Source of the DNA: Clytia hemisphaerica
Lineage: Eukaryota; Cnidaria; Hydrozoa; Leptothecata; Clytiidae
Length of the DNA stretch: 64,000 nucleotides
NCBI GenBank assembly: GCA_902728285.1
Contig: CACVBU010000236.1
Location: 372,001 to 436,000 of the forward strand
Reading direction: 5' to 3'
Shown here piece by piece: positions 1 to 64,000 of this stretch. How positions within the stretch are numbered: position 1 is the first letter of the stretch; each line of letters begins with the position of its first letter. A program made the translations under genes and the position numbers. The notes under the pieces are model-generated. The model was not told the DNA's origin and searched no databases. It was given only the letters and a program-made list of their open reading frames with translations.

Positions 1-218
1 TGGACGGTGATTTTAGAGACATGTCAACTTTGCTTTATACCGCCCCCCTCACTTTATCTCGAATACATAAACTCGCTAAATAGCTTGCAGCGGGATAAAA
101 TAACTAATTCCCTCATTTTGCCAGAACCTCTTCAAATATGTATGTACTTTTTTGTGCTCATTTTTCAAAAAAGCCAAATCTTATGCTATTTTATGATTTT
201 ATGCCGATTGCGATTCCT

Positions 219-380
219 CAAGGCAAGGATTTATTATACACTAGATATATTTCTCATGATCTAGCTATGTCCATTGCGGACACAGCTAGAATATCGATTG
301 TTTTCTGAAACAATGAAAATACAATGGTCGCTATCCACCGTTTTATGTTTATCCAGTGTATAATAAATCTTTGCTCAAGG
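219..380. repeat. Imperfect inverted repeat, MITE-like
   Basis: Arms at 219-246 and 351-380 share the core ATTTATTATACACT in inverted orientation, separated by about 100 bp. No convincing target duplication was seen. It is probably a small non-autonomous DNA transposon or its remnant. Nothing else is recognisable from 1 to 588. Confidence 0.45.
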
Positions 381-588
381 CATTGATAACTAAAGGGAAG
401 AGAGAATCTGTTCGAGTTGTAGTGGTTCGAGTTAAGACTACTGTACCATGTACTTTCAAAGTGTTTGAAGATCAGAGGCCCTATCTGGTAGTTGGCAATC
501 CCAATTCTCTTTTATTTAAAAAAAAAATATTTCTTTAAAGCATGAAAAAGTTTTTACACAAGTATAGGTTGTTTTTTGAGAGATTTGT

Positions 589-604
589 GGTCTTAAAAAA
601 GACC
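589..604 (-). terminator. Histone mRNA 3' stem-loop (H2B, minus)
   Basis: On the minus strand GGTCTTTTTTAAGACC forms a 6-bp stem with a TTTT loop just after the H2B stop codon. This is the geometry of the metazoan replication-dependent histone 3' processing signal bound by SLBP. The plus-strand H2B has the same sequence after its stop. Confidence 0.85.
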
Positions 605-626
605 GTTTTGGGGTACCAACAAAGAT

Positions 627-1007
627 CTATTTACTGCTGGTGTATTTGGTGACAGCTTTGGTTCCTTCTGAGACGGCATGCTTGGCCAACTCTCCTGGAA
701 GCAAGAGACGAACTGAAGTTTGAACTTCACGAGATCCCATTGTCAACCTCTTGTTTTGAATGCAAAGTCTTGATGCTTGACCAGCCAGTCGTTCGAAGAT
801 GTCGTTGACGAAAGAGTTCATGATGCTCATGGATTTGCTTGAGATTCCAACATCAGGGTGAACTTGTTTCAAGACTTTGTAGATGTACATGGTGTAAGAT
901 TCACGTCTTTTGCTTCTTCGTTTGTTGGTTTTGGTTCCAGGTTTGCGTCCTCGTTTCTTCATTGCTTTTCCAGTTTTCTTGGGACTTGCAGCTCTTGATC
1001 CAGCCAT
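627..1007 (-). CDS. H2B: Histone H2B (copy 1)
   Basis: A 126-residue core histone that pairs with H2A in the nucleosome. A basic Lys/Arg-rich N-terminal tail is followed by the H2B fold with recognisable blocks [24 protein letters not shown] and the invariant C-terminus [19 protein letters not shown]. The frame is open about 33 codons further upstream, but the start at 1007 (MAGSRAAS) matches the sister gene (MAGSPRKAS) and the usual H2B length. No intron, as expected for a replication-dependent histone. The region after alpha-2 is divergent ([20 protein letters not shown] where most animals have RLAHYNKKSTISSREIQTAV). It is transcribed divergently from the second H2B at 1366; the two proteins are nearly identical and even their 3'UTRs match, suggesting gene conversion or a recent inverted duplication. 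Confidence 0.96.
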
Positions 1008-1365
1008 AGCGATGGGAAATCGTATCTGATTATGCAGTAAAGCGGAAATGTACGAATGCTCTAGCTGAAATCTCTCTTTATTTGTAAAATTTGGATTACT
1101 TGACATTCGATTAGAAACGTTCGATTTGAAAATTGGATGCTCTCCTTCCCGTCCGCATCATCGTCACTTATCTTTCTAAATTGCAGTTCGGACGTGAAAG
1201 GAACGACAGCGATCGAATTTAGAACTTTCGAACGTTTTGATTCGAACGCTTATCAATCGAACGCTGGTTTATCCCACTTTTTATATATAAATAGAAGACT
1301 CGACTCACAACTATCTCAGTTTTAGTGTCTACAAATATTTGTTATTACTAAATTAACTGAAGAAA
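1008..1365. promoter_or_regulatory. Shared bidirectional H2B promoter
   Basis: A 358-bp region lies between the two H2B starts. A TATA box (TATATATAAATAG, about 1282-1294) sits some 75 bp upstream of the plus-strand ATG. TTCGAACG-like motifs recur (about 1206-1263), with related ones near 1110-1125. No equally good TATA is seen for the minus gene; ACAAATAAAG near 1076-1085 is a weak candidate. The head-to-head layout suggests co-regulation in S phase, which is inference. Confidence 0.7.
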
Positions 1366-1749
1366 ATGGCTGGTAGCCCACGTAAAGCAAGTCCCAAGAA
1401 AGCTGGAAAAGCAATGAAGAAACGAGGACGCAAACCTGGAACCAAAACCAACAAACGAAGAAGCAAAAGACGTGAATCTTACACCATGTACATCTACAAA
1501 GTCTTGAAACAAGTTCACCCTGATGTTGGAATCTCAAGCAAATCCATGAGCATCATGAACTCTTTCGTCAACGACATCTTCGAACGATTGGCTGGTCAAG
1601 CATCAAGACTTTGCATTCAAAACAAGAAGTTGACAATGGGATCTCGTGAAGTTCAAACATCAGTTCGTCTCTTGCTTCCAGGAGAGTTGGCCAAGCACGC
1701 CGTCTCAGAAGGAACCAAAGCCGTCACCAAATACACCAGCAGCAAATAG
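1366..1749 (+). CDS. H2B: Histone H2B (copy 2)
   Basis: A 127-residue intronless H2B, nearly identical to the minus-strand copy at 627-1007 from the basic tail onward ([20 protein letters not shown]) and with the same divergent alpha-3 region ([15 protein letters not shown]). Differences are confined to the first dozen residues and a Lys/Arg swap. The histone fold and [19 protein letters not shown] terminus are intact. The ATG lies about 75 bp downstream of a TATA box and the stop is followed 29 bp later by the histone stem-loop. No other histone gene is seen nearby, so this is an isolated pair rather than a full quintet repeat. Confidence 0.97.
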
Positions 1750-1777
1750 TTTTCTCGCCCTTGTTTGAACCCAAAAC

Positions 1778-1793
1778 GGTCTTTTTTAAGACC
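1778..1793 (+). terminator. Histone mRNA 3' stem-loop (H2B, plus)
   Basis: GGTCTTTTTTAAGACC: 6-bp stem, 4-nt T loop, flanked by A-rich CAAAAC and CACAAATC. Standard histone 3'-end processing element. The following ~40 bp match those after the minus-strand stem-loop. Confidence 0.88.
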
Positions 1794-2153
1794 ACAAATC
1801 TCTTAAAAAACAACCTATACTTGTTTATATTTTTATCAGAAAGGGCTTTAGACTTCCTAGAATTTCGGATGAATTGTCAATTTTTTGTCACCTGCTGGTA
1901 TCACGTAGATCAGCCCTAGCTTACTGAATCTCACACGATTGGAAAATTATGTATGAACTTTATGAATTTTAAGTGTTATGTAGCTCATCAGGTTAGTGTC
2001 GAGCAGCTACAGCTGGGAGCAAACTGTCAAACATTGTTCTTCAAACATCGTGACGTTTCATGTTTGAAATCGATGTTTGTCGGTTTGCGGAGTCAAAAAT
2101 CGTATCTTTTCAACAAAAAGATCAAAAAATATGTTTGAAACAATGTTTGAACA

Positions 2154-2665
2154 GGTTGGCAGACGATATCATCCACCAGGATGCAAGTGAAATTTTTCAA
2201 TCTACGGACCTAGACGGGGGTTCGGTTATTATCAGTTAGGGTTAGGGTTGGAGCTCGAGAGTCACAATATAAGGCCGAAGGCCTTCTTAGGGGCATCCGT
2301 ACCCTGTGACCTAACTTAGGATCCCGTAGGGATCCTTGTAGGGGCACCGGTAGGGTTGGGGGAGCTTTCTTAATAAAGGTCTGTAAATTACACACTATAA
2401 CTATTTGTGAATGACAGCATTATGCCGTGTCTCGTTGGCGCTAGCGGTTAGGCATTGGGTTTGTAAACCATGGTTGCTTGTATTTGGTGGTTCGAGCCGG
2501 GGTCGGAGACCTATTTCACCGGTACGGGCAAATTTCAGAAAAATACTTAGAAAACAATTAGAAACACTAGAGAAAGTCAGAAAATCAGGATAGAAGATAG
2601 GAAAGTAGAAAATAGGTGGAAAATAAGAGAGGATGCATCCTGGTGGATGATATCGTTTGCCAACC
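2154..2665. mobile_element. 512-bp MITE with 9-bp target duplication (MULE-like)
   Basis: Terminal inverted repeats of about 32 bp begin GGTTGGCAGACGATATCATC and close with the complement. They are flanked by identical 9-bp direct repeats GTTTGAACA at 2145-2153 and 2666-2674. A 9-bp duplication is typical of Mutator-like elements, so that assignment is an inference from TSD length. It carries a tRNA-like segment at 2429-2510 and is inserted in the element spanning 2011-3094. Confidence 0.8.
2429..2510 (+). tRNA. tRNA-Thr-like (UGU) segment, degenerate
   Basis: An acceptor-like pairing GTCTC/GAGAC closes 82 nt. Inside are a D-arm-like GCTAGCGGTTAGGCA, an anticodon-loop-like TTTGTAA and a T-loop-like GGTTCGAGCC. 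The anticodon and T stems pair poorly, so this is probably a tRNA-derived SINE head or pseudogene captured inside the MITE, not a working tRNA. Confidence 0.35.
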
Positions 2666-2853
2666 GTTTGAACAAGTTCATAATTTTTTCAAACATTCAA
2701 CTCGGGGTTTCCCTAGAAGGAAGACATTGCATTGCTAATCGAACATTGAATATGATTTCGAACGCGTGATTTGAAAAATAAACAAAAGAAAGAAGCTGTT
2801 GTAATGCAACAAAATAAATGTTTGAGACAATGTTGGGAAGTGCCGCGCAAACC

Positions 2854-3039
2854 ATAGGCCATTTCACGGTCGAAATGGATCATGGGTAATCAGGACTGAT
2901 TGCGCCTCCATTACGGCTTCCCGTTGGCTAGACGCAAAAATCTTCAATTTTTTTCAAAACTTTGGACCAATAGTAAGTCGTTATTAGCGCGCAGTGGTCC
3001 TGATTACCCATTACGCTTTGCGACTGTGAAATGGCCTAT
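2854..3039. mobile_element. 186-bp MITE with ATAGGCCATTTCAC ends
   Basis: The ends are inverted: ATAGGCCATTTCACGGTCG at 2854 and the complement of AATAGGCCATTTCACAGTCG at 3039. The subterminal TAATGGGTAATCAGGAC also recurs in inverted orientation. It is nested in the element at 2011-3094. Confidence 0.7.
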
Positions 3040-3097
3040 TCAACAAGAAAGTTCAAATGTTTGACGAACCATGTTTGATGGTTTGCTCCCAGCTTAC

Positions 3098-3730
3098 GAT
3101 GATAGGAAATTTTCTAAAGAACAATGGAAAAAGCCTTCCTATAGGCCGTGGCCAGTGGATTGTTATTGTTTCAAAAATAAAGAAAAAATTCAAAATGTTG
3201 GTGAATAAACTTTTGATATCTTTCTTGGTCAATTTGAGGGTGCGTATTCGGAATTTGAATGTTACCAAGCTTGAAAACCCGCAGTTTTTGCGTAATTTGC
3301 GATTTTTTGCGTTTTTAGGCAAAATTGTAAGCCCTGAAAATTTGTGATTTTTGGGGGGTCTTCAAAATCAAAAAAGACCGATATCACGTGATAGAGCTTT
3401 TTTATATAAAAAAAGTCTCAACTTTTTTAGATCAAAAGTTATAGACGATTTTATGGTCAAAAAATGATTGAAAACAGGGAATTTCCCCACAATCTGCATA
3501 ATTTATGCAAAATTATAGCACTTTTTTACCAAAAAAATGCCCATAATTTTTGATTAAGAAAAGTTTGATTTTCCGGCAGTTAGAAAACAAAAACAAGTTT
3601 TGAGTTTATATTTTATACACCTGACATATATTTCGCGCACTTTTTGGTACAATCATGGTCAAAATCTATTGAGAATTCAGTTCCTTGTTTTTCGAAATTT
3701 GGAGTTCGGGCGAGAAAGTCGATTTAAAGG
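3098..3730. other. AT-rich intergenic DNA
   Basis: No gene, repeat pair or RNA recognised. Short open frames here lack family motifs and codon-like structure. Confidence 0.5.
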
Positions 3731-4303
3731 TCTTGTTTTTAAATAAGATCGTTTGCTTACTCATCAATTTTAATTTATAAGCTTTTTCACATGGGATTGG
3801 CATAGGCTACGTCATATCTTCCTTCGTTTCGAGCGTAAAACTCCTACTCTTCGGGCTATGAGCACTGCTCTTGTTTTGAATATTGAAATTCTCCAGATAA
3901 ATCGCATGCGCACTGAGGTTTTAATGAAACAATAGAGAGTTTCGAAACCTAAGCCAATCAGCTGTGTTTTAAACATTCTTTTATTTAAAACCTCTATGAA
4001 TGTTGTCTATTATGTTTAAACCTATTAACAAGCAATTCCCGGTGGGGGTCACTAGTGGCCGCCTATAGCAGTGCCTATAGACCAAGAGTAAGGCCTAAAA
4101 ACCTGGATCTGTCTATTGTGTAGACTAGATTAGCACGGATGTGGAGCAAGATTGGTCAAAAAGAGGAAAAGAAAAACATATTTTTGCCTCTATCAGCATC
4201 ATAATAAAACAATAGGCAGACACTGTCCTGATATGAATGTCCTGATATGAAATATGTGTCTTATATGAAACGGGAACACTTATGTAAAAAAAACCTTTAA
4301 ATT
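3731..4303 (+). repeat. Dispersed repeat, copy 1 (interrupted)
   Basis: Its two ends match 35376-35602: TCGTTTGCTTACTC near the start, and GATGTGGAGCAAGATTG through AAACGGGAACACTTATGTAA at the end. Copy 1 carries about 330 extra bp (roughly 3804-4133) beginning TAGGCTACGTCATATCTTC and ending TGTGTAGACTA, which is an insertion. A 51-bp version of that insert occurs at 7630-7680. Confidence 0.65.
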
Positions 4304-5085
4304 CTCTTAAATTTAATTGGATATTTCAATTGTGCACGATTTTATAGACTCCCAGGCTATATTCTGAACTTTTGGAGCCTCAGATCCTAAGGTCAACTCT
4401 ACCCTTCCAACCAAACTTTGAGTTTGTAACTTGATTGTTCTAATGAAGAGATAATCATAACGATGACCGCACCTGTTCTCGTCAGATTACTTTTAGGTCT
4501 GTGGCAAGCCATGACACCCCTGCAAAAGATATATAGCGCTTCCCCGGAAGTTTGCCTAAAGCGCTGGCTCCACGCACTTGGGGTCCATATTTCGGTCCGG
4601 GTCAAAATTTTCTCCAATTTTTGATATTTTATGTTTTTTGGTGTAGAATCAAAAAAGAGTGATCCCAAGGATCCCAAGGTCTGAATTTGAATATTGTTGC
4701 GGGCCATAAAGTAAACAATAGGGTAGGCCATTTGGCCAAGTCACCACAGAGATAGGGCAGGTTTTCGACTGACCCTGGGAATATTGAAGAAATTTTTTTA
4801 TTATACATTTTTTCCTGATTTTTTTTAAAAACATTATTAACCAAAAAAACTCAGTTAAATTTAAAAACGCATCTTCAAAAATGCATAAAATATATACAAG
4901 AAGCCGGAGCGGCGTGAAGGTCCAGCTGACGTGGCAATAACCGAATGTCGTTCGTACCGGGTTCCTTAAGTGATGCAAAAAAATTTCCTTCCCATCCTCC
5001 ACTCTGAGCTTCTATTCTTTGACACTTTATTTGTATTGCTAAATTTTGATAGTTTTTGATGCATTTCCCGAAATCTCGAAACTTT
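4304..5085. other. Intergenic DNA, no gene recognised
   Basis: Three overlapping minus-strand open frames cover 4399-5002, but none shows a family motif, domain or start context. I see nothing supportable. Confidence 0.45.
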
Positions 5086-5168
5086 TGCCGCTGATGGGAT
5101 TCGAACCCACTATATATAAAGCACCTATAATTAGAACGCCAGCGCCTTAACCACTCGGCCATCGAGTC
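5086..5168 (-). tRNA. tRNA-like (Ser/Leu type) pseudogene
   Basis: On the minus strand, TGGCCGAGTGGTTAAGGCG is a textbook A-box/D-arm of a long-variable-arm tRNA, and GTGGGTTCGAATCCCAT is a good T-arm/B-box. The length (83 nt) is right. The acceptor ends (GACTCGA and CAGCGGC) do not pair, and the anticodon stem is broken around TTCTAA. Hence a tRNA pseudogene or SINE-type remnant with intact pol III promoter boxes. Confidence 0.55.
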
Positions 5169-5234
5169 ACAACTGCACAAAGGAGTTCAAAGTTCCTTAT
5201 AAACATGGTATTTACTCCAAACTCTACCCGGGAG

Positions 5235-5300
5235 CTAAAACCCTAACCAGGGGTTAACTCCCATCCCCAACCCTAGCCCTAACCCTACCTGACCCTATTT
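5235..5300 (+). repeat. Short telomere-like CCCTAA tract
   Basis: Degenerate AACCCTAACC units (CCCTAACC, CCCTAGCCCTAACCCTACC) over about 65 bp. An interstitial patch; too short and imperfect to be a telomere. From 5301 to 6029 I see nothing else. Confidence 0.5.
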
Positions 5301-6029
5301 GAAAGAATACCCTTTAATCTAACCGAGAAATTTGACTCTACTACCAATTCAATCCAAAACATAGGTCAAACATCGTGCGGGTCGGCGGGGCAAAAATTCT
5401 AGATCGGCAGTTGGTTTAGCCTGGACTTGTTAATTTATTGCGCGCACAGGCCCCGACAAAGACAAAATCTTTTCGATCAGTTGCTTTTTAAAGGTCCATT
5501 CTGCTGCGCGCTGAACCAATAATCTTCTACAAGTTAATTCATAATGATAAAATGGGGCCTCCATAACTCGAACACGAACGGGGAACATAAACTTTTTGCA
5601 AAGGAGATTTATTTGAGTTTAAGTTGTTGAGATTAGCATTGTTAAATCAGGGGCGACAAAACATGTCCAAGTTAATATATAAGGAAAAAGTGGAGTACGT
5701 GGAGGTTCGCGTTGAAGAGACTCCACTACTGTAGGTACTTAAATAATTATCATTATGAGCCATTTTAAAAACTCTGTTTTCCCTAGACTATTTATTATAC
5801 GAATTTCAAAAAGTTCATTGCTAAGAAGGGTAAGCTTAGTGAGAAGGGGAGGGTGTTTAGCTTTGCTAGCACGTTTCGTCAGTGTTCAAGCGTCGGTAAA
5901 ATTCTGACACCCAACAACTCAACTACAACAAAGTACAAAAATTTCAACATTATAATTTTACAATTATTTACAATAACACCAACATGCTTATGTTTTATAT
6001 ACAAGAAGTCCACCAGCCAGCACAAAGAC

Positions 6030-7207
6030 CTATACATTCGTCGTTGCATTCGAGTCCAAAAGTGAATTTGTTTCTGTCTCCTCCACAATTGCCGTTGAAT
6101 TTTGTTTCGGTTTGTCTTTTTTTATACCCGGTATGTTACGAATGCTTGGCCTGCTTGTTACAAGTTCGAAAGTTCCATTGCTTATTGTCAGTACGCTGTC
6201 TTTCACGCCAAGCTTCTTGGCTGATACGTCTTCTCTGATTTGGGACGTACTGGAAGTATTGGATTCTTTCGAACCAGCTCTTCGACATTGTCGTCGTGAT
6301 TTTGATTCTGGTGAATTGACGAGAAAAAAAATAGATATGAAATATTCTAATCAAACTGATATTAGCTGTCCTCTAATGGTGGTGATGACGCAAGGAGACA
6401 GAAAAGATTATTTTGATCATTATTGATCCTATGATCAGTGCTGCCAATTTGTTAACATTTCTGAAAATGTTTGACCTCCCAAACGAGCTGAAAGATTCTC
6501 AGACTTTTGAAGAGAAGAATAGTTTTACTTTTTCGAATGGTTATGACAACCATGATGATAATGCAAAGAGATAACAAGCAAACAACAACCCCCAACACTA
6601 TGATGATCATCTGTTTTTCACCGTTCGATTCCACCGAGTTGCCTTCACATCCTGACTGTTCTTCAGAACGGACAAATCTGTCAGCTATGGGAAAAGATAG
6701 ATCAAAAAGTGCTAGACTAAGTAAAGCTAGCAAAAGTATACCCCAATAAACAAAAAGTGGAAATGAACTATAGTTTCCGCTTGATTCCTTTTCAATGGGA
6801 GATAAAGAGTTTTGATTGCTTTGAACAGAATCTAACAACCTGACATAGGAAAATTGTCAAACCGCATCAGAGTAATTTGTAAAGAGCTTCTTTAGAGCCT
6901 TCAACGAAATCAATGACTCAATTTTCCATTTATTGTTACCTGACTTCAACTTGTGTCTTTCATTGATACAACACGCACGGCAGTCCTTCCCAAAAGGTCC
7001 AGGATCGCTTTCCATGGGACATAGTTCATCATTGCACTGGCGAAAGCCTCCATTGGAATAAAATTGAACGTTCCCTTCAAAATCAATCTTACAGATGTCC
7101 GAAATATCGATCCAAGTGTCCGTTGGTATTGACAGCGTGAGAACGAGGCTGGGCCTCGATATCAGTAACAGGACAGATGTTAACACAATTACGATATCAA
7201 ATTTCAT
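6030..7207 (-). CDS. TNFR-like single-domain receptor, paralogue 1
   Basis: Predicted join of exons 7207-6940, 6684-6529 and 6307-6030, both introns phase 1. Exon 1 encodes a signal peptide (MKFDIVIVLTSVLLLIS) and one cysteine-rich domain: C, then FYSNGGFRQC, ELCP, GPFGKDCRACC. Exon 2 supplies a short stalk and a strong transmembrane segment (IIIVLGVVVCLLSLCIIIMV) followed by basic residues. Exon 3 is a hydrophilic Ser/Thr-rich tail ending LLDSNATTNV. The six-cysteine spacing resembles BCMA/Fn14-type TNFR domains, so I infer a type I surface receptor. No death domain is visible in the tail. It is the last gene of a seven-member minus-strand array and closest to paralogue 2. The exon 2 donor is the least certain junction. 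Confidence 0.75.
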
Positions 7208-8932
7208 GTTGAGAAGTATTTTTGTACGTGTTTATCTGAAGAAGTTTCAAGTGGTTTTGGTATGAAGTAGTTCACTCATCATGTTTTAACTGAACGAGAG
7301 ATCACGAGAATTTATCAATTTGTGTCCACCAGGTAATTCCCTGATGTGTTCTCGCTATAACCCCCTTTAACAGAGTATGATGATTCATTTAACTAAGTAG
7401 ACCGCATAAAGTAAAAAGCTTAGCTAAGCACCCATTGTTTCTAGTAAATAATGTGAAATACTTGCTCATCCTCTTAGCTGAAAGGCATTCTTAAAATTTC
7501 TCAATGAACCGGGAAGCTTTGACAACAACACTTTCTCCAAGATAATAATAGACTTTTTAAAGGAAAGTACAAGGTCCATTATCAACGCACCACCGAATTC
7601 CCAGTACATTTTTGAGCTTAGCACCAGTCTAGGCTACGTCATATCTTCATTCGTTTCGAGCGTTTTTATTGTGTAGACTACACCAGCCAAGTTTTATTCT
7701 AGAAAAAACAGACCAAAAGTTCGAGGAATTCGAATGAAAAGGGAATTTTCAAGTTTTACATTTTCAATAGTTTCTATACAATACGGTTACGGCTGTGTTC
7801 TGTTTTGAACAAAACATGATTCTTTCATAAAGGGTGAAACATCCAGGAAGCAGGATAAACTTGAGAACGTTAAATGTTACACCACCCAGTACAGTATTTT
7901 CACTGTCTGTCTAGTGTTTACATTTTCGCGAGTTTACATTTTATCGCGTGAAATTAATTCTCCACGACGATAAAAATGGATAGTCTTATATATCTAACTA
8001 TATATTCTATCCGACCTAGGACGATGGTAAATCAATATTTTTGGCCCAACATTGGGAGGGCTTTTCATTCCAGTCTTCCAGCTCTCTGTGGTGCTTATGT
8101 CCGTTCTTTGAAAAAGCAGATTAGAGTTTATTTTGGAAGAAATGGCGCTTTGTATTAATCAGTATGAAGTGTACGCATTGCAAACAAACATTCGATTAAC
8201 ATTTGCTAATTTCTGGGCCTATCCTGGCTGCGTCAGCTTCTTGTTTATATCATTTTTAACGGTAGATCTTTCCAAGTCTTTTCGGTTACTCCCCCATCCG
8301 CAAAAAGAAAACCCTGAGCTCAATGGCCAACTTCTACGCTTCTAGATGTTTCTACATAAAATAATTGCGTCATTTATTTCAAGAATTTATTTTAAATATT
8401 TCAAAGTTTCAGTTGAGGTGTTTTAGGAATACCAGACAATCTAAAATACAGCGGTATTTAGTTGAATAGCAAGAACATTAATTAAGTTTTCTTTCCCTGA
8501 AAGATTACTAACTGAGACGGTTAGCTTTTGTATAGATCCTGATTGACTGAGGACGATACTTAATCAGCACATTTACCGTTGTCGTTTTGCGGGACATAAC
8601 TGCAAGTTTTCCAAATTATTTAGTCACTTCGCCTTACTCAAAAGCGTAAATACATAAACTCGGTTGTTGAATATACGGTATGTGAGCCTTTCCATACGGG
8701 AAAAATGAAGATTTTCATTAAGGTACTTTTCAATTTATTTTACATTTTTTTTGAAGTTTTATTGAATATCTTCCATGTTATATAATATTAAAAAAAAAAA
8801 TGAAATAAAATTACAAATGCGTTCAAAAAGAACTTTAATTTTAAAATTTTAAAATTAAAACGTATTAATTATCATTAAGATAACCATGTTAAAAATATGT
8901 TTAAAAACTAGAAATACAAACTCATGCCATAT
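7208..8932. other. Intergenic; one 51-bp mini-element
   Basis: Between receptor genes 1 and 2. At 7630-7680 a short piece starting TAGGCTACGTCATATCTTC and ending TGTGTAGACTA repeats the ends of the insertion at about 3804-4133, as if its interior had been deleted. 8820-8880 is an AT-only palindromic patch. No gene seen. Confidence 0.5.
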
Positions 8933-10017
8933 TTACATATTTACAAAGAAAGTGGCATCATCATTATGTCCGCCATTTTTAGTTGGCTTCTGTTGACACG
9001 TTTGGTCAGGTCTCGGCACGTTGCATTTCTTGTTGAAATCGAGCGACGGTTGGATGAACGAATGTTGTTCTCGAACGGTTACTCGCTTCGATAGATGCTC
9101 TAGAATGATTAAAAACATCACTTGAATAGATTGATTCTTTCAACGAACGATGCATAGAAGATCATTCTTAACTTATAACAAGCTACTACAAGCCCTTGTA
9201 GAAATAAAAAAATATTACTATCTAGATATTTCGTTGATTGGGCTACAATGGCCCCCTACAATGGGTTGAATCGAATCAAATGACTGAATATATTGCATAG
9301 AATATCCTATGACAAATATGACATGTCGCACTATTTGACCATGGAAAAACTTAAATAATAGTAGAGTGAGTACTTACGATTTTTTATTCTTCGAACGTAG
9401 CAACAAAACGCAACGACGACAATCACAAACAAAATGGTAGTCAGAGAAATGACAGTCACCAATGTTCGTGTTTCAATTCGAATGAATGAAGCTCCATCGT
9501 CGTTTGTTTTGTTCGATGATTTAGATCCTGTGAAATGAAAAAGAATGTAAACAATTTGCTCGTGGTAATGGGAGGCCTTCATGAAAAAGACTCTTTAAGT
9601 GGAAGGCAGTATATTATCTAGATTAGGGACAAAAAAGTGCTCGAAAGGAATCTCTAAATAACGTAAATGAAATGCATGAATCCAAAGGGAAAATGACCTT
9701 TAGTTATTACCTGAAGCTAGGATATCCCTTTTATGTACACAGCATACGCGGCACTCTTCACCGAAAGGGCCTGCGTCACCCTTCAATGGACATATCTCCT
9801 CAGTGCATGGTCTGAAGCCATCATTTGTATAAAACTGAATGACTCCGTCGAAATCTCGCATGCATGTTCTGGAAATTTCAGTCCAACTATTTTTCATCAC
9901 AGCCCTTCTTAAGACCATCGTTGAAATGAGTGTGCATCGAGATAAGAGCAATATGCAGAAAATATAGATTTCCATCGACATTGTGCTAAGGGAGAAAATT
10001 AAAAGTAATATTTTCAT
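8933..10017 (-). CDS. TNFR-like single-domain receptor, paralogue 2
   Basis: Predicted join of 10017-9711, 9527-9378 and 9099-8933; both introns phase 1 with good donors (CAG|GTAATA, ATC|GTAAGT). Exon 1: hydrophobic signal sequence near the N-terminus, then a cysteine-rich domain CMRDFDGVIQFYTNDGFRPC, EEICPLKGDAGPFGEECRVCC. Exon 2: linker and transmembrane segment (LVTVISLTTILFVIVVVAFC) followed by YVRRIKNR. Exon 3: basic/polar 55-residue tail ending DDATFFVNM. The cysteine domain is most like paralogue 1 (shared GPFG-x2-CR-x-CC), indicating a recent duplicate pair. Translation could begin at the first Met or at one slightly downstream (MSMEIYIF); both keep the signal peptide. Receptor function is inferred from architecture. 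Confidence 0.77.
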
Positions 10018-11080
10018 ACAACGAGTGGAATAGGAATGGGTGCGAGTAAAATATGGGCGTTCCGGATCGCTTCTGTATGAATCTTTATGCAGTTAGTAAA
10101 ATTGTAAAAATTTAGTTTCGATTGTTAGCGGTTTCTAAAATATTTTTTTTTAAATGACTGCCTCATCATTTTGATGCAATGGTCATTGTTTTTAAATGAC
10201 GCAAGCAGTTTTTATTCTGGATATTTAAGATGAAAGAGAGCATTTGAATCGTGTCAGCATTCCCATTCCATGTTCCTGTTTCGCGGGAAAATGATGGACA
10301 ATTTGTTAATACTTACCGTTTTGGAGCGTTTTTGATCAAAACTTTTCTGAAAATGATCCTTTCAGTTGAAATACCTTTCTACTCTGCGAGAAGAAACAAA
10401 GTTTGTTAGGTTAATACATTACTTTTTACTGAGTAAAAATGACGGAGCTAGTGTTATTTCTACACCTTATCACCTTGAAAACACACTCCATCGCCATGTA
10501 TATTTGGGGAAATTTTTTGACAAACACCATGATTGTATGTTACAATTTTCCCAGAAACGTTTTGAATTTACTGAAGTGCTTATGAAACTAAACACCTACA
10601 CTAACGTATGCATTGAGTGGGAAAAACCTCCCTTGCTTGTGGTTTTTGAATTTGAATAATTTAAAAGGGAAAAATGAAATCAACTTCTACGGAAGATGAC
10701 GTAATCTTTATTACGGAAATACCCCCAAAAAGACCGGGTGTTGAGGAAAAACCAAAAGATTTTTTATAAATATCTGGCTGTTTCCGTATAAAACGTTACG
10801 TATGATTATCACGATAGATATCATTTGTGGCCGAAATTCATTGGCTGTTTATTAGAATGTCCAAAAGACGTTCATAGTCCATCCATCCATGGTCACTGGG
10901 AATATCAGAATTCACGCTATTCACATCATGAGTCAGCTTGAAAATAATGTTGATCTTTATCATCATATTTGGCTTTGCTGAAATTTTCAAGCGTAAATTG
11001 TTTGACAAAAGTATGAAAAATGAACGCATTATTCAAAGGACAAAAAATTGTTTTGTCGTCGTCGATTATCACTGTCGATG
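10018..11080. other. Intergenic DNA upstream of receptor gene 2
   Basis: A 97-codon plus-strand open frame (10366-10659) has no signal, domain or splice context I can recognise, and I do not call it. Otherwise nothing. Confidence 0.45.
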
Positions 11081-11233
11081 TGTCACAGACCCGCTGCCCA
11101 CTGAAAATGGCCTATGGATTTTTATGCCTTTTTTAACCTCGGAACAATAAAATTCCTATCCCTATTGGGATTCAATAGGAATTTTTATCCCCACTGAAGA
11201 AAAAAGTGCCACCGGGGCTGTGAGACAGGGGTG
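11081..11233. mobile_element. TA-flanked MITE, GTCTCACAG family (5'-truncated)
   Basis: Starts TGTCACAGACCCGCTG and ends CTGTGAGACAGGGGTG followed by TA. The same ends bound the complete copy at 38345-38627. The interior has the family's 'cccactg' and 'tatccccactg' blocks. From 11235 to 12150 I see nothing else. Confidence 0.65.
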
Positions 11234-12158
11234 TAGTTACACTCTTGATAAAATGCATTAAAAATCATTGTGTGCCTCGTTTCATACCTTATCAGAAAAA
11301 TAAAACGGGATTCATAGATTGGGCGGCGATGCTTCGATCTTTTCTTCTAAATAGTTAGTCATCATTCGCCATGCTCATTTCATTTTCCCCTTTTCCCAAA
11401 CACTTAGATTTTCTCACTTCTTTCCTTTGCTCTGTCTTTTATATAAACCCTTTTACGGTGAATTTTGCTAAGCTTAGAAATGTTACTGTTAATCTATGAT
11501 AGCTCAATTGACTTTAGTGTCTCCCACACCTCAACCTGATATAATATCATTGCCCTTGGCGTAGCTTCACAAGTTACCCGTGATATTTAATCTCTACCTC
11601 ATTCCTATTATGGGACAATGAAAATACCTCCCAAAGACCCGGTGAAGCTTCTATCCTGCTGGAAATTCATCATCTGTGAGAAAAATATCCTGAAATTTTA
11701 CCGCAATTGGAAAGCTACACTGAACTCTCATCGAACATAAAGAAAGCAGTAGAATTTTAAGAATGCTAATTGGAAAATGATCAAAAAATGGGGAAAATCA
11801 GGAAAAGTCTACCATAGGTAGTTCTCGCTAATTCCAATGTTCGAAAGTAGGCTTTAGGATAGACAATGAAAAAACGGTATGTTTTGATAGCATGTTGTTC
11901 GGTTTGGTTTGTGCCAATAGAAAATTATCCTAAAAAATTACATGGAATTAAATGAAAATCACTATAAAAAAAGTTAGATTAAGGGCTCTGATCATAGTCA
12001 AAAATTTGTTCCTTGGCACTTTTAACCAAAAATTGCTTTTACAAATTGTTCGGAAATTTATTCTATCAAGAGTAATTAAGAATTTAATTACAAAAATGAC
12101 GTTATGAACTTTAAAAAGACGTTAATCAAATGTTATATTACCCTATTTTACAAAATGC

Positions 12159-12479
12159 CCCGGGGGGGGGGGTACTTAGGCAAAAATGGATGATGGGTAT
12201 ATATGTGCGGACGGTAAGGGTCGGTTTTTTCACCTTTCAAAGTCTCTCTAAGGGTCGGAAAAATCAGGATTTTTAGGAAATTTTTTGATTTCCAGAGAAA
12301 AAATTGTAATAAAGTCTCTCTAAGGGTATGACTTTTTTCAAAAATCGAAAAAAAAAAATTCAAAAAGTTTCTCTAAGGGTCACCTTTTCAGCAAAAATCA
12401 GTCTCTCTAAGGGTCGGTTTTCGGAGGTCCCGTCCGCACATACCCCTCATTCGCCAACCCTAGTAACCCCCCCCCCGGG
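12159..12479. mobile_element. 321-bp G-tract-ended element, 8-bp TSD
   Basis: Begins CCCGGGGGGGGGGGTACTTAG and ends in a run of C followed by GGG. It is flanked by identical 8-bp repeats CAAAATGC at 12151-12158 and 12480-12487. The interior repeats TCTCTCTAAGGGTCGG several times. An 8-bp duplication suggests a hAT-type (or similar) transposase in trans. A sister copy lies at 12726-13057. Confidence 0.8.
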
Positions 12480-12606
12480 CAAAATGCTCAGGAAAAAGTT
12501 AGATTGATTGAAATATCAACGTGATAATAAGAAATATAAATTATTTCATTAGTCAGGGTTTCGTTACCTCTGAAACTCAATGGTGTTATGAATGTTTTCA
12601 TTCAAA

Positions 12607-12631
12607 CTCTCTCTCTCTCTCTCTCTCTCTT
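12607..12631 (+). repeat. (CT)n microsatellite
   Basis: Uninterrupted CT dinucleotide tract of about 25 bp between the two G-tract-ended elements. Confidence 0.9.
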
Positions 12632-12725
12632 TGTACTCTTTTCAAGTCTTTTGACCAAATTCTTGTCTAATGTCATTTTAATCTGAATCACAGACCTCTA
12701 CAAAACCTAAGGTAGTTGATAGGAA

Positions 12726-13057
12726 CCCGGGGGGTACTAGGGTTGCGAGCTGATGGGGGGGGTAGCCGCCCGACTTTCGAACTTTGAACCCTTACCGGGA
12801 CTAAAAAGGAGAAAACAAAGGAAAATTTTGGGAATTTTAAGACCCTTAGCGGGACTAATTTGACCAATTTTGACCAAATTTCGATCTTTCAGTGGGTAAA
12901 AAGTTGAAATTTTCCTATTTTTCCGACCCTTACTGGGACTGAAATTTGATTTTCTGATTTTTCCGACCCTTAGCGGGACTTTGGAAGTCCAAAAAAGGTA
13001 CCCTTAAGGGCGGCACATACCGTACCCTCTATTTGCCTAAGTACCCCCCCCCCAGGG
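12726..13057. mobile_element. 332-bp G-tract-ended element, 8-bp TSD
   Basis: Begins CCCGGGGGGTACTAGG and ends GCCTAAGTACCCCCCCCCC then AGGG. Flanking 8-bp repeats GATAGGAA lie at 12718-12725 and 13058-13065. The interior carries repeated GACCCTTAGCGGGACT words, the complement-type equivalent of the repeats in the copy at 12159. The two copies have different target duplications, so they are independent insertions 250 bp apart. Confidence 0.8.
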
Positions 13058-13470
13058 GATAGGAAGCACGAATCCGTTAGTAGATGCCAGCACCCTAAGG
13101 TCATTTGTAAACAAAGTTTTTCATCTCGTTTCAGAGAGCTGCGACAGCGATAACATGGGAGCATTCAAATATAGGACAACCAGAAGCAATATTCATTTAT
13201 GATTTCCGTTTTTGTCTCTTTCATCGGTGAAAAAAGGGCATCCAGAAGCGATATTCTTGTTCTAGTATACAACACCCCCGTCTCAAATTAACCAGTGGGA
13301 GATTTGTAGTCAGTGGGTTAAATTAAGGGAGCTATATTTCAAGGGTTGTGAAAAAACCAACTGTTCTACATTGGTGAAGGTCTTAAATGATATTCTTTTC
13401 ATTGGGTTTTCTTCCCACTGACTAGAGGTTTCCACCAGGTCTATGACGCAGGGGTGCGATACAGGGAGTG

Positions 13471-14548
13471 TTATAATGCATAGCTGAGGTTTCCTCGGTC
13501 TCCGACGCCTGGATCTTCCGCATTGATTGGCTCGCCTCGTCTTCTTCGTCTTTCTGTTGATAGAAAGTGAAATATTAAGATCATTTTTATAATTCTTACT
13601 GGTCTTTGTTCATTTTCCCATTCCATCACTGTGTGGATATAGCCTAAGGCGAAAATATGATGCTATCGTACATTAGACCTAGTTTTGATAACCGACTTTC
13701 TGCTTTGCCCAAATTTATTATTAGCGGGAAAAGATCAATAGAAACTTGAATGTTCCGAATCTTTATGCTTGTCATAAATTGAAAGATGTATTTGCACTTT
13801 TCGAGCTTTGGCCTACAATGAGAGTTTTTTAAAGTATTCAGCTATTTATCGAGGTAAATCAGAGAAAGAGAGAAAACTTCAGGGCTAGGCTAAGGCTTGG
13901 TCACTCATCTAGATAATCGTGCTCGACCCTGTTCTTTTTGCTGATAACGAGTTAATGAATCGGGGGAAATTGTTGAGAAAAATTACTTAAACTTTGGGTA
14001 GCGAAATTTCTTCTTTGTGACTCCCAAATTTTTACATACCTCGGGTTCTGTATAAATAAGCGGCGATTGCAAGTACCACAAGAAGAGCAAGAAGCCCAAA
14101 TCCAATTGTCAACCATGTGGTGAGATCGCCATTTCCTAAAAACGTAATTAAATGTTATTAAAAGTTCCTAATGAACATAAACATATAAATTAATGACCTA
14201 AAGAAAGGCTTAAAGTTAAAAACAGTATCCAGTTTGTTTCTGGGTCCTTGAAATTCCTCTGATGCAGTTAGACTAACGAGTAAAGAGTAAAATGAAGTGA
14301 ATATAATTCAAAACAGTGATTTCCATTCCACCCGAAATCTTTTGGTGGAATCAATATAATATTATCTTTTTACCAGGCTCTGGCGGGTCAACAGGAGATT
14401 CTTGCAAGCAACAATGTCTACAAGGCACAGTGTCTGCCCAATATCCTGTTTTCGGATCACAATTAGGTTGACAATGTCTAAATCCTCCGTTAGACCAAAA
14501 CATTTTGATGCCATCTTGAACTTCGCACGGTATCAACGTTATGGCCAT
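13471..14548 (-). CDS. TNFR-like receptor, paralogue 3 (no signal peptide seen)
   Basis: Predicted join of 14548-14374, 14135-14040 and 13553-13471; introns phase 1. Exon 1 holds a complete cysteine-rich domain: PCEVQDGIKMFWSNGGFRHC, QPNCDPKTG, TVPCRHCC. Unlike its paralogues it has no signal sequence: the Met at 14548 is seven residues before the first Cys and an in-frame TAA lies just upstream, so a 5' exon is either elsewhere, unrecognised, or lost. Exon 2 is short and almost all transmembrane (TWLTIGFGLLALLVVLAIAA then YLYRTR). Exon 3 is a 27-residue tail with an Arg run, ending NLSYAL. The NCDP...PC-x2-CC pattern groups it with paralogue 5. It may be a degenerating member. Confidence 0.65.
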
Positions 14549-15601
14549 TTTTGCTTACGTGTTTTTCTGTTTTGATTTTCGGTTTTAATTTTCGTTTTAA
14601 CTTTTCTTTTTTGAGCAGAGCTTCTGTACAATGTTTTATGAGTTGTACATGCTCCTTGGCGTGTTGTGGGTTACTTTCTAACTTCTTAGTCCTGAATTTA
14701 TTGATTGAGTGAATACTACAAGAAAAATGTGAGAAGATGAAAACAAGTTAAAAAGTCATGAGCACACAAACAAGGAGATAAATCCTACCAACAAGTAAGA
14801 AAAAACTTTTATAGAGGCATAGGAGAAACCCCAGCGGTATCTGTCCCCACAATCACAACAAAGTTTTGCTCTCTCGTCATGACCACGAAAGATAGCCAAG
14901 AATCATTACTGAATTACTCTGTAACCATATTGTAGTGTAAATATCGTAAAGCACAGTAAATTATAAACACAAATATCAAGATAAGTGAAAACAAATAAAA
15001 AATATATTCGAGGTCTTCCAGGGCTCTCCCTCTAGTCAAGACGATCAAGTAACTGAGGTCTAATCTGAGCAATTGATCAATGAAATGATAACTTGTGTGT
15101 TAATCATATTTTTTTAACAAACAGGGAATTATCAAAAGTACAAAATATAAGAAAGGGAAAATTTGTTTTGCGTCCTACTGGTTAATGACGTTTTAAGTTA
15201 CGATGGAATTTCCCAACAGCTAAGATGTTTTTATAAGAATATAACACAAGTTGAGTTGGATTTTGTAAATAATGATTTGAATATTACCGATTCAGAAAAT
15301 GAAGGAGTATAAATTGTTTAATTCTACGCTATAATAAAATAGGCTAGGTTGTTAAATATATGTATGGATTTCTGATGATATAAAAAAGCAATGTACATGA
15401 AAATAATCTGCTTTGCCGGTATAAAAAATCCTTTTTGTTCAAAATAATATTTTCCCTTTTCAAAATATACAAAACTTTAGAAGTCCATTATTAAAAATAC
15501 TCTATGTTATATATTTAAAAATCCTATATATTACTTGCTGTAGATGTCAAAGGTTGGAATTTGAAAAAATAAAAAGACAAGTGTTCGGGATATCTACAGG
15601 G
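14549..15601. other. Intergenic DNA upstream of receptor gene 3
   Basis: Searched on the minus strand for a signal-peptide exon for paralogue 3; none convincing. No repeats noted. Confidence 0.4.
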
Positions 15602-15744
15602 AAAAAATGAGCAAATCACCCTGATGGGAAAAGTGCATTTCACACTTTTGAGCGTGCAAGAAACTCCCCTGGGGTTGGGAAAATTATTTACGTTTCCAGG
15701 CGTGAAATAAACTTTTCCCACTCAGGTGATTTGCTAATTTTTTT
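15602..15744. mobile_element. 143-bp hairpin MITE
   Basis: Imperfect inverted arms of about 42 bp (15602-15643 and 15702-15744) share GCAAATCACC and GGGAAAAGT. The whole element would fold into one long hairpin. No coding potential. Confidence 0.65.
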
Positions 15745-16029
15745 CTGTGATCAGAACAGGAAACTCTAACAAGAAATTCTAAAATTGTACATCATATTTT
15801 TAGAGTCGATCAATTCCCTCGGTTCGGCACATACGCATAGTCAAATGAAGATCTTTTCAAGTTTCCCTTAGTTGTTTCTACTTGATTGAATACATTCATG
15901 TGTATGTGCAGAAAAATATTTGACAAAAACTTAAGTCTTCCCCGGTGGAAATAATACCCTATTGTTCCCAACCCACTGTGACAATGACGTTGATTTCATC
16001 CTCATTTAAAAAAAACTCAAAATGTGAAG

Positions 16030-16135
16030 AATACACTCTTCTCGAGATGCATAAATTTATTGTTGTCCTCGTGCAATGAAATCTGTTTGAAAACGAGGAC
16101 AACAATAAATTTATGCATCTCGAGAAGAGTGTATT
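16030..16135. repeat. Perfect 43-bp inverted repeat, 20-nt loop
   Basis: Arms 16030-16072 and 16093-16135 are exact reverse complements (core CTCGAGATGCATAAATTTAT, ends AATACACTC), separated by a 20-nt loop. It lies within sequence resembling the GTCTCACAG MITE family, whose right-hand end (CTGCGAGACAGGGGTGT) is at 16506-16522. Confidence 0.95.
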
Positions 16136-16208
16136 GCACTCCGAAAACACCTTCCCACTGGACTTTTTGAAATGAGAACAATCGAATTTGTATCCCCATT
16201 GAGATGCC

Positions 16209-16476
16209 GATAGAATAGCGCACCGCGCTGAATCTAAAAATAGATTTTATTTTTGACATAATCATTACTCTCGATGTGTTTGTACGAGTTCCAATCCCAT
16301 CAACCTTTGCGCTAATCTCTTTTGCACGTTAATTGCATCGTTTGACAAAAGATATATAACAGCTTGCACGTATCTTTAATTGAGCCGCGTTGAATTGTGG
16401 GATTGCAACTCGTACAAATGTCAAAAAAAGTGAAAAGTAATAATTATGACGTATGCATTGCGGAGCGCTATTGTGG
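16209..16476. mobile_element. TIR element with ~90-bp imperfect ends
   Basis: Left end GATAGAATAGCGCACCGCG and the block TTTGTACGAGTTCCAATCCC match, inverted, TGGGATTGCAACTCGTACAA and CGGAGCGCTATTGTGG on the right. It appears inserted in a GTCTCACAG-family MITE. Confidence 0.6.
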
Positions 16477-16570
16477 AAAAGAGTTCCACCATGGTTTCAC
16501 CGGGGCTGCGAGACAGGGGTGTTTAAATCCATATAGATAAAGTTGTAAAATATAGTTAAATAAAAATATT

Positions 16571-18931
16571 TTAACATGTATCAGAAGCTACGTTACTCTC
16601 GGGTGCTTCTCGCATCCGGCGTTCCTCAGATTGCTCACTTCTTTGGCCCAATGGGATATCTTCAAGAATAGCAGACATCATGGGTGGGCTCAAGCATGCG
16701 GAATTGCCATTATGTAGGTTTGTGGCGGCGCCCGTAGTGAGTGAAGGTGTAAAAGCTGGTTGACCTATGATAGAAAAACAAACCCGTTAGTTAGCCGTTT
16801 TATGGCTGAAATCTCTCCTCGTCTATCTTTTGTTACATTTTGGATCACAATTAAAATATCTTTATTACTGACCTCTTTCAGAAACATCATAGGTTACTGG
16901 GGACGGAGGTTGGTGTCGTTGGCCAGTTGTTGGAAACGAATCGTCATCTTGCTCACTATCCAGTGATGAAGCCAGAGAAGAACTGAAAGTCTTGTTAATG
17001 TTGATTCCACCATGACCTTCGAACGGAATGCTTCCGCTGGCACGGTCAGTCAAAGGTGTGTTTGATGCAACTTCATGCTGATCTTCTCTTTGAGAGATTA
17101 CTACGTCAAAATTCGCGGCATTGCTGATTCCATTTGGGCGGTTCTTCGGGCGTGTTTGCTCTCCCAACTCATCAGGTTGTATGTTCGCTTTTATAGAAAA
17201 TCGTAGAATTAAATAAAATATCCAATCAACTTTAGATTCTAAAAACAGAGGAAGATTTTCAATTTAGAAAGTCAATCCTTACCTCATGTTTATTGAGATG
17301 AAACTCACCCCTATGCTACAGGTATTCCCTAACGGACTCGCGCTTCTATAGAAACTCCCACCCACGGTTTTATATAGAGAGATCTTATACAAGCTCACCT
17401 CTGTTCTTCCTATTCAGGTATTTATTGACATTAATTGCCACAATGAAAACGATGTTGATAAGGATAAAGGTGCATAGCAACGCAAATGCAATGTGGAACC
17501 ATGATTGATATTTGTCGCCTCTCTCTTCACTTGCTGCCAGTTGATCGGGAAAATGTTTTTCTTCATGTAACAATTCCACTGAAAATAAAAAGGATAATTT
17601 TGTAGAACATGCCCGTGCGACAGACTAGTATAATCTTTCTCAGATATAGATGGAATTTGGACGAAGAAATAAGACACAATAATTTATTTAAGTTTTAAAC
17701 ACGTCTGAACATCTCCCTACACGCTTTTTTTTATAAGTATGCACTTTATAAGAATGTCCATGATGAAAATGGCCAAAAAATTAAGAATACACGTTTTTTT
17801 TTTATTAGAACCTAGTTTATAAGAACATATAGGCTGAAATTCGTCGAAAAATTAAGAACATCTTAAGAACATGCCCAGCCTCAGTTTGGAAAAAAATGAC
17901 AAGAAACTACAATTTTTTCCTCTTTTTAAGCAGTTTTAACTGAATTTAGGGATGGATCTTCAAGAGTCGAAAGTCAAAAATTTTGTCCAAATTTTGCCAA
18001 ATTTAAGTGCTCTCTATTTTGTATCATATTGTCGATTTAGAGTAGTCTGAAAAATTAAGAACGCATTTAAGAACATTTTAGGCTGAAAATTGCTAAAAAA
18101 ATAAGCACATCCAGGCTCAGCCAAATTTTAGGTGTTCTAATAAAAAAAAAACGTGTATGGTAAGAATATCACCATCATGGAATTTAGCAACTGAACCTAA
18201 GAATGCCATTTTTAATGCATTTTAACTTGTAGATTGCCAATTTCGATCTTAACCTAAGAATACTGTAAGAATATTTTTGGATGATTTTCGCCAAAAAGTT
18301 AAGAATATCCATCATGAAATGAAAAAACACCATTCTTATAAAAAAAGCGTGTAGTCCAAGAAAGAAGAGGGCGAGCTAAAAACGTGCTCACACGATATCT
18401 ACAAAAAAAATCTGGAACTAGCGAGAAAATATAAATGGTAGCTAACTCCTCCCTGTTGGAAAATTCAGTAAAAATCTCTCTTCGATGGAAAAATTACACG
18501 AGATATAAAAAGAGAAGCGGTAAAACAATAGCTGTCGTGATTCACTAAGGTGAATACCCCTTGTAAGCAATCACTCAACTTATTATGGTTATAATCTAGG
18601 TTATAATTTGCACAGGTATTAGATATGTACACATATTTGGCTTTTGAGCAACGAAAAGAACTACCATACCTGTTTTGTTTGCCCAGCAGCAGAAATAGCA
18701 AAATGAAAACTCTATACCATACGGTGGCAATCGATCCAAGGGGCAGAGTCCATCGCAGTATTCATAACCCTTTTTCTCCACATAAAACCTTTTCCGGCCG
18801 TCCACTTCCTGACACAAGCCATTATACCATGTTATGGTACCCGTGAGAGGTTTCGAAGAAGAATCATCTCCAAAAAGATGAACTAAGTCAGGCGCAATTG
18901 AAGCAAAAAGAAATAAAATAATCAGCAACAT
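16571..18931 (-). CDS. TNFR-like single-domain receptor, paralogue 4
   Basis: Predicted join of 18931-18670, 17578-17399, 17187-16873 and 16764-16571, all three introns phase 1. Exon 1: signal peptide (MLLIILFLFASIAPDLV) and a cysteine-rich domain CQEVDGRKRFYVEKKGYEYC, GLCPLDRLPPYG, FCYFCC. Exon 2: acidic stalk and transmembrane segment (IAFALLCTFILINIVFIVAI). Exon 3 (105 codons) and exon 4 (64 codons) form the longest cytoplasmic tail of the array: acidic, Ser/Pro-rich, containing SSSLASSLDSEQDDD and PPSPVTYDV. No death domain recognised. Paralogues 6 and 7 share the CPL...C-[FY]-x-CC pattern. The four exons join in a single open frame, which supports the model strongly. Intron 1 contains a TA-flanked MITE. 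Confidence 0.78.
17720..18351. mobile_element. 632-bp TA-flanked MITE (CACGCTTTTTT family)
   Basis: Starts CACGCTTTTTTTTATAAG and ends CTTATAAAAAAAGCGTG, with TA on both sides (17718-17719, 18352-18353). The interior repeats AAGAA(T/C)AT and GCCAAAAA words. TA duplication and length suggest a Tc1/mariner-type MITE. Located in intron 1 of receptor gene 4; relatives at 28004-28198 and 33599-34519. Confidence 0.8.
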
Positions 18932-20066
18932 GCTTCGAGAGATGTCTGAACTCTATGGTGGCTAGAAATAGAGTGATTTCAAGATAAAATTGTGTTGAAC
19001 TATCGCCACTTTTGTATCTGCTGAGACAAAGGGAAAGTTTTAAGAACAGGAAAAAGGGAAGAAAGAAACCTTGCTAACTGGGTAACTCGTTCGAGCAACC
19101 CCAGGGAAAACACATGTTCGTCTCATTTTTTCCCTAAAACTGAGAGTGGGAAAGGAAGTTTTTGTGTTTTTTTGAACCAAGAAACTCTCAATTAGATAAA
19201 AGAGTATAATTCATGAAAAACCGGTTAATTTCGGCTAAATATTAAATACATGCTAGAAAAGTGAAAAAAAATATAAAGGGAAAACCCCTGTGAAAACAGG
19301 TTTATAGGGTAGGGGCAGGTTGAGAAATAGAAGGAAACCCCCAACCGCTTGAGTGAGAAATCATTGAAGCCGATGTAAACAAAGGGAAAGAACCTTTGCA
19401 TACCACAGGGAATTAACCATAGTTTCCTTTTGCTGTAGAAATGGAGGTGTTGGTGGAGATGCCACGGATATATTGTATTTGAGTATTAAAAATTGACAAA
19501 GCTGATTCACCAAAATTTTTTAACTCTTTAAATGCCACGGTCATTTTTTTCTAAGTGTTTTAAAGAAAATTGCTAGTTAATCGACAACAAAACTAAAAAA
19601 AAATTAAAAATGGTGGCCCTGATGGTTGCAAAATAGAAATATCATTGATTCTTGTGGATTCTGATTCTGATTCCATCATTTGCACTATTGATCAATTCCA
19701 ATGATTCCATTGATACCGGTGATTCCAACAATCTCCACCATCACATCCTTATTCTCGTTCATCACTGCCAGCATCTTATTCACAAGAATCTTCTTCAACA
19801 GCATTGCATTTACCAGAACTATCAAATCCATCTTTACCACTATAAGTATATGAAATCAATAATCGTCATTTGTCGGTCGATAACGCTTCTTGGGATAATT
19901 CAACTAAAACACGATTATCCTTGCTTTTTATCCGCGTATGAGATATGTTAAAACATTGAAGCCCAGTGCTTTAGCACGTTACAGTTATCCACTGTTCTGT
20001 AATTTACATCTTTTATTTTTCTTGTAAAAACTCCAGCTTGACCCAAAGCAACGAGTTAAGAGGTTA
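18932..20066. other. Intergenic DNA between receptor 4 and the 7TM pair
   Basis: No gene recognised. 19652-19860 contains ATTC/CAT-rich simple sequence that opens a spurious frame. No element ends found. Confidence 0.45.
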
Positions 20067-22317
20067 TCAGAGGTTTGCCTTACGAGTGAAATGAATTACA
20101 GCCAGGAGCACAGAAACGAGCGTTGTGAGTAAATAGCCGGTCAACCGAGCGGTGATTTTGACACCCAATATTCGATAACCCATATATCTTGTTCAGTGAT
20201 GTGAATATGTTGATGATATAACATCATTTGATCTTGTATCTCTCCTCTCAAAGGAGAACACATATCTCCAACTAAAATCATCAGTTTTCTCAGTGAGGAA
20301 TTCACGATGGCTGCTGGTATCAGCTGAAATGAAAAAGAACTCAAAATAGCTCTCATTCCCGCAGGCCTCTTAAAACTATTGAGTTTAAAGCCCCAGGGGC
20401 TATGAAGGAATCTCTAACATTTCTCAAGCAAGAAAAAGTGAATCTTAAGATTTGCGCAGCATTTAGAATGGCGGATTGAATCCAGCCCTCTTTTTGATTT
20501 CACGTGACATTTCAAAATCTAGCGATCAATTTTACGAAAATGGCTTCATTTCCCATCCAAAAGTTTCGAATCTAGCATCTTCGAGGATTTGAAATCAATG
20601 CTGGCTAAAACTCATCAAATAACACCCAGATAAACCAGGTAGCATTTTCGTTAGAGCAAGGAACTTATTTTCAAAGGAACTTTAATCAAGCCTAGCATTT
20701 TGTTATAAACAAACCTTGATAAACAAGCTAATGAATACCATCTCCAGCAGATACACTACTAACAACGCATTTTTATAGGCTTCAAAAAAGAAAGCAAAAC
20801 TATATGCCGTCATATCAACAACATGAATCGCAACGGATAAAGAAATGATTCCATGTAAAGCTCTCTCCGATTTGTTCAACTTCTTTTTGAGGACATTGAA
20901 ACGTTGCATCAAATCCTGAAATAGAATTAGAAAAGTAAAGTTTTAAAAGCATGCTATAAATATAACCGTTGGGATCTAAAATCAATGTGTGTACACTAAC
21001 CAGCCCTACGTCCTAATCTATATAGCTTTGCCTTTGTGACCCTCTAGACCTCTATCAAGCAAATATTTAAACAGAAACAAATTTAAACCTCGATTTGTTC
21101 TGCTTCAATCGGTTCATTTCGATATCTTCGAAATTTTTCGCGAATGGATTGAATCAATCTCCAGTGAACGTGGCAAATGTACGCGTAAAGAATTAACCAG
21201 CATATACGCCAACCTTAAAATAAATAATTTTATGGTTTAGTTGATTAACCAATAAGTTAACGAAGCCGGTTTGCTGTATCACTTTGACTACATAATCTAG
21301 GAAGAAACTGCTAAGAGAGTGACTTTAAAACAATCGACTACCTTAAGGGAAGAAATTTTCGCGAGAAGAAATTTTCGCGGAATTTAATTTCGCGAATCAG
21401 AATTTCAAAATGGCAAATTTCGCGGAATTTAATTTCGCGAATGAGCCGATTTCAAAAGTTTCACGGAATTTAATTTCGCGAATGAGAAATTTCAAAAGAA
21501 TTTTTTTTAGAGAGAAAATGTTTTTCATATTTTTCATCGATTTCAAGACATATTTCAGTCATATTAACAAACTTTAACAAAAGTCATGATTAAAGTTCAT
21601 CGCCGTCTTCTTCCTCCAAAAAATCGAATATCGCGGAATTTAATTTCGCGATTTAGCCATTTTGGTGTGTTTTGCGGAATTTAATTTCACGAATTACGCC
21701 CTAATTCGCGAAATTAAATTCCGCGAAAATTTCTTCTCGCGAAAATTTCTTCCCTTAATATTTAACCAGCCTTATTACTATTGGGCTAATCTTTCAAGGA
21801 AACAGTCTAGTAGGGCTGTCTAACGTATCATGGGCTTGGAAAGTTTAGTTTTCTCACCATTTCCAATGACTGCTATATACACATAAATAATCCATTTCCA
21901 ATGATATTCGATTTTGAATGTCGAGTAGAAGAAGGATACCAACTGGCCTGAACACACAGCCCATAGTACGAACGCAAGAATATTGTATCTTCGGACGAGT
22001 TCGGAATAGTTGCGTTCGCTTTGAAGCTCATTTTCAACTAACCAACTGTAGTTCCCCTTTCTGTAATGCCATTTGGTGCACAAGAAAGCAACGGTGAAAA
22101 TAGCGCTGAACAAAATCCCATTGACAGATCCTTCCCACTTTGAAGAACCGCCATAGAAGATGTAAATGATGCCTCCAACAAGAGCAAGCAACATAACAAA
22201 ACCAAACTTGTTTAAATGCTTCACGAGTGGTTTCGCATTGCTGGGTTGCCAAAGTGCTAGACAACGTAACATCAATTGACAGGGTCGTAGCGCATGAGTT
22301 GGAGATGCAACATCCAT
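20067..22317 (-). pseudogene. Gustatory-receptor-like 7TM gene, frameshifted copy
   Basis: Four exons on the minus strand: 22317-21858, 21213-21089, 20915-20715 and 20323 onward, with intron phases 1, 0, 0 exactly as in the plus-strand sister at 22651-24927. Exons 2-4 and their introns are nearly identical to the sister; exon 1 is diverged but colinear (RPCQLMLRCLALWQP against RPCRLMLRGLALWQP). In exon 4 the sequence GATATATGGG (complement of about 20179-20188) has two extra bases relative to GATATGGG in the sister. This shifts the frame and stops at 20141, removing the last membrane segment, although homology continues to a stop at 20067. Probably a pseudogene or recent null allele. The family call rests on several hydrophobic segments and the conserved C-terminal membrane helix; it is an inference. 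Confidence 0.65.
21347..21754. mobile_element. 408-bp TTAA-flanked MITE
   Basis: Starts GGGAAGAAATTTTCGCGAGA and ends with its complement, flanked by TTAA at 21343-21346 and 21755-21758. The subterminal GCGGAATTTAATTTCGCGAA recurs several times. TTAA targeting is shared by piggyBac and Kolobok groups. It sits in intron 1 of the frameshifted 7TM gene and has no counterpart in the sister gene. Confidence 0.85.
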
Positions 22318-22650
22318 TACACAGTTCAAAATTCTGAACGCAATTCTTTGAAAGAGTAAATCACATCTCACTCACATCGCAAACAAAAGAGCCTTGAAAA
22401 GCAAGCATGGAATTTGAGATGTTTTTGTTTGGGTATCAGTAAGATACGACAATAACAAACTGACGCGTAAATAAACCTGAAAAAAATGAATCAAATATCA
22501 TTTCGAGAGGAGAAAAATATGTTACATTCAGAAATGTAAGTTAAGAATTAATCAACAACAACTGGTCGTGGCGAGTTGTATCTTTATTAATTTCTGGTAA
22601 AGTAGAAATACTCAAAATATTAACGGGACAGCACCCACAAATTATTTATA

Positions 22651-24927
22651 ATGGAAAAATCAACTCACACAATACGTCCTTGTCGATTGATGCTTCGTGG
22701 CTTAGCACTATGGCAACCGATCAACGCAAGTCTTCTGATGAGGATGTACAATAGGTTTGGATACGTTATGTTGATTCTCCTCGTTACCGCTATCATTTAC
22801 TTCTATAACATTGAAAACGACAATAAATTTTATTGGAAAAAGTCTGTCAATGGTGTGATTTTTAGTGCAACGTTTGCTGTAGCTTTCTTCTGCACTAAGT
22901 GGTATTACCGAAAAGGCAATTACAGTAAAATGCTGGAGATTGAACTGGGTCCTGAAAGGGTACATTGCGCGAAGCTTGTCAAACGATATAATCTTTTCGC
23001 TCTTCTGCTTTGGGTAGTGTGCGCTGGTCAGTTGTTATGGAATTATTTTTATGAATTGCAAAGTTTTCATGGTTGGTATTGGGTTGTCTATGTTTATTTA
23101 GCTGTCATTGGAAATGGTAAGATGAGCATTTTTTTCCTTCTAAAAAGAGACAATACACTAACAATACACCAGGCCAACTACCAAAGAACCACACGCAGTG
23201 GGAATGGGACGAAATGTGTGGATTATAGGTATCCCTCATACCTACTGTTACCCACATAAACGCCATATTGAGGTTATTCTTTGTGCTATACTTTAAAGGA
23301 CTGCTTCTTTCTTATTTTTTCATGGAAAAAAGTCTTGATCAACTTTTTAGGTTGGCGTATATGCTGGTTGATTTTATACGCGTACATTTGCCACGTTCAC
23401 TGGAGATTGATTCAATCCATCCACGAAAAATTTCGAAGATATCGAAATGAACCGATTGAAGCAGAACAAATCGAGGTCTAAATTTGTTTCTGTTTAAATG
23501 TTTGTTTGATAGAGGTCTAAAGGGTCACAAAGACAAAACCGTATAGATTAGGGTGTAAGGCTGGTTAGTGTCACACATTGATTTTAGATCCCAACGGTTA
23601 TATTTATAGCATGCTTTTAAAACTTTACTTTTTGAATTCTATTTCAGGATTTGATGCAACGTTTCAATGTCCTCAAAAAGAAGTTGAACAAATCGGAGAG
23701 AGCTCTACATGGAATCATTTCTTTATCCGTTGCGATTCATGTTGTTGATATGACGGTGTACAGTTTTGCTTTCTTCTCTGGAGCTTTTCACTCTCGATAT
23801 CATGAAAATGTTCGAATCACAATCTATCTGTTGGAAATATTGATGCAACACATTCTCTGCTTGTTTATTAAGGTTTTATTACATCCCCTTCTCACAGACC
23901 CATTGGGAACCCTTCCCACTTGAAAAATTGTCCAAAATATCGTCCCCAGTGGAAATTCATCATCCGATTTTTGTCCCCATTGAAAATAATCAAATAAACC
24001 AACCCTTACTGCATATTATGCTATTTTTTCCATCCCCACTGAATTTTCTGACTTGAAAACAAAAGAATTTGAATCCCCAGCCATATGGGAATATCACTCC
24101 CCATCGAGTTTAAGTCCGTTATTTTTACCCCCACTGGCTGAAAAGATCCTGCCGGGTCTGTGAGAGGGGATGTATTTGAGTTTCTTGAAACCCTACGAAC
24201 ATTTTGATGAAATTTCCGAAATTAGGTCAACGTCAACTGTTGCGCAGTTTTAATAAACGGTTGGAAAGATATAGATGTGAAGTATAGTCCAATTTTCTGG
24301 AATTTTCGACGAAAATCTTCAATTTTAAAGAAAGAATTGGCGCTGGAATCTTGCTTCTAATTTATACAGGGTGACAGAAATTCAGGGGGAAATAGAATAG
24401 TGGAGTCAGGTACCCCCCCCTGACCCCCTGAAATCCTCCCTTTTACTAGAACAAGGTCAGCCCCCCCCCTTACACTTGATGTGAGACCACTAAAGGTAAA
24501 ATCTTCAAATAGACCTGAAATTGGCGTTTTTTTGAGGTTAACACCCACTTTTTGTTGAAATTCTTTCATTTTACTAGAAGTTTTCGAGAATCTATAATAA
24601 AAATTGCATTTTGTGAAAGTAATATCCGCGGTAGACACCCAAAAACTTTAAGGTATGACTTCACTTTTTCAGCTGATACCAGCAGCCATCGTGAATTCCT
24701 CACTGAGAAAACTGGTGATTTTAGTTGGAGATATGTGTTCTCCTTTGAGAGGAGAGATACGAGATCAAATGATGTTATATCAACAACATATTCACATCAC
24801 TGAACAAGATATGGGTTATCGAATATTGGGTGTCAAAATCACCGCTCGGTTGACCGGCTATTTACTCACAACGCTCGTTTCAGTTCTTATTGCTATCGTT
24901 CATGTTGACCAAAGCAAACAGTACTGA
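22651..24927 (+). CDS. Gustatory-receptor-like 7TM protein (intact copy)
   Basis: Predicted join of 22651-23116, 23351-23475, 23648-23872 and 24673-24927, giving 356 residues; intron phases 1, 0, 0 with clean GT/AG signals. The protein is multi-membrane: hydrophobic segments around GYVMLILLVTAIIYFY, SATFAVAFFCTKWYY, FALLLWVVCAGQLL, VVYVYLAV running into ICWLILYAYIC, SLSVAIHVVDMTVYSFAFF, IYLLEILMQHILCLFIK, and a last one (TGYLLTTLVSVLIAIVHV). The C-terminal GYRILGVKITARLTGYLL block resembles the TM7 region of the insect Gr/Or and animal Gr-like superfamily. If correct, it is a ligand-gated channel-type chemoreceptor with intracellular N-terminus. It is head-to-head with a frameshifted copy at 20067-22317. 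Intron 3 carries a MITE. Other 7TM families cannot be excluded without profile searches. Confidence 0.7.
23882..24172. mobile_element. 291-bp TA-flanked MITE, GTCTCACAG family
   Basis: Starts CATCCCCTTCTCACAGACCC and ends GGGTCTGTGAGAGGGGATG, with TA at 23880-23881 and 24173-24174. The interior has the recurring 'ccccact/ccccattg' blocks also seen at 38345-38627. Intron 3 of the intact 7TM gene. Confidence 0.8.
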
Positions 24928-26504
24928 ATAGACACTAAACACAATTTTTTTTAGAAGAGTTATAGTCGCCAAGCGAGATTTCCATGAAGATATACACTAC
25001 TGAGGAATCAACCGTTTTATCGAACTGAGTGGTGCATTTTGACAGAATTTCAGAAATTGGGTCTTTCAACGGAGACGGAAATTCAGGCAATTTTAGTGCA
25101 GAAAAATGGAATTTCGGATATAGCAAAAAATGTTCGAAATTCGTGGAATAAAACATAGAATTTCAAAGGAATTCTCGGTGGCAGAATGTTGGTCCTTCTT
25201 AGACGGTTTCAAACCGTCGGTTTAACGGAAATTGCGGAAAAATTGGCGATATGGCGGAATCGGGTACTGTACCATCTGAAACCCCCCTACTGATTTCCGT
25301 TGTAAATGTGACCCATACCACTGAAAATGCTACGAAACTCGCAATAACATCTTAGGTTGTTACTTGGAGAGTGAGACAGGGGTGTTTAGCATTGATTTGA
25401 TGCTGAATTTCTGACTTATTTTAAAGGAAAATGGTTAATCATTATTTGATTTTAGCCTGTACCACATCGAAAGTCTACGTTTTTTTCTTTTCCACGAAGA
25501 GGAGTTTGGTAAAGGCTATATTTTACTGTGCTGCTTGAGGTCTTGGAGTTAGAGGTATCTTGTCAAAAGATGTTGTTCAGAGAAGAGGGTTGGTAACAAA
25601 GCATAAATTTTCATGTAATTTTCTGTTTTCTTTTTAAAATTGTTTTAAAATTTTAATATTTTTTAGTAAAAATTTTCCTTTATTTTCAATTTTCTATTTT
25701 TTTTCTGTTTTTGTGATTTTTGTCAAAAAATACTGACATTTATTGCTAAAAGTAAAAGTAAAATAAAATATGTAAACTATATAATAATAAGACAAGTTTA
25801 AGCAAATCATGTTTCGCCTGCAACTCTTTTTTAGGTTTTTATCGACTTACATACATATGTAAAAACTATCGTATTGACGAGAGGATATTGAAATGGTTGA
25901 ACAATAGGTTGAAAAATTCTGGAAAAATTAAAATGAGCTGAAGATCACAAGATATGCTGCTCAACGATAACCTGTCAACTTCTAACTTTTAGGATTTTGA
26001 GGGGGCTGGTAATGAACTTCAAAATCGAGGCGTAAATCACTCGAAAATTCTCGTACATATCTTCAAAAAGTCAAAAAATAAGTCAAAAAAAGTCAATGAA
26101 AAAGTCATAAAGTAAATAAAATGATATAAAAAAGTCTGTAAAAAGTCAAAAAGTCTGTAGTCAATCAGCGGTTGGGCGGAGAAATATTTATGGACGATGG
26201 GTGTTATTAAAACTATTTGGGAGGAAACTTTTTTTAGGTCAAAATTGTTTGACTAGGAATGAATGTAAATGCTATGACTCAAGACACGAGTTCAGACATT
26301 TTAAATGTTGATAGATGCATGCGATAATGAATGTTGAAATTTCCAAAGCTGTTTGGTCTAATTTAAAAGCAAACGATAGATATAGGAAAACCTCGAGAGA
26401 AATGGTGTGCAAAAACCTTGCCTTGACTCATCATTCACTACGTCGAAAAAGAGCTAGGTTCTGGTTCTTATAAAAAATGTAAGAGGTTTGACTAAAAAGA
26501 TATA
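24928..26504. other. Intergenic; CGGAA-rich repeat fragment
   Basis: About 25015-25290 is homologous, in inverted orientation, to 60595-60925 (shared GACGGTTT, ACGGAAATTG and GGCGGAATC words). 25365-25386 carries a lone GAGTGAGACAGGGGTGT MITE end. Nothing else recognised. Confidence 0.5.
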
Positions 26505-26824
26505 AAAAATCCACCTCAACGAGCCATTCCAACCTGATCACTGAGACAGGGGTGTTAAAATTAGCATGTTAGACATTTACTGAAATTAATATTTGGTTAG
26601 AAAAAACCTAATGAATAATTCAATATTCATTTGTTAAAAAATAGAAAATACAGGAGTTAGGAAGATGAGATAAAAAAAAAATGGAAAGTTGGGTAGTAGT
26701 GGGTAGGGGGTTATGAACAAGAAGTTCCAAAGTTAAATTTGGCTTCAATCTACCACTCTCTAGGATCTTTCGAAAACTTTCCCAAAAAAATACATCAAAT
26801 CTTCCTGGGTCCTAACCAACCCTG
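26505..26824 (+). repeat. Dispersed repeat R2, copy A
   Basis: Closely matches 29588-29931 in the same orientation: CCATTCCAACCTGATCACTG, GGAAAGTTGGGTAGTAGTGG and CTCTAGGATCTTTCGAAAAC are shared. Near its start it contains a GAGACAGGGGTGT MITE-like end. The two copies lie on either side of receptor gene 5. Confidence 0.75.
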
Positions 26825-26876
26825 TCGCTAATCTAAAAACCTGAGTTCTAGTTAAAGAATTAGGAATTAAATAAAA

Positions 26877-27530
26877 AATTCACTGGTTCTTATAAAAAAA
26901 TGTAATGCATGAACAAGGTTTGACTAAAAGGTTTATAGTTATATGAGATTAACACAACAAAAGAATTATAGAGCCCGTTTATATGAATGATTCTCTGACA
27001 ATCTAAGAGGAAACCCCAAATCGCCGCGCCGAATAACTGAAAGGTGTGCAAACGGGCTCTAGCTTCAGGTCCAAAAGATATTTACAAGTTGAAAACCCGT
27101 TAAATGTTGCTCTATAAGCTAGACTAACATATAGGCAGTTTCTTCTATGGTAGGTCTTTCGTTTTCTTCCGTGACTGGTGGGGACGGCTCCTCGGCACCT
27201 GCTTCAATGGGATCTAAGATCTTTGTTTCGGTGGCTCCGTTACCGAGTAATGTGATCATTGTTTGGTTTGCAAGATTGTTCTGTTCATCGGGCGGTGATG
27301 GGGCTATACGGGAAAAGAAATATTTCAATATTAAAGTTTTTGATCTATTTTAGTGTATTCTTACAAAAAAACATCTTTTGATCAATCATGACAACCACAG
27401 AGAAAGAGAAAAATTTAATTGGGAAATTGGATATCTGGAAATTCCCATTGTTACGGTAAAAGGGAATTATGAAAAAAAGGGAATTTTCAATTATCCATTA
27501 CACTTTTTTATAAGAACCAGTAAATTTCTG
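26877..27530. repeat. Inverted-repeat pair enclosing a receptor exon
   Basis: Arms 26877-26911 and 27496-27530 are inverted with about 3 mismatches in 35 (core ACTGGTTCTTATAAAAAA). Between them lies the last coding exon of receptor gene 5 (27303-27119). A related left end recurs at about 26459. It may be a TIR element that captured or grew around the exon. Confidence 0.6.
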
Positions 27531-28661
27531 TTGAGGCTCGGCATTTCTCGGTTTTGACACTTATAGTCTCAAATTGTTCATTCTGTTTATATTATTAGTA
27601 AGTAAAAGCAGCTATTTTCAGCGTTATGTTTAATTACATTGTTTAAACTTCAACAACTCTAGTCTTATCATTGTTCTGTATTTTAAGCGTTTTGAGATTC
27701 ACTTTTTGATTAAATTATCCTCATAAAAAAGAGCGATCCGTTAATAAGAAATAGGGAATTTTGTTAGGCTTTGTCATTTATACTATGAAAAAACCGTACA
27801 CAGAAAAAAACAACTCACGACTTCTTGAACGTTTTACGAAGAGAAATGCACCGACGACGACCACCAACACGAACAGCGAACCCAAACCCGTCAAACCTGC
27901 GACGAGACCTGAAACGTAATCCGAGTTTTCTCATTATTTTATTGTCTAGGATACAGCTGTTGTTTTCTCTACCAAACACCGTCGCTTGTCTTTTTACAAA
28001 ATACACGCTTTTTTATAAGAATACACTTTATAAGAATGTCCATGATGAAAATGGCCAAAAAATTAAGAATAATGCTAAGAATATCACCATCATGGAATTT
28101 TGCTACTCAAGCTAAAAATGCCATTTTCAGAGGATTTTCGATTATAAATTGTCAATTACCTTTCTTACAATTACACCATTCTTATAAAAAAAAGCGTGTA
28201 TTCATGGATTTTTAAAAATCACTGATAGCGATTTAAAGATTTTCAGATTTAAAGATATGCCGTGTTTTACTTGATTTTTTTTATCACTGAGACTGAGACA
28301 GGGAGGGTGTCAAAAAAGATGTACACATTTTCGAAAGAAAACTCGAAAAAAAAATCAACAAACCTTTGTTAATTCCAGTTTTGGTTACATGAATTTCGGG
28401 TTTTCGTGTATTGCAGCATTCACCGCAAGGAATTGAATCAGCAAACAAAAAAGTGGTTGGATCACAGTTGCTGCATTTCCGATACCCTTGGTACCAGAAA
28501 TAATTAACATCATGTTCATCTTTTCTACAAAGTCCAGATTCTCCAAAAGAAGTCATCGTTAGCGCTTCGATAAGCGTATAACATAATGATAGCAATAAAA
28601 TTGTCATTGTTCTGAGCACTGTCTTGAGTGTAGTCATGTTTATTTGTTTGTTTGTTTTCAA
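27119..28661 (-). CDS. TNFR-like single-domain receptor, paralogue 5
   Basis: Predicted join of 28661-28364, 27908-27819 and 27303-27119; introns phase 1. Exon 1: signal peptide (TMTILLLSLCYTLIEAL) and cysteine-rich domain CRKDEHDVNYFWYQGYRKC, NCDPTTFLFADSIPCGECC. Exon 2 (30 codons) is almost only a transmembrane segment (GLTGLGSLFVLVVVVGAFLF) plus VKRSRS. Exon 3: acidic Pro/Glu-rich 61-residue tail ending ERPTIEETAYMLV; TAYMLV fits a loose ITIM/YxxV pattern at the very C-terminus. Two start codons are possible (first Met or MTTLKT). The cysteine domain groups with paralogue 3. Intron 1 contains a TA-flanked MITE, and the last exon lies between inverted repeats. Confidence 0.76.
28004..28198. 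mobile_element. 195-bp TA-flanked MITE (CACGCTTTTTT family)
   Basis: Starts CACGCTTTTTTATAAGAAT and ends CTTATAAAAAAAAGCGTG, TA at 28002-28003 and 28199-28200. A short family member in intron 1 of receptor gene 5. Confidence 0.85.
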
Positions 28662-29032
28662 TCCAAAGTAAAGATTACGTCACAAAATCAGAATCACTCC
28701 AATAACAACACGAAATACCACGAAAATAAATTTTCAAAGAATTTCACCAAAATCAAAGCCCCTCAAATGCGGCGCAAAACGAGTGCGAAGCTGAGAGGGA
28801 AAATACTTTTTTTTTTATATGAATATAATTTTTTCACGAAGCTTGCCTTCTCTTCAAGTTTCTAAACTGAAAAGAGAGAGAGAAATGAAGTCTAAAAAAA
28901 TGCTGAGTAATGATTCAAAAACTGCTTTCAAAAGCGATTTTTAAAATCTTTTCCATAATACAGCAAAAAACACAATATAAATTATTTTTCAAGTTTTAAG
29001 TAAAAGAAACATGCGTTTGAACTTTCAAAGAG

Positions 29033-29084
29033 TAATGTTACAAAGAATATTGCTTCATTAATGTTACAAAGAATATTGCTTCAT
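29033..29084 (+). repeat. 26-bp tandem duplication
   Basis: Two exact consecutive copies of a 26-bp unit beginning TAATGTTACAAAGAATATTG. Rest of 28662-29587: AT-rich, no gene recognised. Confidence 0.9.
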
Positions 29085-29587
29085 TTCAAGTTCAATGACG
29101 TAATTCAACGCTAACACGCATGTAAACCAATTCAAAGGATGAAAATAATAATTAAAATATTCATTATCCGTCGTGATTATCTTTCATATTTTAATCTTTT
29201 TCAAAAATTATATCAAAATATTATCAAATATTGAATAGAAAATTTAACAACATGTCAATGTACTATCTAAAGTTCAACGTCTCAAATGATTGATTATACT
29301 CTTATTTCTCTATATCATAACGAGAGAGTAAAAAAAAACCATCATAACATCACAGGGGAACCCCCTTTCTTTAATAAGTTTTAATTTATAAGAAACATAA
29401 TTCATTAACACATTATTGCTTCTTATAAACAAACTACATAATTCAAAACTAATGGGAGGAGAATGAGTCATCACGAACGTTAGAGGGGGAGGTACAAAGG
29501 GGATTGTCCCTTTGGAAATTACTGGGAGAAGAGGAGGTGTGTCCGAGAACAACCCTTTATCACAGACTTGGTGGGATCCTCTTCCAT

Positions 29588-29931
29588 AAAAAATCCACCT
29601 CCACGATCCATTCCAACCTGATCACTGAGACAGGGGTGTTAAAATGTAACCTGTCAGAAATTTAATAAAATTATTATTTGGATAGAAAAAAACTAATTAA
29701 ATAAAATTTGTTAAAAAATAGAAAATATACATACTTAACTTTTGCTAGTCAGGAGTCAGGAAAGTTTGATGCCAAAAAAAAAGGAAAGTTGGGTAGTAGT
29801 GGGTAGGGGTTATGAACAAGAAGTCCCAAAGTTAAATTTGGTTTAAATTTACCACTCTCTAGGATCTTTCGAAAACTTTCCCAAAAAAAATCATCAAGTC
29901 TTCCTGGGACCAACCTTGTCTCTAATAAAAT
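29588..29931 (+). repeat. Dispersed repeat R2, copy B
   Basis: Second copy of the repeat at 26505-26824, same orientation, with small indels. Direct repeats flanking receptor gene 5 could mediate unequal exchange in the array (inference). Confidence 0.75.
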
Positions 29932-30359
29932 TTAGTCATATGGTAAAAAAATTGAAATACTTATCTCGTTGAAATTCGATTATAATACAGTGTTCTTGAA
30001 TTCACAATGCTACATTTCCCAAAACTAACTTGAATGAATGAATGAATGTCTTTGTATATTTGCCCGGGCGTGCTTCTGAAGGGCGTTGAAGAATGTAATG
30101 CAGGTAGTCATCTTTCCGGTCTTAGTTAGTCAGAAAGTCTGCCGTATACTATCTTCGCTTTCTGATTTGAATGATGGCGCTGCGATAGGACTCTACTTTT
30201 TCCCCCATCAGAATTAGTAAAGGCAAAAAGTAGTTGAGCTCCAGCTCCTGGACTAGGTCTTAGTTGGAGATTTGATTGATGCCGCAACCATAAGAAATTC
30301 ATTTCACTTTCGTTCTTTTGCTTTCATATTTGTGTTTCATTTTTCGTCCATTTCATTTG

Positions 30360-32011
30360 TCAGCAAATGGATTCTCTACTTGAAGCTTCACTGGAGCCGA
30401 TTCCTTCATCGTTTTGATTTTCTCCTTCTTCAACATCATTCGTATCAAAATGAAACGACTTCTTCGTCCCTGAAGGTACGTCAACATGCTCGTCCGTCAG
30501 GCCTTGGTTGACGTCATAATCGCCGGCTGCTACGTCATTCCTGATTGGCTCGTTTTCTCCAAGAAAATGGTCTTGGACGGGATTTTCTAAAATGAAAAAT
30601 ATTTACAGTAATTGGTAACCTTTTTCTCGGTCGGAACACTTGGAGAGGTTGTACTGTAATTATTGTACTTTGAATCTTACCAGGAATTATATTTGTCAAT
30701 GTTTCTTTCAAATTATCATTCTCTTTGACTAAAGAGAGACGTTGATTCTGATGGTATTTGAATTGGGCAAGTGAACATAAGAAGAGTATCAGAAATGATA
30801 CACCAGCTGTGAAGAGGACGTCTTTTTTACATCCAGGTGCAGTCTGTTCAGGAGACGTTTGCTCTTCTCCTCTCGTCTCCTGCTTCGTGACATTTAAGGC
30901 GGGTGGCGTGGTCGTCTGTGGTAACGTTGGACATTTTGTTTCTAAGGAAAAATATTTGTGAAATTACATTACGAGATATAAGATTAGAAAATAAAGTCCT
31001 CTCTCAGTGACCGGTGAATTTTTTAGCCAGCAGAAATAAAATAATGCAGTTAAGAAGCAGGTGAGCATTGGACATAAAATCGACCCTTGCATTTTCTTGA
31101 AAACTCTCGTCCATATTAAGATAAAAAAGGTAAATTTTTTCCAAAATGTTGCCCAAAACTGATTAATTACTTTGAGTACCCCACCCCCCCCCTGGGATCG
31201 TAACTATTTCTTCAAAATTGAAAATAAATCTGTAAAAACATCCCCACCGACTTTATGGGGTAAAAAAACAGGTTTTATTTTCAAAGGTTTTTTCAAAGAA
31301 TAGTTTAAGTGCTATGGGGTCTCGATCGGGGTTATCTCCTTATTTTTTAACTTTTGGCGTAAGTGTAACACGAGAAACATCATCAACTTACAAAATCAAC
31401 TCTCTTCAAAACAAACAAAACAGGTCTCTGGTTTAAGTGAACAACTAGAAAACCATTTCCTCGAAGCATTATCAACATACAAAGAAAAGCTCTTTTAAGA
31501 TAAAGAAGGGATGGTAAAGTTAATACACATAGAAATTCAATCAATTTCCAAGGTAACCTAATTTTGATTTAGATTGAAAAAGGTACAGATATACGTAACA
31601 TGTCGGCGGTCATATAGATAACACTAGACTGTAATGAAATACAAAGACATCAAAGTGATTGCTCACGGCCTTACCTGCTATCTTGCTCCAACAACAGATG
31701 AAACAGTGAGGGTACTCAGTATTCATGGTCTTCATTTCCGTCAATGGACAATTATGTGATCCATCGTTCAACACACAAGGTTGATGGCCTTGTTTTGTGT
31801 AAAACTCTGGTCTGCCATCTTTCCCAATCATACACCTTCCGTCTTTCCAAGGTCCTGTCTGTTTCGTACTATGCTTATTAGAATTGTTTATGATTACACC
31901 AGACGGTTTTGCTGCGACCAAACAAGTAAACAAGACAAAAATCAGGAAAAAAGTGTTCACTATGGACTTATCCAAGGGCGCTCTTGTGTCGCAACCGCAG
32001 CCGAAAGACAT
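30360..32011 (-). CDS. TNFR-like single-domain receptor, paralogue 6
   Basis: Predicted join of 32011-31675, 30941-30681 and 30586-30360; introns phase 1. Exon 1: a short N-terminal extension, hydrophobic signal segment (NTFFLIFVLFTCLVAAK) and cysteine-rich domain CMIGKDGRPEFYTKQGHQPC, HNCPLTEMK, YPHCFICC. Exon 2 (87 codons) has a Thr/Pro-rich stalk with an extra Cys pair (KCP, PGCKK), one transmembrane segment (VLFTAGVSFLILFLCSLA) and a polar juxtamembrane stretch. Exon 3 encodes a strongly acidic 75-residue tail ending SSRESIC. The three exons join in one open frame. The domain groups with paralogues 4 and 7. A cytoplasmic signalling role is inferred only. Confidence 0.77.
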
Positions 32012-32739
32012 GATTATAATCTACAAATCCTCTTAATTTGTGATATAAGTTTCTTGATTAAAGTAAAAATATTGTTAAAGAAAGATGCTTTCAAGCTCCT
32101 TTCCTCTCGGCAGCGATTTTAGAAATGAGTGTCTCGTTCACCTTTCATTTTTTGAAAACATAAAAGATCGATGGTAAATAACCCTTGACATTAAAAGGGA
32201 AATTCCAAAAAACGACAGCACACAATAGAAATAATACATAATCATAAATTGTTATAAGCACCGCGTCAAAAATAGCCTTCGGACGTTCTTAATTTCTCAT
32301 GTTCTTTACTTTTTGAGTTTGAACATTTTGAAGCCTAAAGATGTTCTTATTTCACAAGTTTTGTGCAATTTCCTAAAAGTTTTAGAGTTCACAAAGGCTT
32401 GATTAAAATACTTTGCCCATCACATCCATGCCTTATGCTTGTTCTTAAATAAAAAAATACGTATGCTTATGCAGCAGGAATTTTCAAACATACACCTATC
32501 TTAACAGTGTAGACCTAAAGCTCTAAAACAGCATCTAATAACATGAAAACCAGAATATGATTCTTCAATGGGAATCAAAACTATAAAGTGCACTTACAAA
32601 CATCAATATGTCAGATCTAACAAAATTAATAACCACACTGTCATCATTGACAATAAAACAAACGATTTTCTGTCAAGAGCCTTGTAAACATTCCAACAAC
32701 TTCCATAGAAATGATCTATCACAGCTCAGTTTACCATTT

Positions 32740-32895
32740 TAGCGCGGTCCGAGGATTGAGCCGAGAACTCTCGCATAGCGCCCGAGCTCCCGCGCGGCGC
32801 GCGCCGCGGGGATGAAAAACTTCAATCTGTCAATCATTTTCTCAAGCGAAGTGTACGCGAAGTGATTCTAGCTTTACGATAGTGCCGCGGATCAT
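32740..32895. other. Isolated GC-rich patch
   Basis: In an AT-rich region this ~150-bp stretch contains GAGCTCCCGCGCGGCGCGCG and several other CpG-dense words. No ORF, tRNA or element ends recognised. It could be a CpG-island-like promoter about 0.7 kb upstream of receptor gene 6, or a fragment of foreign sequence. Neighbouring 32012-33598 otherwise shows only AT-rich DNA. Confidence 0.45.
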
Positions 32896-33598
32896 CAATG
32901 GATAGTATTCAATTATCATTATCCCTTTATTTTCATTCCTAGAACTTTTGCAAAAAAAAGGAAAAATAGAAAAGTTGTATTTTTTACTGCCCTATTCACA
33001 TACTGAATTTGAAAGATCTCCTATGTGGCGTTTTTTTGCAAACTTCGAAAAACTGATTTTTGTCCCGCCTTTGCGGGATTTTGGCTCAAGTGCTTGAGTG
33101 CAGCATAGGGTTCAAAGTCCAAATATGCGTTTCCCGTAATTTTTGTATGAAGAGTTAGGTCTATACTGCTTAATTTAATGACAGGTTGAAATACAGGAAT
33201 AGAGGATATGTTGCTTTTTTATAATTCCTATTTAACACCCACTGCTTACGAATCCCCGACTCCCTAGCGTGATTATGACGCTAGTCTCGAATGCCCCGCG
33301 AATGCATCTCTCTGATCGAGAGTGAACATTTGAGGGCCTCGTTAACGCTTTGAACCATTGAAAAGTGGCGCGTAGCACAATATCGAATATATTTTTACAC
33401 ACAAGAAAAGCAAACACAAAAATCGAATGTTTTTCTTCTCTCTGATCGGCTGATGAAAAATCGAGCTTCGCAGCTTAGAGCACACGAAAGAATATTTTCT
33501 ACTTTCGTCGCTAAACCAAAAACAAATAATTTTGAGAGATTATCGCGTCGGCAAAAGCTTCAGGGATGACATCGACTTCTCCAAAGATATTACAACTA

Positions 33599-34519
33599 CA
33601 CGCTTTTTTATTATAAGAATACACTTTATAAGAATGACCATGATGAAAATGGCCAAAAAATTAAGAATAATGCTAAGAATATCATCATCATGGAATTCTG
33701 CTACACAAGCTAAGAATTTTTAGAGCGTTTCCAATCATAAATTGTCAATTACCCTCAAGTAAGGCTCACTCCTTTCACAAAAATGCCATTTTATGCTTGA
33801 GGCGTATGTACTAAAAGTTAAACCTAGTCTGAATTAGGATCCTAACCTAAGAATGCGGTAAGAATATTTTAGGATGATTTTCCCAAAAAAGTTAAGAATA
33901 TCCTAGCCTGGGTATCCAGACTCAAAATTTTAGAAAAAAACACTCTTACCTCAACATACAAAGTTTCTAAAATTATAGAGTCTGGTGCAACTAAAAAAGT
34001 CTGATACAGTTTTGAATGACACAGTCTGTGAGTAAACCCTTGTTGACAGAATCTCAAAACTGTGGAAACCCAGGCAAACACACATAATTACTTACCATAA
34101 AACCTCTTTTACAAACTCAATAAACTTTCAAAACTACTTTAAACTATATCCAAACGTCAGCCACATTCATAAAGGCTCCTTTCCATCAGCCATTTTGTTT
34201 AGAAATGAACCTGCGTTTTCATTTTCATTTGTTTATCTTTTTTTGCAAGGTCAGCTTTTTCCATAAATTATGCGCGCGCATCGAAAAATATCACAAACCC
34301 CGCGAAAATTCTGCTCAGTGACTGGGCGCGTACTGACCAATTAGAGATACTCGCATATGCAGGGACAGATATCCCTGTAGACGAGTTACTTGAACCAGAC
34401 CGTAAACCTGAGACAAGATTATAAAAAAACTAGACGGTGAAATAGTTTACGGTCTGGATATCCAGGCTAAGAATATCCATGATGAAATGGATTTACACCA
34501 TTCTTATAAAAAAAGCGTG
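33599..34519. mobile_element. TA-flanked MITE (CACGCTTTTTT family), interrupted
   Basis: Starts CGCTTTTTTATTATAAGAAT (preceded by CA) and ends CTTATAAAAAAAGCGTG, TA on both sides. Interrupted by another TIR element at 33904-34469. Confidence 0.78.
33904..34469. mobile_element. 566-bp TIR element with 9-bp TSD
   Basis: Ends TAGCCTGGGTATCCAGAC and, inverted, TAGCCTGGATATCCAGAC; flanked by identical 9-bp repeats AGAATATCC at 33895-33903 and 34470-34478. An inner inverted pair CCAGACCGTAAAC / GTTTACGGTCTGG lies near the right end. The 9-bp duplication suggests a Mutator-like origin. Inserted into the older TA MITE. Confidence 0.85.
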
Positions 34520-35375
34520 TATGCAATATTAAATTTTACATAGAGGTCAATTCATTTTAGTATTTGGCTTATAACATCCGATTGAAACTGATCGCCCCCA
34601 TAACAGATTAGCAGCTTTCTATATTAGAATTTTCTCCTTTTCCCGGATTATCCCATCCAAGCCACAACTGATTTATTATCAAAATTATTCTAAAGGAAAG
34701 AGACTAAGGCTTTGAGAAGCCGCAATGAATACTTCAGCAGTAAACAATAAAATTCGCCCTCGTTTCTGAAAAACAAGACTTTTTTCATGGTTTGAGTACT
34801 GTTTTGATCTCGTTAAATAATTCTCACCGAGTTACTGACAGGCGTGTTCACGTGACCAAGTTGTACCATTTTGTAAGCGATAAGGGAGTTTTCCCTACGA
34901 AACTCTTTTGTATATTTTGGTTGTGTTTCTGGTCAGTACTATATAAAGATAAAATTCTTTGATTGACATATCACATCAGATTTTGATAGAAAATACAAAA
35001 GAAAACCGACACAATATAATAAAATCTTTACTAAATAAGGCAATAGTAAGGTTCTAGTGTTCATCAAATACCTTTCACGTTATTATTGCAGATTTTACCT
35101 CGTCCTCTTAGTTTAAAGCAAAAGTTTAGCTACACTACTTTTTCAAGACCTTTATTGCTCTCTTTCAAACGGTGCAAAATATTCTTGGATATATTTTTTA
35201 AATTCAGAAAAGGGAGCTTTCCCTGCGAAAGTTTTTTAACCGCAAACAAGTCTACCGTTTTAACTACTTTTTAAGAAAAGCATATATAACCAGCTAAAGA
35301 TACCTGCGTTAAATAGAGTCTATCATTAACTTTTATATTTACATTTTTACGCAATTGAGCTTTCACAAGTTAAAG

Positions 35376-35602
35376 GTTTTGTTCTTAAATAAGAGTGATA
35401 TCGTTTGCTTACTCGTCAATTCTAATTTCCAAGCTTTTTCGCATTGGATTGACAAGGATGTGGAGCAAGATTGATCAGAAAGAGGAAAAGAAAAACATTT
35501 TTTGCTTATATCAGCATAACATAACAATAGGAAGACACTGTCCCGATATGAAATATGTGTCTGATATGAAACGGGAACACTTATGTAAAAACAAAACCAT
35601 TA
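35376..35602 (+). repeat. Dispersed repeat, copy 2 (uninterrupted)
   Basis: Matches both ends of 3731-4303 without the ~330-bp insertion found there. It opens a spurious 86-codon frame that I do not call. From 34522 to 35375 and 35603 to 37620 I recognise no gene. Confidence 0.65.
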
Positions 35603-37773
35603 GTCATTTCCAGCAACTTGATAGAATGAAAAAACGGGGAAAATACAAAACGTAATAAGCGACGACAGGCTACGCTACAGACAGAAAAATCTTACTAAAG
35701 ATTTAGAGAGGATGTTTGAACCTCGCAGTTACCGAATGGAACATCCCGCCAACTTCCCTCGGCCAGATATCTATTCAAAATATCTAACAAGGAGCTTTTA
35801 GAGACCATTTACTGTAGAATTACCTTATATTGGTAATTTTAGATAGATATGGAAACAATTACCAAACCTTTTATTTCATTCTGATCTGACCCGAAAACCC
35901 AGGATAACATCCCTTAAACATCGCATAACAATGTCTGGCATTCATATTAGTGCAGATCTAAAAATAAAGAAAGTATTAATTAGGTTAAATACACGCCCTT
36001 CTTTTCAGAAAAACTGCACCCCTAGAATTTTTTACGTAATTTTTGTTGTTGTTTATATTAGCACCATGAAATCTTCAACACCAATTCCCTAGTAGATTTG
36101 GAGCCTAAATGTGGGATTTAAGATTTGTACAAGCCTAGATATTTCAGTCCAAGAAAAACTAGACTATGCTATAGTCTAAGACAAATCACTATCTAAGAAT
36201 TAAGTCCAAAGCCGAAGAAAGATCGCAAACGGGTTTTTTGCCGAAAAGAGTTTACAGTCGGTAGAGTTTGCCAGTCTCCCGCCGATTTATTTTCCGTATA
36301 CCGCCATAACGCCATACCACGATATTTTTCCGCCTTTACTATCACTGTGACAGACGATAATATCGTCTAAAGAAAAACATGATTTTTAGCCAAAAAGACC
36401 AAATAGGACATTAAGGGTATTTGAAGCCAATTTTTGACCGTACGTACCTTTTGTTGGCAAACCTAAAATCTAAAATGAATTAAAAAACAGTGCAGTTTGT
36501 TTGCAGTCGATTTGTTTAAAGAGAGGACTTGCACATTGAAGATATTTCTTACAGTCCCGACTCTCGACTCACGGCCATAAAAGTTGACTTATCATAACGC
36601 TACGTTAAAGGCAGTATTACTTATTCATAAATAGTAGTACCAAGCTTTCATAACGAAAAATATGAAAAAATAAAATTAATTTACCTCGAGAATCCACATA
36701 CAGGCGGTTGCGAATCATTGTTTCGTAACATCCATGTTTATTGATGACTCAGCCCCATGATAGTCGTCAAAATTTAGAAGACCAAGAAGAACATTGTATC
36801 CGACTGGAAGACAAATCAACAAAAATCAAAAACAGAGATTATAAAGAGCATATAATGTAACGAATACTTAGGGTGTTCTGTAATTGTAGAGAACGGTTTA
36901 TCAACAGATTATAGCAAATAGACACTGATTGAAAAGCTCTCCAAATTTTAAACAAAATAATATGAAACCATACGATCATGCCATAAAAATACCCATTTTC
37001 ACAGTGTTATCCCCTAGTCGCCTAGATGCCTCTTAACAGTGACCAAATTTGATCAGTTACCATATATTGGAAATCTGATTTAGCTTAATTTTCCACTTGT
37101 GGTGACGAAGTGCGAAGGTTTACCATGTCGTCATCTTTGTCAATGATCTCAATTGGAACTGGAAGGTAAAAAAGATTTTTGAAGAGAGAACCACAGGATG
37201 ATAACTATTGGGAAGAATAAGTGAATCCAGTGTTGTTTGCTACGTCTTATGGCCGAAAGTCTCACTTTCACCCATTTTTAAAGTATCCGCGAATCGACAA
37301 AAAAGACGGTACTAGAAAACCAATAATTCTATGGTGAAATATATCGGAATACTGGTCTCTAAGGGTTATCAAAAATAAACAAAGAAACCTTTCAGCAACG
37401 AGGACATCACAAGGCCAGAAAAGAGAGGGAAATATTAAAAAAAGCTTATTCTGCAAAATATCGGAACATTACGTCATCCAGACAAAACATTGCACCACCA
37501 TAACATGATGTCGAATTTCATGCACGAAGGTACACCCCCTACAACTTGTTGAGCCACTGTACTTTACAAAAGTTGATACGTATTTATTTACAATTCATCA
37601 AACAGTGAAGAAAGAGTCATATTACTCTTTTTTTGTAAGCATAACGTTTATAAGCATACATAGGCTCAAACTAAGTAAAAAATAAGCATAATGCTAAGCA
37701 TACATCCAAGCTGAAATGCAAAAAACACTTTTTTAAAACGTTTTTAATTGGGGGGGGGGGGTGTGCTCAAATT

Positions 37774-37946
37774 TGGTCCTACAAAGAAAAAACAAGAAAT
37801 TAACAGACGGGACAATCCATTTATAAGGCCAATCCGAAGAAGAGGTAAGGGCAGACGAATGGACGGACGGACGGACGGACGGACGGACGGACGGACGGAC
37901 GGACGAACGAACGAACGAACGTGAAATAGCATCTCCAGGTAGGCCC
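37774..37946. repeat. GGACCTACC-family fragment with (GGAC)n
   Basis: Starts TGGTCCTACAAAG and ends CCAGGTAGGCCCA, the degenerate ends of the element family at 42108-43242. About 37858-37920 is a (GGAC)n then (GAAC)n tract. Upstream, 37622-37740 resembles the interior of the CACGCTTTTTT MITEs. Confidence 0.6.
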
Positions 37947-38344
37947 AAAAACATCCATATATACAATTTGAGGGTATCCGGGAAAACATTGTGGAAGATG
38001 TTTCATTCGGGCTGCATTTCTAAATGAAAAACATTAGCAATAAAAACACAGTAAGCTAAGAGCTAAAGTTCTGATCCGGGATTCAAAATTCTCTATAAGT
38101 CGGGAAAATGAAAAGTAATTTAGACCTTTACAAGCAGCACTCCCTCTTAAAAAACTTTGCTTGTGTGATCACCAGAAAATCTGTCATGAAGGAAAGGTTC
38201 TTTAACTTTTTTTGAAATTCGGTCTTAATCTTTAAATTTTCTGAAAAATGCATATGTACAAGTAGAAAGTTATAAACACTCAAAAAAATGTTAATATACG
38301 TTCTGATGGTGTGCATATAAAAAATTTGAAATCAAATAAAAATA

Positions 38345-38627
38345 CACCCCTGTGTCACAGACCCGCTGGGACCCTTGCCCCATGGAAAAATTTGGCCAGA
38401 ATTTTGTCCCCAGTGAACAAAATACCGTACAAATTCAGACCCACTCGGAAATTGACTTTGATTTCATCGCCATTCGAAATTCAATAAAAATATTTGCTGT
38501 CCAAAACCATCCCTACTGGATTTTTTAAGCTCGACAACAATAGAATTTCTATCCCAATTGGGATTTCGATACAACTTTTTATCCCCACTGCGGGAAAAAG
38601 ATCCACCGGGCTGTGAGACAGGGGGTG
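38345..38627. mobile_element. 283-bp TA-flanked MITE, GTCTCACAG family (complete)
   Basis: Starts CACCCCTGTGTCACAGACCC and ends GGGCTGTGAGACAGGGGGTG, TA at 38343-38344 and 38628-38629. Interior blocks 'ccccagtg', 'tatccccactg' recur in the copies at 11081 and 23882. Lies just downstream of receptor gene 7. Confidence 0.82.
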
Positions 38628-38785
38628 TAAAAATGTATGTACAACTTTTGCAAATTTATAGTTTACAACTCAGCTACTTTTAAGGCGGTAGCAGAACAAA
38701 TGTACAAATGTACAAATGACTTTCAGAGGATGGACAGCTTAACAACAATAGTAACAAAAACATTGGTGACACAGTAAACTAAGGT

Positions 38786-40292
38786 CTAAAGTTCTGACCC
38801 GGATTCAGAATCCGAATCTGCGGTGACTCCACTCGTTTCTCCATTCAAGTCAACCACCTCATCGTCCAGCCCAATATGATTAGAGTGAAGAATATTACCA
38901 CCGTCTGTCATGTGTGGCGTGCCGTGACCGCTGTCAGGTTCATTGGTAGCTCGTTGGTGGTGGTCAGGTTCGACGTTCATTCCGTGGTGATCTTGCTCCA
39001 TAGCAGTGTTTGTGGAAGAAGGGAAGGCATTCAAGAAGTCTGTACTACTTCGAGTGTCTGGTTGCGCTGTAAAAGGAAATAGTATAGAAATAAGATAGAG
39101 TGCAACATAATAGCCAAACAGTTTACTCTTTTGTTGACTTTGTTGGTAAAGGCGCAGATGATGCTCTTGCTAACAATATGCAGATCAGGTTAGAAATTGG
39201 ACAGCATTTTTGTACGAGAATGGACGCTACGAGAGGGGATATGTGAAGGATGAGGGGTTCAACTGCCTCATCTACAGCTCTTCGACCGTAAAAGCTTTGT
39301 AGAATATATAACAAACTTACGATTGAAGATAGTGGGAGATCTGCGGACCCTCACCACGTAGTAAACAATGAAAACAAGCGACGCAGCAAGGAGGATGGAC
39401 AGAACAACCACAAGAACCAAATAAACTTGTTTCGTATCATCTGTCTCGGCAATTTGTGATTGATCGTCTCGTTTGGTGGTTTGTGGTGGAGATGTTGGAT
39501 CTAATGACGAGAATAGTCAAAGTGGAAAAAGCACATATAACGATTCCGGAAAACATAACATTCAATAAAATTACGTTACCTATTCATGATATGCACCATT
39601 GCAATGTCTTCCATTCCACCCAATAGCTGATTGGTTCAAAGTGACGTTATGACTGATTTTACGTCACTTACAGCCAATGAGCGATTGGTTCCGTGATGTA
39701 ATGTCAGAAGACATTGCAGTGGTGCATATCATGAATTGTTCTAACTCCGAAATCTCACCCTGATATTCTTATAAAAGTTATTCTTATATTAAAAAAGCGT
39801 GTAATTGAGAAAATTGCTTACATTTAAAATTCGATTCTACCATTTTGTGAGTTTTTTAATGCATTTTCCTAAGAAACTTGGTCTTTCAGAAACCAAGAGG
39901 CCTTAAAATGTTCTTAAGCTTATTCTTAATATTTGGTCCTCGAAGCCTTATGTTTTTATCAAAGTTTGTTCTTATAAAAAGAAGGTATAATTACCTGCAC
40001 CGTTCGTGCCATGGCAACAGATGAAACAGTATGGATTCACCTTCGCCAAAACAGTCAATACATTCTTTAGGGGGCAAAGTTTACACTCCTTGTACCCAGA
40101 CCCTGTCTCTGTATCCCAAAATTTGATTTCATTTCCATCCTTTTGACACAAATTTTGCTTCCACGGGTCATCACCATCTTCCTCTGTAGCACTCATCAAA
40201 GGGGAAGCTTTTTTAAGCATTTGCTCCGGCTTCATAAAGGCGGACGAGATGCAGCTTCCGAGAAGCAACGAAAAAAACAATCCATTTTTCAT
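38786..40292 (-). CDS. TNFR-like single-domain receptor, paralogue 7
   Basis: Predicted join of 40292-39995, 39500-39321 and 39066-38786; introns phase 1. The start at 40292 (MKNGLFFSLLLGSCISSAF) puts the signal peptide at the N-terminus; the frame is open 13 codons upstream (Met at 40331). Exon 1 then carries an acidic stretch and the cysteine-rich domain CQKDGNEIKFWDTETGSGYKEC, LCPLKNV, PYCFICC. Exon 2: Thr/Asp-rich stalk, transmembrane segment (VYLVLVVVLSILLAASLVFI) and basic stop (VVRVRRS). Exon 3: 93-residue His/Asp/Glu-rich tail ending SDSESGSEL. Groups with paralogues 4 and 6. It is the most upstream member of the array as transcribed. Intron 1 contains a short hairpin MITE at 39582-39736. 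Confidence 0.77.
39582..39736. mobile_element. 155-bp hairpin MITE
   Basis: Arms 39582-39611 and 39707-39736 are 30-bp inverted repeats with one mismatch (ATTCATGATATGCACCA...). Intron 1 of receptor gene 7. A truncated CACGCTTTTTT-family end follows at 39771-39802. Confidence 0.85.
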
Positions 40293-40331
40293 TTTGAAAG
40301 TCCAGCAATGAGCATTCACTGTATCATACAC

Positions 40332-42107
40332 GTCTTAATGCTATACTGTCACACTTTAGATACACACGACTGAACTCTTCTGAGTCTTTTTTGAAGAAGA
40401 AGAACTAACTATAAAAATGTAGTCAGTTTATTAGTTAAGATAGGCAAAAATGGGGACTTTTGTTTAAACATGTCATAAATTAATTCAATGCTAAAATGCA
40501 TGACAAAGCATTTTCTATTGTTTCGAGTTATTTTCATAAAAGAGATTCGAGGGGAAATCCTTTAATATTATAAGGGTTTTACCCTTGTCATAGAGTGTTA
40601 AAATAACAAAATGCTTCCTTTTATCAAATCACAAACGAAGGCTAGAAAAAGGGAATTCCAAGTCCATATTAGAAAACCCAATTTCCCCAATTTCTATTGT
40701 ATGATCAAAGTCCGTTTATGTGGTGAAGTAATCCCTTCAATGAAAATAATTTATTCAACTTGATAAAGATTATTCCAAATTTATTCCAATTTTGGGGTCT
40801 TTTAAAGAGTAAATGTGATTGGTTGTGGATTTAATACAAATTAACACATAATTCAGCATGACTACCTTAAAAAAAAAAAAATGGTTCTCAAATCTCCCAT
40901 AGTCCCTTGGAAAGTGTTGCCTTCCCTACTAAAAGAAATATAGGTTTTGGATCTTGATAAATCCTGAATCATAAAGCATGTCCAAATGTTCAAATTGCAT
41001 TTTTTCATGAAAGCATTTAACTAAATCGTGCAGGCTCAAGTCCAACAAAATTTAAATGATGGGCTTAAGGTAGTTTGAGACTCGATCTTAGCTTGAAACT
41101 TGCTTAGTGAAGATTTCTATGTTTTGGTTCGGCCTTAAATCCAATAAAAGTCCTTTTAGAGCTTTGAAGATGCTCTTTTTTTACCACAAAAACCATACCT
41201 CTATAATCCCCAAAGTATGGATTGGGCTTTCCCAGAAAAAAAAAACGTACAACCCCCTGTTGAGGAGGTCCATTTTCGTTCTAAGGGGGTAAGGTTTGAT
41301 ATGTGACGGAATTCCATAGATACAAAAATCTGTCAAAAATAACTGAAATTCCATGGGGTAGCTTTTTAAATCCTTCAAAAATTCAGAATTCCAGAGAGGT
41401 TTAAACCTAAAATCGCCTAGAATTCCAGAGGGTTACAGTATTTCCAGCCACAGAGGGATGGACCTCCCCAACACGGGGTATAAGGTTTTTTCTGGAAAAG
41501 CCCATTTCTAGAATCATTTGTTAACAGCAGCAAATAAACCTTCAGTCTCAAAATGGAAGGAACAGACTTAAGGCTGTCTTGACTTGCTCCGAAATGCGTT
41601 GTAGATTATACCACATCGACTTACTCCCACACTAGTAGAAAAGTAGATTACTATTCTTAAGAAGGGAACAGATTTTTCTGCGAATGTACAGCAAAAGGAA
41701 ATTCTTCTCGAAAATCAGAGCAGATATTATTAGAATGGTATTTTTTGCTGTGGTAGTCAGTTTTTTTTCTGCTGTGGTGGTCAGTTTGAAAACAATAGGT
41801 TTCGGACAGTAACACACTTTCTGATGATGCATGGATGGTTCTGTTCATTTTAGATTTCCCAGTGGAAACATATGTTATGAAATATCCTAAATAGACCTAA
41901 ATCTTAGTTTTATTTTTGTTTTAAAAGTGCTGCAGATGTTATATAGCAAAGAAAATAATACAAATGGTGACTTATAAAGGACAGGACAGCTTTAAGTTTA
42001 ACCGCTTGTTGATTTATATAGACTTTAGGGATAATGGAATGTTGTGAGGCCATAATTAATCAATTTTAATCGAAGTCATAATTAATCAGAACAAGCTACA
42101 TGCTGAA
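40332..42107. other. Gene-free AT-rich DNA
   Basis: No exon resembling the receptor family, no RNA gene and no element ends recognised upstream of receptor gene 7. Short frames at 41107-41378 and 41632-41848 lack any family signature. Confidence 0.45.
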
Positions 42108-43242
42108 TGGACCTACCTGAAGATTGATGTAATAAGACAATCGAAAAATGAGAACAATAGTATGAAAATGCAGAATAATACGAGAACAACTCGAGAAATT
42201 CATGGAATCCGGCGATTCTCGGCTGTTCAATCGATTTTTAGAAAGTTCCTGTACCAAAATCAGTTTCATTGAAAATTGAACCATGCTTAATCGTGGACAT
42301 TCTTATAAATGATGTTTTTGTTTGAAAAAAACAAAGACATGAAACGAAAAAATCCAATGAAAATCTGCAAAAACGAAAATTTCCGGCTTTTTTGGCCGGA
42401 AAAAACATTTTCTCAAAAATCGAACTCGGTCATGTTTTGAGCATTGCGAATACACATCATTCTGCTGCAAAAAATCAGAGAAAAAATAAAGATGAAAATT
42501 CGAGAAAATGTCAAAAAAAAACAAACCGGTTTTTTTTCCGGCATATTTCCGGCATTTTCGGCCGGAAAAAAAATGTTTTTCGAAAATCGGGCCCCGTCAC
42601 ATTTTAGGTATTTGTCATTTTGTTTGCATCAGTGTGCAAGATTTCATAAAAAAATATAAAGTACAGCTCGAGAAATTCAAGAAATACTGTCTTTTCCGGC
42701 GAAAATAGGTTGTTCCGGGCGATTTTTTTTTAAATAGTTCCGGCTTCAAAAATCAATTTTATTGAAAATTGAAACATGCTTGATGGTGGGCATTGCTATT
42801 AATAATGTTTTTGAATGAAAAAATAACCAGTTATAAGGAAAAAGTCCAATGAAAATCCAGAAAAAACGGCGATTTCGCCGGCATTTCCGCATTTTCCGGC
42901 ATTTTCGGCCGGAAAAAATTTTTTCTCAAAAATCTGACTCAGCCATGTTTTGTGCATTGTTAATACGCATCTTTGAGCAAAAAATCAGAGAAAACTAATG
43001 ATAAAATCTCGAGAAAGTGCCAAAAAAACAGTTTTTCCGGGATATTTCCGGCATTTTCGGCCGGAAAAATTTTTTTTCCGAAAATCGGGCTCCGTCACAT
43101 TTTGGGCATCGCCATTTTGCATCATTGTGCAAAAAATCAGAAAAAACTAATGAGGCAATCCCGAGAAAAGCTGGCAACAGACGAACGAACGGACATGGGT
43201 TAATTTAAAGGACCTCCACCGGGGTACCCGGAGGTAGGTCCA
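42108..43242. mobile_element. 1.13-kb TIR element with internal tandem ~495-bp units
   Basis: Ends TGGACCTACCT and, inverted, AGGTAGGTCCA. The interior holds two diverged tandem units (about 42186-42680 and 42681-43180). Each has a palindromic TTTCGGCCGGAAAA core and the words CCCGTCACATTTT or GCATTG. Near the right end are GACGAACGAACGGAC repeats. A shorter relative spans 44728-45271. Confidence 0.65.
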
Positions 43243-43767
43243 AAAAGAAAAAACATACCTTGCGTATTCAAACAACATTGATATCGAATATATAGAATTA
43301 CATAAAGGCAATGATGCATAATCAGCAAAATTCTTTATCGTGGCGTTAATAAGGGTCTGAAATGTAAAAAGAGAAAAGGGTGATAAAAGATACCTGTTCA
43401 AACTTTGTCTAACTATAGGTTTTTCAGGTTTTTTATCTTCAAAGGTCGAGGTTGTCTATCTTCAAAGGTCGAGGTAATCTACCAATTTCATAAAGCCCGA
43501 CTCCGTTTCACAATGCAGTAAAAAACAAAACTTGTAATTGTAAAATGTAAATGGTAATTTATATACCTAAATAAAGTAGTTTGTTATTTGCCCAATCTAG
43601 AGGGTTATTTTTTAGAAAAAAACGATACTAAACAATGGTGTGTATTTCCCTTTCAAGAAAAGTCACTTTTATATACAGTGCAGTCTCATTAAATCAAACC
43701 TCTATACCTCGAATGTCTCCTTAACCCGATCAACTTTAATGGTCCCATTAGTTGACAGTGCCTTATA

Positions 43768-44014
43768 CAGTGCCGTAGGAAGCATTTTCTTATTGGGGGG
43801 GGGGAAGTTTAGTGACAGCGCGAGGGCCAACCATGATGGGGGGGGGAAATTTTGAAAATTTAAGCTCTAGATTGCTTGAAAATGCACTCAAAACAAAATG
43901 CTTTCAAGAAAAAAACAAGAAAAACTTTGCATTTTACAAAATAACCATTTTTGAAAATATTATTGGGGGGGCATAGCCCCCCTTGCCCCCCCCCCCCCAG
44001 TTGCTACGGCACTG
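43768..44014. mobile_element. 247-bp hAT-like MITE
   Basis: Starts CAGTGCCGTAGGAAGCA and ends GTTGCTACGGCACTG; flanked by CCTTATA on both sides (7 bp, or 8 if one terminal G is shared). CAGTG ends and an ~8-bp duplication fit the hAT superfamily. The interior is G/C-tract rich (GGGGGGGGCATAGCCCCCC-like). Confidence 0.75.
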
Positions 44015-44727
44015 CCTTATAACAAGGAACTTGCTTATAAACCTTACTCCACAACTCGAAATTTCAATAACTCGAACAGATTTGTGTTCCCGTGCATGTT
44101 CGAGTTATGGAGACTATTTCAAAACAACTTGGTTGGCACTCCTTTGCAGTCCCAGAAAGTAAGAAATGGATGTTTCAAGAGATTAACATAAAGGGCTTTC
44201 AAAAGAATTCACCATGCTCTTATAAGTAAAAATATAACGGCACGACGCCAAAAATAAGCTGAAACAAATTTTTTACTGTTACCATTAAAAAATAATTAAC
44301 AATTTTCATTAAAATAGCTCTTGTAGAAATATTTGCATGGAAAAGGAGTTGTTCAAAATAACCACACTGACACAATTGGAGCCTCCCTAAGAACATGCAT
44401 TTGTGTCTAGACTACATATTGAACGCATTAATATCACGCTCCACTTCAAATGAGGCAGGCAGATACTTTGAAGACACTCGATTGGTTTATTTGTTTTGTT
44501 GTTACCAAAGCCAAATGAAGGAGGTCCAAAAGGTAGAGTTCAAAATGAGTAACTAATATGTAACCACCGTCACCACATCGTTTTTTCTTTCGAAAAGTTC
44601 GCTCAACATTCAAAGAATACATTTCAGTGGAAAATACAAATTTCCAAAAGCCTGTATATACGTTGCTATCACTTTGCCTGGCCCGTTATATGTAAACCTA
44701 ATTTTTGAAAAACAAGTGATACTTTTA

Positions 44728-45271
44728 TGGACCTACCTGGTTATGCATTTAACACATTTATAATTGATATCTACGTGACGTGACCATTAAACAATCATTC
44801 AGAACACAAACAGTGACGATCTATTTAAAATTAGTCGTTTGTTTCTTATAAAAAAACGTTTAGAAACCAAAATTTCATGCTCTTGAAATATTCTTTCATG
44901 TTCAAGACTTCGTGAGCAAAAAAAAACATCTATCTCATCAAAAAATTGAGTAATTCGGCTAAGAACATTGATGTATGCTTATTAATAGTGATTCTTATAG
45001 ATAAAGATGCGTTTTTAAGCCGAAAAATTCTTTTTTTACAAAAATCTGCTTGAGCCATCTTTTACCTACTTTCCTACCTACTTACCTACTAAATTTGCCC
45101 AAAAAATCGGGCTCCGTCACATTTTGGCCACCACTATTTTGCATCTTTGTACCAAAAATCAAAAGATTCCTATGATTCAATCCTGAGAAAAGTTGGTAAC
45201 AGACGAACGGACAAACGAACGAACGAATACAGGTTAATTTATAGGACCTCCACCCCACCGGGGTTGGTCCA
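44728..45271. mobile_element. GGACCTACC-family TIR element, 544 bp
   Basis: Starts TGGACCTACCTGG and ends CCGGGGTTGGTCCA. It shares with 42108-43242 the segment GGGCTCCGTCACATTTTGG and the GACGAACGGAC tract. No coding capacity. Confidence 0.65.
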
Positions 45272-45709
45272 ATAAAAAAAAAAGTTTTTACCTTCAGCAT
45301 CATTATGGTATCCAATCAGTCAGCAACATTTTAATTCTAATTGAAGATGTCTTCTGAATCCTATAATAAATATTTGTTCGGTAATAATGAGATTGAAAGT
45401 AAAATTCATGATCAAGTCTTGAAGTAAATTCTAAAGCGGCACATAGAGCGAAATTTACAACATATTATACTTATTCCTAGCCTTTTTCATATCAGTCAAA
45501 CATTCAAAAATAATCAAATCTTAAGCTTGACATTCACCTACTCCAACGAACTTTGAGAACAGTTTAATTTTTTTTTCTCGCATTGAAAAAGAAATCTTTC
45601 ATCTCCAGTGCCAAAATATTTTCTGAAATTATTTGTCTTTGTTTTCCTTGATTTGTTTGTCTCTTCTTCTTCCTAAAGTTCAAGCTTAATTTCATCAAGA
45701 AATTTACAG

Positions 45710-45997
45710 TTACTCTCGGGTACCTAATAGCCGCCCCCCCCCGCTAATTAATTTTTCAAAAATTTTCCACCCAGGACATTCTTATTCCAACCCCCCCCTC
45801 CGCTTAATGATTTTTGGGAAAAAGTTTTTGAAAGTTCCCTCTTTTGTCCTAATTCTGCTGTATTAGCCTCCTTTTCAAACATTTTCAACCCAGGACATTT
45901 TTATTCCAACCCCCGCTTATTAAGTTTTGAGAGTTTTTCCAACCCCCCCCCCCCGCTTATCCAAACCCCCCCCCGGCTATTAGGTACCCGAGAGTAA
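45710..45997. mobile_element. 288-bp MITE with 24-bp perfect TIRs
   Basis: Arms 45710-45733 and 45974-45997 (TTACTCTCGGGTACCTAATA then GCCG, and complement) are exact inverted repeats. The interior consists of CCCCCC tracts alternating with CATTTTTATTCCAAC-like units. From 45998 to 46461 nothing else is recognised. Confidence 0.85.
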
Positions 45998-46461
45998 TAG
46001 TTAATAACATTAATAGTTCTAATGTTATTATCTTAAGCTGTGCCCTGGGGAATATCTTCATACTTAACATCAACAGGAACAAAAGGATTTTGTTGTTCTG
46101 ATTGATCTTCTGGTCTTGATTTCAATGTCATTCATAGTTATTTTTTCCATTTTTCTTAGTTTATTTCTAAAAAAAACAAAACAATTAATGAGGATTTTGT
46201 AGAAGATTCTTCTCTCTCAAAAATAGATCACGTGACAAAACAGGTTAATTTGGAAGATATCAGAATTATCAGAGAATCAGATTTTCTTTCAAGAGTCACT
46301 TGGTATAATGTCTTTTTTAATGATCATTTCAAACAATTATGTCTTTACCCCTCTCTCAACAAAATCAGGTCCAGGGATACAGAAAATGTCATATGATCTT
46401 TGTATGAAATTTATTGGAATCAATAATAAAAGTGTGGAATCTTCAGATCCTTTAAGAGCCA

Positions 46462-49400
46462 TCATCGATTTCTTCGCAGTCTTAAAATATTGACAGTATT
46501 ATCAAGGGAACCGACAACCAGGGAAAAGGAATCACTATTGCTTCTCTTCTCCAAAATATCAATACTGTGTACCCAGTCTTTAGTTTCATAGCTTGTCACC
46601 AATTTTTTATTCTGTAAAATACACATTTTGTTAAAATGTCCACAACAAATCAATGCATCAAGATTATCTGAGCCCGTTGCAGGCAACTGTTTAATGTATG
46701 TCACAGGGTATAATAAATTTGAATACGGTACAACCACAAAATTTGAGAAAATGAAAATAGCCCCCGACTTTGTAGCCATGGCAACTTGATCTTCACTTGA
46801 GATTCGTTGACTTTTTGAAGGAGATGAAACATTTTTCTGTTCATTATCTTCATTGTTTAGAAAGCATCCTGAACAAAAACTGGTGACAACTGAAGGAACG
46901 TGAAGAGTCTTGACCAGAGTTCCGTTCTGAAAGAAATGTATTCTCTTTTGAGAATCAGCCACCATTAGATAAGATACATCCATTGTTGCTGATTGCATTC
47001 GAAACACATGCATGGCTGTGATGCAGATAGAAATATCACTTGACTATGGAAATAACAAAATCATGATTCAAAATTTGTAAATGATTACTCAAGACAGAAT
47101 GAGTTACGAAATTAATCAGCAAAAGACGAATCCTTTCGTAATTATCTAAATATTGTAGCGTAAAAAATTTCGTTTCTTTTCAATAAAGGAACAAAAAAAT
47201 AATACCAGACCCTTTCATTTTCCTTGAGGACTTCATAGAGACGACATTTCCACAAAGAATTGTAAGGTGTGCAAGCAACGATTGTTCCATCGTTTGAACC
47301 AACAATTATGGATTGATTTCCCACTAAAAGTAAGTGAAAATAGTATTTGAATCCTTGAATGCATAACAACATTAACAAAAGGTATTAATATTTAAAACTT
47401 GATTCAAGAAATAGTTTTGACATTTTTTTGGTGACCAAAGCAACTAGAGATCTTTGAGTTGTTCTCGAAGATGTAGGGGAGCATTACCATATGGCATTTT
47501 ATATCAGTGGACAATGCAACAAAGTTAATAAATACAATGAACTATTATACGAATCTTTCTATACTTATTCAAACTAATTATCATTGCCTTCCAAGAAAAA
47601 ACCTTAGTAATATGCTTTCTATAATTAGAATTTCTCTATAATTCGAACAAAATAGATTTCCCCTTCGAGTTCGAATTAAAGAGAGCCAATTATATATTTT
47701 TTGTTTCTGGAATTAATACCTGAATCAACATCCAGAGTTATGGCATTGATCTTGCTGTCACAAATCTGCGTTCTTTTTAATATTTGTCCATTGGTTAGAA
47801 TGGTGAGAAGCCCCTTGGAATCACCAACTATGACATCTTCAGAAGAAAATTTGGTTACGTTTGAAGTGACAAGGGAGTTTATGGGTCCACCTTTTGTCTC
47901 ATAACTTTTTCCATCCTAAAAAATTGTATCAATTCAAAATGCTTTATAACAAGTCTTCAAAACATTGAACATCCAAAGCGAAAAAAGGGTGGGAGCCAAA
48001 AACTTGGTCATGAATTTGAATTTCAAATTAAAACACTGATAAAACATAAAGTTTCTGCATTTAAAAACTTGATAGAAAGCTAAAATGTTGAAACCTTTTC
48101 GAAAGCAACTATTTCTTCTTGTGTGGAATAAACAGCTTTGTGAACTTTCACATCCCCATTGAAACATCCAAAAACCAAGCTCTCTTCTGAATCTCTAAAA
48201 AAATAACAGAAATCAAAATCATTATGATTCTTTAAGAAAAAAGGAGGAATATCTGCTTGTTAAGATTGGTTATCATCAGCATGAAAAATATGGACCATCT
48301 CAAGTCAAAACCCCCAAAAATCGCCTAACTTTTTCAAAAGAACTTTTTTGACTTTAACAAATGATAAATAAATGAGGTTAACTTATTTTTATTTGCTACT
48401 TTACATGCTAACTCAAAATTTATTCAGGTTCACAATGATATATACATTATAAAGGTTAAGTGTTGAATTTAAAGAGATATTCTTGGTCAAAGTAGGGTTA
48501 AAAATATGAGGTTAAGTTGCACTGAGGTTAACCTAATGGTCCTTAAAGATAGACCAAAATTGGTATGAAATGTGAGGTTAAAGTAAAAATAAATGATTGG
48601 GTTTTACTATTTAATGATTGGGCAACAAGGTAGGCTAGAAAAATGAGGTTAATATTTCAAGTAGGGTGTAAAATTTGAGGTTATTTCACAAAAACACCCT
48701 AATTGTGAGGTTAACAATGATATTTCAGTCTAATTTTGGATATCATACAAACAGTAGCCTATTATCAAAAACAACTAAACATGAAAAATTATATTTTGGT
48801 ATAAAAAGTGAGGTTAACTGGTATATTAACTTGAGAGACACAAGTACCTGAGAAAGGGGTTGATTTTAAGCTTTCAGATAACCTAGATAGAAAGGGAAAA
48901 TCGCGTGATAAAGAAGTGGGATCCATTATTCAATGGTTGAGGAACAAGGTTAGATAGAAAAGAATGAGGTTAATATCTTAGTTTGGGTACCAAAAACGAG
49001 GTTATTTGTGAATTGGGCTTATAGGGTTTTTTAATTCTTTATTGTATACTTTAATGACTTATAAATCTGTTTTTGATATCAATACTGAGCTTAAAAGTAA
49101 AGCTTCAGTCTTAATTAAGTCTGAATTAAAAATCTTTGAGGTTAACTTTTTATCGTAGTATACCTTAAACGTTTTTCGTTCAGTTGTTTAAGTTTGAAGG
49201 TATAAGCTAAAACATCCTACTTTTTCAGGTTGTTTAACCTCATTTTAAGAACATTTTTAGTCTATTTCATATTTTTTTAGCTTAGTTACTTTATGAAAAC
49301 TTTTAAAAAGTAATTTTGTTCCTGTAGCTTTAATAGAATAGAACTATTTAGATCAATTAGAGAAGCAAATTTCTCACATTCCTTAACATAGAGTTCTAAT

Positions 49401-52400
49401 TTTAATCTCAATTTTTAACCCTACGTTAGAGCAAAGATTGTCAATTTCATAAAAACCCTATTGATCTAAGCTTCTAGTATCATTTTACTTTTGTCCCATA
49501 ACTTAATACACTGGCTAGCAGAAGATATGGTTAAGAATGTGAGGTTACTTGTTACCATTTTTTTAACCTCATGAATTGCACCTTTCTTGTGGGAAATCTC
49601 TAACCTTTTTTAAACAAGGTTGATATTTGAAGCCTTTTTGATGACTCCCTAATAATTTTTTCCCCAATAATTCAATAAGCGTCTCTATATTTTGAGGTTA
49701 ACACAAGTCTATAAATTGTTGGACGGTGAAAAAGAATGCGGCTATTATATTTTGATTTTTCCCGACATGTTTCGGACTCGGTCCGTTCTCAAGGGAATGA
49801 TATTTCTATAGAAAAAAAACGTTTTTATACAAAATTATTTGACGTCAAATTGGACAAATACGTCATTTTAGGCGATTTCGGCTTGAAAATGGGTTGGTGT
49901 AAATGGGGCCATCTGATAAGTTGAATTTGGTCTAAAATGAACGTGTAAATCAGACTTAGGCGCTCGGTTGGAGAAGATTGAGTTCTTGGTTCAACCCATG
50001 AGGTGCGAGGGTTCTCAGTTCTTTGATCCAGAAGTTTTCTCTCTGTAGTATTATCCTTTTCATTCTTTCTATATCTGTCTCGTTGATCTGTTCGATGATG
50101 GTGAACTTTGCGTCTCTGTTGAAATCGTGGTTGGTTTGGTGGAAATGTTTACACGCTGGGATTGTCTCTTGTCGTGGTCTGTATGCATTACTTCTATGGT
50201 TATTGAGTCTTTGATTGAATTGGGTCTCGCTTTTTCCAATATATTGGATGTGACATTTGTTGCATTCCAGGAGGTAGATGATGCGAGTGCTTTTGCAGTT
50301 AACGTTGTGGAAGATCTGGTACGTCCTTTTGGTTTGTTGACTGGTGAAGGTTGAGGTTGACATTATTTGTTTACAGCAAAGGTTTCCTGTCCTTGTTAAG
50401 CAAGGCTGGCACTTTCCTTTCAGTTTTTGTTGTTTTCTTGAGACTTTGTTGTTGGATATTGATGTTTGTCCAAGTAGATCTTTCAAGTTTTTGTTGCGTC
50501 TATACGCAATGACTGGTGTTTGTTGGAAGGTATCTTGAAACCGTTCGTTGATGTTTAGGATATCCCAGTGCTTTTCCAGTAAGGTACGGATAGGTGGTAA
50601 GTTTTTGTTGAAGGTAGTGATGAAGGCGATTTGTTGTTTATTCTTGGTGTTGTTGTATTTTAGGAGATCTTCCCGGTTCTTAATCTTAACTTTGTCGAAC
50701 TGTTTATTGAGGTTTTCAGCTTTGTATCCTCTTCTGATGAATGCATCTTTCATTTGGAGGAGGGATTGGTTGTATTCTTCGGGGTTGGAGCAAATCTTTT
50801 TTATCCTTAGTGCTTGACCGTATGGGATGTTGTTTTTTAGGTTGTTTGGGTGGTATGAGGTATTATGGAGGTATGATGACCGATCTGTTGGTTTTTTGAA
50901 GATCTTGTAATCTAGTCGATTGTTCTTTATGGTTATCGTTGTGTCCAGGAAGTTGATCTCGCTATGAGAGTATTCCGTCGTGAATTTAATTGATGGGTGA
51001 ACTGTGTTGATGATTGTGAAAAATTCTTTTAGATCACTTTCTGTGCCTTTCCATATAAAAAATATGTCATCAATGAATCTGAGGTATTTTATGATGTTGT
51101 TAGTTATGCGTGGATAGATTTCTCGTTCTTCGAACTCTCCCATAAAAATGTTTGCATACGATGGGGCACATTTAGTACCCATTGCGCATCCTTTGATTTG
51201 GAGATAGTGTTTGTCGTTGAATATGAAGTTATTAAGGGTGAGGATGAGGCGTAAGAATGTTAAAATTACTGTCATGTGTTTAATGGACGACTCGACGTTT
51301 GTTAATGATTTACGAATGGAGGCTATGCCTTCGACATTCGGGATGTTGGTATATAATGCCGACACATCCATGGTTACAAGTATTGCGTGTGCTGGTATAT
51401 GTAAATCTTTGGTTTTGTTGATAAAGTCTGTTGTGTCTTTGATATATGAAGGCAGTGATTTCGCATGGTCTTGTAGGTGATAATCAACATATTGGGAGAT
51501 ACGTGCTGTGTGACAATTGATGGAGCTGATGACAGGTCTTCCTGGGTTATCTGGTTTGTGTATTTTGGGTGTGGTGTAAAATTTTGGTGTCTTTGGCTGT
51601 GTCTCGGTAAGCATTTCAGTGGTTTTATCGTCTAGTAGCTTGGATTTTCTCAGTGATTCTATGATGTCTTGTATCTTTTTGTTATGTTTTGGTGTGAGAT
51701 CTTGGTCACACTCCTTGTAGAAAGTCTGATCGTTTAGTTGTCTTAGGGCTTCATTTATATAATCTGCAACGTCTTGGATTACTACGGCGCCTCCTTTATC
51801 GGCGTTTGTGATGATGATGTCTTCTTTTCTCCTTAGTTGTTCTAAAGCTTCACGTTCTTCTTTTTTCAGATTGTATTTGCGTTTGGTTCTTGTGACCTCA
51901 TGGTTATTTATCTCGTTTTCAAAGGCGTCAATAAAAGTTTTGACTGTGTGATGTGGGTTATTTGGTGTCCATTGGTTATTTTTCTTTTTTATGTAGAATG
52001 GCTTTTTAGCCATTGTTACATTAGGGTCGTTTCCAAAATGTGCTTTTAGTTTAATTTTTCTTGCGAAGTCGTTTATGTCGTTCTGTAGCGTTGTTCTGTT
52101 GTAGTTACCTTGTGTTGGACAAAAGTTTAGGTTTTTACCAAGTAGGTTGTATTCTGCTTTTGTGAATTTTTGTTTTGAAAGATTAACTACATTCCCTGAG
52201 GGGTCTGTGGCGTATCTTGTTGTTGGAATTGTGTTGCAAAGTCGCTTAACGTTTTCATGGTAGTGTTTATGAGGTTTATTATATCGTTTGTGCTTTGTGC
52301 CCCTTGAGAAGGGGCAGGCTTGTAGTTTTTTGAAGGTCCAGGCTCTTCAGGTGTATATCTTGTTGTTCTTTGTGATCTTAGCTCACGTATTTGTTCCTGC

Positions 52401-54083
52401 AGTTTGTCAATTTGCTCGTCACGGTCGGGGGCGTTGTTTTGCTGTGGCCTTTGCAGGATTCGCGGGGGTCTTTGATTGTAGTTATTAGTTAACTGATTTA
52501 GATTATTGTTTCTTGGTGCGAAGTTATTTGTGCGTTGGGTGTAGTTATTGCTTCTCTGGTAGAAGTTGTTGGTTCTGCTGTTGTTTCTGCGAGCAACTTG
52601 AGAGTATAAGGGTTTGTTAGATCTGCTTCTAGATCGGCTGCGATTTCGTCGTGGTGGAGCATCATCTTCTGCTGTAACGTTGGCTGATCGGCCTTGGCGA
52701 GTGGACTGGTCCACGTTGTATTTCAGTCGGTAAAATTTCTTGTTTTTCCTGGTATCAAGGGTTTTCTTGCGCGTATCCTGATTTTCTTTAAGCGCTTTTT
52801 TAATTTCTCTGTATTTACCTGGTTCGGTTTTGGTTTTGATAGCTTCGTCAGCTTCTTTGATCTTGTCATCAATTTCTGGAGTTGTTTTTTCGCAGAAATC
52901 GGCAGTCATCTTCATCAATACAAAAGAAAATTCGTTGAGTTTACTATACCATTGTTCTACAAATTGTGGATCATGGTTTCCAATCGATGGTTCTAAATTG
53001 ATTTGAAGTCCCTTAGGGACAACTTTCTGTTCGATGCAACGATTTAAGAATTGTTTGTGTGACTCATATCGGTCTTGTCGATCAATCAAGCGGTCAAGTT
53101 TGATTAGCTCAGATGTGTTGATGTTATTTTGGGTATTTCCCTGTGGAACAAATAAAGTTTCTGAGGCTCTTGATTCGAAAGGTTGGCTGACAACAATCGA
53201 TGGTATATCGTCTTCGCGTCGTCTTTTTGCGCGGTTGTCGGTGTTTTCTCGGTCGGCTGGTGGAAAATTGATCCTTCCAGTGACATGGGTAAACGATTTA
53301 CTCCGTGTAGCCATTCTTGAAGCGATAATAATATGTTGGACGGTGAAAAAGAATGCGGCTATTATATTTTGATTTTTCCCGACATGTTTCGGACTCGGTC
53401 CGTTCTCAAGGGAATGATATTTCTATAGAAAAAAAACGTTTTTATACAAAATTATTTGAGTCTATAAATTGTCATATTAACCTCAAATAACAAACCTTTT
53501 TCAAGTTTTTTTTCATTTTTGGGTATAAACCATCAATTATGACCAACCCTCAAAATTTCAACCTTTTTAGATAAAAAATGAAGATCATATGGCCAATTAT
53601 GTAAATTTTCCACTTTTTTCTCAAAAAAATTAACTTTTTCTTAGGCGACATTGATTTGAGATTGTCCATATCAGCAATCTGATTGGCTAAAAACGCGTAC
53701 ATAAATGCTGTATTTCATATTGTAGTGTACCGTACAAACACAAGACCACGTTCAAAAAAGGGATCTGGTAAGCGATAGATCATAAAAGTTTGTTGGTATT
53801 TTTCAAGTTGATGATAAGTTATCACACTTTTACTCGTGCAATATAAGCTCGAAAAATATATCCCATATTGTACTCGGTACTGTTTGATAACTATTACATA
53901 TAGTATATTGGTTATATAATATTTGAGGCTATCAGATAGAAAGTAGTACACTAAAAACGATATAATATGATCAACTAACCTGAATATCTTTTTGGTGGAA
54001 AGTACATTAAAGCCATTGCTAAATGTTTCGTCCCAGATTTTTTCGATTGCATACTTTTCTTTATCTTCGTTAAAAATTGTCAT
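46462..54083 (-). CDS. Predicted beta-propeller (WD/FG-GAP-like) protein
   Basis: Predicted join of 54083-53980, 48194-48095, 47915-47720, 47323-47211 and 47043-46462, about 364 residues. Intron phases are 2, 0, 1, 0 and the frame is continuous across all joins. Repeated blade-like strands are visible: SLVFGCFNGDVKVHKA, DVIVGDSKGLLTILTNGQIL, SIIVGSNDGTIVACTP, YLMVADSQKRIHFFQNGTLV, MATKSGAIFIFSN, CGHFNKMCILQNKKLVTSYE, SLVVGSLDNTVNILR. These give about seven blades, so a single beta-propeller is likely and a scaffold role plausible. I do not recognise the orthologue; KICSTOR/BBS-type propellers were considered and not supported by sequence I could match. Intron 1 (5.8 kb) contains a Penelope-like element in the same orientation and a GAGGTTA-rich stretch. 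The fourth donor (GG|GTCTGG) is the least certain. Confidence 0.68.
48376..49706. repeat. Dispersed GAGGTTA-rich stretch
   Basis: About 15 irregularly spaced GAGGTTA(A) words, mostly on the plus strand (for example 'aatgaggttaata', 'gtgaggttaac'), with a few TAACCTC complements near 49236 and 49569. Spacing is roughly 30-150 bp, so it is not a clean satellite. It lies in intron 1 of the propeller gene, and one more complement (TTAACCTCA) follows the Penelope-like element. Confidence 0.6.
49720..49842 (-). repeat. Penelope pLTR (3' end of element)
   Basis: Direct repeat of 53337-53459. On the minus strand it contains a compact fold: GGACCGAGTCC hairpin followed by GAAAC, inside an outer TCCC/GGGA pairing, preceded by TTGAGAA. 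This resembles a degenerate hammerhead ribozyme core, which Penelope-like pLTRs are known to carry. Confidence 0.85.
49956..52187 (-). CDS. Penelope-like reverse transcriptase with GIY-YIG endonuclease
   Basis: Copies element RNA and cleaves target DNA. Numbering from the first Met (52013, 685 codons): RT motifs DVSALYTNIP (216-225), KGCAMGTKCAP (274-284), catalytic RFIDD (312-316) and KPTDRSSYLH (374-383); then a C-terminal GIY-YIG domain with IIYLLECNKC (578-587), YIGKS (591-595), HR (606-607) and a late RENFW. The frame is open upstream of that Met, and those 58 codons (NLLGKNLNFCPTQGNYN, KLKAHFGNDPN) match the conserved N-terminus of this RT group. I therefore extend to 52187, where the frame meets the stop of ORF1, in the -1 frame relative to it. 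All key catalytic residues are present and there is no internal stop, so the protein may be functional. Confidence 0.95.
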   Translation of the reverse strand, partial: VNLSKQKFTKAEYNLLGKNLNFCPTQGNYNRTTLQNDINDFARKIKLKAHFGNDPNVTMAKKPFYIKKKNNQWTPNNPHHTVKTFIDAFENEINNHEVTRTKRKYNLKKEEREALEQLRRKEDIIITNADKGGAVVIQDVADYINEALRQLNDQTFYKECDQDLTPKHNKKIQDIIESLRKSKLLDDKTTEMLTETQPKTPKFYTTPKIHKPDNPGRPVISSINCHTARISQYVDYHLQDHAKSLPSYIKDTTDFINKTKDLHIPAHAILVTMDVSALYTNIPNVEGIASIRKSLTNVESSIKHMTVILTFLRLILTLNNFIFNDKHYLQIKGCAMGTKCAPSYANIFMGEFEEREIYPRITNNIIKYLRFIDDIFFIWKGTESDLKEFFTIINTVHPSIKFTTEYSHSEINFLDTTITIKNNRLDYKIFKKPTDRSSYLHNTSYHPNNLKNNIPYGQALRIKKICSNPEEYNQSLLQMKDAFIRRGYKAENLNKQFDKVKIKNREDLLKYNNTKNKQQIAFITTFNKNLPPIRTLLEKHWDILNINERFQDTFQQTPVIAYRRNKNLKDLLGQTSISNNKVSRKQQKLKGKCQPCLTRTGNLCCKQIMSTSTFTSQQTKRTYQIFHNVNCKSTRIIYLLECNKCHIQYIGKSETQFNQRLNNHRSNAYRPRQETIPACKHFHQTNHDFNRDAKFTIIEQINETDIERMKRIILQRENFWIKELRTLAPHGLNQELNLLQPSA
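52187..53314 (-). CDS. Penelope-like element ORF1 protein
   Basis: A 375-residue protein upstream of the RT. Visible parts: basic N-terminal NRAKRRREDD; a charged helical middle (about 80-200, KIKEADEAIKTKTEPGKYRE) with coiled-coil character; an Arg/Ser stretch RRNRSRSRSRSNKPLYSQVA; an Asn/Gln/Arg-rich repeat region (NNYTQRTNNFAPRNNN); and a short coiled coil DKLQEQIRELRSQRTTR. Likely an RNA-binding nucleocapsid-like partner of the RT, inferred from composition. Its stop codon lies inside the open frame of the RT, so the RT must be made by frameshift, reinitiation or internal initiation. The start at 53314 lies 22 bp inside the upstream pLTR boundary. Confidence 0.85.
   Translation of the reverse strand: MATRSKSFTHVTGRINFPPADRENTDNRAKRRREDDIPSIVVSQPFESRASETLFVPQGNTQNNINTSELIKLDRLIDRQDRYESHKQFLNRCIEQKVVPKGLQINLEPSIGNHDPQFVEQWYSKLNEFSFVLMKMTADFCEKTTPEIDDKIKEADEAIKTKTEPGKYREIKKALKENQDTRKKTLDTRKNKKFYRLKYNVDQSTRQGRSANVTAEDDAPPRRNRSRSRSRSNKPLYSQVARRNNSRTNNFYQRSNNYTQRTNNFAPRNNNLNQLTNNYNQRPPRILQRPQQNNAPDRDEQIDKLQEQIRELRSQRTTRYTPEEPGPSKNYKPAPSQGAQSTNDIINLINTTMKTLSDFATQFQQQDTPQTPQGM
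53337..53459 (-). repeat. Penelope pLTR (5' end of element)
   Basis: Identical in sequence to 49720-49842 as far as I can read. It lies immediately upstream of ORF1 and presumably carries the promoter. Confidence 0.88.
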
Positions 54084-54140
54084 TTCTATCTAATTCTAAA
54101 ATAAAGATGAAATTTATGAGAGAATGATGGTTCATCAATT

Positions 54141-54450
54141 TCAGTTAGTCACACTGGCATCCTGCTAAAATGCTGAAATGCATATCAAAGAAAATTAATG
54201 CTGAGAAAGCACTTTATCATTTATATACAGTACTTCACTTGTAAGCAAAGAATGCGCCACAAAACTTCCAAATGATGTGAAAATAACCTGACACTTTTTA
54301 ATGAAGATTTACATTGAAAGAATTCATGAGAAATTTCCCAAATTCTGAGCCACAGATGAAAGAATTGAACCCATGCCAACCTTGAAAACCTATTTGAAGA
54401 ACAACTTCCAAAGAAAAAGATCTAGGCGTGAGAAGACACCAATCTAAAGC
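54141..54450 (+). repeat. Dispersed repeat R4, copy A
   Basis: Diverged copy of 55353-55640: GTTAGTCACA, AATGCGCC(A/G)CAAAACTTC, TGAGCCA(C/T)AGATGAAA and AAGAAAAAGATCTA are shared in order. About 75-80 percent similar by eye. Confidence 0.6.
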
Positions 54451-55352
54451 CACACTAACTCCTCAAGGCCGAACCACCCTATTTACACATGACCATGATT
54501 CAGTAAATTATCATCCTTACAAACCATCCTCGAGACAACTGGTGCTATTTTTCTAGTGTAACTATTTGAATTTTTGGAGTTTATTGGTTTCAAACACTCC
54601 AAGAAACAGCAGAAAGCTTAAGTCAGTAAATTCACTTTTTCAGGAAGAGTTTGTTAAAGGATCTCAATAAAATAAATAAAGCCTGGGAATCATCATCCAT
54701 TATGAGGTTACCTTTGAGGCCGTCCTTATTGTTTATCGCTGATAGCTGCATACAGAAAGTTTGTTAGTATTTTCAAAATATTAAACTGCGATAATTTATC
54801 TCAAGTTTTAATTTCAAAAAATCAAAAGAAAGGCAATTCAATCTTCCCTAAAAAAAGAGACATCAGAATTTGACAGGATTGTCTGGATTAAGGCTACGCT
54901 GTGTGGAATGATTGGATTTAGTAAATTTAGGTGGAAAGCCCAGAAATTACATATCTTATTATATCTTACATATCTAATTTCATCATAGCAATGTCTGGTC
55001 TGCAAAGTAGTTAGAGTGATTTTTTAAACAGATTTCTTTCAGTTTTATTTATTATTTAATCATTTAATATTTAAAGACCAGATAAGAAGACAAAATTAGA
55101 CAAGGTATATTGGTTACTGCTTGCTAGGGGACAAGTCTATGGCTAGTTGACTTTTTAAGAGCTGAATGGTACACTGGACAGGGTAGAAATTTAATTTTAA
55201 ACAGCAAACCACCGCAGGGCTAGATGACGTACTTTTGCTGAAAAGTGTGCCGTGTCACGTGACATTACAATAGAATATCAGCGCTTGACAAATCAAAAGC
55301 TTCGAGGGTTTTCAAAAACAATATTTTTTCTAATATTCACTTTTTTTGCCTG

Positions 55353-55640
55353 CCAGTTAGTCACATTAGCGTCCTGCCAAAATGCGTATCAAAGATTAAT
55401 GCTGGGAAAGCGCTATATCGTTTACTTGACTAGCAAGCAAAAAAATGCGCCGCAAAACTTCTAAAGGGATTCATGAAAAAATAACCTGGTGCTTTTATTT
55501 TCAAAAACTATGAGAAATTGCCTAAAATTTGAGCCATAGATGAAAAAATTGAGCCAAGCTAACCTTGAAAATAATTTGAAGATCAACTTCCCAAGAAAAA
55601 GATCTACGTGGGGGAGACGGAACTCACCTAGATCCGCACA
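55353..55640 (+). repeat. Dispersed repeat R4, copy B
   Basis: Second copy of the repeat at 54141-54450, same orientation. Short open frames here (55252-55464, 55540-55752) read through the repeat and are not called. 55641-56742 otherwise shows nothing recognisable. Confidence 0.6.
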
Positions 55641-56742
55641 CCGCCAGAAAGGCTATTTCCCGAACATTTTGCCAGACGTCAAACACGGCGGACCCATTAA
55701 CATGTGTAGAGTTATTTTTACTTTAGCGTATAAACAAGGCCTTAAAAATTGAAGCGTTGTCTCGCGAATTGAATGACAAAATTTGGTTGGTTGATGCTGC
55801 ACGTTCGCAATCGATCATTTTGTCTCCATTTTAAGCTTTCAAGTTTTAGCTAATTGTCTTGGGAACTTGAACTTTATTCAGGTAACTCTCATCCTTGTTG
55901 TTGCAAATACATCCTGTAGATGACTGATGTTGTTTTCTCTGAAAGCTTGATTTCCTAGTGTGACTAACTGCCTGCGATGGCTTAAAGCTTGACATCTAGC
56001 CCTTTGGGTATCCAAGCTTATCCTAAACAGGAACCCGTCTGCGTATTTTTTTAAATCTGATGAATACTTGACGGGTCAGAGCTGTGAGTCCGATTTTGGC
56101 CTCAAAAAAATTACAGTGGGAAATTCGAATTTAGCTCTGTCCTCACTTACTAAAATAAAAACCAAATTTCGGAGCTTGCGCTTTCTTTAAGAAAGTGTGA
56201 CCAGTGAAACAATAACAGGATTTGATTGGCTGTGTTTTCAACCGTTATTAGGATATGGGAAATTCAAACTGTCAGCCCATACCATGCTATATATTTCGCC
56301 ATCAGTATATAGAATAAGAAATCATAGCATGGATCTCCAGGCTAAGCTTATCCAAACTCATGTTTCTGAAACCTTCCCACCAGTCAACCTAGGATAGCCA
56401 AACAGAAATTAATAAAAAACAGCCTTCACAGCATGTAAATGTTTTTGCATAGGTTTTGCATATTTTCCTATGAAATCTCACCACGTTAATTCAGCCAACA
56501 TAATTTTGGTCGCCACCATCTATATTTGGTCAATACGTACTAGTAATAACATAGTTTGGAGGGTGACAAAAACAAAATAAAAACATTACAGATTAATTAC
56601 CCCTCTCCTCCCTTACATTTCTAAATTAAATGTAATCAGCCATAAATTATAGAGGGTATAACACCAAACTTCAGTCACAATGAAGAAGACGGCACTGTAA
56701 AAGCAGGTGTCTCGTCTTCAATTACAAGTGGTCGTAGTAAAA

Positions 56743-56935
56743 AATGTCAGGTCCAAACAATCAAAGGAAGTAGCTTTCAAAAATTTATTTGTGAGAGCTT
56801 AGCTGTACAGGGTCCAAAACTCTTCAACAACGTATTCCTTCTGACATACGAAAAATCACTGGCAGTATATAGACTTAAAAACTTGTATATCAAGATTACG
56901 GGATTTCGACTACGGGCTAATTTTACTTTCGTTTT
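56743..56935 (+). pseudogene. C-terminal remnant of a CR1/L2-like non-LTR reverse transcriptase
   Basis: One plus-strand frame reads ESLAVQGPKLFNNVFLLTYE then KSLAVYRLKNLYIKI, which matches the conserved end of CR1/Jockey-type RTs (S-x-x-VxGPKLFNSLP..IR...S...FK..L). No catalytic RT domain remains and no 5' part is seen. Upstream 'CQVQTIKGSSFQKFI' continues the frame. A short, decayed fragment. Confidence 0.5.
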
Positions 56936-57344
56936 GAGTGGTTTCATTTTCGATTTCAAGCCAATATCTTAACAACAGGGTACTCACCCATAGTTAGAGG
57001 GGTTTGTGCAAAAAACTAAACATAGGAAATTTTTCAAATCCCCCATTTCGATTAATGCAATGAAAAATGAAACTATTCTTATGTTTCACTTTTTTGCACC
57101 TATTCTTCAAAATGAAAATATTTAAGATTTTAAGTTCTTCTATTCAATGATTTTTTATGGCACTTTGTTGACAATCTAACTCTCGCATCAAATTCCCGCT
57201 TTCTTCAGTAAATTGAAGATGAGTAAAAACCTAAGCCACGGATCACGGATTGAAACAATATGAAAGGGGGGATTTTACGGATAGAGTGCCTCGTATCGTT
57301 GGTCATTAAGGAGATAATAATTAAATAGTTCATAACCTTATATC

Positions 57345-57540
57345 CCTATAACCCTGTAACCATTTAACCCTGTAACTGTGTAACCTTGTAACTGTGTAAC
57401 TGTGTAACTGTGTAACCCTGTAACTGTGTAACCCTGTAACTGTGTAACCCTGTAACTCTGTAACCCTGTAACTCTGTAACCCTGTAACCCTGTAACTCTG
57501 TAACCATGTAACCCTGTAACTGTGTAACCCTGTAACCATG
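57345..57540. repeat. 8-bp minisatellite block A
   Basis: Repeats of CTGTAACC with CTGTAACT/GTGTAAC variants, about 24 units. They open long spurious frames of GYRVT/SYTVT repeats on the minus strand that are not genes. Confidence 0.92.
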
Positions 57541-58159
57541 CATGGCTCGCACCCCCCCCCCCCGCCTGAGCGGGGGGAGCTACACCTAAAATTTGCCATA
57601 AAAGAGGTGGGAGCTGCTTGTTTTTCCCGACAGGCAGGGGGAGCTCTATCTTGGGGGGGACCTGCATTAGTTTATGTAACTCTGGGGGCTAAATAACACT
57701 TCCTAAATATTTTTCTTTACTGTTGGTTTTTAATTTCTCTAAACCTTTATGTTTTCATGCAAAGTGTGATCTGATCCTTAAAATGCAAAAATGAAGACAT
57801 TCTATTGCATTCTCTAAAAGTGCACAACATGTAAATAGAGCTTTGTGAATGCCATAAAATTTTTCCCCTATACTTGGATAGCTTCAGCCAGGTTTCTAGC
57901 TCCCCCCAACAAAGTAAGGTCCCCCCAACAATTTAGCTCCCCCCAAAGAATTGCCTTGTGCTAGGTCCCCTAACACTTGGGGAAAAAACAAAAACATTGT
58001 CCTCTCGCCCCTGTAGAGAGAAGTCAATAGAAAATATATGCGAGTACAGTACTGATAAATGAAAACTAAATTTTACTTGGATTAATATTTATGTTTACAA
58101 ATCTTTTGCTTTTTATATTTGATTTAATAGTAAGATAAGATAAGAGATCTTTTAAAATT

Positions 58160-58455
58160 GTAACTGTGTAACCCTGTAACCCTGTAACTGTGTAACCCTG
58201 TAACTTGTAACCCTGTAACTCTGTAACCCTGTAACCCTGTAACCCTGTAACTGTGTAACCATGTAACCCTGTAACTGTGTAACCCTGTAACCCTGTAACT
58301 GTGTAACCATGTAACCCTGTACCCCTGTAACTGTGTAACTGTGTAACCCTGTAACCTTGTAACCCTGTAACTGTGTAACCCTGAAACTGTGTAACCCTGT
58401 AACTGTGTAACCCTGTAACCCTGTAACTCTGTAACTGTGTAACCCTGTAACTGTG
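58160..58455. repeat. 8-bp minisatellite block B
   Basis: Same orientation as block A (TGTAACCC). The intervening 57541-58159 is non-repetitive apart from GGGGGGAGCT / AGCTCCCCCC tracts in inverted arrangement. Confidence 0.9.
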
Positions 58456-58567
58456 TACTACAGTTACTACACAGTTACTGGGTTACACAGTTACAGGATT
58501 ACAGGGTTACACAGTTACAGGGTTACAGGGTTACACAGTTACAGGGTTACATGGTTACACAGTTACA
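58456..58567. repeat. 8-bp minisatellite block C (inverted)
   Basis: Orientation switches here to GGGTTACA/CAGTTACA, making an inverted junction with block B at about 58455. Confidence 0.9.
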
Positions 58568-58854
58568 CAGTGCTGCAAATAGGGAAATTTCAGTTGGCCG
58601 GTAATCTTTCGAGTGTGACGAGCAGGGGGTCTGGCGGAACCATCTTAGAAAATTTTGTAGTCTGTAATGACCTTTAGATTGGCTAAACACCTATTTTGAT
58701 TTCAAAACTGCTCCTCTTTAAATTAGAAGCGCTATAAGAAGCCTCTAATCTAAAATTTTAACCGGACAAAATGAAAAACTGAGCTTCAGAATGACCGGTA
58801 GAAACTACAAAATGACCGGTATTTACCGGTCACCGGCCGTTATTTGCAGCACTG
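58568..58854. mobile_element. 287-bp hAT-like MITE nested in the minisatellite
   Basis: Starts CAGTGCTGCAAATA and ends TATTTGCAGCACTG; GTTACA borders both ends, although the host repeat makes the duplication ambiguous. The interior has several ACCGGT words (GACCGGTATTTACCGGTCAC). It separates minisatellite blocks C and D. Confidence 0.82.
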
Positions 58855-59322
58855 GTTACAGGGTTACAGGGTTACACAGTTACAGGGTTACAGGGTTACA
58901 AGGTTACACAGTTACAGGGTTACAGGGTTACATGGTTACACAGTTACAGGGTTACAGGGTTACAGAGTTACAGGGTTACAAGTTACAGGGTTACACAGTT
59001 ACAGGGTTACAGGGTTACACAGTTACAGGGTTACACAGTTACAGGGTTACAGTTACACAGTTACAGTGTTACAGGGTTACAGTTACACAGTTACAGGGTT
59101 ACAGGGTTACACAGTTACTGGGTTACAGAGTTACAGGGTTACAGAGTTACAGGGTTACATGGTTACAGGGTTACACTGTTACAGGGTTACACAGTTACAG
59201 GGTTACACAGTTACAGGGTTACACAGTTACAGGGTTACACAGTTACAGGGTTACACAGTTACACAGTTACAAGGTTACACAGTTACAGGGTTACATGGTT
59301 ACAGGGTTATAGGGATACAAGG
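58855..59322. repeat. 8-bp minisatellite block D
   Basis: About 58 units of GGGTTACA/CAGTTACA. Open in several plus-strand frames (LQGYRVT repeats) purely because the unit lacks stops; not coding. Confidence 0.92.
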
Positions 59323-59387
59323 TTATGAACTATTTAATTATTATCTCCTTAATGACCAATGATACGAGGCACTCTATCCGATTTTAC

Positions 59388-60119
59388 AGCCACCTGTCGT
59401 GCAAGGCACTGAAAGGCCATGGGTGCCAAAAAGAAGGGCCGTTTGAGATGCGGCAACCTCATTGGTGGAAATTTGATAGACAGCTGCGAAGGAGCGCCGG
59501 GAAGCAATCAGTAGAAAAGACCACTTTCGTTTTTGTTGCAGATTTCTATAAAAACTTCTCTCAGGGATTATATACTTGTCAATGTACATGGACATATGTG
59601 GGGGGGGGTTTCAGGGGGTACTTGCAGTGAAGTCAAGTTTGAAGATATTTTTTATTAGAAAAACAGTTAAAAGCAGTCAAAACGCAATTTACCTTACCTC
59701 CTGAGTTTGTCTTTGTTATGCTAAAATATAACAAACCTTTGTCCTGCTGTCTAATTACAAAAACCTCCAATCACTACTTCTCCGCCATCTTGTTTCACTT
59801 TAAATGCCGTGTTTTAAAATTCCTTAGCTACATTATATGTAGGGAAAAGGTTTTCTCCAGGTTTTTTCAATCCCGGGATTAAACTACGAGGGCGGTTCCA
59901 CCCACTTATTTTCCTTTCGGCGTTAAGCGCCCCAGGATACTTCACAATATAAGAGATTTTAAGATTAATGTTGAAAAGCATATTTTTTCGATAAATTTAG
60001 GTGATACTCAACAAAAAATAAGGTGGTTTTAAACAAATCTTTGACAAATTGGCGTTTCTTTCTGTTCTAATATATGCAAATCACGTCGAAAAAAGATTAT
60101 ATTTCCGCCTTGACTTTCA
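59388..60119. other. Intergenic DNA, YY1-like motif
   Basis: Contains AAGATGGCGGAG on the minus strand (about 59784-59798), a YY1-type promoter motif, but no gene on either side is recognised. Confidence 0.35.
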
Positions 60120-60300
60120 CTTTCGCTTTCGTGTTACGCGATTCCAATTGGATGAATACTTCTCGCTAACAAATTCTGATTGGCTGTAAGTCTTTAGCTT
60201 CGGGATTCTGATTGGATCATTTCCCGCGTCACGGTTGAATTTTGATTGGTTGAAAGTTTCTGAGCGTGAATTCTGATTGGATGAATACCTGAAAAGTAAA
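60120..60300. promoter_or_regulatory. Cluster of ATTGG (inverted CCAAT) motifs
   Basis: Five ATTGG words in about 150 bp, mostly in the context TTCTGATTGG at intervals of about 25-40 bp, plus one CCAATTGG. It may be a CCAAT-box promoter or a degenerate tandem repeat; no transcript model supports the former. Confidence 0.3.
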
Positions 60301-60594
60301 CAATAGTATGTAAGTATTTTGCTTATCCAAAACCTAAAGATTTCCAGGGGGTTTTATTTACTTTGCATGACGATAATTAAGCCTACAAAACACCGAGAAA
60401 AAACCCAACATAGAACAGGTGTATTTTGTAATGTAGAATATGATAGCGTGAATCTTTTTGAAATTCTATGTCAGGATTTTTTCTCAATGACCCGTAACTA
60501 TGCCCAAGGTACCCGTTGCTAAGACCTTATGTTAAAAACGAAAGCGATTACGGCAAAAAGTAGCAATTTTCGTAATACCTCAAATATTGATACT

Positions 60595-60925
60595 TGACCG
60601 TACTGACTTGATTCCGCAGTTCCGCCAATTTTTTCTCCAATTTCCGTCAAACCGTCTTAAATTGAACCAAAATTCCGTCACCGAAAATTCCTTTGAAATT
60701 CAATATTTTTGTCGAAAATTCCGCAAATTTTGAATATCTTTTACCAATTCCAAAATTCCGCAATTTTTTTTGCTAAATTCCGTTTTTCCGCACTAAAATT
60801 GTCTAAATTTTCCTTCTCCGTCAGAGAACCCAATTTCCGTAATTCTGTCTAAATTTTCGCCAAATTCCGCCACTCCGTCCGAAAAAAGGGCCGATTCCGC
60901 TCCTCCGCCAACCATGAAACCCCCC
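60595..60925 (-). repeat. CGGAA-rich repeat, second copy
   Basis: Inverted homologue of 25015-25290 (TTCCGCCAATTTTT, CCGTCAAACCGTCTTA). Composed of short TTCCG(C/T)-rich phrases. From 60926 to 62600 I recognise no gene; 61090-61330 has a local enrichment of GTGCAG words. Confidence 0.55.
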
Positions 60926-62600
60926 CATATGTGTTGAGTCAACTTGTCAGCATTGAATTGTTGTAAAGGAAAAGATAAAAGAGGTAAGACTAGCCTAGTT
61001 TCTAATCCTGATATAGGAAGTTTAAGTTTAGACTGACTGGCTGCTCAAAAGATTCATTCAAGAAATGCCTTAACATTATGGCACGTTTGCTTGAGATCTT
61101 GAGTGCAGAAAACTCAGAAAAAGTTGAGTGCAGGTGCAAAATCTGAGGTTTTCAGGTGCAAGTGCAGATGGTTTTTTAACCCTAAGTGCAGAGTGCCGCT
61201 ATTTTCTCCTCAAATGCAGCTAATTTTAGCAATCTTTTGCATATTTGAGCCAATTTCTGAGGTATAGGTGCACCTTTGTTCAGACCATAATTTATCAGGT
61301 GCGCTCTTCCCTGCCCTTGAGAGTGCAGCCTTGCCATACTGCAAATAACTGGCCCTATGCTGGACTTTTATACTACCTACTTTATACCTACCGGTAAAGA
61401 AAGATATCAAAATTAAAGTTAGTAAAGTATATAATCTTAATTATAGAACTTACCCAACTTTCTTAAAAACTTTCTGCAAGTCAGCTAAAGTGACTGGCTG
61501 ATAATGTCTGCGTGTGCTGCCAAAAGAGGGTCACGGCGCCGCATGGCCGAAGTGGCCATTTTGATAATCGAATTGTCGCTTTAAACTTTAAAACCGGGGG
61601 TTTGCATAATCTTTAAATCTTTAGCTATTTCAGCTCTTAGAATGACTTTCAATAAGATTAATTTGAAATTTTTTTTAGTAATTGAAATTAAAATTTAAAG
61701 TGAAAAAGTAATAAATTTTGAACTGATCAATTTTTTAATAAAAAATTCAAACATATAATATTAAACCTCCTTACAAGTTTTGTTTAGGGAAAGATGGCAG
61801 CATACAATCAAAACAAAAACAAATCTCGAAATGGAATGTGGCTTTTCTGAAATAAAAAAAGCACAGCAGAAGGTCTGAAAACTGAAACAAAGACCTAATA
61901 ATATCGCTTTATACTCAAGAAAATTCGGTGAGCAAGTGATGGATATTGAAGATACAAATGACAAAACTAGAAATGTGAGTAATGATAAAATGTTCAATCC
62001 CTGATTTTTCTCAAATCCTTTCCAGCTCCAGGCAGCCAGGGCGGGTTCAACGTTCAACGTGCTACCCTGCCCCTGCCGGTTTTTGTCCGGTGCAGCCGGT
62101 GCAGGAGAAGAAAGGGGTACATCTCACTAGTCCGACGCTTTCTAGTCCGACAACAATATCAATATGGTTGCAGTCTAGAGATATCTGTATGACAACCATT
62201 TTCTTTTGTCTTTTTTATGGATTTATTTTGCTTTTGCCTGATAAAGACTGGATTTTGATCAGATAACAAATTCATTTTATATACTTCCACTTAACTGCTA
62301 CTTGCACAGGGCGCTCATTGAAAGTGTTTATAGTTCTAGAAATGAGCCACAAAGCATCCTGCATCTCAAAAAAAATAGAAATAGAGTCATTACCACAGGA
62401 AAAAATCTTTGATTCCCTAGGTTATGGAAATGTATATTTCCAAATGTGGAAGTGGGGCGACGACTTGCACATTTATTTCAGCGCAGCTACTTACTTACTT
62501 ACTTACTTTTTGAAGGCTTCTTTGTTCGTCTCAACAGCTGCGCGAGGTGTTTGGCTATTATATATTGCGCAGCACAAGTATTCCACGTATGGTATGACAG

Positions 62601-63460
62601 GGCTCACACAGCTCCTCAAATCTCCTCAATTCTCCTTAAATTTCAAATGTCTCCTCAGCAATTCTCCTCAAATCTCCTACTTTTTCTCAAATTTTTCCAA
62701 TATTTTCTTCAAAACTCCTCAATTAAATTTGACCAAATAAAAAAAACATTCAAGGTAGTACTGCTGGCCTTTGAAAGATGTTTCGAAAGTTAATTTTCAA
62801 GAATAACATGCAAAATCTCTTGCTCGCTTCGCTCGAACATTTCTTTACTCTAATATCATGTTTCCCTTTACTCATTCTTTTTCAAAACTCGAAATCAGTG
62901 GCGTTCTGGCAGGAACAGAGGCCACGACCACCCAACAGAGCTTTTTAAAGGGGGCGCTGCTAAAGAGCAAGGGGCACTAAAGAAGGTTTTTAAAACGCCC
63001 CAATCTTAAAAATTATACTTTATGCATGGCTTCCGGGCTCCCACAGCTCCTCAAATCTCCTCAATTCTCCTTAAATTTCAAAAGTGCTCCTCAAATCTCC
63101 TCAAATCTCCTACTTTTTCTCGAATTTCTCCAATATTTTCTTCAAATCTCCTCAATTAAATTTGACCAAATAAAAAAAACATTCAAGGTAGTACTGCTGG
63201 CCTTTGAAAGATGTTTCGAAAGTTGATTTTCAAGAATAACATGCAAAATCTCTTGCTCGCTTCGCTCGCACATTTCTTTACTCTAATATCATGTTTCCAT
63301 TTACTCATTCTTTTTCAAAAACTCGAAATCAGTGGCGTTCTGGCAGGGACAGAGGCCACGACCACCCAATAGAGCTTTTTAAAGGGGGCGCTAAAGAGCA
63401 AGGGGCGCTGAATGAGGTTTTTAAACGCCCCAATCTTAAAAATTATACTTTATGCATGGC
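62601..63460 (+). repeat. ~430-bp tandem duplication
   Basis: Two copies (about 62601-63027 and 63028-63460) share CAGCTCCTCAAATCTCCTCA, TCTTGCTCGCTTCGCTCG and CAGTGGCGTTCTGGCAGG in order. A partial third copy of the TTGCTCGCTTCCCTCGCA segment follows at about 63520. Open frames here are by-products. Confidence 0.85.
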
Positions 63461-64000
63461 TCCCTTAATTGCCGCACAGGATCAATTTTACTAAAATCAT
63501 TTTAAGTTACTTTCAATTTTTCTTGCTCGCTTCCCTCGCAATCTAGTTATTTGGTAATTTCTTTGAAATCTTGCTAATTTACAAGTTTTTTTGTGTAAAA
63601 TGTAGCTTTATTGAATGAAAACCTAACTGCGCCCCAAGACCAATTTGCTAACAACAATATTATTTAAAACATAAAAACTCAATTTTTTTGCTCCCTTCTT
63701 TAATTTTGATTTAAATTTAAATTTTAATCTTTTCAGGTCTTTGTAGTTCTACACTTAGAGCCACTGCTCCACTCTAAGGACAATTACCTAGGACCCCTCC
63801 CCCAAGAAGGAGACTTTGGTAAACCTTTCCTTTGTTTAATTGGTAAAAAGCCCATTTTCACAATAAAAGGAGACAATCTCAAAAGATTTTTGTGCATCTT
63901 TCAGGAAGAGCCACCACCCCTACTGCATGTTTGGATGATGTCGATGTAAAACATTACCCAATTTTTTCATTGAGCAGTACAGTGTTGCTTTTTTAACAAC
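63461..64000. other. Window edge, no gene recognised
   Basis: AT-rich sequence without family-level signals. A pyrimidine-rich stretch with TTTTCAG at 63731-63737 could be a splice acceptor, but the frame after it is not recognisable. Confidence 0.35.

Follow-up and report, generated by a model that had tools for sequence, protein, structure and literature searches.

A 64,000-nucleotide stretch of the Clytia hemisphaerica genome (contig CACVBU010000236.1, positions 372,001 to 436,000), here called the window, carries seven predicted genes in a compact array of 34 kb. The gene models begin at 40292 with gene G and end at 6030 with gene A, which is the range proposed in a first-pass annotation of this DNA. 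A six-frame scan of the window placed seven copies of one six-cysteine domain at 6968-40148, all on the minus strand, one in each gene. In the list below the genes are spliced models with hydropathy-based membrane features, and the domains are motif matches with the E value of a leave-one-out profile search.

6030..7207, minus strand: gene A, whole model, a complete open reading frame of 233 aa; exons 7207-6940 (leader and domain), 6684-6529 (stalk and transmembrane segment) and 6307-6030 (tail), with leader and transmembrane segment placed on hydropathy peaks
6968..7093, minus strand: cysteine-rich domain A, E 6.5e-13
8933..10017, minus strand: gene B, 207 aa; exons 10017-9711, 9527-9378 and 9099-8933
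9739..9864, minus strand: cysteine-rich domain B, E 2.2e-16
13471..14548, minus strand: gene C, 117 aa; exons 14548-14374, 14135-14040 and 13553-13471, the last of them ambiguous, as an alternative short exon from near 13812 was read by eye
14408..14527, minus strand: cysteine-rich domain C, E 1.7e-8
16571..18931, minus strand: gene D, 333 aa, with the longest tail; exons 18931-18670, 17578-17399, 17238-16873 and 16764-16571
18686..18814, minus strand: cysteine-rich domain D, E 7.8e-9
27119..28637, minus strand: gene E, 182 aa; exons 28637-28364, 27908-27819 and 27303-27119
28413..28529, minus strand: cysteine-rich domain E, E 3.3e-7
30360..32011, minus strand: gene F, 274 aa; exons 32011-31675, 30941-30681 and 30586-30360, the transmembrane exon lying under the hydropathy threshold of the transmembrane-exon search and being positioned by eye
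31691..31834, minus strand: cysteine-rich domain F, residues 60-107 of the gene F model, matching the looser motif, E 2.3e-10
38786..40292, minus strand: gene G, 252 aa; exons 40292-39995, 39500-39321 and 39066-38786
40014..40148, minus strand: cysteine-rich domain G, E 1.7e-7

The consensus across the seven copies is C-x17-20-C-x2-8-C-x12-15-C-x2-CC (spacings of 17-20, 2-8, 12-15, 2 and 0 residues), with a single CC pair in every domain; in the alignment the cysteines are fixed and the loops between them variable. With a strict motif six of the seven copies were recovered; relaxing it to allow a longer gap between Cys2 and Cys3 recovered all seven. Both motifs were composed after the sequences had been inspected, and neither matched anywhere when the window was shuffled 20 times under a first-order Markov model. 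Seven minus-strand genes with a common cysteine domain, as first annotated, are borne out, and the cysteine pattern itself is common to the seven except that the Cys2-Cys3 gap of gene F, at 8 residues, exceeds that of its sisters. A still looser motif gave two extra, overlapping matches on the plus strand at 52507-52581, and 0.45 matches per shuffle. Leave-one-out profiles, made by removing rows from a single common alignment, retrieved each left-out copy with E values between 2.2e-16 and 3.3e-7; nothing outside the family scored better than E 0.03, and in pairwise BLAST 13 of the 21 domain pairs reached E <= 0.001. The domains, 18-51% identical to one another within this genome, share common descent, and their genes have the same orientation and layout.

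In every model the domain exon is compatible in splicing with a transmembrane exon and with a tail made up of one or two exons, the joined frame staying open, with GT/AG ends and zero internal stops. All 15 introns are in phase 1, a uniformity that is partly selected, since the transmembrane-exon search was limited to phase-1 exons and the remaining exons were selected by eye in the expectation of that phase. The single transmembrane exon of the earlier description holds good, as hydropathy places one such segment in 7/7 models, giving a predicted layout of extracellular domain, single transmembrane segment and cytoplasmic tail; the predicted proteins would on this basis be spliced as modelled and be oriented at the cell surface with the domain outside. 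A hydrophobic leader is likewise evident by hydropathy in six models, the exception being gene C, for which no leader exon was found when the upstream sequence and frame were read, in-frame stops lying upstream of the ATG. Gene C is possibly a type III protein or truncated at its 5' end. Among the 4 of 21 pairs compared by codon position, the third position is near saturated and positions 1 and 2 are more conserved (0.68, 0.79 and 0.35 for pair A/B), a pattern such as would be expected of coding sequence under purifying selection; dN/dS, tried on the same number of pairs, yielded no ratio because synonymous sites are saturated. Partly decayed duplicates, or chance exons without function, could account for the leaderless gene C and its ambiguous tail, and models picked under an expected intron phase might flatter such material, but the seven open and splice-compatible models, the shuffles empty of motif matches and the codon-position conservation make this explanation very improbable. 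We conclude that the tandem family is real and that its genes are single-domain, single-pass and receptor-like.

The tails had been described as polar and unrelated, and with a best tail-to-tail BLAST E of only 0.056 we agree. Counts of 11 motifs over the seven tails revealed no clear excess of any: PDZ-type C-terminal ends were seen twice against 0.2 expected, uncorrected; ITIM-like motifs twice against 0.5; and the TRAF-type motif [PSAT]x[QE]E once against 1.9 expected by shuffling. The [LP]PxY (PY) motif is absent from all seven tails, and a Pfam scan of the seven full proteins found no signalling domain, death domain included, above cut-off; some TNF receptors, too, carry neither a death domain nor a TRAF-binding motif. 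This divergence of the tails bears on the idea that the array is a recognition family, directed at self/non-self or at pathogens, whose domains have diversified toward different targets. The tandem arrangement, the low identity between domains within one genome and the variation of loops between fixed cysteines would all suit such a role. However, recognition families usually retain a common signalling tail and vary the ectodomain, a design to which unrelated tails run contrary, and the codon positions speak for conservation of the domain, with synonymous sites saturated; we regard a recognition function as improbable.

Another comparison is with small single-pass adaptors such as Shisa/STMC6, whose cysteine domain contacts partner receptors while their tail brings in trafficking proteins. 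The Shisa layout of a leader, a cysteine domain with CC, a transmembrane segment and a low-complexity tail (PMC10531659), to which that of CYYR1 is comparable (PMC11399591), resembles the array proteins with their leader, CC-bearing domain, transmembrane segment and variable tail. In contrast, the Shisa pattern, C*C*CC*C*CC*C, requires two CC pairs, with PY motifs in some members (PMC10531659), whereas the array domains have one CC pair each and their tails no PY motif. No Shisa family appeared in Pfam scans of the domains and full proteins, and we likewise give this explanation little credence.

A profile search found no eighth copy in 280 kb of flank, and searches of the 417-Mb genome with all seven domains, which were insensitive, found no dispersed copy outside the array at E <= 0.01. 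A match at C584 (E 0.026) was rejected as a dispersed copy, the first half of the domain being absent, and other weak matches lay at C658 (E 4.3), C852 (E 0.89) and C805 (E 1.0). The family seems to be undescribed: in open-access literature around TNFR, Shisa, Grindelwald, sponges, cnidarians and allorecognition, titles and abstract openings showed no account of one like it.

The first-pass annotation considered these genes to be TNFR-like receptors. The tandem, single-domain, single-pass, receptor-like part of that claim stands; that the domain is a TNFR module is a possibility with observations on either side. In the HMM check which that annotation had suggested, none of the seven domains or seven full proteins matched the TNFR, BCMA, TACI or Fn14 Pfam families at E up to 10, in a search in which HMMER filters discard most weak matches. 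Across Pfam, no match of the single domains or full proteins reached a curated cut-off, and most matches were to transmembrane segments; two that lay over the domain, Baculo_IE-1 (E 0.01; 15.7 bits for gene G against a cut-off of 33.1) and DUF7369 (E 0.18), were taken as chance. The family profile had no match in the PDB at E up to 10, and single domains F and B matched short unrelated stretches there, the best being a lipase at E 0.025. Profile-profile comparison gave a probability of 0.09 against BCMA/TACI/Fn14 and 0.31 against the TNFR cysteine-rich domains of the genome itself, both under decoys (maxima of 6.2 and 9.7, 60 decoys each), but this comparison has little power, since a genuine TNFR-TNFR pair run as positive control scored no higher than 6.9 and so fell among the decoys.

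Like BCMA, TACI and Fn14, which are TNFRs with one or two CRDs, the array proteins have one small six-cysteine domain, with aromatic residues in its first loop, followed by one transmembrane segment and a short tail, and the missing leader of gene C has a parallel in BCMA, TACI and BAFF-R, which have no signal peptide (PMC5360319). The cysteine spacing of BCMA/TACI/Fn14 is, however, unmet by the seven domains (C-x12-C-x2-C-x3-C-x8-C-x3-C in BCMA), D-x-L is absent by eye between Cys1 and Cys2, and TRAF motifs are no commoner in the tails than expected. Drosophila Grindelwald (Grnd), also with a single cysteine domain, of X2-C2 type, and one transmembrane segment, is a TNFR by fold despite very poor sequence similarity to other TNFRs (PMC8024323), and its C2 module, C-x3-C-x11-C-x3-C, is close to Cys2/Cys3/Cys4/Cys6 of the array, C-x2..8-C-x12..15-C-x3-C. 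Grnd differs in having eight cysteines, with two intercalated bridges in its hairpin, where the array has six and only Cys1 precedes the C2-like part, and in a tail with binding regions for Traf2 and Veli (PMC8024323). Cysteine spacing by itself would in any case allow more than one disulfide topology.

The genome does contain elements of a TNF system, with TNF-domain frames at C843 (E 8.3e-13) and C294 (E 0.02) and canonical TNFR exons, found with the PF00020 profile, at C771 and C338. The latter are also cysteine-rich modules, with several CRD-like frames clustered by eye, and are absent among the array-profile matches listed, down to E 16. Beside the array no TNF-family gene was noticed among the 8 window and 5 flank ORFs compared with Pfam. 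On balance we consider membership of the TNF receptors, a special case of the broader reading favoured below, to be possible but unlikely. In its fullest form, the array would be a new TNF receptor branch too diverged for profiles, with a minimal six-cysteine domain in which one hairpin cysteine is followed by a C2-like knot closed by C-x2-CC, and with a lineage expansion wiring the same type of TNF ligand to seven unrelated tails; this we find doubtful.

The reading that we prefer, with moderate confidence, is that tandem duplication produced a family of single-pass receptors at the cell surface, one binding scaffold with seven outputs. Each protein would present one compact six-cysteine domain on a short stalk and carry its own unrelated polar tail. 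The domain probably opens with a beta-hairpin, continues through a short C-x2-8-C segment and closes in a C-x2-CC knot, and most likely binds a protein ligand; clustering may then draw the tails together to initiate signalling, with each tail recruiting its own cytoplasmic partner. Single-domain TNFRs signal through ligand binding and a clustering that gathers their tails. Given this mode of action, and the presence in the genome of one TNF ligand gene or more, the most specific proposal for the ligand is a TNF-type protein; this proposal overlaps with TNF receptor membership, and we offer it tentatively, as less likely than not. Roles as adaptors, decoys or adhesion molecules would be equally compatible with these proteins.

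If these receptors are a TNFR branch, TNF signalling would extend further outside the vertebrates than profile searches disclose, a point already made for flies by Grindelwald, and the array would provide a set of paralogues in which one binding scaffold is joined to many tails. If they are not, they would constitute a small receptor domain family unrecognised by Pfam. Either way, with seven genes in 34 kb, the array is small enough for a direct test of expression and ligand binding.

One cysteine pattern, that of a six-cysteine domain (C-x17-20-C-x2-8-C-x12-15-C-x2-CC), recurs seven times in the window, which corresponds to 372001-436000 of contig C169 in a 417-Mb genome of 951 contigs. In a six-frame scan all seven copies were minus-strand and fell within 6968-40148, in agreement with the shared pattern and common orientation noted in the first-pass annotation. 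A strict motif found six of the seven domains and a looser motif all of them; neither matched in 20 Markov shuffles of the window, both having been composed after the sequences were seen. A still looser motif added two overlapping plus-strand matches (52507-52581), at a shuffle rate of 0.45 per shuffle. The alignment of the seven domains has 68 columns and 59 profile positions, with a mean column identity of 41%; at eight of them the residue is the same in every copy (C, F, G, C, P, C, C and C). Pairwise identity is 18-51%, and 13 of the 21 pairs match at E 0.001 or better by BLAST. Genes A and B carry the nearest pair of domains, C and E are grouped with support of 0.94, and D and F only weakly (0.46). 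Profiles of the remaining copies recovered each left-out copy at E 2.2e-16 to 3.3e-7, with the top non-member at E 0.03 or worse, although the test is slightly generous because its rows were drawn from a single common alignment. Codon position 3 was near saturation and positions 1-2 were better conserved in the four domain pairs examined, and we read the domains as coding sequence maintained by selection.

Each copy was modelled, from sequence alone, as a domain exon followed by a transmembrane exon and a tail encoded in one or two exons. The reading frame is open throughout in all seven models, every intron has GT/AG ends, and the models start at 40292 and stop at 6030, the range originally annotated. 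All 15 introns are phase 1, a uniformity that is partly selected, since the search for transmembrane exons was restricted to phase 1 (yielding six of the seven) and the remaining exons were chosen by eye. A hydrophobic leader shares an exon with the domain in six genes. Gene C has its start codon seven residues ahead of Cys1, the first domain cysteine, and the same frame is interrupted by stops ahead of this ATG. The gene may encode a type III protein or have lost its leader; the former would be a possible likeness to BCMA, described as type III in the available text of PMC5360319. There are two alternative versions of the last exon of gene C.

Profile searches found no additional copies within 40 kb on each side of the window. 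Nor did the flanks scanned in total, 280 kb (low-coordinate 240 kb, high-coordinate 40 kb), hold one, with no match better than E 0.12. Whole-genome searches with each of the seven domains returned array members alone at E 0.01 or better; each query recovered itself and 0, 1 or 2 sisters, so these searches are insensitive and distant copies may lie elsewhere. A candidate dispersed copy on contig C584 (E 0.026) was rejected on inspection, as the first half of the domain is absent; three more weak matches had E 0.89 to 4.3. The other features of the window and its low-coordinate flank (stretches L016 and L032) are:

564-1818, divergent: two histone H2B-like genes, the minus-strand one matching PF00125, with a histone 3' stem-loop after each
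21820-23923, divergent, inside the array: two similar multi-transmembrane frames, no Pfam match at E 0.01
49956-53422, minus strand: two long ORFs, of which one encodes a GIY-YIG endonuclease domain
57333-59325, both orientations: several arrays of the 8-base unit TAACCCTG and its complement
62603-63499: a 433-base unit in about two copies, 91% matches
L016:4690-5598, plus strand: a precursor-like ORF with about 17 [V/I]PRLG[K/R] repeats (by eye) and a PBAN match at E 2.6e-6
L016:8719-9999, minus strand, and L032:530-2236, plus strand: Mab-21 type (cGAS-like) proteins

The multi-transmembrane pair presumably resembles gustatory-receptor-like proteins, and we take the GIY-YIG domain to be as in Penelope-like retroelements. 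The L016 ORF is a probable amidated neuropeptide precursor. A forkhead frame is also present in the genome and, together with the TNF and neuropeptide-like frames, marks it as that of an animal.

The array is a real tandem family of single-domain receptor-like genes. That part of the proposed TNFR-like receptor family stands, on seven domains and open models, while the TNFR label is unproven. In the suggested HMM check none of the seven domains or seven proteins matched a TNFR-type Pfam family, with E values up to 10 considered, and the family profile had no PDB match. Profile comparison with BCMA, TACI and Fn14 gave a probability of 0.09, with shuffled-column decoys reaching 6.2 and a true TNFR pair only 6.9; with TNFR modules of the same genome it gave 0.31, and here decoys reached 9.7, placing the true pair (6.9) within their range. 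As phmmer with BCMA as query also recovered TACI only at E 0.15, sequence cannot settle domains so short, and these negatives are weak. Cysteine spacing is more informative, yet is not decisive on TNFR membership. The spacing of BCMA differs from that of the array domains. The C2 module of fly Grindelwald, spaced 3, 11, 3 in the available text of PMC8024323, is near the array spacing of Cys2, Cys3, Cys4 and Cys6 (2-8, 12-15, 3), if these form a nested pair. Such pairing would leave a Cys1-Cys5 bond. A Cys1-Cys2 bond would instead make the first half of the domain like the hairpin module found in many TNFRs, with the last four cysteines pairing unusually.

A TNF system is present in the genome, as indicated by a TNF-domain frame on contig C843 (E 8.3e-13), a weaker one on C294 (E 0.02), both also inspected by eye, and TNFR-type exons at two places (C771 and C338). 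This keeps a TNFR relationship possible and gives it no direct support. TNFR numbers differ widely among animals, the available text of PMC12843592 citing 40 for one coral, so an odd receptor set would not be strange in itself. The stretch L013 holds a TNF-domain ORF with a collagen-like Gly-Pro frame close by on the opposite strand.

The tails extend 33-197 residues beyond the transmembrane core, and were rightly called unrelated and polar: hydrophobic residues make up 25-30%, and no similarity was found between tails by BLAST, where the top tail pair reached E 0.056 and the top domain pair 1.8e-25. Recognition families usually have a single shared output, and by that comparison the complete difference among the tails argues against a family of this kind. 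A Pfam scan of the seven full proteins found no signalling domains above cut-off. TRAF-type motifs in the tails are not in excess (1 observed, 1.9 expected), ITIM-like motifs number 2 (0.5 expected), and PDZ-type ends 2 (0.2 expected), the latter being the lowest among 11 motifs counted and uncorrected for that number. Shisa-type adaptors share the layout of the array proteins, but their cysteine pattern, as given in the available text of PMC10531659, differs from that of the array domains, and the tails hold no PY motif. No description of such a family was found in titles and abstract openings of the open-access literature, and it is apparently undescribed. With one related outer scaffold and seven unrelated inner tails, the simplest reading is that these proteins are surface receptors, which would bind ligands of one type and be triggered by clustering, each tail handing the signal to a different partner.
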